From contig NC_092329.1 of the NCBI RefSeq assembly GCF_036785885.1, forward strand, positions 16,324,449-16,388,448: DNA of 64,000 nt, written 5' to 3'. The notes below the pieces were generated by a model, which was not told the origin of the DNA, searched no databases, and was given only the letters and a program-made list of their open reading frames with translations. The position numbers were made by a program, and so were the translations under genes. Source of the stretch: Coffea arabica (taxonomy: Eukaryota; Streptophyta; Magnoliopsida; Gentianales; Rubiaceae). Of this stretch, positions 1-64,000 are shown in pieces; the first letter of the stretch is position 1, and every line of letters begins with the position of its first letter.

Positions 1-1
1 T

Positions 2-510
2 GGTCCTAATCTATGGGTCCAAGTAGATTTACCACCAATAAGGCCTCCAAAATATGGGAAATCACCTGAAAGACCAAAAAAGATAAGGAAAAAGGGACCA
101 GATGAAGATAGGAACAAGCAGTTATATGTGAATCCATCTAAACCTCACAAAGTCAGCAAGATTTGCACTAAGATGAGTTGTAGTCTGTGCAAGAAATACG
201 GACATAATAGGAGGAGCTACCTTAAAAAAACCAGCAAACTGCTGCAGTAGAAAAGGGACTAGATGGGCATATGGATAAGGAATCTAGTGGGAACAACAAA
301 CATATGCCATCAGAAATGAAACAAGGCATACTAGTACTAGTCCAAGTACTGCTAATGTCACTCAATTAAGTACACAAGAGAGCTGCACAGCTGCTCCTCA
401 AAATTAGACTGAACAAAAAATTGATAGAGAACAACCAATCAAGGGCACAAGAAAATGCTTATTTTGCAAGAAACCTAGCCATTCAAAGAAAGGTTGCAAG
501 CTGAGGCAAT
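2..510 (+). pseudogene. MULE transposase C-terminal remnant with two zinc knuckles
   Basis: In the frame starting at base 2 the translation is a proline/lysine-rich tail (RPPKYGKSPERPKKIRKKG) followed by a zinc knuckle at 179-220 and a stop at 248-250. This layout is typical of the C-terminus of plant MuDR-family transposases, where a basic linker precedes a SWIM/CCHC tail. The knuckle is CX2CX4HX4 with Tyr in place of the last Cys (codon 218-220), so it is probably dead. A second, intact CX2CX4HX4C knuckle lies at 456-497 in another frame. The catalytic core would lie left of the window. The stop and frame change mark a pseudogene. The family assignment rests on the tail alone. Confidence 0.6.
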
Positions 511-1302
511 GGATCTTTAGAAACTCACTAGACATGACTGGAGAACTTGGACTCAATAGTGTTGCATCTGATTAACCCATATGAGACAGCTTCAAAGGAA
601 ATTGAATTTGGACATGTCAGTGCTTGAAATTTACATTTGTTGCTGTGTGAGATACAAATATGTTCACTCTCCTATTAACTACTTGTTATCTCCTGACATG
701 TAGTTGAACTCCAATATTGGTGACAAACTTTATTCATATAATCTAGGGATAACAATGAAACCACCAAACTCATACATTGATGATAGGTAGACAGAAGAGG
801 TGGGTTCAACTAGTTGTGTCACCAGACGACTTCAACCAACCCCTTTCACTTGAAGGGGGAACATGTGTGTAAATCTGTCTACATTGCAGGCAGTAGCAGG
901 TCATATGAATAATTCAACTAGCATTGGCCAATGTTTAGCTCTATAGCAATGCAAATGAAGTTGTGAAGTTAGAAAATTTAAATCACACAAGAAAATAGTT
1001 GTGTTTTTGTAAATGGCAATGTGCAGCTCTATGTTTAGCTGGGTTTTATGAATTTCTATTGCTATAAATTGTTCACATTATGTTTTGGGGAGTTGATGTT
1101 TTGTAAATGGCAACTGATGTTGTAAATACCAAGAAATTTCTGCCGTTGTTTTGTAAATTTGTGAAACGTCTGGTCTTTTGGTGTAAGGCTAAACATGATC
1201 AAATTCAGTCCATTTTCAATTGCATCTATTGTCTCAAACAGTTGGTGGTGTTACAAATGTTTATAGGTTTATCATTTATTGCCAAAAGTAGTTCAATAAG
1301 TT
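511..1302. other. non-coding stretch, no gene seen
   Basis: This AT-rich stretch follows the MULE transposase tail. Only short chance reading frames occur. It may be the 3' part of the same MULE, but I found no terminal repeat that would close the element. Confidence 0.4.
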
Positions 1303-2519
1303 GGGAGACTTTAGTCTCTCAACTATACAAAAAAGGATAGTTCAATCCCAATGCTTCATTCGCTAGGGACACTTAGGTCCCTAAAGTTCAAACAAAAAGC
1401 ACGTAATCCCCTAAACTATAAATTGTATCCAAAATTAGTGAACCTAGTGCTCCTTCAAGCATATGCTACATTACACCAGAACCGCAGCTTATACAGAGAG
1501 ACAAAAATTACATCTTTTCCATCCCAATTACATAGCCCCATTGTGCATTGCATTGCATGTTGCACTATGTTATTCTACTACACCATTGCTTCTTTTCCTA
1601 CATAGATGGACATGTTTCTTGTCAAACTCCAATGATGACATTTATGGCCCAAATTTGAACAAAAGGATCCATACAAGAGCAACAACCTAGTGAAGAAACA
1701 AGTACATCTTTAGCCTCCTTAGTTTTGCTTCCTGCAGCTTTGAGTTCTCTTGCAACCTCTCAATTTCAAATTTCAATTTGTTTTTTGTTCTTATCAGTCC
1801 AGGGATTATATCCTTGGACCTTTGACACATCTCAGGATCCACCCAATTCCAATACCTGCATCCCGCCGATTCTTACATTAACAACACCATTGAGAGAGTA
1901 AATACAAGTTTACTTAGGTGCATTGCATACAAATCGGAACCATAGGGGAAAAAGTACAAATAGATATAATGGAAACGGAATTACCCTGTAATTTGGACAT
2001 CGACAAATCCTTCTTCTTGGGTTTAAATCTGTCTATGATGTCATCATCAATGCTTGTTTTCCACGGTTGCATGTGTCCCTAACCATCTCTCCTTTGTCTT
2101 CTTTCTTATCTTCAGATTTTTGAAAGCTCTCAATCTCTTGGTTCTTACCCCTCATTTGGATGCCAATTGCTCTCTTTTTTATTAGGGCACATCTCTTCCC
2201 TTTTATGAATTAGATCCGGTCAATTATATGACCCGAATGTGCCTGATAAAAGGAGAGAAAGTTTCCCTCCTTTTCCCTCCTTTGTGCTAAATAAATTTCT
2301 TTCTTTTTATATCTTTTCTTTGAATTTGCATCCCTGCCCCTTGGTCAATGGCTCTTGTTTTGAACGCTCGGAAAACCCTAACCATTTTATGGGTTTTGTC
2401 AACAATTTTACTTAATTAGGATGGATTCAGTAGTTTGAGGACCTAAATGTCCCATTTTAAAGTTTAGGGACTGAAGTGGGAAACCGGATATAGTTTAGGG
2501 GGTCAAAATGGAATTTACC
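1303..2519 (-). mobile_element. degenerate MULE-like element carrying a GRF zinc-finger fragment
   Basis: The two ends are degenerate inverted repeats of about 100 bp. The left end runs from 1303 (gggagactttagtctctcaa). The complement of the right end, ending at 2519, starts gggtaaattccatttt and continues with the same pattern of 'ccctaaact', 'ggacatttaggtcc' and similar words. The interior encodes a GRF-type zinc-finger fragment on the minus strand. I could not find a convincing 9-bp target duplication, so the exact limits are uncertain. Confidence 0.45.
1687..2155 (-). pseudogene. GRF-type zinc-finger protein fragment, two exons
   Basis: On the minus strand a first exon (about 2155-1985) starts with ATG and ends in RRRICRCPNYR. 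A second exon (about 1856-1687) encodes YWNWVDPEMCQRSKDIIPG, then a lysine/leucine-rich coiled-coil-like tail and a stop. The CPNY and W-x-DPEM blocks match the GRF zinc finger of small plant nuclear proteins (At4g04775-like), which commonly follow this domain with a coiled coil. An in-frame stop upstream of the CPNY block, plus loss of the usual first cysteines, argues for a relic. GRF domains bind single-stranded nucleic acid in other proteins. Role here is not inferable. Confidence 0.5.
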
Positions 2520-3616
2520 CAATTTCATTTGGTAGTCAATTGGGGAAAGGGACTTTCTAAAATTGCTAGGCAATTGCATCATACAATCGATGACCCAAAT
2601 GGTGGTGGTGAATTTGAATTGGATTGATAGAATTGCTTGTCAAGACACAATTAGTTGCACTGAAGAGAAACATTCATTTTAATTTTGCATATTATTGTAT
2701 TACCAGTATTTTTTAGAGTGGGTTCACTTGGTAAGCTTTGTTCACATCATCTAAGGAAAGTTTTTTTATTCGAAGCTGATCTAAGGGAAGTTCAAATACA
2801 AGTCTCGTTACTAGCAGTCTCCCATTAGTAAGTAATCTATAAGAACCACTATAAATCACTCCATATGACATACAGAGGATTTCGAGGTGCTTCATATGAC
2901 ATATGGAGAATTTCAAGAAGAATTTGTCGTGCAATTTCCTAGCATTGTTTGTACTGATAAATACGTCATTAGCCTGCTCTAAATTAGAATAAGATAATAT
3001 TTTTCTCCACCCAAACTTTATTATAACCAAAAAGAAATTAAGACTACATCCTTTTTGTGGCATCCTATTAGGCCTTGTTTTGATCAAATTAGTTGAAAAA
3101 AATGGTTGTGTCTGGATTTGTTGCTCTGCTACTAACTTAATGGAGCAACATTGTATTCCTACTTTATTCTAAAGAGGCTGATGAACTTCAAAGTTTATGA
3201 TGGCTAATTAATGGTGGGGCAAATACAACGAATCCATTTATGTTTCGACAATCAGCTTGAAACTGCTGATCTATAGAAGAAAGTTATAATGTTTTTAATG
3301 TGAATGAGCTATGGATCCAGCCTTGATAAGTTTAAGTTAATTAAAGTAGCCACATGCAATGAGGCACAATTATAATTCAGCCCCTTTATTCACCAAGTAT
3401 GAAGATCAAACCCCCATGACTAATAGTCAAAGTCATGAAATGAACTTTGGTTTGTGTTAGTAGCTGAAAAGACAATTATGCCATCAGAATTTCTAGCCTT
3501 GATAAGTTCACCCTTCTCATGCCATCGGATAAAAATAGCATTCTCTTATTGGAGAAACATGTCATTTGAAAAAGTTATATGCATGACCCCCAAGTTTTTA
3601 CCCCTTGAAGTTTGCT
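2520..3616. repeat. dispersed duplication, copy 1
   Basis: This segment is repeated in direct orientation at 12786-13602. Shared blocks include the starts (aatttcatttggtrgtcaa), the passage around 2630-2700 versus 12895-12970, and 3240-3616 versus 13255-13602. By eye the identity is roughly 85-90 percent in aligned blocks. Copy 1 holds about 280 bp that copy 2 lacks, around 2870-3110. No coding sequence is evident. The two copies bracket the GH3 locus. Confidence 0.75.
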
Positions 3617-4159
3617 AGTCTCAACTAAGCATATTGACAGGTGGTCAAATCCAAAGGAGTAGGCTCAACTCTGTTCTCAATGTCATAACGACCAATTTAC
3701 CCATTACTAACTATTATACCCTGTCTGGGTATAATAGCAACCAATCTGGGTATAGTTACATCCATAACATCTAAATTCAATAATTTTCTAAATTGTTAAC
3801 TACTAAATATGATACATTTAGGTGTATTTTACATTATGTGATAAGTGAACAACTTATCACTTATTTTTTAGAATTAATCTTTCCTACAGTTTTGGATGAA
3901 TGACAACTATACAAAATCTGAATTTGAACCTAACTTTTGCACATGTGTCATGAATCTAACGGTGATAGTGTATACAGTGTATAAAAAATTTACTCTATTT
4001 TTTAGAGCATGTTTTGACCAGAAAATTTAGTACCATTTAATTAATTCAAGTGTTCTATTTTTTATTATCAAATGCATCCGAATATATTACGATCTGAATT
4101 CATTAAATTTAAGTGTTGAATTGGATAATCGAATGGAGATTTAGTTTTGCTAAATAATT
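3617..4159. other. non-coding stretch, no gene seen
   Basis: AT-rich sequence with a short repeated word (gggtataatagcaacc / gggtatagttac around 3725-3770). No coding frame, terminal repeat or RNA gene was recognised. Confidence 0.4.
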
Positions 4160-4394
4160 TGTGCACTTGTTACCCTCGTGCCATTCATGCTTCAATTCTC
4201 ACTTCCATTGTTTAGCTAGCCAACTATTTATATGCTAAATTAGAGTGTAGTGTGGGATTTCCTCAGGTGCCTTGTCATTCAGCTCCAAACTCACGTTTTA
4301 GTCTGATTCAATGATCATTTCAGCAACAAATATCCCTTGCCATACTCAACCCATAAATGATGGCCCATAGTTCTACTACCATGTTATTTGTAGT
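4160..4394 (-). pseudogene. LINE RNase H fragment, distal part
   Basis: The minus strand reads NNMVVELWAIIYGLSMARD just left of the solo LTR. This is the block after the first catalytic segment of the RNase H domain found at the C-terminus of plant LINE ORF2 proteins (family form: ELWAI..GL..A). The preceding part of the same domain lies at 6917-7379, across the inserted LTR. Stops beyond this block show decay. Confidence 0.75.
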
Positions 4395-6855
4395 TGTGAC
4401 AGCCCCACCTTCCCCTAAGGCGTACCAAAGGAGTTAGCGGACTGCCTGCCCAGCTCTCGCCAGGACTACTAAAACGGTCAAACACTAACTCAAGTCGTTC
4501 GGGAAAATATTGGCGCGCTTAATCAACCCAATAAATGAGAAACGGGAAAACAAAAGGCAAAACGTAAAGCGAATAGTGGCTGCCACGTCACAATCCGCCA
4601 AGATCCCATTGATTACAAGAAATTTCCAACAATCACTGAAAAGAGTATATACAAGCCAAGTACAATCCATTGGATAGGAATACACCCTATTACAAACCAC
4701 TTTTGTATGGTTACAAGCCAAAAGAAAGCATTTAAATCCAAGTACAACAAAGGTTCCAACTATTGAGGAGCTATACAAAATCTCTCGACTAGCTCCACTC
4801 AACTTACTCATCACAGTCAAAAGTCCAAAAGATAATTCCCTGTAAGGAAAACAAAGTTCACGAAGTGAGCTTTCGCCCAATGAGGTACAGTCACGTACAT
4901 ATACCCAGATCACATAAACTCAAGAGCATTCAGTCCAAATACGTTCGTCAAGTAAGTAAAAGCAATAACACCCAAATGTAAGGAATAAAAGGATACGGAT
5001 GGCTCTCAAGAGCCCTTTTCCTCTTTTGCCATACTTGATCTCATCTCATTGACTCTCCGTCAATGTATACCAGGTAATCATGACCGTAGACCCCTCTTTA
5101 CTCCAATTATCCGTCCACCTCACTTTCCCCTTACCGGGCCCGAACACCACACAGTACAGAATTGGTATTACTCGAGTAAACCGGAATCTAGGGTCTCATA
5201 CCCAAAGATTCTCAAATACAGTCCCCATGGCTTGTCAAATGTCCCCGACCAAGTCCTTACTGGCTCGAGTCCATTGACTTCCAATGAGGTAGAGCTCAAA
5301 GTAAACAGTACAGATCCAGAGTTACATTAAGGATCGGCATCCAAGCGACACCAAATCAAACACAGTCAAGAGTATTCAAGTTATATCATAACCAAACAAG
5401 TAGGCCAGAGAGTACGAGAGTGGTAAAGTACACCCTCGCCTCACCTAGTCCAAACAATCATCACAACTAGTCCAAAACACAGAATTCAAGTACAAGAAAG
5501 CCACGGAATAACAAATATGTGAGTAGTACACTCACCAAGTCAAACAAAGAAATTTCACAAGTTTTCGCCCGACGTGAGCCTCGGATCACCGGCACGCCCT
5601 ATAATAATCAAGAAAGTACAATTAAGACTCAAACACGAGTCGAATACCTTTTAATAGGAACTATTAAGGTAAAACCCAAATATAGTTTGGAAATGAAAAA
5701 TACATAATATTTAGGGTTAAAAGTAGAAACAACCCTAAAATTATCCATTTCTAGTCAATCTCAACCCAACTCACAAGGATCCAATGCCCTAGACACTCGG
5801 ACAGCATTTCCCCTAAAATTTCAGCTTTTCCAACCTACAAGACACCAATAAAAACCATCCAACACAACCACAAGCACCCAAACAATTCATAAGGCATTCA
5901 ATATACTTCATTAGGGTCACAATACCCCTCAATAATAGCCAATTAGAAGCTCAACAATCAACCATAGCAAAGCCCCAATTGAAACCCTAAATCTGAAATT
6001 TTCCGCACAAGCGGCAATTTTCCGCAATTAACTACAATTAACGCACAAGTGAGCTATAAAACACCATTTGGAACCACCAAATCAAACCCAATCATATCCA
6101 TCATATGAAACCAGAAAAATTCCAAGAAAAATCAGAAAATTAGGAAACTTCACTCCAATCCACCAAATCTTCCGTACAATCACGTATATAGCTACTATAA
6201 GGCACCATTTGGCCAAAATTAGAAACAAAAGATGAGTTCCAAGCAATATACCTTAGTTCTTCAAGAAAGGTTGAAGCTTAGAGAGTTTTCTTCCAAAACA
6301 ACACCACCAAGGTCTTCAAACCCTCCTAGCAAGATGATTCTACGGACTAATTCAAGAAACAATCGGTTGATTTTCAAGATTGAGCAAGGATTTGGAGATG
6401 AAAGGTTGAAGAATGTTTTTCCTTCTTGGCTGGAGAGGTTCGGCTATGAGGAGGTGAAGAATGAAGAGGTTTTGGTCAAATTTGGACTTTTATGTAATGA
6501 CAAAGAAAGTTAGGCAAAGTTAGGTAAGCTTGGTCCAACCACATTTGGACACGTGGCACCTTGTTTTGTTTAGTGTTATCCTCTTGTCCCTCCAGAGTTA
6601 ATCCATCTAGGTAACCTCTAATCATCTCCTAACACCTAATAATGAAATCCCTTTATGAACAATTTAACCGAATTGGTCGAATTTCTCTCACTAAATACAC
6701 TAGCGGGTCCCACGTCCAAAATACGTTCCAAATTTCTCACGAACTACCTGATACTAGAAAAATTATTTAAAAACTATATTTACTGATAAAATGTTGATAA
6801 AATAAGATAATAAAGAAAATACAAGAAAACGGTGCACAGGAATAAAATAATAAAT

Positions 6856-6897
<42 letters not shown>

Positions 6898-6911
6898 TCT
6901 GGGTTCTCACA
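4395..6911 (+). mobile_element. solo LTR of a Ty3/gypsy-type retrotransposon
   Basis: The element starts TGTGACAGCCCC and ends TTCTCACA, so it has the TG...CA ends of an LTR with a short imperfect terminal inverted repeat. It is flanked by a perfect 5-bp target duplication, GTAGT (4390-4394 and 6912-6916). Length is 2517 bp. No primer-binding site, polypurine tract or gag/pol is present, so it is a solo LTR, presumably left by recombination between the two LTRs of a full element. LTRs of this size and start are common in plant chromoviruses; that clade call is inference. A 37-bp poly-T run lies near 6860-6896. It interrupts a LINE RNase H frame. Orientation is nominal. Confidence 0.85.
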
Positions 6912-6916
6912 GTAGT

Positions 6917-7379
6917 TCCCAAGCTGACACCGAACCCATTCATCCAGTAGCCCCCTTCATCTCTAAATAGTCCTCCTACTCTAGCTTGTCCTAAACCGTT
7001 GCTTGATGCTCCATCAACATTTAGTTTCACCTATACAATTTGGGGCTTACTCCAATTGATAAACATCAGCTCCTTCTGTACTGCTCTATGATAGTTGGAG
7101 AGAGATTCCTAACTGAAATCGGCTTGGGCTATCACTGTTTGAGAATTGGTTTTATCTTAGTTGCAGTAATATAGGTTCCAGCATACCAGGCAAAATAAAA
7201 AAGTTCTTGAATCAAACACCTGCCAATCTGCATCTTCTATCTCTACAATGTTATATTGTTTTAAGCTCAAGTCAAACCATTCTTCCAGATTTGGGTTCCT
7301 AAATTTCCCCATGTACTTGTAGATTAGTTTCTTCCATATTGTTGATATCCAGTCATAGCCTAGCAATCCATATTTATAA
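6917..7379 (-). pseudogene. LINE ORF2 fragment with RNase H N-terminal part
   Basis: The minus strand encodes a degenerate stretch with a LINE-like linker (7366-7157), then VKLNVDGASSNGLGQARVGG and GLFRDEGGYWMNGFGVSLGT. The N-x-D-G-A-S and GG-x-x-RD blocks are the start of the RNase H domain in plant L1-type LINEs, with the first catalytic aspartate present in NVDGAS. The frame has internal stops near 7150 and 7040. It is cut by the solo LTR at 6911 and resumes at 4394. Confidence 0.75.
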
Positions 7380-8077
7380 TTATTGAATTACATTTGACCA
7401 GCTTTTTTTTTTTAATAAAACATCATCATAACATTAAATCCATACTAATAGCACAAATTACATCAATCATCCACAAATGCAAACAGATCTAAAAAACAAA
7501 TTCTTGATATTACAAATCTAGAAAATTAATAGAATATTACACTGTGAAACTCTAAAAATATCAAAAGATAAAACACTTGTTGCCCCAATATCATCTATGC
7601 ATGCTTCCAACTGTGTTGCTTCTTTTCTCCCAAATCTGCTAATGAACTGATTTAAATTCAGACATTAAAGTGAGATCTAACGAAGTAGATCTAAACGATT
7701 CTAGATCCAACAACCAAATATGAGAAAACTTAGATCTAATACAAAAAATAGAAAAAAACTACAAAAGCTATCATTAGAAATCTCAAGAAGAGGAGAAACG
7801 GTCACTTAAAATCCCTAAGAGAGAATAAACTCTCACTAGGAAACTCCATGAGAGGAGAATAACATCTTTTGCTACTAGAATAGCATTGCCCTCAATTTGA
7901 TGAGTACAAGAGTTTCAGATACTGTCCTCATCCACCAAGCTTCACAAACAAACTGAAAAATAGTAGAACACAAATGCATCCATACAATGGTGAAGTACTT
8001 TTAAATTTCGACATTGCAAGACAAGGTATATGAACGCCAAGGATGAAATATGCAAAGAGATTCTTGAAGCCCACAGG
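7380..8077. other. non-coding stretch, 3' flank of GH3
   Basis: AT-rich DNA between the LINE relic and the stop codon of GH3. The last 200-300 bases should contain the 3' UTR of the minus-strand GH3 gene. No other coding frame or terminal repeat was recognised. Confidence 0.4.
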
Positions 8078-10448
8078 CTACGAGTCTTGATTAGGCACTT
8101 CTCTGCTGTAAAATTTTCCCACTACTCTGGAGTCCAGAATTTCAATGACTTTCTCAGACTTTATGTTCTTAGGTGTCTTGTACTGGTTTAAAGAAGTTCC
8201 TTGAGAAACATAAAAGTCCATGAGCACGTTGAATGTTCCTTGTTTCACAACTCTAATTTCCAAAGGACCAATGGTACTGATGCTCTGATTCCTCAGCAAC
8301 TTATATTTCTGGTCCAGAGATTGTTCCACTAAACTACAGCATTTTTCCATTTTAACCTGATCAAGTTCTGGTATATCATCGTTTGATCTGAGTTGAAGCT
8401 CCCAAAAGAGTACATAGTGACCAGGAATAGAAGATGTATCGGCATAGCTACTGTAATCCAAAAGAAAGAAGCCAAGTGGTTCAAGGATCTGCATTGCTAT
8501 TGCAACTGCTTTTTGGAGGTCTTGTTCAGTTGTTTTATCTGTGTGAATACTCAAAACCACATTTGTCCTTTGTACAAATTTGAAATGGGGAGTGGAATTG
8601 TGAAAACCTGTCACCAGGAGAATATCCCCCATTCTGTACCTGTACAAACCTGAAAATACATTCTTCCATCAATATTCTAGACATTAGAGCGCTTAAGCAT
8701 TTAAACTGTCTAATCATCATTGGTTGTGTGTATCAGGATAATAAATGTGAAGAAAAAACAGAATGTAATAAACCTATATTGGACAAATTTGAACATCAGA
8801 ACAAGTTGTGCACATTAGATGTCCAAGGCAATTGTTAAGTAGAAATTAATGGAACTACCGTCCATTTTAGAACATGATAAAGGGTATAAAATGGAGACCA
8901 GTAGACACCTTCAAGAGGCACTTCTGTGTTTTATCGAATACTTTTTCATGGGTCAGACTAACAGAATTATAGTTCATATCTGTGGTACACCACAGGCAGT
9001 TAGGGTCGATTTAAAAGTACAGTGATCTCACCTGTAAAGGTCGTGACAAGAAGTTCATAATGTTGGCCAATCTTAACATTATTAAGATCCAGAATGTGAT
9101 CTTTCAAATGAGCATCTTTCCTGTAGGTGCAGTTTGGATCTTGATGATTGTCAATTGGTAAGAACTCATAGTAGGCCATGTTTGGTATAAAAGTATATGA
9201 GACATCATAAGGACTGCACAAAGGATTCATGTTTATCCCAAAAAATGCCTCTGAAGAACCATAAAGTGGTGAAACTACAGGTAACCCACCCGTATAGAAC
9301 TCAAGTGCAGGGATATATTGTGCCATGGACCCTGTAATAATGGCCAGGACATACTTGGTCCTTGGCCAGATCTTCTTAATTATCCCTTCCCAAGACTTTT
9401 CTTGGCATACAAGATCAATTGAATCAGCCAAATCCGGCATTTGTTTGCTCAAAATCAAGGAGACAGCCCTTTTGCAGTTAGGGTCAGTGATCCAATCACT
9501 CATTTGTCCAGTTCTTATGTTGGAAGACATTTCTTGCCAATGTTCCTCGAAAAATTTGATTACCCTTAGCAAACCCGAGGCGAATATGTACCAACGCTTG
9601 CTATCGCATCTCGCTGCACAAGGCCACAAAGTAATTGACTATACAAGCTCTGATTGGTATCTTCACACAATATAAACTGAGGATATCTGTCTTTTCTGTT
9701 CTTTATCTCGCTTTCTGAGGTTGTTCTTAAAACTAAGCCACCAGGAGTGTGGATATCCGGGTTGATAAGGACAAATAACAGTGCCTTCCCATCGCTCAAG
9801 CCCTGTAGGTACCTTAGTTCAAAGCTATACGTTTAGCACTTTTTGTTTGACTCTTATAATTCTACTGAAGAAATAACAACTGTATATTCATTGCATAAGA
9901 CTTTACCTGTTTAAAACAGTATCACAGAGACAAGAAAAAAAGGCCCTGCGCTCTCCCTCTTCAGCGGTTTTTGGAATCCACTTTTGCGTCCCACCTGAAG
10001 TGCCCGAGCTGCCAACTAAGTTAATGATTTCAGTTAAGAAAAACAAGAAATTCATGAAAAAGAACAGAAATGACTCGTGCTTCAGCATTATTGATCTCAC
10101 TCCATTCAGGAGTTTCCTTTCATCTAATTAGAACAAAACAGAGAAACTGATTTACCTTTTGAGTAGCTCAGTAATGGATTCATTAGTTAAAATCCGAGAT
10201 GGCTCTCCATCCAGTGCAATTCGATCGATGTAAATCTTGATATCTTCATAATCTACCACAGGAACTTTATTCTTGAATAGTCCCTTATCAGAGTGACCAT
10301 TAAGAAAACCTTTCAAGTAATCGCTGCTTGCATTTTTAGTTAAAATCTTCTCTAGGACCTGTTCTTGTATATGACCAGCATTGCTGGTTATATCCTCCAA
10401 AATTCTCGAACCAGCTTCAGTATCTCTTGGATCAAAGGTTGGCAGCAT
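8078..10448 (-). CDS. GH3: GH3 family acyl-amido synthetase, four exons, one frameshift
   Basis: GH3 enzymes adenylate auxin or related acyl acids and join them to amino acids in the cytosol. Exons on the minus strand by splice signals and phase: 10448-10156, 10008-9907, 9812-9032, 8649-8078. Exon 1 starts MLPTFDPRDTEAG. The acyl-adenylate motif SSGTSGG spans the exon 1/2 join, TGSMAQYIPALEFY and YGSSE follow in exon 3, and YRYRMGD opens exon 4. The end is SREVPNQDS. Sequence and length (~580 aa) best fit the GH3.17-like group. Exon 3 is 781 nt, one short of the phase its neighbours require. The frame shifts at about 9584-9594, between LCGLVQRD and FASGLLRVIKFFEEHW. A ~12-residue gap relative to family members also precedes YPQFILCED. 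It is either a young pseudogene or a base error. Confidence 0.85.
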
Positions 10449-11242
10449 TCTGGTAAAGAAAAGAAATGCAGAATCTGAGTTTGGGGATGGGAAACATACA
10501 GGGAAATTAATTAATGAATAAGCATGCTCAACTACATTGTCTTGAGAAAAAGATTCACGCCATGGTTAAGCCCTTTTAAACCAATTGGCCAGGTGAGCCA
10601 TCCTCTCATCCTCACGCCCTTCTCCAAGACGCCTAGTTAGTTTGCTGTATGTCACCATTGTAAATTTGTAATGGTGTAAACAGAAAAACTCGTTGAGTTG
10701 CTTAGTCTCCTTATGCTATGCTCATGATGGAGTTACATATAGTTTTTGAAATGGTAAAAGGTTAATATGGAAAAGCACTAAATCACATGAGACTAAAGTG
10801 TAATCTATCCTAATTAATACAAAAGTGTTGATTTTGGCGGTTTTCTAGTAAACGGAGTTGCCAAATAAAAAGTGTAACTAATGTCACCAAACTTGTCAGC
10901 TATAACTTGACTGTATGAATCTTGTTGACTTTCGACCTACAAATGCAAAGCATTGAAAAAATTGTAAATTAATCAGAAACAACAAGAGGAAATTAATCAA
11001 GGAAGCCAACATACCTCACCTAAAAGGAACATGATTGCATATAATCCTACGGCCCAAATATACCTCACCTGGAAAAATCTTGATTGCACTATGATTCCAC
11101 CGCAAAAATCTTGCAGAAAATGAAGCCTTTGAGACCTAATTTTTGTCGACTGCTATTCAGTGATGCAGGCACTAGGGAGCAGTGAAGCAGGAAGTTGTTT
11201 GCAGGGGAGTTGCAGTTTTAGTTCCCAATGTTTGGCCATGAA
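10449..11242. other. 5' flank of GH3, no gene seen
   Basis: This is the upstream region of the minus-strand GH3 gene and should contain its promoter. I saw no clear TATA box or TGTCTC auxin element that I could defend. There is no coding frame. Confidence 0.35.
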
Positions 11243-11545
11243 TCAAATTAGTCTAGATTTGTACCTTCTGATAGCTTGTTGCTGCAGCTCAGGAAACTCA
11301 GCTTCTAAAATTCCATACTTGGAGAAATATCCGGACGCAAAGTAATTCAGCAAAGCTCCAATAACTCCACTGCCTATGAACTCAAAAGTTGACAAGCCAT
11401 CCCCTTTGCTGGCTTCCCCCAAAATTTTCAGTATGACTCCAACTCTGCTGGCTGGCTGAAACATCAACAAGAATACCTCTTTCTCCCAAGAATCTGTTTC
11501 AGTATGATGATATTCCATTAGTTGTCTAAAGCTGTCTAAAATCAC
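11243..11545 (-). pseudogene. UPL3/UPL4-like HECT ubiquitin ligase fragment
   Basis: The minus strand encodes STFEFIGSGVIGALLNYFAS, then GYFSKYGILEAEFPELQQQA and IRRYKSRL. The block STFEFIGSGV..ALLNYF...FSK......LR/QQQA.RR.KS is characteristic of the armadillo-repeat region of plant E3 ligases UPL3 and UPL4, just after their ARM repeats. Those proteins exceed 1500 residues; this is at most 100, with no HECT domain nearby. It is therefore a transposed or retained exon fragment, not a 5' exon of GH3. It lies about 0.8 kb upstream of GH3 on the same strand. Confidence 0.65.
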
Positions 11546-11669
11546 AAATTTTGGGGAGTAAATTTATTTTGTAAAAATATTGGGGACTAATTTGGCATAT
11601 AGGCTAAACATTGGGGACCAGAACTATATTTCTCCCAAATAGATAATCCCTCCTGTTGTGAGATTATTA

Positions 11670-12726
11670 GTGGGCGTTTGGTAAAAGGGTATCGGAATGA
11701 AATAATGGAATAAACTCCATAATTGGTGTTTAGTTCACTGGTATGGAATTGAAATTTTGAAATGATTTCAAAAATTTGGCATCTCTCCATTCCCTAGTAA
11801 AAGGGTGGGTTTTGTCCAAAACTCAAGTGTGATTCCAAAATCTTATAATTACATAACATTTAGTATAATTAATATTTATATATATATAATATATATTTAT
11901 ATTTATATATTATAATATATACTAATATTTAGTATAATTATTTACATATTATATTTACATAATATTTAGTATAATTAATATTTATATATAATATATAATA
12001 TATATTTATATTTATATATTATATTATAATATGTACATATATATAATATATTATAATTATAATATTTTATTATTTTATTATTATATTATATAAATATATA
12101 TTATAATTATTTAGTTAATTATAATTATACTTTTTATTTAAAATATAATAATATATAATAATAACTTTATTTAATATGTAATATATATTATATTTATATA
12201 AAATATTAGTATAGTTAATATTTGTATATATTATATAATTATAATTATATATTTATATTATAACATTTGTATATTTATAGTTAATTATATATATAATATT
12301 TAATTTAATTAGTTACAAACTTATAATAATATTATTATTAGTTATATGTGTTATATAATGTATATTAATTTATGTAATATAATTAATATTATCAATTATA
12401 CTAATAATTATAAATGTTTACTAATAGAAATTATTAATTAATTAGACTAAATTTACTAATACATTTATACTAATATATTTAATTAGTGAAAATTTCTTAT
12501 ATCCCATTTACAAAGAGCCAATAACTATCATTTACGATGTGGTTTATAATATATTTATTATATTCCATTCCGAAAGAGTCGACGAACCAAATATCAACTA
12601 TAGTAATGATACACATTCCAGATACTTGAACCAAACAAATGTATTGGAATGAATAACCTCATTCCAAATCCAGGATATCCGATTCCGAATCCGAATCTGA
12701 TTCCAACGTGCGAACCAAACGCCACC
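11670..12726. mobile_element. AT-rich PIF/Harbinger-like MITE
   Basis: The left end GTGGGCGTTTGGT (from 11670) and the complement of the right end GGTGGCGTTTGGT (to 12726) match at 11 of 13 positions. TTA flanks both ends (11667-11669 and 12727-12729), the 3-bp TWA target duplication of PIF/Harbinger elements. The subterminal pairs (ggtatcggaatgaaat versus gaatcggatatcc) extend the inverted similarity weakly. The middle, about 11870-12480, is almost pure A/T with many short palindromes and no coding frame. Confidence 0.65.
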
Positions 12727-12785
12727 TTAGATTTTCCCTTACCTAAAATCCCACATGTTTTACTTTCAATTTTATATGCATAAAT

Positions 12786-13602
12786 TTCATTTGGTGGTCA
12801 ACTAAGGGAAGGAACTTTCTAAAATTGCTAGGCAATTACATCATACAATTGATGACCCACATGGGTGGTGGTGAATTTGAAATTGGATTAATAAAATTGA
12901 TTGTCAAGACACAATTAGTTGCACTGAAGAGAAACATTCATTTTAATTTTGCATATTGTTGTATTACTGGTTTTAATTTAAGTCCACTGAAGAGAGTGGA
13001 CTTAGTTGGTAAGGTTTGTTCACATTATCTAATGAAATTTTAAATACAAGTCTCGCTACCAGTAATCTCTCATCAGTAAACAATCTATAAGAACCACTAT
13101 AAGACACTCCATATTAGGGATGCAAACCTCAAATTTTGCAACATTGTATTCTTACTATATTCCTAAGAGTTTGATGAACCTCAAAATTTATAATGGCTAG
13201 TTGACGGTGAAGCAAACAAAACAAATTAATATATGTCTCGACAACTAACTTGATTTATAGAAGAAAGTTATAGTGTTTTTAATGTGAATGAGTTATGGAT
13301 CTAGGCTTGATAAGTTTAGGTTAATTAAAGTAGCCACACGCAATCAGACTCAATTATAATTTAGCCCCTTTATTCACCAAGTATGCAGGTCAAACCCCAT
13401 GACTAATAGTCAAAGCCATGAAATGAACTTTGTTTTATGTCAGTAGCTGAAAAGACAATTATGCCATCAGAATTTCTGGCCTTGATATGTTCACCCTTCT
13501 CATGCCATTGGATAAAAATACCATTCTCCCATGCAAGGAAATATGTCATTTAAAGAAGTTAAATGAATGACCCCTGAATTTTTACCCTTGAAGTTTGCAA
13601 TT
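12786..13602. repeat. dispersed duplication, copy 2
   Basis: Direct copy of 2520-3616, shorter by about 280 bp in its middle. It begins just right of the Harbinger-like element. It carries no recognisable gene. Confidence 0.75.
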
Positions 13603-14639
13603 CTTTCTCCTTTCCTTTCCTCATCATATCCCTCGTCTATGTAGCCCCATTTTAACCTCTTTCCCTATTGTGCCACTCTCCCCTTTGTTCTAGTATTCTT
13701 GCTCTTCTGTTATTATTCACGACTCAATCCTCAACTTTTCAGCCATTTATTTGTACATACTTAAGGCCAACTTTAGATTTCAAAGAGCCCAACTTTTTTT
13801 TATTTCGGTAGGAATTGTGTATTTTAACTAATTGTTGTTTCCTTTTTCAATTAGTTAGTGAATTTTAGTTTTTTCTTTTAATTATTAGTTCATCTTAGTG
13901 ATTTTTTTTTGTTTTGATTATATATAATTTTAAATTTTAAATGTGCATAGTTAATTATAGTGTAATTAGTCAATTATTATATTAACAGGGTCGAATATTG
14001 TGATATGCATGATATTATGCCTAAACTAGGCATGAATTTAATTTAAAAAATAATTTAAAACTTAGGTTATTAGATAATGAAATGATCAATTATTTAAAAC
14101 TCAAATGGTACCTCTTAAGGGTTATTTACTAGAAATTTGTTGCTATATATGGGGTAAGAGTTCAAAATAAAGCCAAACTCAACCATAGTAATAAATATTT
14201 CTTATCTAAGTATTTAATATAATCTGTTAATCATACAAAAGTTTCAACTAATTTCAAACTTCATTTCTATTTTTATTTTCATTTATAATTTGAGAAAGCC
14301 CTGGGAGTGGAATGCCAGCCCTTTCATTTTATTTAAAAATAATAAAAAAATAATAAAAGGAAGGGAATAAGAGCAATACCTCTAGTACATGACAAATAAA
14401 AAATAAAAAGTAAATCTTTTATGCACTAAAAGTATACACGTTTACGGGGTCTAATTGCATGTCATATAAGCAAAATTTGGTACTTAAATTTAAAGTTAGA
14501 TGATGTGGCATACAGGTATACCCGTCAATTTATATATATACTAACAATGTAGGAAAAATCAATCTATAATGTGATATCCAAGTAGTTCTTTTGCGCACAC
14601 AAATTTAGACCGTAATAAAATACTAAAGCTTCAACTTCA
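13603..14639. other. non-coding stretch, no gene seen
   Basis: A pyrimidine-rich start (13605-13700), then AT-rich DNA. No coding frame longer than chance, no paired terminal repeats and no RNA gene were recognised. Confidence 0.4.
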
Positions 14640-15029
14640 ATCACATTAGCGTCTCCAAGCTCTATGAAGAAAGTAAATATCACCATACCCTATTGATCTC
14701 TAAGCGAGCCACCACCCGAGGCTCTTTCCTGACACCAGCGTCAGAATTCAATTTAAATTTGCCATTAGATGGAAGACTCTAGGAGATAGCAATGGCCTCC
14801 TTCTTAATAGGACATATACAAAAATTTAGCCACATAAAAGTTTCTTCGTCCCCTGACCAACTAAGGACCAGACAACATAAACAATTTACCTAAGAGAAAT
14901 AAAATTTGTCAACTGCAAAAATGATTCTAGCAACCTGAAAAGATATTCCCAAGAATCGAGCTTCATTCCTGGCACCCCAAATAAACCATAATGCCACTAT
15001 CGAAACAAGAAAGCAACCATGCCCAATAT

Positions 15030-15279
15030 ATTTTTTTTTTTTGTCAGCGACGGTACATTTGTACAACCTACTCTATCCTAATCTAGGGGGAGAGGGAGCC
15101 TAAGGAAGCTATTTGTAGAGGCTAGTGGATATATAGATCCAACTAGACCAAGAGAATGCTATGGCACAACCCTTAAATTTTTTTCGCTGCTGGTAAGGTT
15201 TGAACCTTCACCAACAGCTCAGAGAGGGACTTAAAGTCCCTCCCTGGTGGCCACTGAGCCATTGGCCCAGTGGTTACTG
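15030..15279 (-). mobile_element. tRNA-derived SINE in LINE pseudogene
   Basis: The 10-bp direct repeat TGCCCAATAT flanks the unit (15020-15029 and 15280-15289). A poly-T run at the left end is the A-tail of a minus-strand element. The complement contains GGTTCAAACC (15206-15197), a good RNA polymerase III B box. Length is about 250 bp. It sits inside the LINE relic, so it is younger than the LINE. Confidence 0.7.
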
Positions 15280-16067
15280 TGCCCAATATTTTCCACTTAG
15301 CAAGAAAGGAACCACGCTATCAATCTGGTAGAAATAAACGCACAAGACTAATGTAAAAAAACCAAATACTCTCATGTAACGATCCCAAACTGCCACCGCC
15401 ATGGCGCCATAAAATATTCAAGAAACAAATGCCCAATGGACTCAGAATGAAAGCAACCAGCGTATCACGAGGCCGAAGACAAGCCTTTAGATTGCAATAA
15501 ATCATTGGTGGGCAAAAAAAAAAAAAAAAACCCATTAACAACTTTTCAACTGAAGAAACTAAGTTTTCGCGGTAACTTCAAATTCTAAATTATCTTTGAG
15601 ACTCATTGACACATTTTCTCTCTTTGTCTCCCAAGGTGAAGAACTCGGGAATAAACCTGAAGAAGAAATATAAGACTCAGCATTATGCCAAATAAACAAT
15701 AATATCCTCCAAGTAGCCAATCTAGATATATTACTGACTTGTAAAGGATGAAAACCCCTCAAATACTTCTGATGCATCAACTTACACCATGTTGAAATAT
15801 TAGGCTATAAAATCTACTATAACTTCATGCTAAAAGCATCAACAACATTACGAAGGTCACGAAAAACTCAAACCCCCTTCTTCCACTGGCAAATAAAACC
15901 TTTTCCCATGCCAATCAATGAATTTTTTTTTTTTTTCAGAATAAATGTTAACATCCCAAAGAAATCGACTGAAAAGCTGATCAAGGGAGGCAAAAACAGA
16001 TTTAGAGGAACTATTGATAAAAATTATTTAACCTCTGGATAGATAAAAACTTAGTACTCCATCCCAC

Positions 16068-16551
16068 TAGACCTGACAATTATGCCGAAAACCCAACAAT
16101 CAACCCAACCCACCCACTAATTTGAGAGGATAGGTTGGGTAAGTTGGGTATCGGGTTAATTTTGGGTTGGGTAATAATAAGTAATAACCCACACATATTT
16201 GGGCGGTTTGTGTATTTGTGTTGGGCACCCATTACCCAACTTAAGTAAAAAAACAAATAAACAAATTACAAGGGATGAGATATGGGATACAGAAACATTT
16301 CATTGTTCATGAAACAGCATGAGACATGAGCCAAAGCAGGGCCTCCATGTATGGATACTTAACAAAATTATATGAGCTTAATACTTACTTGCACGCGTCA
16401 ACGTTTTATTATTTTCCTATATTCAGAGCATTCCACTCCTTTTACTTCCATAATATTTTTTGCCACTTCTTATATTGTCATGCAATCAAATATAAGCCCA
16501 TTTGGATTGTTATTTTTTGAAAATTTTATAAAAAAAAATATAATGTAACAA

Positions 16552-16593
<42 letters not shown>

Positions 16594-17265
16594 ACAAAAT
16601 AATTAAAAAATGCGTTCAATAAAACATAAAAAAAATTTTGGAAAAAAAATAACAATTCGAGAAAGTTTGCAAACACCACATCATATGTATGCCTTTCCCA
16701 CTTCTTGTTGTACTAGTACGCCATTCCCATTCTCAGTTCTAGTAGACTAGCGCAGAGTTGGACAATAAAGAGATCTTAATTGATCAAAGCAACTACCCTT
16801 ACTTTCATAACACGATTCCTTCTTCATTTTACTGCAAAATACAACTACGCTAAATCCATTTCTGACACCACTAACCCACGCCAAAAACCCCCATCTCCTC
16901 CCATATCATACATGTGTATTTTAATGTGTTTGTATGTGTAAAAATAAAGTATGTCAAGAGCTTAAAAAGTGAGTGTGCATTTGTATCTGTGAGTGTTTTA
17001 GCGTGTGAAAATATATCTATCTATGTAAAAATGTATTTATGTGTGTGAAAATTTTTTTTTTTTGCATGTGAAAATAGATTTGAGAGAGTTTATGTATCAA
17101 AATCTATTAATTAATATATTGGGTCATATTTGAGTCATGAGTTTGAGATGACCCAATATAACCCAAACTAAAATTAACTCAATCTAAAATTGGACGGGTT
17201 GGGTGTAACCCATTTAAATGAAAACCCAATATTAACCTGCCCAATCCGCCCAATTGCCAGGTATA
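16068..17265. mobile_element. non-autonomous hAT element
   Basis: Ends are TAGACCTGACAATT and, on the complement of the right end, TATACCTGGCAATT: 12 of 14 positions match. An exact 8-bp target duplication, CATCCCAC, lies at 16060-16067 and 17266-17273, as hAT transposases make. Subterminal regions carry inverted copies of 'gggttgggt'-type words. The interior is AT-rich with a (TA)n run at about 16558-16588. No transposase was found. It interrupts the LINE RT region. Confidence 0.85.
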
Positions 17266-18130
17266 CATCCCACTAATCTTGTACATATCTTGGATAAAAT
17301 AACCTCAAATATAACTTAGTTGCACATATTTTGAATAAAATTTTAGTTATATCCCTTTTCAAGAGAACACCTAAATACGTAAACGAAAGATTTTGGTGTC
17401 CAAATCCTAACAAATTTTGGATCATATGGACCTTGACCAAGGACACCTTCATAGAGTAAATAAATGACCTTTCGTTCATATTAACCTTCTGCCCCAAAAA
17501 GGACTCATATTGAAGAATAAATTGACAAGTGTCCCTCAATCGTCTTTTAGAATAAGTAGTAAATATAATCATGTCATCTACAAGAGCCAAGTAGGAAATT
17601 TTTTCACCAGCAGAATTATAAAATAACTGCTGATTTCTACTATCAAATAAATCATATAAGCCTATTTCAAGAAACTATATAGCAATGATAAACAGGACTA
17701 GAGAAAGGGGGTCACCTTGAGAAATGGCAAACACCATGGAAGGACTTAGGGATCCTTACTGCCTCTCCAGTAATTGCAACGAAAGACTAATTGCTAGATA
17801 GGATTCTAAACACCAAATAAAAAAAATCTCATTAAATCGAAATCATTATAATCACAAGAGACTTGGGGCAAATAAAAATGTAAAGCAGAACAATGAATAA
17901 AATCTCTATCATCAGAAAATAATCTACTAAAAAAATTAACCACAGATTGTTTAATATCATCCATCAGAGAAAACTATACTCAGAGTCCTTAATTCTAGCT
18001 ATAAAACTAGAGCTCCTCTTTTTATGATGACGTGGCGTAGATATTCAAGTAAATGAACTAGTTCTCATCTACTGTAAGTATATAGGTTCTTATTTGAGTA
18101 AAAGGTAAATTAGGGTTGTTAAATTACTAA

Positions 18131-19560
18131 GGGAGAATTGTAATTTTGGTCCCCAATCTATAGTGTATGCATGGAATTATCCCCAATCTATTTTAAAAAT
18201 CAATTTTGATCCCCCAATCTATTCAATTTTGCGCTAAAGTACAATTGACGGAATCTCTTCAATTTCAATCGGAACTAAGTCACGTGAGATCACGTGTCAG
18301 CACCTAAAACCCCTTTTTCAATTTTTTATTTCTAAAACACGTTTTTTCTGGTAGCTTGACTTTTGGCGTGGACACTCCTGTCCCTTCAACCAAATCAATT
18401 TCCTCCTCGTCAATTCTTTTCCAATCAAAACTCTGAATTAGAGATCTCAAGGCCAAACCCACCACCCGCTGTGCTAGGCCAGAATCAGGGCAAGATCTCC
18501 TTCCCTTCCTAAATGGAATCAGCTTTGATGGCTGAACCTGCAAGCCTTCGAATCTCTCTGGCTTGAAGCTTGTTGGATCATCCCATACGTTTGGGTCCCT
18601 GTGAACTGCCCATGCATTAACTAGCAAAATTGTGCCTTCGCGGAATATTGTATCCCCCAATTTTATAGTCATCGGACGACTCATGTGGCACTAGCATTGG
18701 TGCTGCTGGTACAACTGAAGTGTTTCTAAAATAATGTTATAAAGATAAGGAAGATTGGATAGATCATGTTCGTCGACCAATCGATCAGTCCCTACTTGAG
18801 CATCCAATTCAGCTCGAGCTTTCTCTAGCACCTCGGGATGGTTGAGCAAAAGAGACAAGGCCCATTCTATAGTCACCGATAAAGTGTTTGTTCCAACCGT
18901 AAGCATGACCTACCAATTTTAATTGAATGCTCATTCCAGTTCAACGGTGAAGAATGGCTAATAGGAAAAGAATATACTTACCAGTGTAATCCCTTTGATG
19001 ATTTGGTCCGTATAATCCCATTGATTTCCAATTATTATCATCTACTCTTCTCTCTCAGTTGCTTGCTTGCTTGCTTATGAAGTAGTACTGCTGCTGCTCC
19101 TATTGTTTGTGCAGGAGAGTTGAATTGGGTTCGTCTCTAGCGTTGATTGCAGATTATCTCCATTGCTAATGGAGGCAAGAACGAGACTTGGACTTGGAGG
19201 CCAAGCTGAGCTTCTTACTCGTGCTGTGGGTTTTGGGGATTTGAAGACAGCGGCCAACAAGAGGAGTAATTTGGATTGTGAGATTACCCTTTGCATGTCT
19301 TTGTTTAATAAGACAAAAGGCAAGAGAAAGCTGAAAATATTAAAAAACGTGTTTTAGAAATTAAAATTTTGAAAAAGAGGTTTTAGGTGCCGACACGTGA
19401 TCTCACGTGACTTAGTTCCTATTGAAACTAAAGAGATTCCGTCAATTGTCCACTTTAGCGCAAAATTGAATAGATTGGGGACCAAAATTGATTTTTGAAA
19501 TAGATTGGGGATAATTTCGCACATACACTATAGATTGGGGACCAAAATTACAATTCTCCC
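18131..19560. mobile_element. Pack-MULE with captured P450 fragment, left copy
   Basis: Long terminal inverted repeats of roughly 200 bp are seen: gggagaattgtaattttggt at 18131 against its complement ending at 19560. A perfect 9-bp target duplication, AATTACTAA (18122-18130 and 19561-19569), is the Mutator signature. Between the repeats lie host gene pieces: a P450 fragment on the minus strand, and at about 19100-19330 a second non-TE-like stretch (plus-strand MEARTRLGLGGQAELLTRAV) whose parent gene I do not recognise. No transposase is present. Confidence 0.85.
18304..19017 (-). pseudogene. cytochrome P450 (CYP81-like) fragment in Pack-MULE
   Basis: The end of an upstream exon (YTDQIIKGITL, about 19017-18982) is followed by an intron with a GTAAGT donor. 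A second exon starts at about 18909 with [25 protein letters not shown] block follows ([20 protein letters not shown]), then the heme-binding region [20 protein letters not shown], which retains the cysteine ligand. The closest match from memory is the CYP81 family. The K-helix reads ETLQ rather than E-x-x-R, so a nearly invariant arginine is lost. A stop near 18690 separates the two parts, and the first ~300 residues are absent. This is a captured, non-functional fragment. Confidence 0.85.
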
Positions 19561-19569
19561 AATTACTAA

Positions 19570-20213
19570 AACCAATGGCTTACTTTATTATCGAAACAAA
19601 TATGAATTCGAATGATTAAACTAATTACAACTTATACTAGAAGCAATAAGAAAGTAAATTGCAAAGGATGAAATGATTAGGAGTAGAATCCTAGGGTTTT
19701 TGACTCCCTCATTTGCAATAGATTATGAGTGTATATTAGTTGATTACGCTCGTGACTTATGTCTTGCCAAGAATGTAATTTCCTAAAGTATTTGGACTTC
19801 GCTTCTGCCAATGAAATAAATATACCTACACCTAATCTTCACTTACTTTCATGGGTGAATAACTCGATGCAGGTTTAATAGAGGAGTGAAATCACTTGAG
19901 TTAACCACCTAAATGTATCTTTACTTTTGTAAGTATATACTATTTAAGATTCATGAATTCCTATCTTGTATTGTTAAATAACTTTCATTTCTCAAATAAT
20001 AGATTGAATAGTTTGCAATTAATGATCAAAAAACTATAAAAATAAAATAAGGAATACATGAACTAGCAAGTACATAACAGAGTAATAATCAAGCTACATC
20101 GATCCATAGTCATAACACAAATAAGTTCATCTCAACCTTGCGATACAAATAACTTAGCTACTCACAGTAGATATGAAATGAAAGTACAAGTTATTCTTGC
20201 AACAAATCATGAA
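19570..20213. other. non-coding stretch inside segment A
   Basis: AT-rich DNA between the Pack-MULE and the next MITE. No coding frame was recognised. The same stretch recurs at 38065-38708. Confidence 0.4.
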
Positions 20214-20222
20214 TAAAAACAA

Positions 20223-20657
20223 GGGTAAAAAACAAAAAAAACCCCTGTGGTAAGTCTAATACACAGAAAAGCCTCCTGTGGTTTCAAAATATACAATACG
20301 ACACCTCATACTTTGAATTAAATTGTAAAGGTGACGGAATCCGTTAAACTTAACAGAAATGACTTATTGGAACCTAAAAAAAAATTTATACCTAATTTTT
20401 ATCAAATATACCTATTCTATCCCTTAACCCTCAATTCTCTCTATTTAAAGAATAAAACAAATGATTTTTTTGAGCTGCCTTTTGCTTAATTATATCAGAG
20501 CATTTTAGTCTTTTTGTCCATTTCCGTTAAGTTTAACGGATTCCGTCATCTTTATAATTTAGTTCAAAGCATGAGGGGTCGTGTTATATAATTTGAAACC
20601 ATGGGAGGCTTTTCTGTGTATTAGATTTACGACAGGGGGTTTTTTTATTTTTTACCC
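20223..20657. mobile_element. MULE-type MITE, left copy
   Basis: A 435-bp element with inverted repeats that extend over most of its length (gggtaaaaaacaaaaaaaac against its complement; the aatccgttaaacttaac block pairs internally). It has a perfect 9-bp target duplication, TAAAAACAA, at 20214-20222 and 20658-20666. No coding capacity. Confidence 0.85.
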
Positions 20658-20666
20658 TAAAAACAA

Positions 20667-21149
20667 TTAAATGAAAGATGGAAGGATGAAGAATTTCTTA
20701 TTCTAATAGTGGATAAAAAGCTCCCCAAACTCCTCTTGCAATCTTGTCTTCAAACACAGAAGTTATAAGAATTGTTCACCATTAAGCAACTATAAAATTT
20801 GTGGTCGAAACCAGAACAACAAAAGAGTTAAGGAAATCAAAATTTTTGTTTTGGTAAAAGAGATCATTTTTCCCGTTTTTTCTCTTCGCTGATACTACAG
20901 AACGCTGGCCATGGACCAATGCCCCTATTCTTGTAAAACATAGCATGTAGACAGGAGCTCATGTTCATTTTCCCTTTATATTTTTTCATTGTGGCATTTT
21001 TATAAATAGTTTCAATGTGTAGAATATACCATCTATCCCTAGTTATTTAGCATATAACTTAATCCAATTTTATTCCGTTTTACAACAAATTTAAGAGAAA
21101 AGCATTTCCGATGCAACAACCAGCGAGTTATGGAGGGTAGTTTTGTTTA
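20667..21149. other. non-coding stretch inside segment A
   Basis: AT-rich DNA between two MITEs. No gene or paired repeat was recognised. The same stretch recurs at 39162-39644. Confidence 0.4.
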
Positions 21150-21158
21150 TTTATTTTA

Positions 21159-21849
21159 GGGATAATTTCAGAAACCTCCCTTGAGGTTTTATGAAATATC
21201 ACCTAGCTCTCTTGAACTTTTCAAAATCTCACTTAACACCCTTGAAGTGATAGTAGGGCCATATGCTAATATCAAAGGTGATGAATTGTCAATAATACCC
21301 TCATATTTAAATTTTCTAAACTTGTTTTTCTTTCTCTAAATATCAATGAAATATAGGATTTAATCAATGAAATATTCAGCGCATTTGGAGAAAAATAGCT
21401 GTAGGTTCTTTTTTTTCCCTTTTTTTGTGTTTCACAACTTTATTTATTTATTTATTTGTTCCTATTCATGTAGAGTGCAAGAGAAATAAAGTAACTAAAA
21501 CTCCGAACTGCAGTTTTTCAAATTCTGAGTTTTTTATAATAAAATTTTCATATTTCATGCCCATAAAAAAAGTCCGTCTATTTTGAGTAAATTCTCTGTA
21601 TGATATTGAAGTTGAATTTCATCTATTGCTGAGTTTTTTTGGCTCAAATGCATGATTTTTACATGCTAATTGCCTTCAATGCTATGGAGGGTTTTATTTA
21701 TAGAAATGGTTTAAAAAATATATGCTTTTACTGTCTCTCTCTATTATAGAAATGACTATTGGCTGTAACATAAAATCTTATCAATTTTCATCCCCTCACT
21801 TTTAAGATGGTTCCAATTTAGTACTTTTTTTCCTTGGTTTGTAAAATGT
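21159..21849. mobile_element. MULE-type MITE truncated by the viral junction
   Basis: It starts GGGATAATTTCAGAAACCTC, the left terminal repeat of the complete element at 39654-40547. This copy stops at 21849, where pararetroviral DNA begins, and has no right terminal repeat. It shows that the left host copy is the broken one at this edge. Confidence 0.85.
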
Positions 21850-22082
21850 CCAGGTATTGAAATGTAATAAACATAAGTAGTTGGACTTACTTTTGATTCT
21901 TGAGTGACTAACGGAAGCTTGAAAGGAAATTCAACCTTGAAGACTTTATTGCAATGTTGAAATCTAAAACAAAGACTTTTGAGTACAAGGGTTGTTTAGA
22001 GTGGTTGTAAGTGATAAGAAAACTAAGACAAGTCTATGAGTACTTCTGATATTTTTCGCGATGCCTCTCTTCTGGAATTGTC

Positions 22083-22091
22083 TGCTATTTA
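22083..22091 (-). promoter_or_regulatory. pararetroviral TATA box, copy alpha
   Basis: The minus strand reads TATAAATAG, followed by the same ~220-nt leader as in copy beta. Position between the last frame and the primer site is where caulimovirids place the pregenomic promoter. Whether it is active is unknown. Confidence 0.6.
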
Positions 22092-22219
22092 TAGAGGCTC
22101 TGATCTTCATTTGGTCTTCATTTCATCTGTATTTGAATTTTATTTGCCTTTATTGAGAAGTGGCCGACACCTTTGAGTGATTGATTTCCTTTTTGAAGTG
22201 GCCGTTACTTTTGAATGAC

Positions 22220-23484
22220 TCAGAAGTCATTTGGGTCTTGTCCGCATGGTCTCCCGAAATGATCAAAAGTTGATTCGGATGACTCTGCTGATTCATCAAT
22301 TTTGGCTGTGTCTTCTTTTTTCTCTTGCTTTTGCAAATAGTCCAAATATTCCTTGAGTAGTCTTGGGTCTTGTAGCATCTTTTTCATTAAAAAGTCATTT
22401 GAATTTGCCTCGGATGCCATCTCCATCTCTTTTTCTTTTTCTTTCTTTATTGGAGTAGTATTTGGAGTTGGTGCCAGAATGATTGGTGTTGATGGAGAAT
22501 TTGTAGTGGATTTTGAAGTAGTGGGTAACTGTCTTGTCCATTTGAGCTTATCTCCAGTAGTCAGGAATCTGATAACATTTACTTGATCTGCAAATTCTTG
22601 GTTGAATCCTGTCCACCATTTAATTTTGAATTCTCTCACCAATGACATTGGGAGTGGTTTTTCTAACTCTTGATGTATCTTGAAACTCCAGCAAAATATC
22701 CATGGAACTTTGAACTCCATATGAAATACAATTGGTCTTGTGTATTCTTCCCCCTTTGCTCTTTTTAGATAGGTTTGAAATCCCATAAGCACATTTGGAG
22801 GTAATATGTCTGATTGTGGTCCAAACCATTTCCACCAGTGATTGAACCAAATTGGAAATTCTCGATTGCAATTTTCTTTGAATGTGAAGAACCAAGAGTG
22901 ATTGAATGGTCTAAAAAGGAAAGCACGATACCATGCCATTTGTAGTCTTGGTATGTGAATCCATCTGGAATAAAATTTACTGAGAAGGATTTTTTGGAAT
23001 AAAGAGAAGTCCATTCATTAGGAGAACAAACTTTCTTTATTATACATTTTGAGTGACTTATAATGTTTGGATTCTTTTTATCTGGAATAGGGAATATTTC
23101 TACAGATTGAGTATCTGTAAGAATTAATTCATAATAATCTAGATTTTTGGAAGGTTCATCTGGTTGCCAATAACATTTTGGAGGAAAGATTCTTTGAACA
23201 GTTTGGTTGAGAGTAGAGTATAAAGGTGTTTCTTGAAATCTGGTCAGGGTAATATGTTGAGTGAATGGTTTTGTGAAATAAATATTTTCTGTGGCTTTTT
23301 CTGGAGATTTTGGAGTTTGTTGAATAAATCTTATTGGAGGAAAAGTTGGAGTGCTAGCAGTTTGACTATATGTCAAAGCTGGAAAGTTTTGAAGTATTTG
23401 GAATCTATTTTGGTTTACAGGGGTTAGACTCATCTCATAATCTTGAGGAGTCTTGGGTCTGGAATTACCTGCTTTTGAATCCAT
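22220..23484 (-). pseudogene. viral ORF D, unknown function, frameshifted (alpha)
   Basis: This last viral frame starts MDSKAGNSRPKTPQDYEMSL, 12 bases after ORF C. It runs open to about 22940 and then continues in another frame to a stop at 22220, so one indel lies near 22925-22945. The middle has an aromatic-rich block (FRPFNHSWFFTF, IWFNHWWKWFGP). The C-terminal third is rich in S/T/P, then K/E, and ends DHFGRPCGQDPNDF. In position it matches the last frame of other caulimovirids, which is often a translation transactivator or aphid/inclusion protein, but I see no motif that decides the function. The copy in gamma is truncated. Confidence 0.7.
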
Positions 23485-23496
23485 AATCCTGCAAAA

Positions 23497-23862
23497 TTAA
23501 CAAATAATTCTGTTAAGGGTTTCTTTAAGCTGTCGAATTCGGTTTATAATGGGCTGAATATCTTCTGGAGGATGATTGGCTTTTTCTAGGACATTTTTGA
23601 AAATAATATTTGAATTAATCTGCCTTTTTAGAAGAAAGGCTTGTTCTTTGGGAGTGGTTGCAGCCCAGAAACTATGTCTGATATGAACTGTATCATGGTT
23701 TCGAATTTGAGAATAAGGAATAGGTTGAATAGTTTTGTCGGGATTTTTTATATAATAGGTAAATGGTCTATGGGAAATATTTATATCTCTTTTTTGAAGA
23801 ATGGGGTTATCTCTTTCATTTCGTAATCTTCGAACGTATTCTTTGTGAGTTTCACGTTCCAT
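23497..23862 (-). CDS. viral ORF C, small basic protein of unknown function (alpha)
   Basis: 121 codons, intact in both alpha and gamma. It starts MERETHKEYVRRLRNERDNP four bases after the RNase H stop and ends 12 bases before ORF D. The tight spacing suggests translation from a polycistronic RNA. The composition is basic, with helical-looking ends. I do not recognise a domain. Preservation in two copies of an otherwise decayed virus may just reflect its short length. Confidence 0.6.
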   Translation of the reverse strand: MERETHKEYVRRLRNERDNPILQKRDINISHRPFTYYIKNPDKTIQPIPYSQIRNHDTVHIRHSFWAATTPKEQAFLLKRQINSNIIFKNVLEKANHPPEDIQPIINRIRQLKETLNRIIC

Positions 23863-23866
23863 TTCC

Positions 23867-26104
23867 CTATAGAAATTCTCTTGTCAAGAAGTCAGGAAGA
23901 GAATTATTCTCTCCTTTGATGAATTCTATATCAAAATCAAAAACTGAAAGAATTGCTTGCCATCTAGCAAATATTTGTTTTGAAACTATATTTTGAACAT
24001 CTTTTTGTAAAATTTCTTTTGCTGATTTGCAGTCTATTCTAATCAAAATTTTTTTATAATATAAATCATCTTGGAATTTTGATATGCATAAAACTATGGA
24101 TAAAATTTCTTTTTTAATAGTTGAATAATTCTTTTGAGGATCAGACCATGTTCCTGAATGAAATCTAACTAATTCTTCTTTTGAATTATCTACCTTTTGT
24201 TTTAATATACCTCCATATCCTAATTCTGATGCGTCTGTTTCAACTATCATGAATGCTTTAGGATGAGGTAAACATGGACATGGTAATGATTCAATTTTTT
24301 CTTTTAAATATTTTATTTTTTGAGTATGTTCCTCTGTCCAAGGTTTTGGATTTTTCTTTAATCTATTAAATAATATAGAACATTCTTGTCTTAATTTAGG
24401 AAAGAAATCTGCTATATAATTTAGACATCCTAAAAATCTTTGTAATTGATTTTTATCTTTTATTTCATCTGGAAATTTAGTAGCAAATTCTAAAACTCTA
24501 TTAATTGGTTTTATTGTTCCTTGATATATATTATGTCCTAAAAATCTTATTTTAGTTTGAAATAATTTCATTTTTGGAGCAGAAACAACTAATCCATTTT
24601 TCTTAACTACTTTTAAAAATATACTTAAATGTTTGAAATGTTGTTCTATTGATTCTGAAAATATTAATACATCATCTATGTATACTATACTGAATGAACT
24701 ATAAGGATTGAAAATATCATTCATTATATTTTGAAATTCTGATGGTGCATTTTTTAATCCAAATGGCATAACTTTCCATTCATAATGTCCAAAAGGTGTT
24801 GTAAAGGCTGTTTTATATCTATCTTTTGGATCTATTATTATTTGCCAATATCCGGATTTCATATCAAACTTTGAAAATATCTTAGCATTGAATAATCTAT
24901 TAAGCAAATCCTTTTTATTAGGAATAGGATATCTAATCCATTGTAAAACTTTATTTAAAGGTTTATAATTTATTACTAATCTTGGAACTCCTCTTTCTTT
25001 TTCAGCTTGATTCATTACATAGAATGCCGCACAGCTCCAAGGTGATTTTGAGGGTGTTATTAATCCTTTATCTATTAGTATTTTTATTTCCTTCTTACAA
25101 AATTCTAATAACTCGGAATTCATTTGTATTGGTCTAGCTTTTGTTGGAATGTTTTTTTCATTAAAATCTTTTTCATAAGGTAATTCTATCATATGTTGTT
25201 TTCTATCCCAAAAAGCATTAGGAATATCTGCACAAATTTCTTTTTGAAATAATTCTTCTAGTTCTAATATTCTTTTTTGTATTTTAATATCATTTAATTG
25301 TTCTTCAATTTTTAAATAAGATTTTTCCTCTTTAATATAGCTTATTTGCTGTTGTACTCTAGTAATAGTATTTATTGTTTTATATATTGAAGATGTTTGC
25401 AATGTTTGTAATTCCCTTTGTCTTATTGGAGTTAAGAATTTAAAGGTAATAATTTTTCCCATTATATTTACTGAAATTCCTTCATTACTTACTAAAAATG
25501 GATATATTTGAATTAAAAAGGGTGTTCCTAATATTACATCATGGTTTATATTATTTACAATTATAAAATTATGTTTGATACAATATTCATTATTACATAT
25601 TGATCCTTTTGTAAATTTATATTTTACTTTTAAATTTTCTCCATTTGCTGCCATTAGTTTTTCATTTGTTCTTTCACAATATTTAGTGGGGATGATTCCT
25701 TCTTTAATACAACTTATATCAGCTCCACTATCTATTAGAGCTACAAATGTTTCTTTGAAATCTTCTACTGTAATAGTTACTAAAGCAAACCATTTTTGAA
25801 ATATCATTCTTTCTATAGTATTTAAATATTGATCTTCTTTTATTGGTTTTTCTGAGATTATTATTTCTTCTGTTTTTGAATTAGAGGTTGAGGGCTGATT
25901 GTTATCTATTAATGTTATTTTTGATTCTATTTCTAAATCTTTTAATTTTAATTCTATTATTTCTTGTTGTAATTGTTTTACTTGTATTTTAAGATTATTA
26001 ATTTCTGATTGAAGGTCTTTAGTAGTTTCTTTTTTCATTATATTTATATTTGGATATTTATCTATTAATTTCGAAATGCTAAAAGGTTCTATTATCTTTG
26101 GCAT
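23867..26104 (-). CDS. viral protease / reverse transcriptase / RNase H (alpha)
   Basis: A 745-codon open frame from the internal ATG MPKIIEP. The order is a coiled-coil-like segment (residues ~20-65), an aspartic protease with LIDSGADISC (~125), a reverse transcriptase with the active site YIDDVLIFS (~410) and FGLKNAPSEFQ upstream, then RNase H with VETDASELGYGG (~615). It ends PDFLTREFL without an integrase. In gamma this region is in frame with the coat protein, so the natural product is probably one polyprotein. In alpha a frameshift near 26160 separates the two. This is the longest intact viral frame in the window. I infer it is not expressed as a virus, since alpha lacks the upstream half. 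Confidence 0.9.
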   Translation of the reverse strand: MPKIIEPFSISKLIDKYPNINIMKKETTKDLQSEINNLKIQVKQLQQEIIELKLKDLEIESKITLIDNNQPSTSNSKTEEIIISEKPIKEDQYLNTIERMIFQKWFALVTITVEDFKETFVALIDSGADISCIKEGIIPTKYCERTNEKLMAANGENLKVKYKFTKGSICNNEYCIKHNFIIVNNINHDVILGTPFLIQIYPFLVSNEGISVNIMGKIITFKFLTPIRQRELQTLQTSSIYKTINTITRVQQQISYIKEEKSYLKIEEQLNDIKIQKRILELEELFQKEICADIPNAFWDRKQHMIELPYEKDFNEKNIPTKARPIQMNSELLEFCKKEIKILIDKGLITPSKSPWSCAAFYVMNQAEKERGVPRLVINYKPLNKVLQWIRYPIPNKKDLLNRLFNAKIFSKFDMKSGYWQIIIDPKDRYKTAFTTPFGHYEWKVMPFGLKNAPSEFQNIMNDIFNPYSSFSIVYIDDVLIFSESIEQHFKHLSIFLKVVKKNGLVVSAPKMKLFQTKIRFLGHNIYQGTIKPINRVLEFATKFPDEIKDKNQLQRFLGCLNYIADFFPKLRQECSILFNRLKKNPKPWTEEHTQKIKYLKEKIESLPCPCLPHPKAFMIVETDASELGYGGILKQKVDNSKEELVRFHSGTWSDPQKNYSTIKKEILSIVLCISKFQDDLYYKKILIRIDCKSAKEILQKDVQNIVSKQIFARWQAILSVFDFDIEFIKGENNSLPDFLTREFL

Positions 26105-26157
26105 TTTATCTTCTTGAATAATTAAACTTTTTAGTCTTTCTAAATATTCTTTTTTAG

Positions 26158-26436
26158 CTATGGGATCTTCAATTTTTCTATAATATCTAATAAGAATTCT
26201 TTATCTTCTTTTTTAGTTATTACATTAATATATTTTGGAATACAATTACAATTTTCTTCACTATCTGAACTAGAAATATCATTGTAATAATCATCTTCTG
26301 TACTTTGTTCTTTTTCATTTATTAATAAATTTATTAATTTATTTTTAATTTCTTCTTCATTTGAACAAATTTCTGTAATTTTTTCTTTTAATCTACATTT
26401 GTTTGCTTTATGTCCTATCTTTCCACATTTATTACA
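26158..26436 (-). pseudogene. viral coat protein C-terminal fragment with zinc knuckle (alpha)
   Basis: On the minus strand the frame carries CNKCGKIGHKANKC, a CX2CX4HX4C zinc knuckle, then a basic/acidic tail (EENCNCIPKYINVI) and a stop after a frameshift near 26170. The residues before the knuckle come from the inverted join with copy beta and are not coat protein. Confidence 0.8.
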
Positions 26437-26457
26437 TTTCAATACCTGGGTAAGAAG

Positions 26458-26469
26458 TGGTATCAGAGC
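26458..26469 (+). promoter_or_regulatory. tRNA-iMet primer-binding site, copy beta
   Basis: TGGTATCAGAGC is the 12-base complement to the 3' end of plant initiator tRNA-Met, the minus-strand primer of caulimovirids. By convention it is genome position 1. It lies ~250 bases before the first viral ATG. Confidence 0.85.
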
Positions 26470-26712
26470 CACACCCCTGTTTAAAGTGCATACGCATATT
26501 TAAACTTTGCATTTACATTTACTTTATTTGAATTATATTTCTATTTTGACTTGGCTATTTCATGCATTTATGTTACATATTTTATTAAACTTTTACTGAA
26601 AACGTTGGTAAGACTTGATGCCTTGTTAGACCGTTGGCAAGTCCAGGATAGGATGTTCCAGGCATAGTGCTCGGTTGTTCTCGTCGAGGTAAAAATTTAA
26701 TTAAATATTAAA

Positions 26713-28609
26713 CATGGCTGCATTTCTTAGACAATTAAAAATATGATCTAATTCAAAACAAGAAAATGTAGTACAAAGTCATGAATATCATATGCCTATA
26801 AATAATTCAGATTGGACTATTCCAGAAGAAAAAATAGAACACATTTATAGAATTGGCCCTTTAGATTTTAAAACAGCTTCATCAGTTAAAACTCATGAAA
26901 AAACAATATCTATTCAAGAAGAATATCAGACTATTCAATTACTAAATCATAATACAATTCAAAAATATTTAAGCAAAGGATATAGCTACATTCATATAGG
27001 TTTAATACAAATTGCTGTAAAACCTTTATTCCATTTAGGAGTAGATGCTCCAATATACCTAGCTTTAAGAGATACTAGACTCAAACGGTATAAAACTTCG
27101 TTACTCTCAATGATTCAAACTAATGTTTGTAATGGACCAATATACTTTAACTGTGCTCCAAATTTTTCAATAGATTTAACAGATTCCCATATTCTGAATT
27201 CTGTTATATTAGGTATTCACATGCAAGGAAATGAATTTGAAAAACATACAAAGAATTTTGCAATAATATACAGAATATATTATAGACCTCTATCTTCACA
27301 TTTAAATCCAAAATTTATAATGACTCCAACTCTTAAGGAAGAAACAACTTTATTACAAGTAGATGCAGATAAACCTACAACATATACACCAAAAAGATTA
27401 AAATGGAACGAAATAACTATACCAAGTGAATTTGAAATTAAAAATCCACAAATAGCCAGAAATATAGAACAAACCACTGCAGAAGATATAATAGAAAAGG
27501 CAGATGGTAGTACACTTATAAGATTCACCTCATTAAGAGAAAGACCAGAATCCTCTTATTCATGTTTACCAGCTAGACGTTCAAATTATGAGTCAACTGA
27601 AGTTAATTTTCCTATGGAAAGTACTTCAAATTTTAAATATAAAACACCAATACCAGAAGTTATAAATAAATCAGAGTATTCCCCAACTCATTCACAAATG
27701 CAAGGAGAAATAAATGTTATAAATAAACCATATAAAATAAACCATAAATATTTACAAGAAGATTTTGAAGATGATGAAAATACAGAGAAAAGAATTTGGT
27801 TTTTCCAACTAGAATCAAAGTATAAAGAAAAATTAATTCTAGAATGGAAAAGTGAATTAGAAAAACAAAAGTTTGATTTTCCTTTCTTTACATGGTTAAC
27901 ATTTTATATGTCAAAATTAGGAATGAATGATATATATAATACACCTCAAATAAATGTTCAAACCAATTTATATAAAAAATGGAAATTAAAAGATGAACAA
28001 GTTATAACTTTAATACACCCTCCATTACAGGAAGTAAAAATTAATATGGGATAAGGAGAAATTATAGCCTCACCTTTTAAAAAGGGACGAGAAACTGAAT
28101 CAAGTACAAATAATTCAATAAATCTAGAAGATCTTAAAAAAGTTTATCAACAAAATAATTATACAAATCAAATTTTTCATACAATTTCTCAACATATGGA
28201 AGTTTTAAATACTAAAATTGATACAATAAAGAAATCAGATTTAAAATTCCCAAATGATATTTCAACCCCTCATTTTCAACCAAGAAGCCTGACAAGAGAA
28301 AAAGAGCAAGACTTAGTACAAAATATTAATAGTCAAAAAATAAATACTACAGATAATTTATTAAATAAAATATCTAATGCATTACAAAATCTAACTACAG
28401 ATTCTAAACCTTCAACTCCAAAAATAAACACATTAGACCAAATAATAGAAGAAAATTCTACTGAAGAATTAGAAGATTTATCAGAAGAATCAATAAAATC
28501 AGAAGAAGAAAAAGATATGATTTTAACCATAAAAAACCAATTTGAAGAAACAAAAGGAAATCAAATAAATAGAATAAAAAGAAAAAATTATAATAAGAAA
28601 AATAATTGA
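26713..28609 (+). pseudogene. viral ORF A, movement protein (beta), interrupted
   Basis: The frame begins with ATG at 26713 but has a stop at 26744. It is open from 26792 to 28052 (stop TAA) and again from 28196 to 28609. The first 300 residues contain GVDAPIYLALRDTR and GNEFEKHTKNFAIIYRIYYR, blocks of the 30K movement-protein superfamily that lets plant viruses pass through plasmodesmata. The C-terminal part is acidic and coiled-coil-like (ENSTEELEDLSEESIKSEEE). In beta it ends TGA four bases before the coat-protein ATG. Confidence 0.8.
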
Positions 28610-28612
28610 AAA

Positions 28613-29650
28613 ATGGTAAGTTCAAAAAATTATTATCCTAAACCAAGTCCTCCAGATATTCAATATGAAGAAAGATCAAAATTTAGAACTACTAAATATG
28701 ATGGAGATTCAATATATGAATGGAATATAGATGGCAAAGCAGAATATGAAGTATTAAATAATTTGCAAGAAATGGGAGTGGCTAGACTAGCTTATAAGAT
28801 TAAAAATATTCAAGAAAGAAATATTGCAACATTATTAGTCTCAAGATTTACTGGACAATTAAAAAATTGGTGGGATAATGCCTTAACATTACAAGACAAA
28901 TTATCAATATTAGATCATACACAAGAAATAGAAGATGATCAAGGAAATATTCAAATACAGTCAGATGCTGCAGAATTTCTAATTGTAACAATAGTCATGT
29001 ATTTTATAGGAAATCCAAAAGAAGAATTAAATTCTAATAAAACGTTTTTAACAAATCTAAGATGTCCAACATTATCAGACTTTAGATGGTATAAAGATAT
29101 GTTTTTAACAAATGTATTAAGAGCCCTCAGGGGCTTGGTCTGGTGGTTGAGGTTGTTGAAGATGGAGCCTCAGGTCCCTGGTTCGAACCTTGCTGCCAGC
29201 AAGTTGCTGAGGGTGGTGAATAGTCTGCGGGGTCCACTCCCTGCGGGACACACCTAAAAAAAAAAATGTATTAAGAAGATCAGATTGTAATGCTTCATTC
29301 TGGAAAGAAAGATTAATAACCGGATTACCAAGTTTATTTTCACAAAGAATAATGGATAATTTACAAAAAGAAATGGGAACAGATGTCATTTCATTCGAAA
29401 ATATTACTTTCGGACAATTATTTGTTTTTGTGAAAAAAGAAGGATTAATGTTATGTTCAGAATTAAGATTACAAATAAAATATGGATCAAAAACAAAAGA
29501 AGTATGATCATTCTGTGATGCATTTGGAATTAAAAGAATTAAGTCACCATCAGCATAAAAAAAGAAAGTTAAAAAATATTCTAAGAAAATAAGATATAAA
29601 AACCCAAAGGAAAATGAACCAACTAAAAAGAGAAAATTTATTAAGAGAAG
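28613..29650 (+). pseudogene. viral coat protein N-terminal part (beta), SINE-disrupted
   Basis: It starts MVSSKNYYPKPSPPD. RFTGQLKNWWDNAL is the conserved W-rich core of caulimovirid and gag-type capsid proteins. A SINE at 29123-29263 breaks the frame. It resumes after the insertion but meets a stop near 29505 and is cut by the large deletion at about 29645, before the zinc knuckle. Confidence 0.8.
29123..29263 (+). mobile_element. tRNA-derived SINE in viral coat-protein frame
   Basis: A 141-bp insertion absent from the same place in copy gamma. A 13-bp target duplication, AAATGTATTAAGA, lies at 29110-29122 and 29264-29276. The unit ends in an A-rich tail. It contains a perfect B box, GGTTCGAAC (29180-29188), and an A-box-like GGCTTGGTCTGG about 45 bases before it. 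This is diagnostic of an LINE-mobilised SINE. Confidence 0.9.
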
Positions 29651-29704
29651 GCAAATAAAATTCAAATACAGATGAAATGAAGACCAAATGAAGATCAGAG
29701 CCTC

Positions 29705-29713
29705 TATAAATAG
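29705..29713 (+). promoter_or_regulatory. pararetroviral TATA box, copy beta
   Basis: TATAAATAG lies about 250 bases before the next primer site. A possible polyadenylation signal, AATAAAG, is at 29848-29854. This promoter would read into copy gamma. No sign of activity can be judged from sequence. Confidence 0.6.
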
Positions 29714-29956
29714 CAGACAATTCCAGAAGAGAGGCATCGCGAAAAATATCAAAAGTACTCATAGACTTGTCTTAGTTTTCTTATCACTTCCAACCACTCT
29801 AAACAACCCTTGTACTCAAAAGTCTTTGTTTTAGATTTCAACATTGCAATAAAGTCTTCAAGGTTGAATTTCCTTTCAAGCTTCCGTTAGTCACTCAATA
29901 ATCAAAAGTAAGTCCAACTACTTATGTTTATTACATTTCAATACCTGGGTTAGAAG

Positions 29957-29968
29957 TGGTATCAGAGG
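29957..29968 (+). promoter_or_regulatory. tRNA-iMet primer-binding site, copy gamma
   Basis: TGGTATCAGAGG, with 11 of 12 bases as in beta; the last base is G instead of C. Confidence 0.8.
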
Positions 29969-30212
29969 CACACCCCTGTTTAAAGTGCATACGCATATTT
30001 AAACTTTGCATTTACATTTACTTTATTTGAATTATATTTCTATTTTGACTTGGCTATTTCATGCATTTATGTTACATATTTTATTAAACTTTTACTGAAA
30101 ACGTTGGTAAGACTTGATGCCTTGTTAGACCGTTGGTAAGTCCAGGATAGGATGTTCCAGGCATAGTGCTCGGTTGTTCCCGTCTAGGTAAAAATTTAAT
30201 TAAATATTAAAC

Positions 30213-32095
30213 ATGGCTGCATTTCTTAGACAATTAAAAATAGGATCTAATTCAAAGCAAGAAAATGTAGTACAAAGTCATGAATATCATATGCCTATAA
30301 ATAATTCAGATTGGACTATTCCAGAAGAAAAAATAGAACACATTTATAGAATTGGCCCTTTAGATTTTAAAACAGCTTTATCAGTTAAAACTCATGAAGA
30401 AATAATATCTATTCAAGAAGAATATCAGACTATTCAATTACTAAATCATAATACAATTCAAAAATATTTAAGCAAAGGATATAGATACATTCATATAGGT
30501 TTAATATAAATTGCTGTAAAACCTTTATTCCATTTAGGAGTAGATGCTCCAATATACCTAACTTTAAGAGATACTAGACTCAAACGGTATAAAACTTCGT
30601 TACTCTCAATGATTCAAACTAATGTTTGTAATGGACCAATATACTTTAACTGTGCTCCAAATTTTTCAATAGATTTAACAGATCCCCATATTCTGAATTC
30701 TGTTATATTAGATATTCATATGCAAGGAAATGAATTTGAAAAACATACAAAGAATTTTGCAATAATATACAGAATATATTATAGACCTCTATCTTCACAT
30801 TTAAATCCAAAATTTATAATGACTCCAACTCTTAAGGAAGAAACAACTTTATTACAAGTAGATGCAGATAAACCTACAACATATACACCAAAAAGATTAA
30901 AATGGAACGAAATAACTATACTAAGTGAATTTGAAATTAAAAATCCACAAATAGCCAGAAATATAGAACAAACCACTGCAGAAGATATAATAGAAAAGGC
31001 AGATGGTAGTACACTTACAAGATTCACCTCATTAAGAGAAAGACCAGAATCCTCTTATTCATGGTTACCAGTTAGACGTTCAAATTATGAGTCAACTGAA
31101 GTTAATTTTCCTATGGAAAGTACTTCAAATTTTAAATATAAAACACCAATACCAAAAGTTATAAATAAATCAGAGTATTCCCCAACTCATTCACAAATGC
31201 AAGGAGAAATAAATGTTATAAATAAACCATATAAGATAAATCATAAATATTTATAAGAAGATTTTGAAGATGATGAAAATACAGAGAAAAGAATTTGATT
31301 TTTTCAATTAGAATCAAAGTATAAAGAAAAATTAATTCTAGAATGGAAAAGTGAATTAGAAAAACAAAAGTTTGATTTTCCTTTCTTTACATGGTTAACA
31401 TTTTATATGTCAAAATTAGGAATGAATGATATATATAATACACCTCAAATAAATGTTCAAACCAATTTATATAAAAAATGGAAATTAAAAGATGAACAAG
31501 TTATAACTTCAATACACCCTCCATTACAGGAAATAAAAATTAATATGGGACAAGGAGAAATTATAGCCTCACATTTTAAAAAGGGACGAGAAGCTGAATC
31601 AAGTACAAATAATTCAATAAATCTAGAAGATCTTAAAAAAGTTTATCAACAAAATAATTATACAAATCAAATTCTTCATACAATTTCTCAACATATGGAA
31701 GTTTTAAATACTAAAATTGATACAATAAAGAAATCAGATTTAAAATTCCCAAATGATATTTCAGCCCCTCATTTTCAACCAAGAAGCCTGACAAGAGAAA
31801 AAGAGCAAGACTTAGTACAAAATATTAATAGTCAAAAAATAAATACTACAGATAATTTATTAAATAAAATATCTAATGCATTACAAAATCTAACTACAGA
31901 TTCTAAACCTTCAACTCCAAAAATAAACACATTAGACCAAATAATAGAAGAAAATTCTACTGAAGAATTAGAAGATTTATCAGAAGAATCAATAAAATCA
32001 GAAGAAGAAGAAGATATGATTTTACCCATAGAAACTAATTTGATGAAACAAAAGGAAATCAAATAAATAGAATAAAAAAGAAAAAATTATAATAA
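30213..32095 (+). pseudogene. viral ORF A, movement protein (gamma), interrupted
   Basis: It starts MAAFLRQLKIGSNSKQENVV, without the early stop of beta. It is broken by stops at about 30507, 31254 and 31297, and by compensating one-base indels near 32033 and 32078. The movement-protein core is the same as in beta. The C-terminal coiled-coil/acidic part is open from 31407 to 32066. In this copy the terminal codon of beta (TGA) is TGG, so the reading frame is not closed before the coat-protein ATG. Confidence 0.8.
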
Positions 32096-32111
32096 CAAAA
32101 ATAATTGGAAA

Positions 32112-35100
32112 ATGGTAAGTTCAAAAAATTATTATCCTAGACCAAGTCCTCCAGATATTCAATATGAAGAAATATCAAAATTTAGAACTACTAAATATGA
32201 TGGAGATTCAATATATGAATGGAATATAGATGGCAAAGCAGAATATGAAGTATTAAATAATTTGCAAGAAATAGGAATGGCTAGACTAGCTTATAAGATT
32301 AAAAATATTCAAGAAAGAAATATTGCAACATTATTAGTCTCAAGATTTACTGGACAATTAAAAAATTGGTGGGATAATGCCTTAACATTACAAGACAAAT
32401 TATCAATATTAGATCATACACAAGAAATAGAAGATGATCAAGGAAATATTCAAATACAGTCAGATGCTGCAGAATTTCTAATTGTAACAATAGTCATGTA
32501 TTTTATAGGAAATCCAAAAGAAGAATTAAATTCTAATAAAACGTTTTTAACAAATCTAAAATGTCCAACATTATCAGATTTTAGATGGTATAAAGATATG
32601 TTTTTAACAAATGTATTAAGAAGACCAGATTGTAATGCTTCATTCTGGAAAGAAAGATTCATAACCGGATTACCAAGTTTATTTTCACAAAGAATAATGG
32701 ATAATTTACAAAAAGAAATGGGAACAGATGTCATTTCATTCGAAAATATTACTTTCGGACAATTATTTGCTTTTGTGAAAAAAGAAGGATTAATGTTATG
32801 TTCAGAATTAAGATTACAAATAAAATATGGATCAAAAACAAAAGAAGTAAGATCATTCTGTGATGCATTTGGAATTAAAAGAATTAAGTCACCATCAGCA
32901 TACAAAAAGAAAGTTAAAAAATATTCTAAGAAAATAAGATATAAAAACCCAAAGGAAAATGAACCAACTAAAAAGAAAAAATTTATTAAGAAAAAAATTG
33001 TTTGTTATAAATGTGGAAAGATAGGACATAAAGCAAACAAATGTAGATTAAAAGAAAAAATTACAGAAATTTGTTCAAACGAAGAAGAAATTAAAAATAA
33101 ATTAATAAATTTATTAATAAATGAAAAAGAACAGAGTACAGAAGATGATTATTACAATGATATTTCTAGTTCAGATAGTGAAGAAAATTGTAATTGTATT
33201 CCAAAATATATTAATGTAATAACTAAAAAAGAAGATAAAGAATTCTTATTAGATATTATAGAAAAAATTGAAGATCCCATAGCTAAAAAAGAATATTTAG
33301 AAAGACTAAAAAGTTTAATTATTCAAGAAGATAAAATGCCAAAGATAATAGAACCTATTAGCATTTTGAAATTAATAGATAAATATCCAAATATAAATAT
33401 AATGAAAAAAGAAACTACTAAAGACCTTCAATCAGAAATTAATAATCTTAAAATACAAGTAAAACAATTACAACAAGAAATAATAGAATTAAAATTAAAA
33501 GATTTAGAAATAGAATAAAAAATAACATTAATAGATAACAATCAGCCCTCAACCTCTAATTCAAAAACAGAAGAAATAATAATCTTAGAAAAACCAATAA
33601 AAGAAGATCAATATTTCAATACTATAGAAAGAATGATATTTCAAAAATGGTTTGCTTTAGTAACTATTACAGTAGAAGATTTCAAAGAAACATTTGTAAC
33701 TCTAATAGATAGTGGAGCTGATATAAGTTGTATTAAAGAAGGAATCATCCCCACTAAATATTGTGAAAGAACAAATGAAAAACTAATGGCAGCAAATGGA
33801 GAAGATTTAAAAGTAAAATATAAATTTACAAAAGGATCAATATGTAATAATGAATATTGTATCAAACATAATTTTATAATTGTAAATAATATAAACCATG
33901 ATGTAATATTAGGAACACCCTTTTTAATTCAAATATATCCATTTTTAGTAAGTAATGAAGGAATTTCAGTAAATATAATGAGAAAAATTATTACCTTTAA
34001 ATTCTTAACTCCAATAAGACAAAGGGAATTACAAACATTGCAAACATCTTCAATATATAAAACAATAAATACTATTACTAGAGTACAACAGCAAATAAGC
34101 TATATTAAAGAGGAAAAATCTTATTTAAAAATTGAAAAACAATTAAATGATATTAAAATACAAAAAAGAATATTAGAACTAGAAGAATTATTTCAAAAAA
34201 AAATTTGTGTAGATATTCCTAATACTTTTTGGGATAGAAAACAACATATGATAGAATTACCTTATGAAAAAGATTTTAATGAAAAAAACATTCCAACAAA
34301 AGCTAGACCAATACAAATGAATTCTGAGTTATTAGAATTTTGTAAGAAGGAAATAAAAATACTAATAGATAAAGGATTAATAACACCCTCAAAATCACCT
34401 TGGAGTTGTGCGGCATTCTATGTAATGAATCAAGCTGAAAAAGAAAGAGGAGTTCCAAGATTAGTAATAAATTATAAACCTTTAAATAAAGTATTGCAAT
34501 GGATCAGATATCCTATTCCTAATAAAAAGAATTTACTCAATAGATTATTTAATGCCAAGATATTTTCAAAGTTTGATATGAAATCCGGATATTGGCAAAT
34601 AATAATAAATCCAAAAGATAGATATAAAACAGCATTTACAACACCTTTTGGACATTATGAATGGAAAGTTATGCCATTTGGATTAAAAAATGCACCATCA
34701 GAATTTCAAAATATAATGAATGATATTTTCAATCCTTATAGTTCATTCAGTATATTATACATAGATGATGTATTAATATTTTCAGAATCAATAGAACAAC
34801 ATTTCAAACATTTAAGTATATTTTTAAAAGTAGTTAAGAAAAATGGATTAGTTGTTTCTGCTCCAAAAATGAAATTATTTCAAACTAAAATAAGATTTTT
34901 AGGACATAATATATATCAAGGAACAATAAAACCAATTAATAGAGCTTTAGAATTTGCTACTAAATTTTCAGATGAAATAAAAGATAAAAATCAATTACAA
35001 AGATTTTTAGGATGTCTAAATTATATAGCAGATTTCTTTTCTAAATTAAGACAAGAATGTTCTATATTATTTAATAGATTAAAGAAAAATCCAAAACCTT

Positions 35101-35573
35101 GGACAGAGGAACATACTCAAAAAATAAAATATTTAAAAGAAAAAATTGAATCATTACCATGTCTATGTTTACCTCATCCTAAAGCATTCATGATAGTTGA
35201 AACAGACGCATCAGAATTAGGATATGGAGGTATATTAAAACAAAAGGTAGATAATTCAAAAGAAGAATTAGTTAGATTTCATTCAGGAACATGGTCTGAT
35301 CCTCAAAAGAATTATTCAACTATTAAAAAAGAAATTTTATCCATAGTTTTATGCATATCAAAATTCCAAGATGATTTATATAATAAAAAATTTTTGATTA
35401 GAATAGACTGCAAATCAGCAAAAGAAATTTTACAAAAAGATGTTCAAAATATAGTTTCAAAACAAATATTTGCTAGATGGCAAGCAATTCTTTCAGTTTT
35501 CGGTTTTGATATAGAATTCATCAAAGGAGAGAATAATTCTCTTCCTGACTTCTTGACAAGAGAATTTCTATAG
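32112..35573 (+). pseudogene. viral ORF B, coat protein-protease-RT-RNase H (gamma), one stop
   Basis: One frame of about 1150 codons, interrupted by a single TAA at about 33516-33518. From the N-terminus: capsid core (FTGQLKNWWDNAL, ~residue 85), a basic stretch, zinc knuckle CYKCGKIGHKANKC (~300), acidic segment, coiled coil (~430-470), the stop, then protease LIDSGADISC, RT YIDDVLIFS, and RNase H VETDASELGYGG. Ends PDFLTREFL. The part after the stop is open for 646 codons. The layout is that of a caulimovirid polyprotein with separate movement protein. I do not assign a genus; florendovirus- or petuvirus-like relatives are possible. Confidence 0.9.
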
Positions 35574-35577
35574 GGAA

Positions 35578-35943
35578 ATGGAACGTGAAACTCACAAAGA
35601 ATACGTTCGAAGATTACGAAATGAAAGAGATAACCCCATTCTTCAAAAAAGAGATATAAATATTTCCCATAGACCATTTACCTATTATATCAAAAATCCC
35701 GACAAAACTATTCAACCTATTCTTTATTCTCAAATTCGAAACCATGATACAGTTCATATCAGACATAGTTTCTGGGCTGCAACCACTCCCAAAGAACAAG
35801 CCTTTCTTCTAAAAAGGCAGATTAATTCAAATATTATTTTCAAAAATGTCCTAGAAAAAGCCAATCATCCTCCAGAAGATATTCAGCCCATTATAAACCG
35901 AATTCGACAGCTTAAAGAAACCCTTAACAGAATTATTTGTTAA
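35578..35943 (+). CDS. viral ORF C, small basic protein (gamma)
   Basis: 121 codons, nearly identical to the alpha copy (one visible change, PIPYSQIRN to PILYSQIRN). It starts four bases after the stop of ORF B. Function is not recognised. Confidence 0.6.
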   Translation: MERETHKEYVRRLRNERDNPILQKRDINISHRPFTYYIKNPDKTIQPILYSQIRNHDTVHIRHSFWAATTPKEQAFLLKRQINSNIIFKNVLEKANHPPEDIQPIINRIRQLKETLNRIIC

Positions 35944-35955
35944 TTTTGCAGGATT

Positions 35956-36393
35956 ATGGATTCAAAAGCAGGTAATTCCAGGCCCAAGACTCCTCAAGAT
36001 TATGAGATGAGTCTAACCCCTGTAAACCAAAATAGATTCCAAATACTTCAAGACTTTCCAGCTTTGACATATAGTCAAGCTGCTAGCACTCCAACTTTTC
36101 CTCCAATAAGATTTATTCAACAAACTCCAAAATCTCCAGAAAAAACCACAGAAAATATTTATTTCACAAAACCATTCACTCAACATATTACCCTGACCAG
36201 ATTTCAAGGAACACCTTTATACTCTACTCTCAACCAAACTGTTCAAAGAATCTTTCCTCTAAAATGTTATTGGCAACCAGATGAACCTTCCAAAAATCTA
36301 GATTATTATGAATTAATTCTTACAGATACTCAATCTGTAGAAATATTCCCTATTTCAGATAAAAAGAATCCAAACATTATAAGTCACTCAAGA
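35956..36393 (+). pseudogene. viral ORF D, truncated (gamma)
   Basis: The first ~145 codons match the alpha copy. The frame is then joined to the genome-end sequence and to host DNA, which adds about 40 unrelated codons before a stop at 36522. The aromatic-rich middle and the C-terminus are missing. Confidence 0.8.
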
Positions 36394-36625
36394 ATCAAAA
36401 GTAAGTCCAACTACTTATGTTTATTACATTTCAATACCTGGGTTAGAAGTATCATCCATCGGAGAAAACTATACTCAGAGTCCTTAATTCTAGCTATAAA
36501 ACTAGAGCTCCTCTTTTTATGATGACGTGGCGTAGATATTCAAGTAAATGAACTAGTTCTCATCTACTGTAAGTATATAGGTTCTTATTTGAGTAAAAGG
36601 TAAATTAGGGTTGTTAAATTACTAA

Positions 36626-38055
36626 GGGAGAATTGTAATTTTGGTCCCCAATCTATAGTGTATGCATGGAATTATCCCCAATCTATTTTAAAAATCAATT
36701 TTGATCCCCCAATCTATTCAATTTTGCGCTAAAGTACAATTGACGGAATCTCTTCAATTTCAATCGGAACTAAGTCACGTGAGATCACGTGTCAGCACCT
36801 AAAACCCCTTTTTCAATTTTTTATTTCTAAAACACGTTTTTTCTGGTAGCTTGACTTTTGGCGTGGACACTCCTGTCCCTTCAACCAAATCAATTTCCTC
36901 CTCGTCAATTCTTTTCCAATCAAAACTCTGAATTAGAGATCTCAAGGCCAAACCCACCACCCGCTGTGCTAGGCCAGAATCAGGGCAAGATCTCCTTCCC
37001 TTCCTAAATGGAATCAGCTTTGATGGCTGAACCTGCAAGCCTTCGAATCTCTCTGGCTTGAAGCTTGTTGGATCATCCCATACGTTTGGGTCCCTGTGAA
37101 CTGCCCATGCATTAACTAGCAAAATTGTGCCTTCGCGGAATATTGTATCCCCCAATTTTATAGTCATCGGACGACTCATGTGGCACTAGCATTGGTGCTG
37201 CTGGTACAACTGAAGTGTTTCTAAAATAATGTTATAAAGATAAGGAAGATTGGATAGATCATGTTCGTCGACCAATCGATCAGTCCCTACTTGAGCATCC
37301 AATTCAGCTCGAGCTTTCTCTAGCACCTCGGGATGGTTGAGCAAAAGAGACAAGGCCCATTCTATAGTCACCGATAAAGTGTTTGTTCCAACCGTAAGCA
37401 TGACCTACCAATTTTAATTGAATGCTCATTCCAGTTCAACGGTGAAGAATGGCTAATAGGAAAAGAATATACTTACCAGTGTAATCCCTTTGATGATTTG
37501 GTCCGTATAATCCCATTGATTTCCAATTATTATCATCTACTCTTCTCTCTCAGTTGCTTGCTTGCTTGCTTATGAAGTAGTACTGCTGCTGCTCCTATTG
37601 TTTGTGCAGGAGAGTTGAATTGGGTTCGTCTCTAGCGTTGATTGCAGATTATCTCCATTGCTAATGGAGGCAAGAACGAGACTTGGACTTGGAGGCCAAG
37701 CTGAGCTTCTTACTCGTGCTGTGGGTTTTGGGGATTTGAAGACAGCGGCCAACAAGAGGAGTAATTTGGATTGTGAGATTACCCTTTGCATGTCTTTGTT
37801 TAATAAGACAAAAGGCAAGAGAAAGCTGAAAATATTAAAAAACGTGTTTTAGAAATTAAAATTTTGAAAAAGAGGTTTTAGGTGCCGACACGTGATCTCA
37901 CGTGACTTAGTTCCTATTGAAACTAAAGAGATTCCGTCAATTGTCCACTTTAGCGCAAAATTGAATAGATTGGGGACCAAAATTGATTTTTGAAATATAT
38001 TGGGGATAATTTCGCACATACACTATAGATTGGGGACCAAAATTACAATTCTCCC
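36626..38055. mobile_element. Pack-MULE with captured P450 fragment, right copy
   Basis: Same 1430-bp element as at 18131-19560, with its 9-bp target duplication AATTACTAA at 36617-36625 and 38056-38064. It was copied as part of segment A, not by transposition, because the flanks are identical too. Confidence 0.85.
36799..37512 (-). pseudogene. cytochrome P450 (CYP81-like) fragment, right copy
   Basis: Duplicate of the fragment at 18304-19017, with the same lost ExxR arginine, the same internal stop and the same missing N-terminal half. No repair or new damage was seen by eye. Confidence 0.85.
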
Positions 38056-38064
38056 AATTACTAA

Positions 38065-38708
38065 AACCAATGGCTTACTTTATTATCGAAACAAATATGA
38101 ATTCGAATGATTAAACTAATTACAACTTATACTAGAAGCAATAAGAAAGTAAATTGCAAAGGATGAAATGATTAGGAGTAGAATCCTAGGGTTTTTGACT
38201 CCCTCATTTGCAATAGATTATGAGTGTATATTAGTTGATTACGCTCGTGACTTATGTCTTGCCAAGAATGTAATTTCCTAAAGTATTTGGACTTCGCTTC
38301 TGCCAATGAAATAAATATACCTACACCTAATCTTCACTTACTTTCATGGGTGAATAACTCGATGCAGGTTTAATAGAGGAGTGAAATCACTTGAGTTAAC
38401 CACCTAAATGTATCTTTACTTTTGTAAGTATATACTATTTAAGATTCATGAATTCCTATCTTGTATTGTTAAATAACTTTCATTTCTCAAATAATAGATT
38501 GAATAGTTTGCAATTAATGATCAAAAAACTATAAAAATAAAATAAGGAATACATGAACTAGCAAGTACATAACAGAGTAATAATCAAGCTACATCGATCC
38601 ATAGTCATAACACAAATAAGTTCATCTCAACCTTGCGATACAAATAACTTAGCTACTCACAGTAGATATGAAATGAAAGTACAAGTTATTCTTGCAACAA
38701 ATCATGAA
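38065..38708. other. non-coding stretch inside segment A, right copy
   Basis: Duplicate of 19570-20213. Nothing recognised. Confidence 0.4.
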
Positions 38709-38717
38709 TAAAAACAA

Positions 38718-39152
38718 GGGTAAAAAACAAAAAAAACCCCTGTGGTAAGTCTAATACACAGAAAAGCCTCCTGTGGTTTCAAAATATACAATACGACACC
38801 TCATACTTTGAATTAAATTGTAAAGGTGACGGAATCCGTTAAACTTAACAGAAATGACTTATTGGAACCTAAAAAAAAATTTATACCTAATTTTTATCAA
38901 ATATACCTATTCTATCCCTTAACCCTCAATTCTCTCTATTTAAAGAATAAAACAAATGATTTTTTTGAGCTGCCTTTTGCTTAATTATATCAGAGCATTT
39001 TAGTCTTTTTGTCCATTTCCGTTAAGTTTAACGGATTCCGTCATCTTTATAATTTAGTTCAAAGCATGAGGGGTCGTGTTATATAATTTGAAACCATGGG
39101 AGGCTTTTCTGTGTATTAGATTTACGACAGGGGGTTTTTTTATTTTTTACCC
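38718..39152. mobile_element. MULE-type MITE, right copy
   Basis: Duplicate of the 435-bp element at 20223-20657, including its TAAAAACAA target duplication. Confidence 0.85.
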
Positions 39153-39161
39153 TAAAAACAA

Positions 39162-39644
39162 TTAAATGAAAGATGGAAGGATGAAGAATTTCTTATTCTA
39201 ATAGTGGATAAAAAGCTCCCCAAACTCCTCTTGCAATCTTGTCTTCAAACACAGAAGTTATAAGAATTGTTCACCATTAAGCAACTATAAAATTTGTGGT
39301 CGAAACCAGAACAACAAAAGAGTTAAGGAAATCAAAATTTTTGTTTTGGTAAAAGAGATCATTTTTCCCGTTTTTTCTCTTCGCTGATACTACAGAACGC
39401 TGGCCATGGACCAATGCCCCTATTCTTGTAAAACATAGCATGTAGACAGGAGCTCATGTTCATTTTCCCTTTATATTTTTTCATTGTGGCATTTTTATAA
39501 ATAGTTTCAATGTGTAGAATATACCATCTATCCCTAGTTATTTAGCATATAACTTAATCCAATTTTATTCCGTTTTACAACAAATTTAAGAGAAAAGCAT
39601 TTCCGATGCAACAACCAGCGAGTTATGGAGGGTAGTTTTGTTTA
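39162..39644. other. non-coding stretch inside segment A, right copy
   Basis: Duplicate of 20667-21149. Nothing recognised. Confidence 0.4.
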
Positions 39645-39653
39645 TTTATTTTA

Positions 39654-40547
39654 GGGATAATTTCAGAAACCTCCCTTGAGGTTTTATGAAATATCACCTA
39701 GCTCTCTTGAACTTTTCAAAATCTCACTTAACACCCTTGAAGTGATAGTAGGGCCATATGCTAATATCAAAGGTGATGAATTGTCAATAATACCCTCATA
39801 TTTAAATTTTCTAAACTTGTTTTTCTTTCTCTAAATATCAATGAAATATAGGATTTAATCAATGAAATATTCAGCGCATTTGGAGAAAAATAGCTGTAGG
39901 TTCTTTTTTTTCCCTTTTTTTGTGTTTCACAACTTTATTTATTTATTTATTTGTTCCTATTCATGTAGAGTGCAAGAGAAATAAAGTAACTAAAACTCCG
40001 AACTGCAGTTTTTCAAATTCTGAGTTTTTTATAATAAAATTTTCATATTTCATGCCCATAAAAAAAGTCCGTCTATTTTGAGTAAATTCTCTGTATGATA
40101 TTGAAGTTGAATTTCATCTATTGCTGAGTTTTTTTGGCTCAAATGCATGATTTTTACATGCTAATTGCCTTCAATGCTATGGAGGGTTTTATTTATAGAA
40201 ATGGTTTAAAAAATATATGCTTTTACTGTCTCTCTCTACTATAGAAATGACTATTGGCTGTAACATAAAATCTTATCAATTTTCATCCCCTCACTTTTAA
40301 GATGGTTCCAATTTAGTACTTTTTTTTCTTGGTTTATAAAATGTTCATTTTTCTATAGCCTAAGGGTAGTAAAGGCACTAAAATAATCTCTCTCCTCAAA
40401 CATGAATTTTTTAATATTACTTTTGGTTAGAAGGGTGACAATGTTACTAAAAAGTCAATTCAAGGGGTGCTAAGTGAGATTTTGAAAACATCAAGGAAGC
40501 TAAGTGATATTTCATGAAACCTCAAGGGAGGTTTCCAAAATTATCCC
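39654..40547. mobile_element. complete MULE-type MITE spanning the edge of segment A
   Basis: 894 bp with terminal inverted repeats (GGGATAATTTCAGAAACCTC against the complement of the end, GGGATAATTTTGGAAACCTC). The target duplication is 9 bp with one mismatch: TTTATTTTA (39645-39653) and TTCATTTTA (40548-40556). The duplicated segment ends inside it, at about 40345. Confidence 0.85.
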
Positions 40548-40556
40548 TTCATTTTA

Positions 40557-41090
40557 TGTAATTTTCATTTTTGAAGAAATGACAAGCTTCTATTTCTAGA
40601 CAAAAGCCCGCTTTGCTTCTCTTGAAAAAGCTTTTGGAATCATATTCACCTGTGTTGATGTCTTCTGTCAACAAAAAAATGCAATAGTTTCATTTGATAG
40701 ATTTGTAATTATGAGAACCTTCCTTCGTTTGCTTAGATGTAAGATGATCTTAGGATTCCAGTTTGTAAAGAGTCCAACTAACCAAGGAGGCTTTCTAGAG
40801 ATAAGAAGAAGCAAGCTGCTTATAGAGACAGCATTTTAGTTCTTGAAACTAAAATTTTGTGGTGTTCAAGTTGGTGTTAGGGGCTTATAGCGGTAGGATG
40901 ACGATGATAGTTAGGACTTCTTTTGCCAATTTTTTCCTAATTTAGTAGATAATTTCATTTTTCTTCCTAAAAAGGCACTAATTGTTCTTTTGTTTATAAA
41001 TAGAGTTTAGCTTGTAGTTAATATAGTACCCTAGATTGGTTAATGTTTTTTGTGCTAAAAAAAATTTCAAGCTGTAGTGCCTAGAGATAT
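40557..41090. other. non-coding stretch, no gene seen
   Basis: AT-rich DNA between the MITE and the CGAG-rich repeat. No coding frame or paired repeat was recognised. Confidence 0.4.
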
Positions 41091-41443
41091 AATTGAGTTG
41101 AGTCTAGTGCAAGTATCACTATACTCGATAGTAGAGAGGTACTGCTCGAACTCAAACGAGCAGTAGAAAGTGTTCAAAATTAAACTCGAAAAATGGTTCA
41201 AAACTCGAAATTGACTCAATTATACTCGATTTTCTTGTGAGTATAATCGAGTTTGAGTACTTGACTTGACTAAAAGAGTAATTTTAGTAATTTATACAAC
41301 TCTCAAGCCTAAAAAAATAATTTGTAATAACTAAATATATAATTTTTAATTAATTGCTTTGTGCTCGGTAATAAGTCAATGAACCACCGAACTTGAAAAA
41401 CCAATACTCGAACTCAGTTTGAATAATTATCGAGCTACTCACG
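41091..41443. repeat. CGAG-rich repeat, left part
   Basis: Dense in the words ctcgaactcaa, actcgaaa and gagtttgag. The repeat is interrupted at 41443 by the gypsy element and resumes at 52083 after the 5-bp target duplication TCACG. It is probably a degenerate TIR-type element, since the outer ends (gagttgagtc and gactcgactc) are weakly inverted, but no target duplication was found. Confidence 0.5.
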
Positions 41444-41752
41444 TGTAATGGTTGGGAATTGGTTGATTCGGCTAAGGACAGAAATATAGAAAGAGATAGA
41501 GAGAAAAGGTTGAGAGAAAAAAGAGGGAGCAGAATGAGTGGAAAGAAGCGGGAAAGTTGTTTTCTTCAATGATCACAATTTGCATGCCTCTTTACATTAG
41601 TATTGGCCTATTAATAGAAAGCTTCCCCCCACTAACTAATCAGTAACCAATTTTCTGCAAGTGGTAGCCGTTATAACAATTCCAGCAAGGTAATATTTGG
41701 CTAACAGAATTTGGCTAACTATTTTTGTGTTATTTTCTGCGGAGTCATTACA
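41444..41752 (-). repeat. 3' LTR of the gypsy element
   Basis: 309 bp, starting TGTAATG and ending CATTACA, a perfect 7-bp terminal inverted repeat. It is the 3' LTR because the element reads on the minus strand. Confidence 0.95.
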
Positions 41753-41756
41753 TTTG

Positions 41757-41767
41757 CCCCCCCCTTT
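41757..41767 (-). promoter_or_regulatory. polypurine tract of the gypsy element
   Basis: The minus strand reads aaaggggggggc, four bases before the 3' LTR. It primes plus-strand DNA synthesis in this family. Confidence 0.75.
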
Positions 41768-41992
41768 AAAACAATCCTAATCTCTAGGATTGAAGTCAGG
41801 AAATTGACTCTTGATGACTGACAGGTCTTCCCACATTGCATCATCATTTTGTAAGTCCTTCCATTGTACCAAAATCTGCTCCACCTTGTGTCCACCCCTA
41901 TCAATCCATCTACGATCCAGTATAGAGGAAGGGATGATAGAAAAAGAGCCTTCCTCACTTGGCTGGGGTAGTATTGTGCTAGCTGCAGCACC
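41764..41992 (-). pseudogene. chromodomain-like C-terminus of gypsy integrase
   Basis: The minus strand contains ILVQWKDLQNDDAMWEDLSV then IKSQFPDF, the pattern VQW..L....A.WED.......FP of chromovirus chromodomains, which guide integration to chromatin. The usual T of ATWED is M here. It is separated from the integrase core by a frame change and a stop near 42060. Confidence 0.75.
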
Positions 41993-42105
41993 TTTTGTGG
42001 AGGGTTTTAAAAGCGAAACATGAAATACATGGTGAATAGTAGCTCCTGGTGGCAGCTTGAGTTATAGGCTACTGCTCCAACCTTTTTTTCAATCTGATAT
42101 GGTCC

Positions 42106-42712
42106 TTAATACTTCGCTGCTAGCTTCAAATTTTTTCGAACAGCCACAGTGGTCTGTCTATAAGGCTGTAAATTCAGGTAAACCCAATCCCCTTCAACAA
42201 ATGCCCTGTTAGTCCTATGCTTGTCTGCAAATTGTTTCATACGGTTCTGAGCATGCAGCAAATTTTCCTTCAGTAGGGAGTTCCAATTCACCCTCTCAGA
42301 TAACAAGTCTTCCACAGCAGCTACTTGGGTGTTGTCTGGTTGTAGGCATAACCGTGTTGGTTTATAACCATAGAGTGCTTGGAAGGGTGTCATCTGTAAA
42401 CTCGAATGGAAATTAGTGTTGTACCACCACTCAGCTGCAGGCAAACATCTTTTCCAGTGGCCAGACTGTTGCAAACACATAGCCCTCAAGTAGGTTTCCA
42501 AACATTGATTTACTCTCTCAGTCTGTCCATCAGATTGGGGGTGATATGAGGATGAGAAACTAAGGGTAGTTCTCACCCGATGGAAAAGCTCCTGCCAAAA
42601 CAAACTGGTGAAAAGCTTGTCCCTATTAGATACAATATCCACAGGCAGTCCATGCAATTTATAGATCCGTTCGAAGAACACTAGTGCAATACTCTTTGCT
42701 GTGAAATGAGAC
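42106..42712 (-). pseudogene. gypsy integrase core, distal half
   Basis: After the solo LTR the integrase resumes with FTAKSIALVFFERIYKLHGL and then the DD35E-type blocks IVSNRDKLF and SSYHPQSDGQTERVNQCLET. The second D lies in SNRD and the E in TERVNQ. The GPY/F-like C-terminal region follows to about 42106. The first half is at 48075-48520. Confidence 0.85.
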
Positions 42713-42766
42713 TGTCGCACCCCATTTTTCGCGATGGAAAAATGAAAGGTGTTTATAAAAGATGTG

Positions 42767-44637
42767 GGGTCCGTTTGGATTCTTGTTTTTGGACCTGTTT
42801 TTGAAAAACTGTTTTTCACAATCCAAATGCTACAGTAAATGTGTATTTCAAAAACAACTCCAAAAACACCAATATCCAAACAATATATCAAAAACAACTC
42901 CAAATACATATTTAATATGTTTATTTCAACTTATATATTTCAATTATGTATAGAATATATATATATTATATTAATTTAAATATATTTATTTATACATATT
43001 ATAAATATTTTACTTTATATAAAATATATTTTTATATATTATATAAATTATATATATTATAAATATGTTATTATACATTTATATAAATGTTATATATTAT
43101 ATATATTTAATATATACATAATATATATTATATATATTGAACATTTATATAAATGTACATTTAAACATAATATATATATTTATGTATATTTATAATATAC
43201 ATTTATATTATGTATTATATATAATATAATACATTTATACATTTATATTAATATACATAATATTAATTACACATTTATACATAATATTAATAAATGTATA
43301 CATTTATATTTATTACATTAATACATTTATACATAGTATTAATATATATTTATAATATATTAATTTATACATTTATATAATATTCATTTATAATTTATAC
43401 ACATTTATAATAATATACATTTATATATTTATAAATATATTTATATAATGTATTATATATAATATAATACACTTATAATACATTTATATATTTATTTATA
43501 AATATAATATATAATAAATAAATATAATACACTTATTTATTTATATATAATATATAAATTTATTTATAAATATAATATACTTATTTATTTATACATAATA
43601 TATAAATATATTTATTTATAAATATTTATAATTGTATTATAAATGCATAAATGTATATAAATATATAAACATAAAAATTATAAATTATAAATTATAATAT
43701 ACATTTATATAATATTCATTTATAATTTATACACATTTATAATAATATACATTTATACAGTTACAAATATATTTATATTATGTATTATATATAATATAAT
43801 ACACTTATAATACATTTATATATTTATTTATAAATATAATATATAATAAATAAATAAATATAATACACTTATTTATTTATATATAATATATAAATTTATT
43901 TATAAATATAATACACTTACTTATTTAGAATTATATAAATATATTTATTTATAAATATTTATAATTGTATTATAAATGCATAAATGTATATAAATATAAA
44001 AACATAAAAATTATAAATTATAAATTACAATATACATTTATATAATATTCATTTATAATTTATATATTTATAGTAATATACATTTAAACATTTATAAATA
44101 TATTTATATTATGTATTATATATAATATAATACATTTATATATAAATATATGAATATATTTATTTATAAATATTTAAATATATTTATTTATAAATATTAA
44201 TAAATGTATTATAAATGCATAAATGTATATAAATATAAAAATATAAAAATTATAATTTATAATTTATAATTTATACATTTATATAATATTCATTTATAAT
44301 TTATACATTTATAAATATATTTATATTATGTATTATATATAATATAATACATTTATATATTTTTATATAAATTTATTTATGTATAAATATTTATAAATGT
44401 ATAATTATATATTGTTATAAAAATATAAAAATTATAAATTATAAAAATACTCGAAAATATGTTTTAAAAATACATCTAAAAATAATCCATAAAACATCTA
44501 CAGTAAAAGTTTTTTATATAATTTTTGAAAAACAACCCCAAAAACAAGTAATCCAAACGGACTTGTATTTGAAAAACGAAATGCTACAGTGCTGTTTTTG
44601 AAAAATAACCCCAAAAACAGCTAATCCAAACGGACCC
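42767..44637. mobile_element. AT-rich MITE inside the solo LTR
   Basis: The ends are a 15-bp perfect inverted repeat, GGGTCCGTTTGGATT, followed by imperfect pairing (ttgtttttgg, atgctacagt). The 3-bp word GTG lies on both sides (42764-42766 and 44638-44640), so it may be Harbinger-like, although the target is not TWA. The interior is over 1.4 kb of nearly pure A/T. Confidence 0.7.
43377..44345. repeat. ~333-bp tandem array inside the AT-rich MITE
   Basis: The word ataatattcatttataattt recurs at about 43377, 43710, 44044 and 44286, followed each time by similar text ending tatgtattatatataatata. Spacings are about 333, 334 and 242 bases, so there are three full units and a shortened one. Confidence 0.7.
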
Positions 44638-44640
44638 GTG

Positions 44641-47600
44641 ATTTTAAAAACAAGTAAAAAAGGACCTAGCATGGGACTTTGAAAAATGCGACAATTTGGG
44701 TCCAAAATTTAGTCTAAAAGGGTTTTTTAAGAAAAGAGGGATCGCCACTTGGTATTGAGTTTTAGTGTACCAAGTCATCCAAAAATATTTTTTGATACAA
44801 ATAAAATAAAACAAAACTCCCTTTTGACAACTCCAGGTCTTCGAAAAAACAAGAGAAAATGAGTTCGGGAGTCACGGTTGAAGAAAGGAAAGGCAAAGGT
44901 TCGATTAACTCAAACCTAAGGCACCCTTTCAACATAGTCTAAGCTAGTTGCGAGGTTTAATCAAAATTTTCCTAATCTAATCCTCAATTTTATTACATTT
45001 GGATGTTTCCTACATGGATGCAAATTTAAATTTAAAAAATATCGAAAGGAACAAAATGTTCATTCAAGGGTTTAATTGAATCAATCGCATTAATTGCGAA
45101 GATCAAAAATGATTCCTTGAAAGCGTCACGAATATGCAAATGACGAAATTAAAAAAAAAGGAAAGAAATTAAATTATATACATAGATGTAAGTAGTCAAA
45201 GAAAAAGGGAATGCAACATAAAGGATACGGGAGGCAAAACTCGTGACATAATTTTCTTATACATGAATTAATAGGGTATTTAAACTAAAAAATTATAATC
45301 ACCCATTTCCCATGTTTGAAAAATAATTATCCTAATATGAACAAGCAAATGAACTAGTTTAAATGAGATGTAATTCTAAATGACATGATTAGCACATATA
45401 AAGGGTAGGGGATAATATAATAGGGAATATCATGCAAATGAGAAAAGATCCTAAAAATGAAAATATGCATGAAAATGTAATGAATATCACACAAAGATGA
45501 ATCTAACGCAAGACGGCCTAAAGGGTCTAGCATTGAACTAGCCCATTTCTAAAAATTCTTACTAGTGTTGGACTAGCAAGTAAATAGAGGAAGAAGCCAC
45601 AACTAGCGTTGGACTAGTGTGGTAACGTCATGCATTAAGAGTACATAGCAAAACAAATGAAGCATAAATTAAAACAAATAAACACATAAGAACATGTAAC
45701 ACATAACACGTAAACATAATATTTAAATGCAAAAATCCTAAGGAAAGCGGATAAAACATATAATACATAAACCACATAAACACACAACCTATCTATTACA
45801 TCAGGGAACCTAACTACAATCTAAAATAGGAAAATAATGATGAAATAAAACTAGTTATCCTATCTATTATATTTTTGAGGTATTCAAATGCCTCTCGAAT
45901 AATTATAAAAAATTAACTAAACAAATATAATATAAGAAAATTTAAATGAACATTTAAATCAGATAAATAAAGCATGTAAAATATATAAACACGTAGGAAC
46001 ACGTATGAGCACATAAGAGCACGTAATTGACATTGCAATAATAATAATAATAGGGGTACCTCCCTTTTGAAGTGACGACTACATGGAGTCAAATTGCCCT
46101 ATTTATACTCAAAATGAACAAAAGAATCATGGCACCACTTTAATTGAAAATAATAATAATGATAAAATACTAAATTCACATTAACGTGTCAAACGAAAAA
46201 AATTTTAAGAACATCTAAAAATTGCAAGTTAAATATATTTAAAAGTAACATAATTAGCTATTAAAGAAAAGAAACAATTACAATAAAACGAGTCAAAATT
46301 CACTAGGGACTGAATTGCAAAAATTGAAAAACTTTTGGGGAAAAATATAATTTTTCAACGTTTAAGGGCCAAAATTAAATAAAAGATAAAGTTCAAGGAC
46401 TAAAGTGCAATTAACTTAAGGACCTACATGAAAGAAATTTAAAATATTTTGGGCCGCAGTGCAACTACTCCAAAGATCAGAGGCTAAAGTGCAATTTTAT
46501 AATCAGATCTTCTTAAGAAAATAGGTCATTGGGCCATTTTCTATTTTTTTCGGGCCAAAAGCCACCTACCCATCAAAACCCAACATTAAAAGACACGGGC
46601 CAACCCTCTAAATTTACTAAACGCCTGGTGAAAAGGGGTTGGGCTTGAACTCCAAACCCAGATGAAAGCCCGGAAAAATAAAACTCTAACCCAATCGAAA
46701 TTAAAGAAAACGGCCCATCAGAAAAAAAACATTAGCCCAATTTCTTTAATTTCTTCTCTTTCCTTTTTTTTCCTTTTCTCTTTTTCCCTTCACTTCCAGC
46801 CGTTTCTTTCTCTTCTTCTTCGGCCAGCTTCTTCTTCAGCTGGCGGCCATGGTGGCCACTGGTGGCGCAGCCACCGGACTGCCGCCGGTAGCGGTCGCCG
46901 GCGACCTCTTCGGTCACGAAATTTCACCAAAATACACTCCCTCACTCGATTTTTCGCGTAGATTTCATTTTCGGAGTTAGTTTTTACAAAAGATGATCCG
47001 AAGGTGGCCAAAATGCCAAAAACAGTCACATTTTTATTTTTTTTAACCCCTTAAACCTTCACCAAAAATCATCAAAATTATACTACAACACTCTTACAAC
47101 TTCTATAATACAATTATGATTTTAATTTGACCAGAAAACAACATAAAAAGGCTAAATTAAAGCAAAACAGCCCCTAAAATGAAGAAAATATTTCAATGCC
47201 TTTAAAGCTCAAAACTCCAAAAAATTTAGATAAGCACACATTTCCAGGCCTGGTGCTAGCTAACGGTCATCCCTTTTGACAACAACATGCACAATATTCA
47301 GCTTTTAATCTGTTTTTCCATTTCGGCATTTTATCAAGCATTTGGCATGCATTCACAGCACCGTTTCTTTTTTTTTTTCTTAATTTCATGCAGGCTTGTC
47401 CCAAAAAACTTCAACAACACCATAATAGCAACAAAAATCAGTGAAAGAAAGAGACAAATAGGTAGCCAAACATGTATTTAATCTAATAAATTAAAAAAAG
47501 GAAAAGCTGGAAAGAATACCTCAATGAGGTTGTGGTCCTTTGACTAAAATTTTGAGGAAGCTCCAAGCTCTTTGTCCAACCGGCGGCTGCCTCCTTGTGT

Positions 47601-48060
47601 CTGAATTGTGTGTTGAGTTTGTTAGAAAAAAAAGAGAGAGAAGGAGCCGAGAAGGAGAACCCAGGGAGTTTTCTTTTCTTATTGTGGCTTTTCTGTCTCT
47701 CCTGGGAGTCAGCTAAGAGAGTGAATATTTGAGCCAAAAAGGTGGAGTGTTTGGTTGGTAAAAATGATGATTTTCTTCCAAATGACAAGAAAGATCAATG
47801 CAAAAATATGATGAATTTTTTTTACCAAAAATGGGAAGAAATGTTGATGAGGATAGAATGTAAAAATGGGTCAATAGTGATTTTGGTGAAGCAAAATGAT
47901 TATAATGATTTTTTGATTTTTTTGATTTTTGTGTTTTTTTCTTTCTTTTTCTTCTAAACAAACTTGCAAAAAATGAAAAAAATGCACATTAAAATGCAAG
48001 AAAATAAATAACTTAATAAATAGAAAAATTCAAAAAAATATTAAAAATTGACAAAAATTT
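44641..48060. other. interior of the solo LTR, no gene seen
   Basis: No retroelement or host coding frame was recognised. A GC-rich block at 46800-46920 encodes only low-complexity frames. A purine/pyrimidine-rich stretch at 46740-46830 is the likely promoter/leader area of the LTR, but this is a guess. Confidence 0.4.
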
Positions 48061-48074
48061 GGTGTCTACAAAGA

Positions 48075-49037
48075 CCCCATGGATATGAAATGTGCGTATT
48101 TAGTAAGCCTGACCACCACAACCATGATGACATCATGTCCCAAGGATTTTGGCAAGCCTTCGATGAAATCCATTGAGATATGTTACCAAGCTTGCTCTGG
48201 TATTGTGAGAGGCTGTAGTAAGCCAGGGTAACTAGCTTGCTTACTTTTGCTCCTCTTGCATATGTCACAAGACTGAACATATGCTTCTACTTCCTTTTTC
48301 ATTCCTGCCCAAAAGAAATAACTCTTCAACCTTTGGTATGTTCCCTGATTGCCAGAGTGGCCCCCAACTGCAGAATCATGCATACAACTAACAAGTTGCT
48401 TCCTAAGATCAGTGGTAACTCCAATGTATACCCTCCCCTTGTATTTGATAATCCCTTGATGGTAGGAGTAATCAGGTGTACTAGAGCTGTCTATTGCGAG
48501 TGCTGTTAATATTTCTTTGATTTTGTCATCTCCATTGTAGCTCTCTGATACCTTAGACAGCCATAGAGGCTTGACTGTAGATATAGAGTGAATTTCCTTG
48601 TCACTTTCCTGCTTGCTTCCTTCTGCAAAACCTCCTTGCCTTCTAGAAAGAGCATCTGCAATTGTATTATCCTTGCCTCTCTTGTATTGGATTTCATAGT
48701 CCAATCCCATCAATTTTGCAAGCCATTTCTGTTGTAGGAAAGTAGTGATCTTTTGTTCTAGCAAATATTTTAGACTCTCATGGTTGGTTCTGATGATGAA
48801 ATCAAATCCCAATAAGTAATGCCTCCATTTTCCCACAGCAGTGATCAGAGATAGCAACTCCTTTTCATAAATGGACAGTGACTGATTTTTTTGTCCCAAA
48901 GCTTGGCTCATATATGCTAGTGGTCTCCCTTGCTGCATCAGTATTGCCCTCATGGCTGTTTGGCTTGCATCCGTTTCTAATACAAAGGGCAAGGAAAAGT
49001 TGGACAAAGCTAGTACAAGAGCCTGTGTCATAGCCAC
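48075..49037 (-). pseudogene. gypsy RNase H and integrase, proximal half
   Basis: Minus strand. RNase H starts LPFVLETDASQTAMRAILMQ (49000) with the first catalytic D in ETDAS, and ends at the connection GKDNTIADALSRR. The integrase zinc finger (H..H..C..C) lies in MHDSAVGGHSGN and SCDICKRSK. The first DD35E block follows as SMDFIEGLPKS just before the solo LTR. One stop near 48183 and a frameshift relative to the RT frame near 49030 break it. Confidence 0.85.
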
Positions 49038-50440
49038 TTGAGCTGCTCAAAGGCAGATGTAGCTGCTTCATTCCAGACGAAACTGTTCTTTTTAAGCAAC
49101 TTAGTTAGGGGCTTTGCTATTTTTTCATAACCCTTAATAAACCTCCTGTAGTAACCAGTCAATCCAAGGAACCCTCTAAGAGCCTTAATGTTATCAGGAA
49201 CTGGCCAGGACAACATTGCCTCTACCTTTGTAGGATCAGCAGAAACACCTTCAGTAGTAACTACATGCCCCAAATACTCAATTTTATCTTGACCAAAGGA
49301 ACATCTAGACATCTTAGCATGTAAGGAATGAGTTCTCAAGGTGTTAAGAACAAGGGATAGGTGTTTAAGATGGCCATTCAGGTCTAAACTATAAACAAGA
49401 ATATCATAAAAAAATACAAGCACAAATTTTCTGACGAAAGGTTCGAATATAGAATTCATTAAGGCTTGAAATGTCGCAGGAGCATTTGTGAGGCCAAAAG
49501 GCATCACCAGGTATTCATAAAGGTCAGAGTGAGTTTTAAAGGCTGTTTTAGGAACATCAGAGGGGTTCATACGAATTTGATGGTAACCTGACCGTAGATC
49601 TAGTGTAGAAAATATCCTTGCATTGTATAGTTCATCAAGCAGGTCATCAATGATAGGAATGAGAGATTTATCTTTGATGGTAAAGTTGTTGAGCTGCCTA
49701 TAATCAATGCACAACCTCCAGCTTCCATCCTTTTTTTTGACTAGGAGAGTTGGAGATGCAAAGGGGTTGTGGCTAGGTTGTATGATACCAGATTGCAACA
49801 GGTCTTTGACCTGTCTTTTTATTTTTGATTTCTGCATGTGAGGATATCTGTAGGGATTAATTTTGAAGGGTTTAGCATCAGGTATGAGGGGTCTTTGATG
49901 GTCAAATTCTCTGATAGGGGGTAAAGATATAGGTTCCTTAAAGATGTCTTGGTATTGGTCAAGCAATTGAGTAATAGATTTTGGTACAGGAGTTACCCGA
50001 CTATTCTGTACTCTGATCATGCAAGAGTGTTGCAAAGAAGTCCTGATTTTGTTCCTGATATACTTTTGTGGTGCTGTCCCTTGCCTCATCCTCACCTTTG
50101 CCATGTATGGATTACCTTGTAGCAACATAGTTTCACCTTCCTTATCAAAGAATAATGTCAGCTCCTTAAAATCAAAAGTGATTGGACTGTAATGTTTCAT
50201 CCAATCTACCCCAAGGATTAAATCATATGGTTCTAAGTCCGACACATATACATTCTGAGTGAAGTTGTGTCCCTGCAAATCCCATTTTATATTTGGAATC
50301 CACTGATTGCATGTTAACTCCTCTCCATCAGCTATCCTCACCTTGAAAGGCTTATGATTCTGCACACCATCAGGAAGTAGTTGAGCAACGGCTGATCTAA
50401 TATAACATTTGGTACTCCCCCCATCTAGCAGAATGGATAA
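49028..50440 (-). pseudogene. gypsy protease and reverse transcriptase
   Basis: The protease reads ILLDGGSTKCYI near 50430 (family D-S/T-G; here DGG) and DLILGVDWM downstream. The RT has VKKKDGSWRLCIDYRQLNN, LRSGYHQIRM, MPFGLTNAPATFQ and FFYDILVYS. The last should be F/Y-x-DD; the first catalytic Asp is Tyr, which would abolish polymerisation. A one-base shift near 50445 separates gag from protease. Confidence 0.9.
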
Positions 50441-51716
50441 ATCGTGCCCCTATAGTGCCCTATCATCTTAATGGTATTGGAAGACGTGTGTCCTGAGGCT
50501 GAGTGTAGTGAGAAAGCTACGTCCCTGCCAGACTTGTTCCCTTGATACTCAATGATTTCTCCTTCTTCTTCATCTACTTCAGTGTCTAGCAATCCTTCCT
50601 CATATGCTAGTACTAAATGTATCTCTTTATTCTTGCATATGTGTCCAGGGGAAAACCTTTCCCCACATCTGAAGCACAGGTTGTGATCCTTCCTATGCTG
50701 AAATTCCGTGGGCGAGATTCTCTTATAGCCTTGAGGAGAATCCTTCTTAATACTATTCTCGAACACCTGAGTTGCAGGTTTCTTGTGGCTCAGGTCATTA
50801 AGGTGGGTATGTTTGCTTCCAGAAGAAATTGGTGGAGGTACCTTCACTGGTGTTTTATTTTGCTTTAAGATGATACTCAGATATTGCTCTTGCCACCTAG
50901 TCTTTTCGAATGCTACTTGCAAAGTCTGAGGCATGTGCATCTTCACAGCAGCCTTGATCTCCTCCTTTAGTCCACTCAGAAAACTAGAAACATAATATGA
51001 CTTAGAGAGGAGAGGGAGCTTTACCATGACAGTAGCTCTTAATTCTTCAAACTTCTCTTGATATGCCAATACTGCTGAATCCTGGTACAACTTGTTGAAT
51101 TCCTCTATCACATCTTCTCCCCTTATATCCCCAAATCTTCTACAAAGTTCTGAGGCAAACTCCCCCCACTGCACCACTCCTCGATCCTTCTTAAAGCTTT
51201 GATATCATAGATCAACCTTGCCTTCCAAATGCAGTTCAACTACATCCATTTGCTGGCCTTCTGGGATCTGGTATAGCTAAAAAAACTTCTCACATTTCCT
51301 GATCCATTCGCGAGGATTGGAGCCTCCAAAGCTGGGGAATTTTAGTTTGGGAACTCCTATTGGGAAACGACTCTTCTCTCCCAAAAAAGGATTGCTTCCT
51401 TCTGGACTTTTCCTAAGTGTCTAATGAAGACGGCGCTCAGATGAGTTAGGAGATTGGCCTAGAATTCCTTTTCCCCCCTGCAAGCTCCTCATGAAGGTAT
51501 TGAACTGAGCACTCATCGTGACCATGAAATTCTTCATCTCTTCCTTTAGTTCAACATGTTTGCTTCCACCAGAGCCTTCATGTCCACGTAGTTAGATTCC
51601 ATTTTTTCCTCCAAGGCTTGGCGTTTGATTGTACTGGATTCGAGGATAGCTTGGATTTTCGCATCTTGCTTCTTCAGCGATTCCTCAAATCCCTTCATTC
51701 TGGTGCCTTCCGCCAT
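50425..51716 (-). pseudogene. gypsy gag polyprotein
   Basis: The start is MAEGTRMKGFEESLKKQDAK at 51716, but stops follow at about 51550 and 51205-51280. The capsid part is open from 51177, with W-rich VQWGEFASELCRRF and YVSSFLSGLKEEI. A CCHC-type finger, CFRCGERFSPGHICK, lies at about 50690-50650. An acidic segment follows. Confidence 0.85.
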
Positions 51717-51756
51717 TGTTGCTTAGATTGGAGCTTGCAATTCCGAGGAACACAAG

Positions 51757-51768
51757 CTCTGATACCAA
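51757..51768 (-). promoter_or_regulatory. tRNA-iMet primer-binding site of the gypsy element
   Basis: The minus strand reads TGGTATCAGAGC, one base from the 5' LTR. It is the same primer used by the pararetrovirus. Confidence 0.9.
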
Positions 51769-51769
51769 A

Positions 51770-52077
51770 TGTAATGGTTGGGAATTGGTTGGTTCGGCTA
51801 AGGACAGAAATATAGAAAGAGATAGAGAGAAAAGGTTGAGAGAAAAAAGAGGGAGCAGAATGAGTGGAAAGAAGCGGGAAAGTTGTATTCTTCAATGATC
51901 ACAATTTGCATGCCTCTTTAGATTAGCATTGGCCTATTAATAGAAAGCTTCCCCCACTAACTAATCAGTAACCAACTTTCTGCAAGTGGTAGCCATTATA
52001 ACAATTCCAGCAAGGTAATATTTGGCTAACAGAATTTGGCTAACTATTTTTGTCTTATTTTCTGCGGAGTCATTACA
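51770..52077 (-). repeat. 5' LTR of the gypsy element
   Basis: 308 bp, ends TGTAATG...CATTACA, matching 41444-41752 at all but about nine positions. Confidence 0.95.
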
Positions 52078-52082
52078 TCACG

Positions 52083-52297
52083 CTCAACTCGTCCTTGATT
52101 TTGATTGAGTGTGAGTCAAACTTTTAATCGACCTACTTGCGAGCTGCTCACGACGAGATCGGTTCTATTATATTCCTAGTGGTGGTGCAGCTAAGGTTAC
52201 AAATGAATCGAACCACTCGAGTCGAGTTCCAGTTAGCCAAATCGAATTCGAATTCAAAAATATTCGCGAGCTTGAGTGTGTGTGTATATATATATAT
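52083..52297. repeat. CGAG-rich repeat, middle part
   Basis: Continues the repeat of 41091-41443 (actcgagtcgagttcc, gcgagcttgag), then a (GT)n/(TA)n tract where the Helitron inserted. Confidence 0.5.
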
Positions 52298-52309
52298 ACT
52301 AGTTTTGGT

Positions 52310-52331
52310 GTGCCACGCAATGGCGTGGCAC
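52310..52331 (-). other. Helitron 3' terminal hairpin
   Basis: A 9-bp perfect stem, GTGCCACGC / GCGTGGCAC, with a 4-base loop. It is GC-rich in AT-rich surroundings. Helitrons use such a hairpin as the replication terminator. Confidence 0.9.
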
Positions 52332-52775
52332 TGCCCAGGCTTGTGTTTAATATGTATAATTTTGGTGTTATTTACAAGGAGAGCAATGCATGGTAATGTT
52401 GATGGAATAGCGTGGTAGGGTTTAGTTATTATGGAAAAGATGTTATTTATTAAAATTTATTTTCACGTTTATTGAAAAATTGAATGGAATGCCAGCTGTT
52501 TGTGTAGATACGAAGTGATTTGGGATGTATGATGTGTCAACTGAAGGTAGTTGTGATTTTGCATGGTTGCCAAGTATTTTGAGTTTGCACGACACTTGGA
52601 TGTTTATAGGTGTCGGGTGTAGCATATCTGCATGGGGGTAGCATGTGAGTATTTGTGTTTTGTAGCAATATTTTGACTGCTATAAATGTGTGTGTTTAAT
52701 TTGGAGCTTTCGGGAGTGTAAAGGGAAAGTAGTTTGTCTATAGAGGTGTACTTGTAAACTTGTAAATGTGTGTGT

Positions 52776-54000
52776 TTATTTTTCAATTGATTTTCGCTTT
52801 GCCATAGTAGCTTCATCCCAAATGATCAGCTGTGCATTTTTTATCTGATGATCAGTGTCAAAGAAATATAATTGAAGATTTTTTGGCTGTTCACCATCAG
52901 CAGGAATGAGCTGATTTATATAGTGATACATCTGTCCTTGGATTCGAAAAATATAAATTCCTTTGTATGCTTTGCCAAGAGATTGATCTGTGTGGACTCC
53001 AATAGAGGTAAAGGCAAATACGTTGTTATAGCTTCTAACACATCGACGGAACTCTATGGCATCTTCAGTATTATCAAGATAAAGCAGCATAAGTTTCCTT
53101 AGCATCTCAGTTGCTATTAATTGAATCTCTCCAGAAGCACAGCAAAATCCTGGAGGTTCGAGACAGAAACGCTTTGCATTGCAATATTGACAGTTAGCAG
53201 TTGCTGGTAATAAGCTAGGCTCAGTTGCACTGTTATCTAATGGATCCTTCTGTTTTTTCTTTTGTTGATTCCTCTTTCGATTACTCTGAAAGCTATTACT
53301 TTGGGCCAGTAAAGATTCAGTTGTTGGGATATTATCATTAGCAGAAGGATCATGAAAAGTAGCATCTATAGATTGGTAGAAAGCTGACCTGTCTAATGCT
53401 TTCTCTGTAAGTTTCTGTCTTTTACCCTCTTTGGTCATATTATGCATCCTTGATAATGATTGACCCTACTCTTTGCCTATATTAGGCAAGGTTGTCACCT
53501 CAGCCAAACTGCTATTAGCAGTAACAGCAATATTATGGAATGTATGCCGTAACTCATCATTAGATCTCTCAGCAGAAACTGGTATATCAAAGAGTATTGA
53601 TTGAGAAATCTCATCTGCTAAAGATATCTCAGCCACTTGTTGATTGCATTTATGTTGAGCATTTTGCAGAGATTTGATCAACTACAATGGACTAGTTCAT
53701 TACACTGTTAGAAACTTGAGGATCATTAAAGCCAGTAAACTTTTCATAAAAAATATCAGCAGATGAAACACACTCTCTGTGTTGACCATCAACAGCCCCA
53801 ACATTTGCTTGCAGAATCATATTTTCAGCAACACTAAATCCTGTCACTGCAATCGCACATACACCAGTACAAGGCTGATTTTTATTTTTGCCTTTTGCAG
53901 CATGTCGCTGTTGTCGACGCCTCCTATTTTTCTCAATATACAGGTCTTCAAGAGTTCGATATTTTCTGGGCCGTCCCATTATTGAGGAGGATAATAGAGA
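52776..54000 (-). pseudogene. Helitron Rep/helicase pseudogene, internally deleted
   Basis: The start is MGRPRKYRTLEDLYIEKNRR (near 53978), a basic N-terminus. Stops occur near 53690 and 53463. Then comes CQYCNAKRFCLEPPGFCCAS, a zinc-finger-like block, and FAFTSIGVHTDQSLGKAYKG with GQMYHYINQLIP, all typical of the N-terminal helitron helicase-like domain. Right after YFFDTDHQI the frame passes to LIIWDEATMAKRKSIEK, the Walker B motif of the far C-terminal helicase. The whole HUH nuclease and first helicase motifs are missing. The result is a frame that fuses the two ends. Confidence 0.85.
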
Positions 54001-54030
54001 TATGACAAAGCAGAACAAATTGGACCACAA

Positions 54031-55306
54031 AAGATACTATCTTGACAAGTAGAACAGCATTCAACATATGAATAAGATCAAAGCAATGAAAATAACAATG
54101 GCACAAATCGTAAGAAAAACAAGTAGACTCAAATTTGATGAAAGCTATATAATACGTAAATCTATCTGTAATTGTTGATTATAAACATTTATATGCATAC
54201 CTTATAGCATCCATGACCTTAAGCAGAAAGCTCCAAACCTAATAGTACGCTACCGTACCTGTTTTTCTTCCTGAAAATCAAAAGGAGTTCATACAAAATT
54301 AATGCCAATAATAAGCATTGCTACAAATCAATATAAACAACAGAACGAGAATGAAAACAGAGAACAAGGCTTGGAAAAACTAAAAGCAAGTTATAAAATA
54401 GTAAGAAATTGAATTTTAAGATTATACTTAGCTACCCAATCTGCATGGACAAAGATGTCAGAAAAGAATCATATGTAACAGTCATTAAACGAAAAATCGA
54501 TTACACCAGGGAAGAATTCAGGAAGATTCTATGAACGATTAAAAAAATACTGACTAATATGATAGAAACTTATCCCCATGCATGCAACAGATACAGAAAA
54601 AAAAATAACAGACCAACATGCAACAACATATAAAAGTTCTGTATAACAGAAACTAATAGCAAATGAATCGATAACAAAGGAGGGTGCATCAAGGCTCATG
54701 CGATAGCAATTTTGCAACAAATCAAGATATATCAAAGCTCATGCAATAGTAAGTTTGCAAAATTCTCTCCATTATCCAAAAAAAAATACTGGCTGATATG
54801 GTAAAAAGCAAAAAACAATCCCCATGCATGCAACACATAGAAAAGAAAAAATAAAAAACTAATATATAGAAGAAAACTTAAAAGAAAGAAGAAAAGAAAG
54901 CTCCCTACAACCTAAGCGAGAGCGAAAAACAACAAAATGAAAACTGACAGCACACTGACGCAGCCAACTCGCATCAATCCAGCATTTAAGAAAGAGGAGC
55001 AGAATACAAATGAGCCAAAGTCGTCTGAGAAAAAGAAGCAGAATACAAATGACCCAAAGTCAAAGGAGGAACGAACCAGAGCAAAAGGGAACAACAAAAG
55101 CAACTCTGAGTAAGAAGGAAACAGAGCAAGAACAAAGCAGAGCAAAAGGAAACAACAAAAGCGGCTAAAATTTTAGATGGATATGAGCAACGTCCACTAC
55201 CTGCAGCCAGCTCAACAATGACCGAATGCAGCATACGCAATATAGCGCCACACAGGTACTAACAGAAGGACCCACTAAGAGCACTAAGAGCACAACCCAC
55301 TAAGAG
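54031..55306. other. Helitron 5' interior, no gene seen
   Basis: AT- and A-rich sequence upstream of the Rep frame. No captured host exon was recognised. Two similar blocks (54540-54620 and 54785-54860, around gcatgcaacacatag / catgcaacagatac) suggest an old internal duplication. Confidence 0.4.
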
Positions 55307-55557
55307 AAGTAAGAGCACCGACCAAAGAATATACGCTGTAAGCCTAACCAAAGGCCCCTTAATATATATGTTGTAAGGCTAACCAAAAGCCCCTCAAATT
55401 GGTGTAAATTACTGCAATAATCGGACCACAAGTAAGAGCACCGACCAAAGAATACTTATACGCTGTAAGCCTAACCAAAGGCCCCTTAATATATATGTTG
55501 TAAGGCTAACCAAAAGCCCCTCAAATTGGTGTAAATTACTGCAATAACCGGACCACA
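55307..55557. repeat. tandem duplication near the Helitron 5' end
   Basis: Two units, 55307-55429 and 55430-55557, both starting aagtaagagcaccgaccaaa and ending cggaccaca. The second has about five extra bases (cttat) and one substitution near its end. Confidence 0.9.
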
Positions 55558-55601
55558 ATTGCTACAGTAGCCGCAGCTTGGTACTTTTATATTTTGTAAG
55601 A

Positions 55602-55850
55602 TATATATATTATTTTAATAGTAAAATTACATATATATTCATAATATTTTATAATTGATTAATAAAAATTATTATTTTTTTTATTTTTTTAAAAATAAAA
55701 TAATTATTTTTTATTTTTTCGACCTCGAGCTTTAAATTGGAAGTTCATCGAGTTCAAGTTCAAGTTCGAATTTGATAAAATTAAGTTAAAATCCGGCTCA
55801 ATTAGATTAAAACTCAACTTGACTCGACTCGTTGCAGTTCTGGGTGCCGC
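55602..55850. repeat. CGAG-rich repeat, right part
   Basis: A/T-rich, then cgacctcgagctttaa, catcgagttcaagttc and ttgactcgactcgttgc. It completes the repeat split by the gypsy element and the Helitron. Confidence 0.5.
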
Positions 55851-56122
55851 TATAAAAGGATCATATAGGACACATAATTAAAGGTTAAGGACTAAAATGG
55901 CGAAAACAAAAATTGATAGGCTTTAGCACGGAAGTTGAAGGACTAAAATGATCATTTACCCCATGTAAAATAGGGGAAAAAACTTGTTCTCTAGAATGAA
56001 AGTAACAAAAACCAGGGTTTTAGCTTTTTCCTATCGGAAATCGCGAGTGAAGCCACTTAAATAAACTTCTTCTTTAGAACCCGCAGCGGCGCCATATCAG
56101 CGCCTCCGCCGACGCCGCCGCA
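55850..56122 (+). promoter_or_regulatory. upstream region and 5' UTR of PheRS beta
   Basis: A TATA-like word, ctataaaagg, lies at 55850-55859, about 260 bases before the ATG. It is right next to the CGAG repeat, so part of the promoter may derive from it. The start site cannot be fixed from sequence. Confidence 0.35.
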
Positions 56123-59100
56123 ATGCCCACCGTGAGCGTTGGCAGAGACCGACTTTTCGAAGCCCTGGGTCGTACTTACAGTAAGTCCAATAGAATCTCT
56201 TACCAATTCAAATCGATCGAATAATACGCGGACAGTGATGTGTATTTCTCGTGGCCTTGTTTTATTTTTATTTTTATTTTTCTTTTTTTTGGCACATTCT
56301 GCTATGGATGATTTCAATCTGAGCAGCTCAGGAAGAGTTCGAAGAGCTGTGCTTCAAATTCGGAATCGAGCTTGATGACGTCGTATGCTCCTTATGAATT
56401 TCTTTGATGATTTACTAATTTGCAGCATGCTTTAGTTTCTCATTTGCTATTTATTTGCAAAATGAGAGAAAAAGGAATTTTGAGAAATGATTTTTTTAAT
56501 TTGTTTGCTTCAAGTTTTGAGATATATAGTGGAAGAAGGTTTCAAGCATGTTTTGTTGTGCTTATGTGGAAATTCAGACAACAGAGAAGGCAATTATAAG
56601 GAAGGAAAAGCATTTGGGAGAGGAGGAAGGGTTAGAGGATGAAGAAGTAATCTACAAAATTGAGGTGCCAGCGAATAGGTATATGTAGAGAGTGATATTC
56701 ATATGTGTATTTGCTTGTAGGATTTTTCTATTCTTATTAGGAATATAAGAGGGAAAATTTTGGAAAAGAAGTGCTTGAACAAAATCTTCATAAAAAGGTG
56801 CAATTTTTGGTTATTTATATCATTGAGATTATCAAATGTATGTTATGCAAGGGAATTTTGTACAAAATATGGTACAAATCATGTATAACTGTAGTACATT
56901 TTAACGATTGATGTCCTTAATAATAAATACACAAATTCTGCCTTCTTAAATATTTTTCTTCAAGCACACGATTGTTCTTTGAGGTGCACCATTTGTCTCT
57001 GGAGCTCACCCATTGGAAAGTTTCTTTAAATATAAAATATTGGGAATCAATTGCACCAAAGTATTTTGTTGATCTTGGTCTTCTGACGCTTTCCTGGTGA
57101 TCATACACAATTAGTGGCTTCATTCCTCATAAGTACGTCGATATAAAGGTTGCTTGATTAATTAATAGTAGATCAGAAATGGAAAAATGGTCCCTTAGAT
57201 GTGTTCCAGTGTTGGTCGTAGATAACTTTAGCAAATTTTAGGCATTTTCATTTCTCTAAAGGTGCATATATTTTGTTAACTAATTAATCTCTGGAAAGGT
57301 AAACAAACGTATCATTTATTTGTATAATTTGATGTTATGCAGATATGATTTACTTTGTCTTGAAGGGTTGGCTCAGGCCCTTCGTATATTTAATGGGCTT
57401 GACCCGATTCCTACATATAAAGTTGCTGGTATAAATAAAGAATCATTTCTCGAGATGCATGTAAAATCAGAGGTATGTGTTTTCGAAAACTAAGGAATTT
57501 TTCCCTATATTAGGACTGCAGTTGCAACAACTGGTAGATTGTACTTCACTGTTGGAGGGAATTATAGTTAGCATTGCGTAGATCCTGTTGACATTCTTGT
57601 TTGTCCTTCCAGACATCTAGGATACGGCCATATGTTGTTTGTGCAGTTTTACGAGATGTAACATTTGATGAAGCCCGCTACAACAGCTTTATTGATCTTC
57701 AAGATCGGCTTCACCAGAATATCTGCCGGTAATTTGACCACATTTTAAGAGATACTTGACAAATAATTTTTTTAGCATGTCCTGATAGTCATATCCAATA
57801 ATGTGGCAGTGTCACTATATACCAATTTTGGAAATTGATGAATCTGATACTTAGACATGCACCCCTGCTTGAGAAATTGTAACATGGAAAGCTAGAAGTG
57901 AAAGAGAATATGACCAGCTCTACCCCTGGGGATTCATTTAACTCATAGGTCATAGAATTTGCTATATCAGTTGGTATCCTTGCATCTGCTGCTGAAATTT
58001 CTCAATTACTGTAGCTGTTTGCCTACTTTTCTCTAGCAACCAAGTGGTTACAATTTCCATGTGTTTCTTTTAAGAATCCACAAGTTGAAGATTCTGTTTT
58101 TCTGGTTCACAAGCTAGACAGATTGCTAGAGTATCCTTCTCTGGTCTGGAATCTCTCTCTCATTTTTTCTGTGCTGTTGTCAGCCAATTCTATTTTGAAT
58201 GTGGAAAATTTGGATTTTCCTTCCATCCTGATCTTTGGCTTTGCCATGGTAAAAGACTAAAATTTCTGTCATCAAACCAATTGCAGTTTCAGATCGGTTA
58301 AGTTGGTCTTCTTCCATTTTGACATGTGGGTTTGTTGTGGTAAATGATTCTTTCTTTGTTTTTTTTTTTTGGTATATTTGGGGTTTGATGGAACTAAGTT
58401 TCTTATGTATTGCTTGTCTCATGACTGGGAGCATTTTAATCTCCGTAAAGACAGAATATGTGTTAATTATAATTACCACATTACCTATATGTTTTGTTTT
58501 ACAGGAAACATACTAATTTTACTTAGTGATGCCCATGTAGTTTGTGCCACTGAGATTTGAAATGTTGAATTTGTTCTGATGCATGCAATTCTCTTGATGC
58601 TTTGGCTGCCATGACCAATACCCTTTATATATTGCAACGGCTTTTGAAGGTATTAAACTTTTGTTTTCTTACTCTTCAATTGTTCTCCATTTAGGCGAAG
58701 AACATTGGTGGCAATTGGTACGCATGACTTAGATACAATTGAAGGCCCGTTCACATATGAGGTACACTGTTTTTTTGTTTCCTGTAGACAGATTTTGACA
58801 TAATAGATGTCTTTATTGTGCATATACTTGGTATGAAAATTGATATTAGTTTAATATCTTTATTTCATTAGTTTAGATTTCTGTTATAGAGCTTGTTTGC
58901 ATGCTTAGGAGTTAAAATCTGTAACTCATGCCTCATGGTTAGAATATAACTGAAAGTTTGAATTTCCAGACTGTTTCTGCTACCTTTTTGTGGAGTAGAA
59001 GTTTGAACCTATTGAAGCTTGACAGACAGCATGGATGCTTCCCTCTTGTAGTTGGTTGAATAAGCATTCTGATAATTCTTTTCTTCCTGTTATGTGGAGG

Positions 59101-62100
59101 AGTTGATGTATGTTTTGTAAAATATATTGTAATTGTGAAATTCATGTATGTTGGCTCTTGGTACTTACTCAAGTTTCATTTCAATTGTAGGCTTTGCCTC
59201 CTTCAGAAATTAATTTTGTGCCACTGAAGCAGGTAGGACCATTATTTTCTAGCTTGAATCTGTGTTTTGAGATTTCTGAGTCAAGACTGGATTTAGTATT
59301 ATTGGAATAACAAATTTATGTGGAGATCCAAAAAAAGATATTGGATGGGAACTTTGTGATGTCAGCTCTTGAACGAACCATTTCTTACTGGTACCAAGGT
59401 GTCAAGTGATATGGTAAATCCAATATGTTTTTGTAAAAATATCTGCTGATATGACATAAAGAAACCACCTGGGGAATTAACGGTATTTTTCTGTCAATAA
59501 TGAAAGGCAGATGACAAAGTTTCTTGTCTAATTCTTGTTATCTCTGTGTGGTTTTGTGTCAGTTTTAAAGAACGATTTCTAAATGCGCCTGTCGAATTTT
59601 CCTATTATTAAACATGTTTACTTGGTCCGAATACTTTTCAGCTAGAAGTTTTTCATGTCATCCATTACTATGACTGATTTGTGGGTTTTGTGTTTGTTTA
59701 GACAAGGAAGTTCGCTGCCAATGAATTGATGGAATTCTATCAAGTAAGCAATTACTACTAAGCAATTCTAGGCTTCTCTTCGATCTTATTTTTGTTAATG
59801 TTCACTTTTGTATTCCATGATTCTTTTCTGTAGGCATTATCCAATTTTTCTATTGGATTATTTTGATTCGTGTGGTTTTTCTATACTCAAACTTTTATTG
59901 GTCTATGGTGGTCATTGATGCAAAGTTTTGACAAGTTGCTTTCCTTATTATATGCGCAGTCAGATCAAAAGCTGAAGAAATTCTTACACATCATCGAGGG
60001 TTCACCTGTTTTCCCTGTCATATATGATCAGAACAGGTAATTACGGTTTACTAGTTCTCAATGTTTATTATATGATGGCACTTGCTTGTGCAGCCTTAGG
60101 CAATTGGTTTCCTCATTGTCCAAATTCTTTTGTTTTCTTTTCAATTCTTTAAGAATGATTAAACTTCCTGAGGTTCTGTTAGGTAACGTGTTTTTTGGAA
60201 CAGTATAAGCTCCATGTATCTCATATTTCTCCTGGTGTTAGAAGTTTAAGTTTTGTCACTTGTATGCTGTTTGTCTTGAGAAATTTGTTTATGGTTTCTC
60301 TGATGTAAAGAAACTCTTCTGCAGAACTGTTTTGTCTTTACCCCCAATAATCAATGGTGCTCATTCTGCCATTACTTTAAAGACAAAAAATGTTTTCATT
60401 GAATGCACTGCGACTGACTTAACAAAGGCCAATATCGTTTTGAACACTATGGTAAGAAACTGGAGCCCTTAGATGGTGTTCGTAATTGTCTTGTTTGCTT
60501 CCCGCAAGTATTTTTGATTGTGCATCGTTTTGCAGGTGACCATGTTCTCAGTGTATTGTAAAGAAAAATTCCAGGTTGAACCAGTGAAAGTAATTTACCC
60601 TGATGGGAAATTATATTCTTGCCCTGACCTATCTGTCTACCACATGGATGTGCCTTTGTCATACATAACCAGAATAGTTGGAGTCTCTTTGCCAGAGAAG
60701 GAGGTATTATGTTTTGTGTCATTTGTTTTCTGTACTCATCTTTGCTTAATAATCCTGAACTTGCATCCTCTTAATTACTAGACCATCAAACTTCTAAATA
60801 GATTGGATACATTAACTATCTTCAGCAGTAAATTTGTCTGCCTTTTCAAGTGATTTCTTTTGCTGCACTCAAGATGTGCGACGAATTGTTGTCAACTACA
60901 GAGCTCTTCTTTCCATTCTTCTGTCTCTTCCCTAGTCTCTGAGCTAGAATAGCTTCCCTTTCTGGTTTTGTAGCTACAACATGACCTAATGCATTCAACT
61001 GCACATGGTTTGAAGCGTTACCGCCTCCTACTGCTTTATAATACAGGTCTTTTTATGTTAAGCAGTTGTACAGGCTAGACTGAGAGCTGATGGGTGGGTT
61101 TTCAATATTTACATATAATCATGAATCATCATTTTTTGCTAGTGTAATCTGGCAGTAGTTGCAAAGTTTGTAATCAAATTAAAGAGCATCTTCTAGAAGT
61201 TGCTCCTTGATTCCTTGAAAACTGGAGCTTTTTGAAGTAGCAACAGGTCAGTAAATGAAAAATTATTTTCTAATGTTTCTTTTATAGGTCAGGTCAAAAT
61301 GATTTTAAGGCTTTTAAGCTGACTTTCATCTGGCTATCTTTTCAAGTTACTATTGTATGTTATTGTCTATTAGCAAATAAGTCTTTCTATTAAATTAGTT
61401 ATTGCCAAATTGACAGTGATGAGGTAAATTCAAATTCATGAACTTGACAGGTTGAAATTTTTGCTGCTTACGGACGTTGAAAATTTCATTAAAATTTTCC
61501 AAACTTCTAAAAGGATGTATGTGCATCTTATATTATGGCCTAGCACTACTATGCTAAGTTTTTGGCTGCCAGAAGCCTCAATAGTTCTGAGATTTGTGTT
61601 CCTGCTTTTCTTACTCATGCCTTTTTTTCATGTTTTCGGGATGAGGAATGAAATAAAAATTAGACATATGAAACTCTCTTTGCATCCACTCTTTTCCAAC
61701 CCACTTTAAAAGTTGTGATTGGCTATACTTTCTTAAAACCAGAACTTAAAAAATCTGCTTGTTCTAAACTTGTTTACCAGGTTCATTATAGATTCAGTTT
61801 AAGGGTTTGAAAAAGTTTGATTATACTAGCTGAGTTTGGATTGTTAATGTGCAATTAACTGTATAGTTGTGGGATTGTAACAACCTTTAAATCTACCATA
61901 TGTTTCGGTTAGAATAAACTCTAGCATGATAATGCCTTGGTAGTGATATTCATCTTGATATGTTCAAGTCTGTGTATGTGTCACATTTAGTCACAGGTAT
62001 ACAAAAGTCTGGCTATATACATTATTATACATCAATTATTCTTATGTACATATATCCTTGTCAACCAGAATCTATTAATACACACAAGAATGATGAATTG

Positions 62101-62714
62101 AATACTGCACAATGGCATAAACAAATACTCGAACTAAATGATTTTAAATAAAAAATAAATCTACCTGCTTGCATTATGCGTCTATAGATTGCATGATGCA
62201 CAGTTGGATGGGATAATCACTTCCTCTTTATAGTCATTCTTTCTGTTTAAGAACTGCATCCCACCCACTATTTAACTAAAGGCTGGAAAATAAGAGGTGC
62301 TTGCTGTATATTTTTCTGTGTAAAACTGTGTTTTCATGTTCTGGCCACCTACATCCTCACTAATTTGACAGGGTCAACTTGTTTCAGGTAGCCAGTTTAC
62401 TATATAGAATGCAATTAGAAGCCAAGCTGTCTATATCAGGAGATGAAACGGTCAACTTTACTGTGTCTGTACCACCTACCAGAAGTGATATTCTGCATCC
62501 TTGTGATGTGGCTGAGGTAGTTTCCTGACTTTTTTTTCCTTTTTAAGACTAATGCACATTATTTGTCATTTTATAATATCATTAATTGACTATAGCTTTC
62601 TTGTTTCTCAAGGATGTTGCAATAGCTTATGGGTACAATGAAGTACCCAAGACAAAACCTTCATCTTTGAAGCCATGTTCGTTGAATCAGCTGAGTGATC
62701 TAATCAGGATGGAG
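56123..62714 (+). CDS. FARSB: phenylalanyl-tRNA synthetase beta subunit, cytosolic (partial, 13 exons)
   Basis: The enzyme (alpha2-beta2) charges tRNA-Phe in the cytosol; beta carries the editing site. Exons: 56123-56180, 56327-56382, 56578-56678, 57343-57472, 57613-57728, 58695-58761, 59191-59232, 59702-59743, 59960-60036, 60325-60451, 60536-60703, 62388-62516, 62613-62714. All have GT-AG introns and the lengths keep phase, 1215 nt or 405 codons. The start is [40 protein letters not shown] is in exons 3-4. The editing (B3/4) region (~115-330) contains [28 protein letters not shown] and [20 protein letters not shown]. The B5 domain has [20 protein letters not shown]. Eukaryotic beta subunits are about 590-600 residues, so the last third lies beyond 64000. 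No stop or frame error seen. Confidence 0.95.
60704..62387 (+). other. long intron of PheRS beta, no gene seen
   Basis: 1.7 kb, several times longer than most other introns of this gene. AT-rich, no coding frame and no clear terminal repeats of an inserted element. Confidence 0.6.
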
Positions 62715-64000
62715 GTAATGCTTATGTCATCCCTTGTGTTAGTCACTGACTTGATAAATTAAAGAATTTTTTTTTTGAAAATTATACCCTCATTTGCTAT
62801 GCTTTCATGTGGTTTGATAGCCAATTTTGACAGATTGGCAACAAGCACAACACTTTTGCAATTGGGTGGGGAATTTGGAAAGCAAAATATAATTTTGACC
62901 TAAAGTGCGTGTTGTAATAATCTAGTAACTGTTAGGTTTTTGCTCTAATTTTAGAGAATGATGTCTATTGAAATTATAATCTGTGCTAAATGTGAATTTA
63001 TGTGGATACAGTGTTTTTTCCTGTTGTGTTAGTGAAGATGGTCTCGGATGTTTCACCTTCTAAGCCTGTTCACTTTGTTAGAGAGGAATATTCTATCTTT
63101 ACTGTCTTTTTGATAGGTTGGTGTGGGTTGGAGAGAGGGGAGTTCTCATGACTTAATATGTATAATATGTGACTTATTGGTTTTTTCAAGGTTGCTACCT
63201 GTGCATACTTTGGTATCTGCTGTTTAGAAATGCTAAAATATTGGAACCTGTTAATATCTAAATTGTGCTCTTGGTGTTTCAATAAGACAAACCATGCATC
63301 ATCTTTGATGGGTTGTGATTTGCCTTATTTTTTTGCTTTCAAACAACTTAAATATATGGGGCAGTACACATCCGTTGAATTCTGCTATAGTAATAAATGC
63401 AGATCATTTTTCTTTTAATGACAAAATTATGGTCATTTCCTGCGACAATTTCGTATACCAGCGATTCCTTCCCAAAATATCTTTACTCGTGCGAACAGCC
63501 ACTTTTGGCTTCATGGTTAAGTGTTTCTGACTTCCAATTCTTTTTTTCTTTAAAGGTAGTCATGCACTGACACAGAGATCATGAGTTAGAAGTTTAAACT
63601 GAAACACAAGTTATGAAATAAGCCACTGGTACATTGCCATAAAACAGATTTTTTTTTCCTAAAACCTTGAAATCTACCCTTATGTGAGCTTTCTTACGGA
63701 CTAGATCACTATATGTCTTTTCTTTAGTAAGTTTGATGGGAAATATCTATTTGTTTATAAATCTTGTTACTTGTCATCTAACCACCCGTATGACGTACTT
63801 AATGGTTGCCAGCATGGCCGTTAGCACCGCCTCAAATGCCAGATCTTCAAGAAGCGCTGAAACCTTTTGTGGATTGAACATGGGTTAGAAGTGTATTTAA
63901 GAAGGCAAAGAAGAACTGGTCTTGCTTGCTAAAAGTCAAAGTTTAAATGTGGTTATGCTTATTTTACATCACCATAGCAAGGGAAGAATAAAGACAGCTA
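62715..64000 (+). other. PheRS beta intron 13, runs off the window
   Basis: Starts GTAATGC after the exon ending IRMEV/IRME. I did not find the next expected exon (family AGYTEVLTWILCSH) before 64000. No other gene was recognised. Confidence 0.6.

Follow-up and report, generated by a model that had tools for sequence, protein, structure and literature searches.

Kilobase direct duplications of host DNA around endogenous caulimovirid insertions at two loci of Coffea arabica

The entry of integrase-free plant DNA viruses into chromosomes has so far been inferred mainly from junction sequences. The window analysed here, 64,000 nucleotides of the Coffea arabica contig NC_092329.1, contains a block of caulimovirid DNA (V) between two long direct copies of one host segment (A), which raises the question of whether A was doubled by the insertion itself and, if so, by what kind of repair. 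A long duplication together with a natural empty site would provide a record of a repair event in which host ends overlapped by kilobases.

Results

Alignment of the two copies of A (Table 1) revealed 5 substitutions and no indel over 3,894 bp, at an offset of 18,495 along the entire segment, and just beyond either end of A the identity between the copies dropped to background. This bears out the near-identical 3.9-kb direct copies at constant offset described in the initial annotation and supplies the count of differences that it had called for. The copy limits given there (17956-21850 and 36451-40345, 3,895 positions with 6 differences) hold except for the last base, because base 21850 is viral; base 36450, a T, could be of viral or host origin. 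The MITE that was said to be cut at 21849 and complete on the right was recovered as a TIR-like element spanning the boundary between A and the right flank (R).

Table 1. Features of the duplicated locus in the window
Feature	Position	Strand	Remarks
Left copy of segment A, 3,894 bp	17956..21849	+	Native on left side; homeologous contig C19 continuous over 17955/17956
TIR element within A	18118..19560 (left-copy coordinates)		In both A copies, missing from C19
TIR element within A, about 437 bp	20223..20657 (left-copy coordinates)		In both A copies, missing from C19
Viral block V of 14.6 kb, comprising three partial viral copies	21850..36450		Sequence comparison and domains
Viral copy I, inverted	21850..26436	-	Runs from pre-primer-site end to mid genome
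Viral copy II, direct	26428..29947	+	Internal deletion at 29649
SINE-like insertion in copy II	29123..29260	+	B-box-like motif, A-tail, target-site duplication
Viral copy III, direct	29948..36450	+	Right end at primer-site boundary
tRNA-Met primer-binding-site-like motif	29957..29968	+	Copy II/III junction
Right copy of segment A	36451..40344	+	Native on right side; C19 continuous over 40344/40345
TIR-like element spanning A/R boundary	39653..40548		Whole at right copy; left copy truncated at 21849

Target-site duplications left by integrases or LINEs measure a few to some tens of base pairs, whereas the duplications observed were 3,894 bp in the window and 1,468 bp at a second locus described below. 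An LTR retrotransposon ends at the outer borders of its LTRs and is flanked by a short target-site duplication; A was considered as such a pair of LTRs and rejected, given that its outer borders either interrupt other elements or are unbroken in the homeologs.

Separate ORF pieces of V matched the Pfam domains MP, caulimovirus coat, zinc knuckle, RVP, RVT_1 and RNase H, confirming the earlier call of a 14.6-kb pararetrovirus block. The domains by which Caulimoviridae are recognized (MP, coat/zinc knuckle, aspartic protease, RT and RNase H) are all represented in V, as is a motif that we take to be the tRNA-Met primer-binding site. No integrase domain was detected by Pfam on the 9 viral ORF pieces scanned, out of 15 of at least 120 aa in or overlapping the block. 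The genus Florendovirus is characterized by an ORF1 polyprotein (MP-CP-AP-RT-RH), an ORF2 of unknown function and an RT clade of its own. The domain order of V and a 264-aa ORF lacking a Pfam match fit this genus as a candidate assignment; the RT tree contained no named reference.

Within V, copies I and II are joined through a common run of about 9 bp, and the break in copy II (32994 in copy III numbering) adjoins that in copy I (33003). Copy III carries a deletion at 36391, bounded by short direct repeats. The insertion in copy II, called SINE-like for its resemblance to tRNA-SINE anatomy, had no Rfam match, and the same site is vacant both in copy III and in the viral copy at the second locus.

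The homeologous contig C19 of this allotetraploid contains a single A and no virus. Both outer borders are unbroken there, that between the left flank (L) and A at about 14852118 and that between A and R at about 14854103. This continuity establishes that the left copy of A is native on its left and the right copy on its right, as originally proposed. The empty site with one copy of A, which the initial annotation had proposed to seek in related individuals or species, is thus supplied by C19. Comparison of GH3 failed to show which subgenome was which.

A second locus, on contig C10, showed like anatomy, with a different host segment and a different block of viral DNA. Here, 1,468 bp of host DNA (28510498-28511965 and 28517497-28518964, 3 differences) flank a 5.5-kb block of the same virus family as V, which the host copies abut flush or within about 10 nt. 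The C9 homeolog, judged by coordinates only, is continuous over both borders with one copy (26412459-26414170, 26413784-26415243 and 26414740-26416469). The virus-free single-copy site on C19 and this second locus (n = 2 duplicated loci in this analysis) support the proposal that host segment and virus belong to one event; A's duplication most likely arose during the viral insertion itself.

These comparisons also bear on two other accounts. Tandem duplication of A beforehand, with the virus later landing precisely at the junction, or else simple insertion and subsequent unequal exchange, would draw on a known kind of duplication (an insertion at C3:47919816 sits in a 2.5-kb tandem array), but is very improbable, requiring an exact hit at two loci where both homeologs have a single copy. 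That a false duplication was assembled beside the viral repeat is scarcely credible: the outer flanks are continuous at two loci, and the four of the five A differences that can be polarised split two per copy. The published assembly, as far as the available text of PMC11018527 describes it, is based on HiFi reads of about 20-kb fragments from a di-haploid line, a source that makes allelic false duplication unlikely.

At both loci, the two outer viral ends fall no more than about 60 nt from the tRNA-Met primer site, four ends in all. In the window, the right end is the primer-site boundary and the left end falls 8 nt short; at C10, the right end is 14 nt short and the left about 53 nt short, with about 10 nt of filler. 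The chance of four random ends all lying within 60 nt of the site is about 4e-9, for a threshold picked after the ends were seen. Homology at the host-virus junctions is 0 and 1 bp in the window, with filler and 0 bp at C10. Capture by DNA repair, as first suggested, fits these junctions; the sequence itself does not discriminate between the two routes offered with it, staggered ends and template switching.

The arrangement can probably be explained by the joining of linear reverse-transcribed viral DNA between a pair of host ends that overlapped, so that long direct duplications remained. The substrates would be linear double-stranded reverse-transcription products, opened where the minus strand begins and in part linked to each other, and these would be end-joined (NHEJ or polymerase-theta type) between left and right host ends overlapping by 3.9 kb in the window and by 1.5 kb at C10. 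Such an overlap would require two molecules of one region, such as sister chromatids with breaks at separate positions; alternatively, one end might have been re-copied from the sister after fork collapse. L-A-R would be converted to L-A-V-A-R in a single event, and later gene conversion probably homogenised the middle of both A copies.

Template switching of the MMBIR/FoSTeS type, in which a broken fork copied viral DNA, re-entered the host 3.9 kb (at C10, 1.5 kb) upstream and recopied A, is the main rival to joining. It would yield the identical L-A-V-A-R in one event and is a natural account of viral pieces that are chimeric and inverted and share about 9 bp where they meet. We nevertheless consider it unlikely: clear microhomology is missing from the host-virus junctions, which have 0-1 bp of homology or filler, and the outer viral ends fit a physical DNA end, not random switch points. 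The sequence decides for neither.

A distinctly smaller chance attaches to a host-virus hybrid circle (V plus A) that formed first and then entered by one homologous crossover with the resident A, along the lines of looping or hybrid-circle models for HPV. The topology would be the same, and HPV "looping" amplifies a flanking host region (PMC8439666, in part), but an additional circle intermediate is required, and among the matches listed just two full-length copies of each segment occur, at its own locus.

Copies I and III represent distinct variants of the virus. In a tree of 30 copies, III grouped with C3:47922887 (support 0.95), and 23 of the 45 differences between I and III over 3,388 bp are states also present in other genomic copies. 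Private changes over the same length numbered 14 in copy III and 8 in copy I, more than the A-A divergence predicts, which counts against the joining model. In pol, I versus III gave a pN/pS of 0.41, whereas the three pooled ORF pieces of II versus III gave 7 synonymous changes against 28 others, close to neutral. With codon counts so mixed and 23 of 45 differences shared elsewhere, viral-copy divergence was rejected as a clock. The notion that V is a copy of a block already rearranged elsewhere was likewise rejected: outside the window, none of the 40 candidates scored, out of 274, matched the 300-bp left viral end at more than 97%.

Dating of the host copies was calibrated by a mean subgenome identity of 94.9% (PMC10805892) and a subgenome split of 4-6 My (PMC11018527), each as stated in the available text. 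The 5 differences in the window correspond to 101-151 kyr (Poisson limits 33-353) and the 3 at C10 to 160-240 kyr (33-703), whereas an estimate confined to the outer 212 bp of A comes to 1.5-2.2 My (0.4-5.7). Four of the five A differences sit within 106 bp of a segment end, which suggests that the middle of A was homogenised. Because the differences crowd at the ends, the A-A divergence of 0.13% is only a minimum age; the claim of a recent event, made from the small number of differences, is weakened, and long flanking copies alone are an unreliable clock.

Long host duplication is not an outcome of every insertion. From C5:43070656 onward, no duplication longer than about 1 kb was found, with 918 bp beside the right end outside view. 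A 2.2-kb fragment at C10:37781196-37783394, its flanks taken as host for want of a match to V, had no flanking duplication up to 1.17 kb, and a diverged fragment at C19:14845201-14846966 lacked any flush direct repeat of at least 80 bp. The insertion in the tandem array (C3:47919816-47928480) has a clean site and is uninformative on duplication; the comparison from C3:50923476 onward stopped before the right side. A first look gave 788 candidates for the RT piece of this family, and the stretch C10:34177972-34188235 bears pre-primer-site ends facing outward at either side.

Discussion

The view that such long flanking duplications had no description was overstated. In the available text of PMC8439666, HPV16 "looping" in human cell clones amplifies the host region between viral junctions, with 3-5 nt of microhomology at one or more ends; it is the closest described analogue. 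The coffee loci, plant DNA in an assembled genome, resemble it in having virus between repeated copies of a host segment, but there are two copies, and neither the window nor C10 has 3-5 nt of microhomology at any junction, showing 0-1 bp or filler instead.

Among plant pararetroviruses, no kilobase direct host duplication around an insert was found in the available parts of the literature, including PMC4241990, PMC10377300 and PMC526188. Endogenous florendoviruses and other caulimovirids at double-strand breaks likewise belong to an integrase-free family with multicopy rearranged blocks and a filler-DNA repair model, but no such duplication is described in the portions concerned (PMC4241990, PMC10377300). 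For grapevine florendovirus copies, flanks with very little redundancy are reported and the available text mentions no long repeats (Geering 2014, PMC4241990), which counts against the joining reading but concerns other loci. In endogenous rice tungro-like elements, host junctions cluster within the intergenic region and where the viral DNA is discontinuous (Kunii 2004, PMC526188), comparable to the primer-site ends in coffee; the available text describes no long flanking host duplication.

We suggest tentatively, as a reading we hold to be somewhat doubtful, that kilobase target duplication is a recurrent caulimovirid outcome upon capture of a linear product with primer-site ends, and that it marks a distinct integrase-free pathway. 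Its signature would be primer-site ends on the outside, inverted viral copies and long direct host repeats, and it would be visible here because two homeologous genomes provide empty sites. The choice between overlapping ends and template switching becomes a question that could be answered by surveying the numerous copies within a single allotetraploid genome. Insertions of this kind can leave extra host sequence behind. T-DNA insertions are alike in that a host duplication can accompany foreign linear DNA when plant end joining inserts it, and T-DNA insertions with host duplications were reportedly described by Tax and Vernon in 2001.

Structure of the duplication and of the viral block

The direct copies of host segment A flanking viral block V differ at 5 of 3,894 positions, and their alignment revealed no indels. 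Separate ORF pieces within V match caulimovirid movement protein, coat domain, zinc knuckle, aspartic protease, reverse transcriptase (RT), and RNase H; among the 120 protein matches listed for the RT piece (of 822), those named by organism were almost all from flowering plants. V comprises three partial viral copies. In copy III numbering, the break points of copies I and II are 33003 and 32994, respectively, and the two copies are joined over ∼9 common bases. Given these break points, copies I and II look, from their sequences, like two halves of a single molecule, one turned round. Copy III has lost sequence between short direct repeats. Copy II carries a SINE-like insertion flanked by a target-site duplication; this insertion is absent from copy III and from the viral copy of a second duplicated locus on contig C10.

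Coordinates of duplicated host segments, viral copies, and differences between the A copies (window positions unless prefixed by a contig)
Feature	Position	Orientation
Host segment A, left copy	17956-21849	direct
Host segment A, right copy	36451-40344	direct
Viral block V, flanked by A copies	21850-36450	
Viral copy I	21850-26436	inverted
Viral copy II	26428-29947	direct
Viral copy III	29948-36450	direct
A-copy differences near homology ends	17966, 21744, 21832, 21841	
C10 host segment, left copy	C10:28510498-28511965	
C10 host segment, right copy	C10:28517497-28518964	

The homeologous site is single-copy and virus-free

The genome searched comprised 1,197,963,845 bp in 131 contigs, with the window on C20; passages of PMC11018527 describe a HiFi C. 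arabica assembly of a di-haploid line (1,198 Mb, 132 scaffolds). The homeologous region, C19:14836496-14870000, is alignable with much of the window. It is continuous over both outer A borders and contains a single A, and its alignment with the window revealed no virus there. The initial annotation had proposed that the host segment was doubled around the viral insertion and had suggested a search for an empty site with one A; the presence of such a site on C19 supports that order of events. Two TIR elements inside A are present in both A copies and absent from C19, and the doubling therefore came after their arrival. A Ty3-type retrotransposon at 41444-52078 (∼310-bp end repeats, 97.4%; capsid, RT, and integrase pieces) also has a clean, empty site on C19, with a 5-bp overlap as in an ordinary target-site duplication.

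Divergence of the host copies

Of the five positions at which the A copies differ, four are no more than 106 bp from an end; simulation put the chance of this at 1.5e-5, with a threshold set post hoc. This crowding may mark a gene-conversion tract. When polarised with C19 as outgroup, two differences were derived in the left A and two in the right. Three of these four belong to the native side of the copy that carries them, so that errors at the junctions do not account for them. The fifth, at 19503, is inside an element absent from C19. The simplest account is that the middle of the A copies was homogenised. The three differences between the C10 host copies showed no end clustering. In a 1-kb RT piece compared across 30 copies, copy III had 6 private changes, copy I had 2, and the C10 copy had 10, exceeding expectation from host-copy divergence; they may include viral variation predating insertion. 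Given this excess and the probable homogenisation of A, the divergences of 0.13% (A) and 0.20% (C10) are treated as minimum ages.

A second duplicated locus

At the C10 locus, a 1,468-bp host segment lies on either side of a 5.5-kb viral block, with 3 differences between copies, both flush with the block apart from a left-hand filler of ∼10 nt. The left border of the duplication interrupts a Copia-like element (type judged by eye), the ORF of which spans the border; the element is uninterrupted on the homeologous contig C9 and in most other matches listed. C9:26414740-26416469 runs unbroken over the right border, and the segment has one full-length match on C9 (C9:26413784-26415243), with C9 continuity at both borders and the segment match being read from coordinates, not letters.

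Viral ends and mechanism

At both loci, the two outer ends of the block are the same viral end in opposite orientations, near what we take, on general biological grounds rather than from a tool label, to be the tRNA-Met primer site. One of the four ends is at the site boundary, and the others fall short of it by 8, 14, and ∼53 nt. A fifth such end, at C3:47919816, is at most 3 nt from the primer-site end position; neither the other end of that block nor the left end of a block on C5 is at the primer site. A viral block at C10:34177972-34188235 likewise has pre-primer-site ends outward on both sides. At the host-virus junctions of the two duplicated loci, host and virus share 0 or 1 bp, or ∼10 nt of filler separates them. 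Passages of PMC526188 report that junctions of endogenous rice tungro-like elements favour discontinuities and cite similar tobacco elements. This preference is thus already known, and what the present loci add is the long duplication of host DNA.

A left host end stopping at the border of A with the host DNA to its right, together with a right host end starting at the border of A with the host DNA to its left, would overlap by all of A, which a single double-strand break in one molecule cannot produce. Such an overlap requires either that viral DNA bridged two copies of the region with breaks at separate positions or that one host end was re-copied from its sister. Because the viral ends resemble real DNA ends and the host junctions are without microhomology, we infer joining of overlapping ends as the first-ranked route, with template switching second. 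Of the published cases consulted, HPV “looping” integration comes nearest, and passages on plant pararetroviruses from PMC10377300, PMC9794742, PMC526188, and PMC4241990 describe no kilobase flanking duplication.

Other insertions and possible viral lineages

The RT piece at 33600-34600 gave 40 scored genome matches (93-100%, of 788 first-look candidates), two being the window's own copies. Flanks were fetched, some in part, for four loci outside the window, the duplicated C10 locus among them. C3:47919816-47928480 lies within a 2.5-kb tandem array and is uninformative on duplication, and C3:50923476 onward is a large cluster with its right end beyond the sequence examined. Flank comparison at C5:43070656 onward, with 918 bp outside view, revealed no duplication longer than ∼1 kb. 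When 28 RT loci of ∼4 kb outside the window were checked for non-viral DNA beyond 600 bp on both sides, one had it, a 2.2-kb fragment (C10:37781196-37783394) at which no flanking repeat was found up to 1.17 kb. A diverged viral fragment at C19:14845201-14846966 has no flush direct repeat of at least 80 bp; the way its flanks match a paralogous stretch suggests a loss of ∼1 kb instead. This fragment is 79-88% related and ∼6 kb from the empty site, and the window at about 10969-11503 is without its counterpart. Across seven insertions, duplication was present in two (window included) and absent within the tested ranges in three, with two uninformative or incomplete.

The 300 bp preceding the primer site exist in two versions in the genome, as judged from 40 scored of 274 candidates: version one accounts for 13 of 41 matches (93-100%; contigs 3, 7, 10, 16, and 20) and version two for 27 of the remaining 28 (76-85%; contigs 4, 6, 12, 14, 15, and 22), the exception to the contig split being one 82-bp match on C16. 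The 40 scored RT hits (of 788) fall on ten contigs, never on both members of a consecutive pair (1/2, 3/4, etc.). From these sequence comparisons, the pattern appears to reflect distinct virus lineages in arabica's two progenitors; the only pairs seen here to be homeologous are 9/10 and 19/20.

Elsewhere in the window, 11843-12485 and 42904-44449 are AT-rich and mutually related, with many direct and inverted self-matches (∼70-75%), and pieces of a GH3-family gene occupy 8078-10565 on the minus strand.
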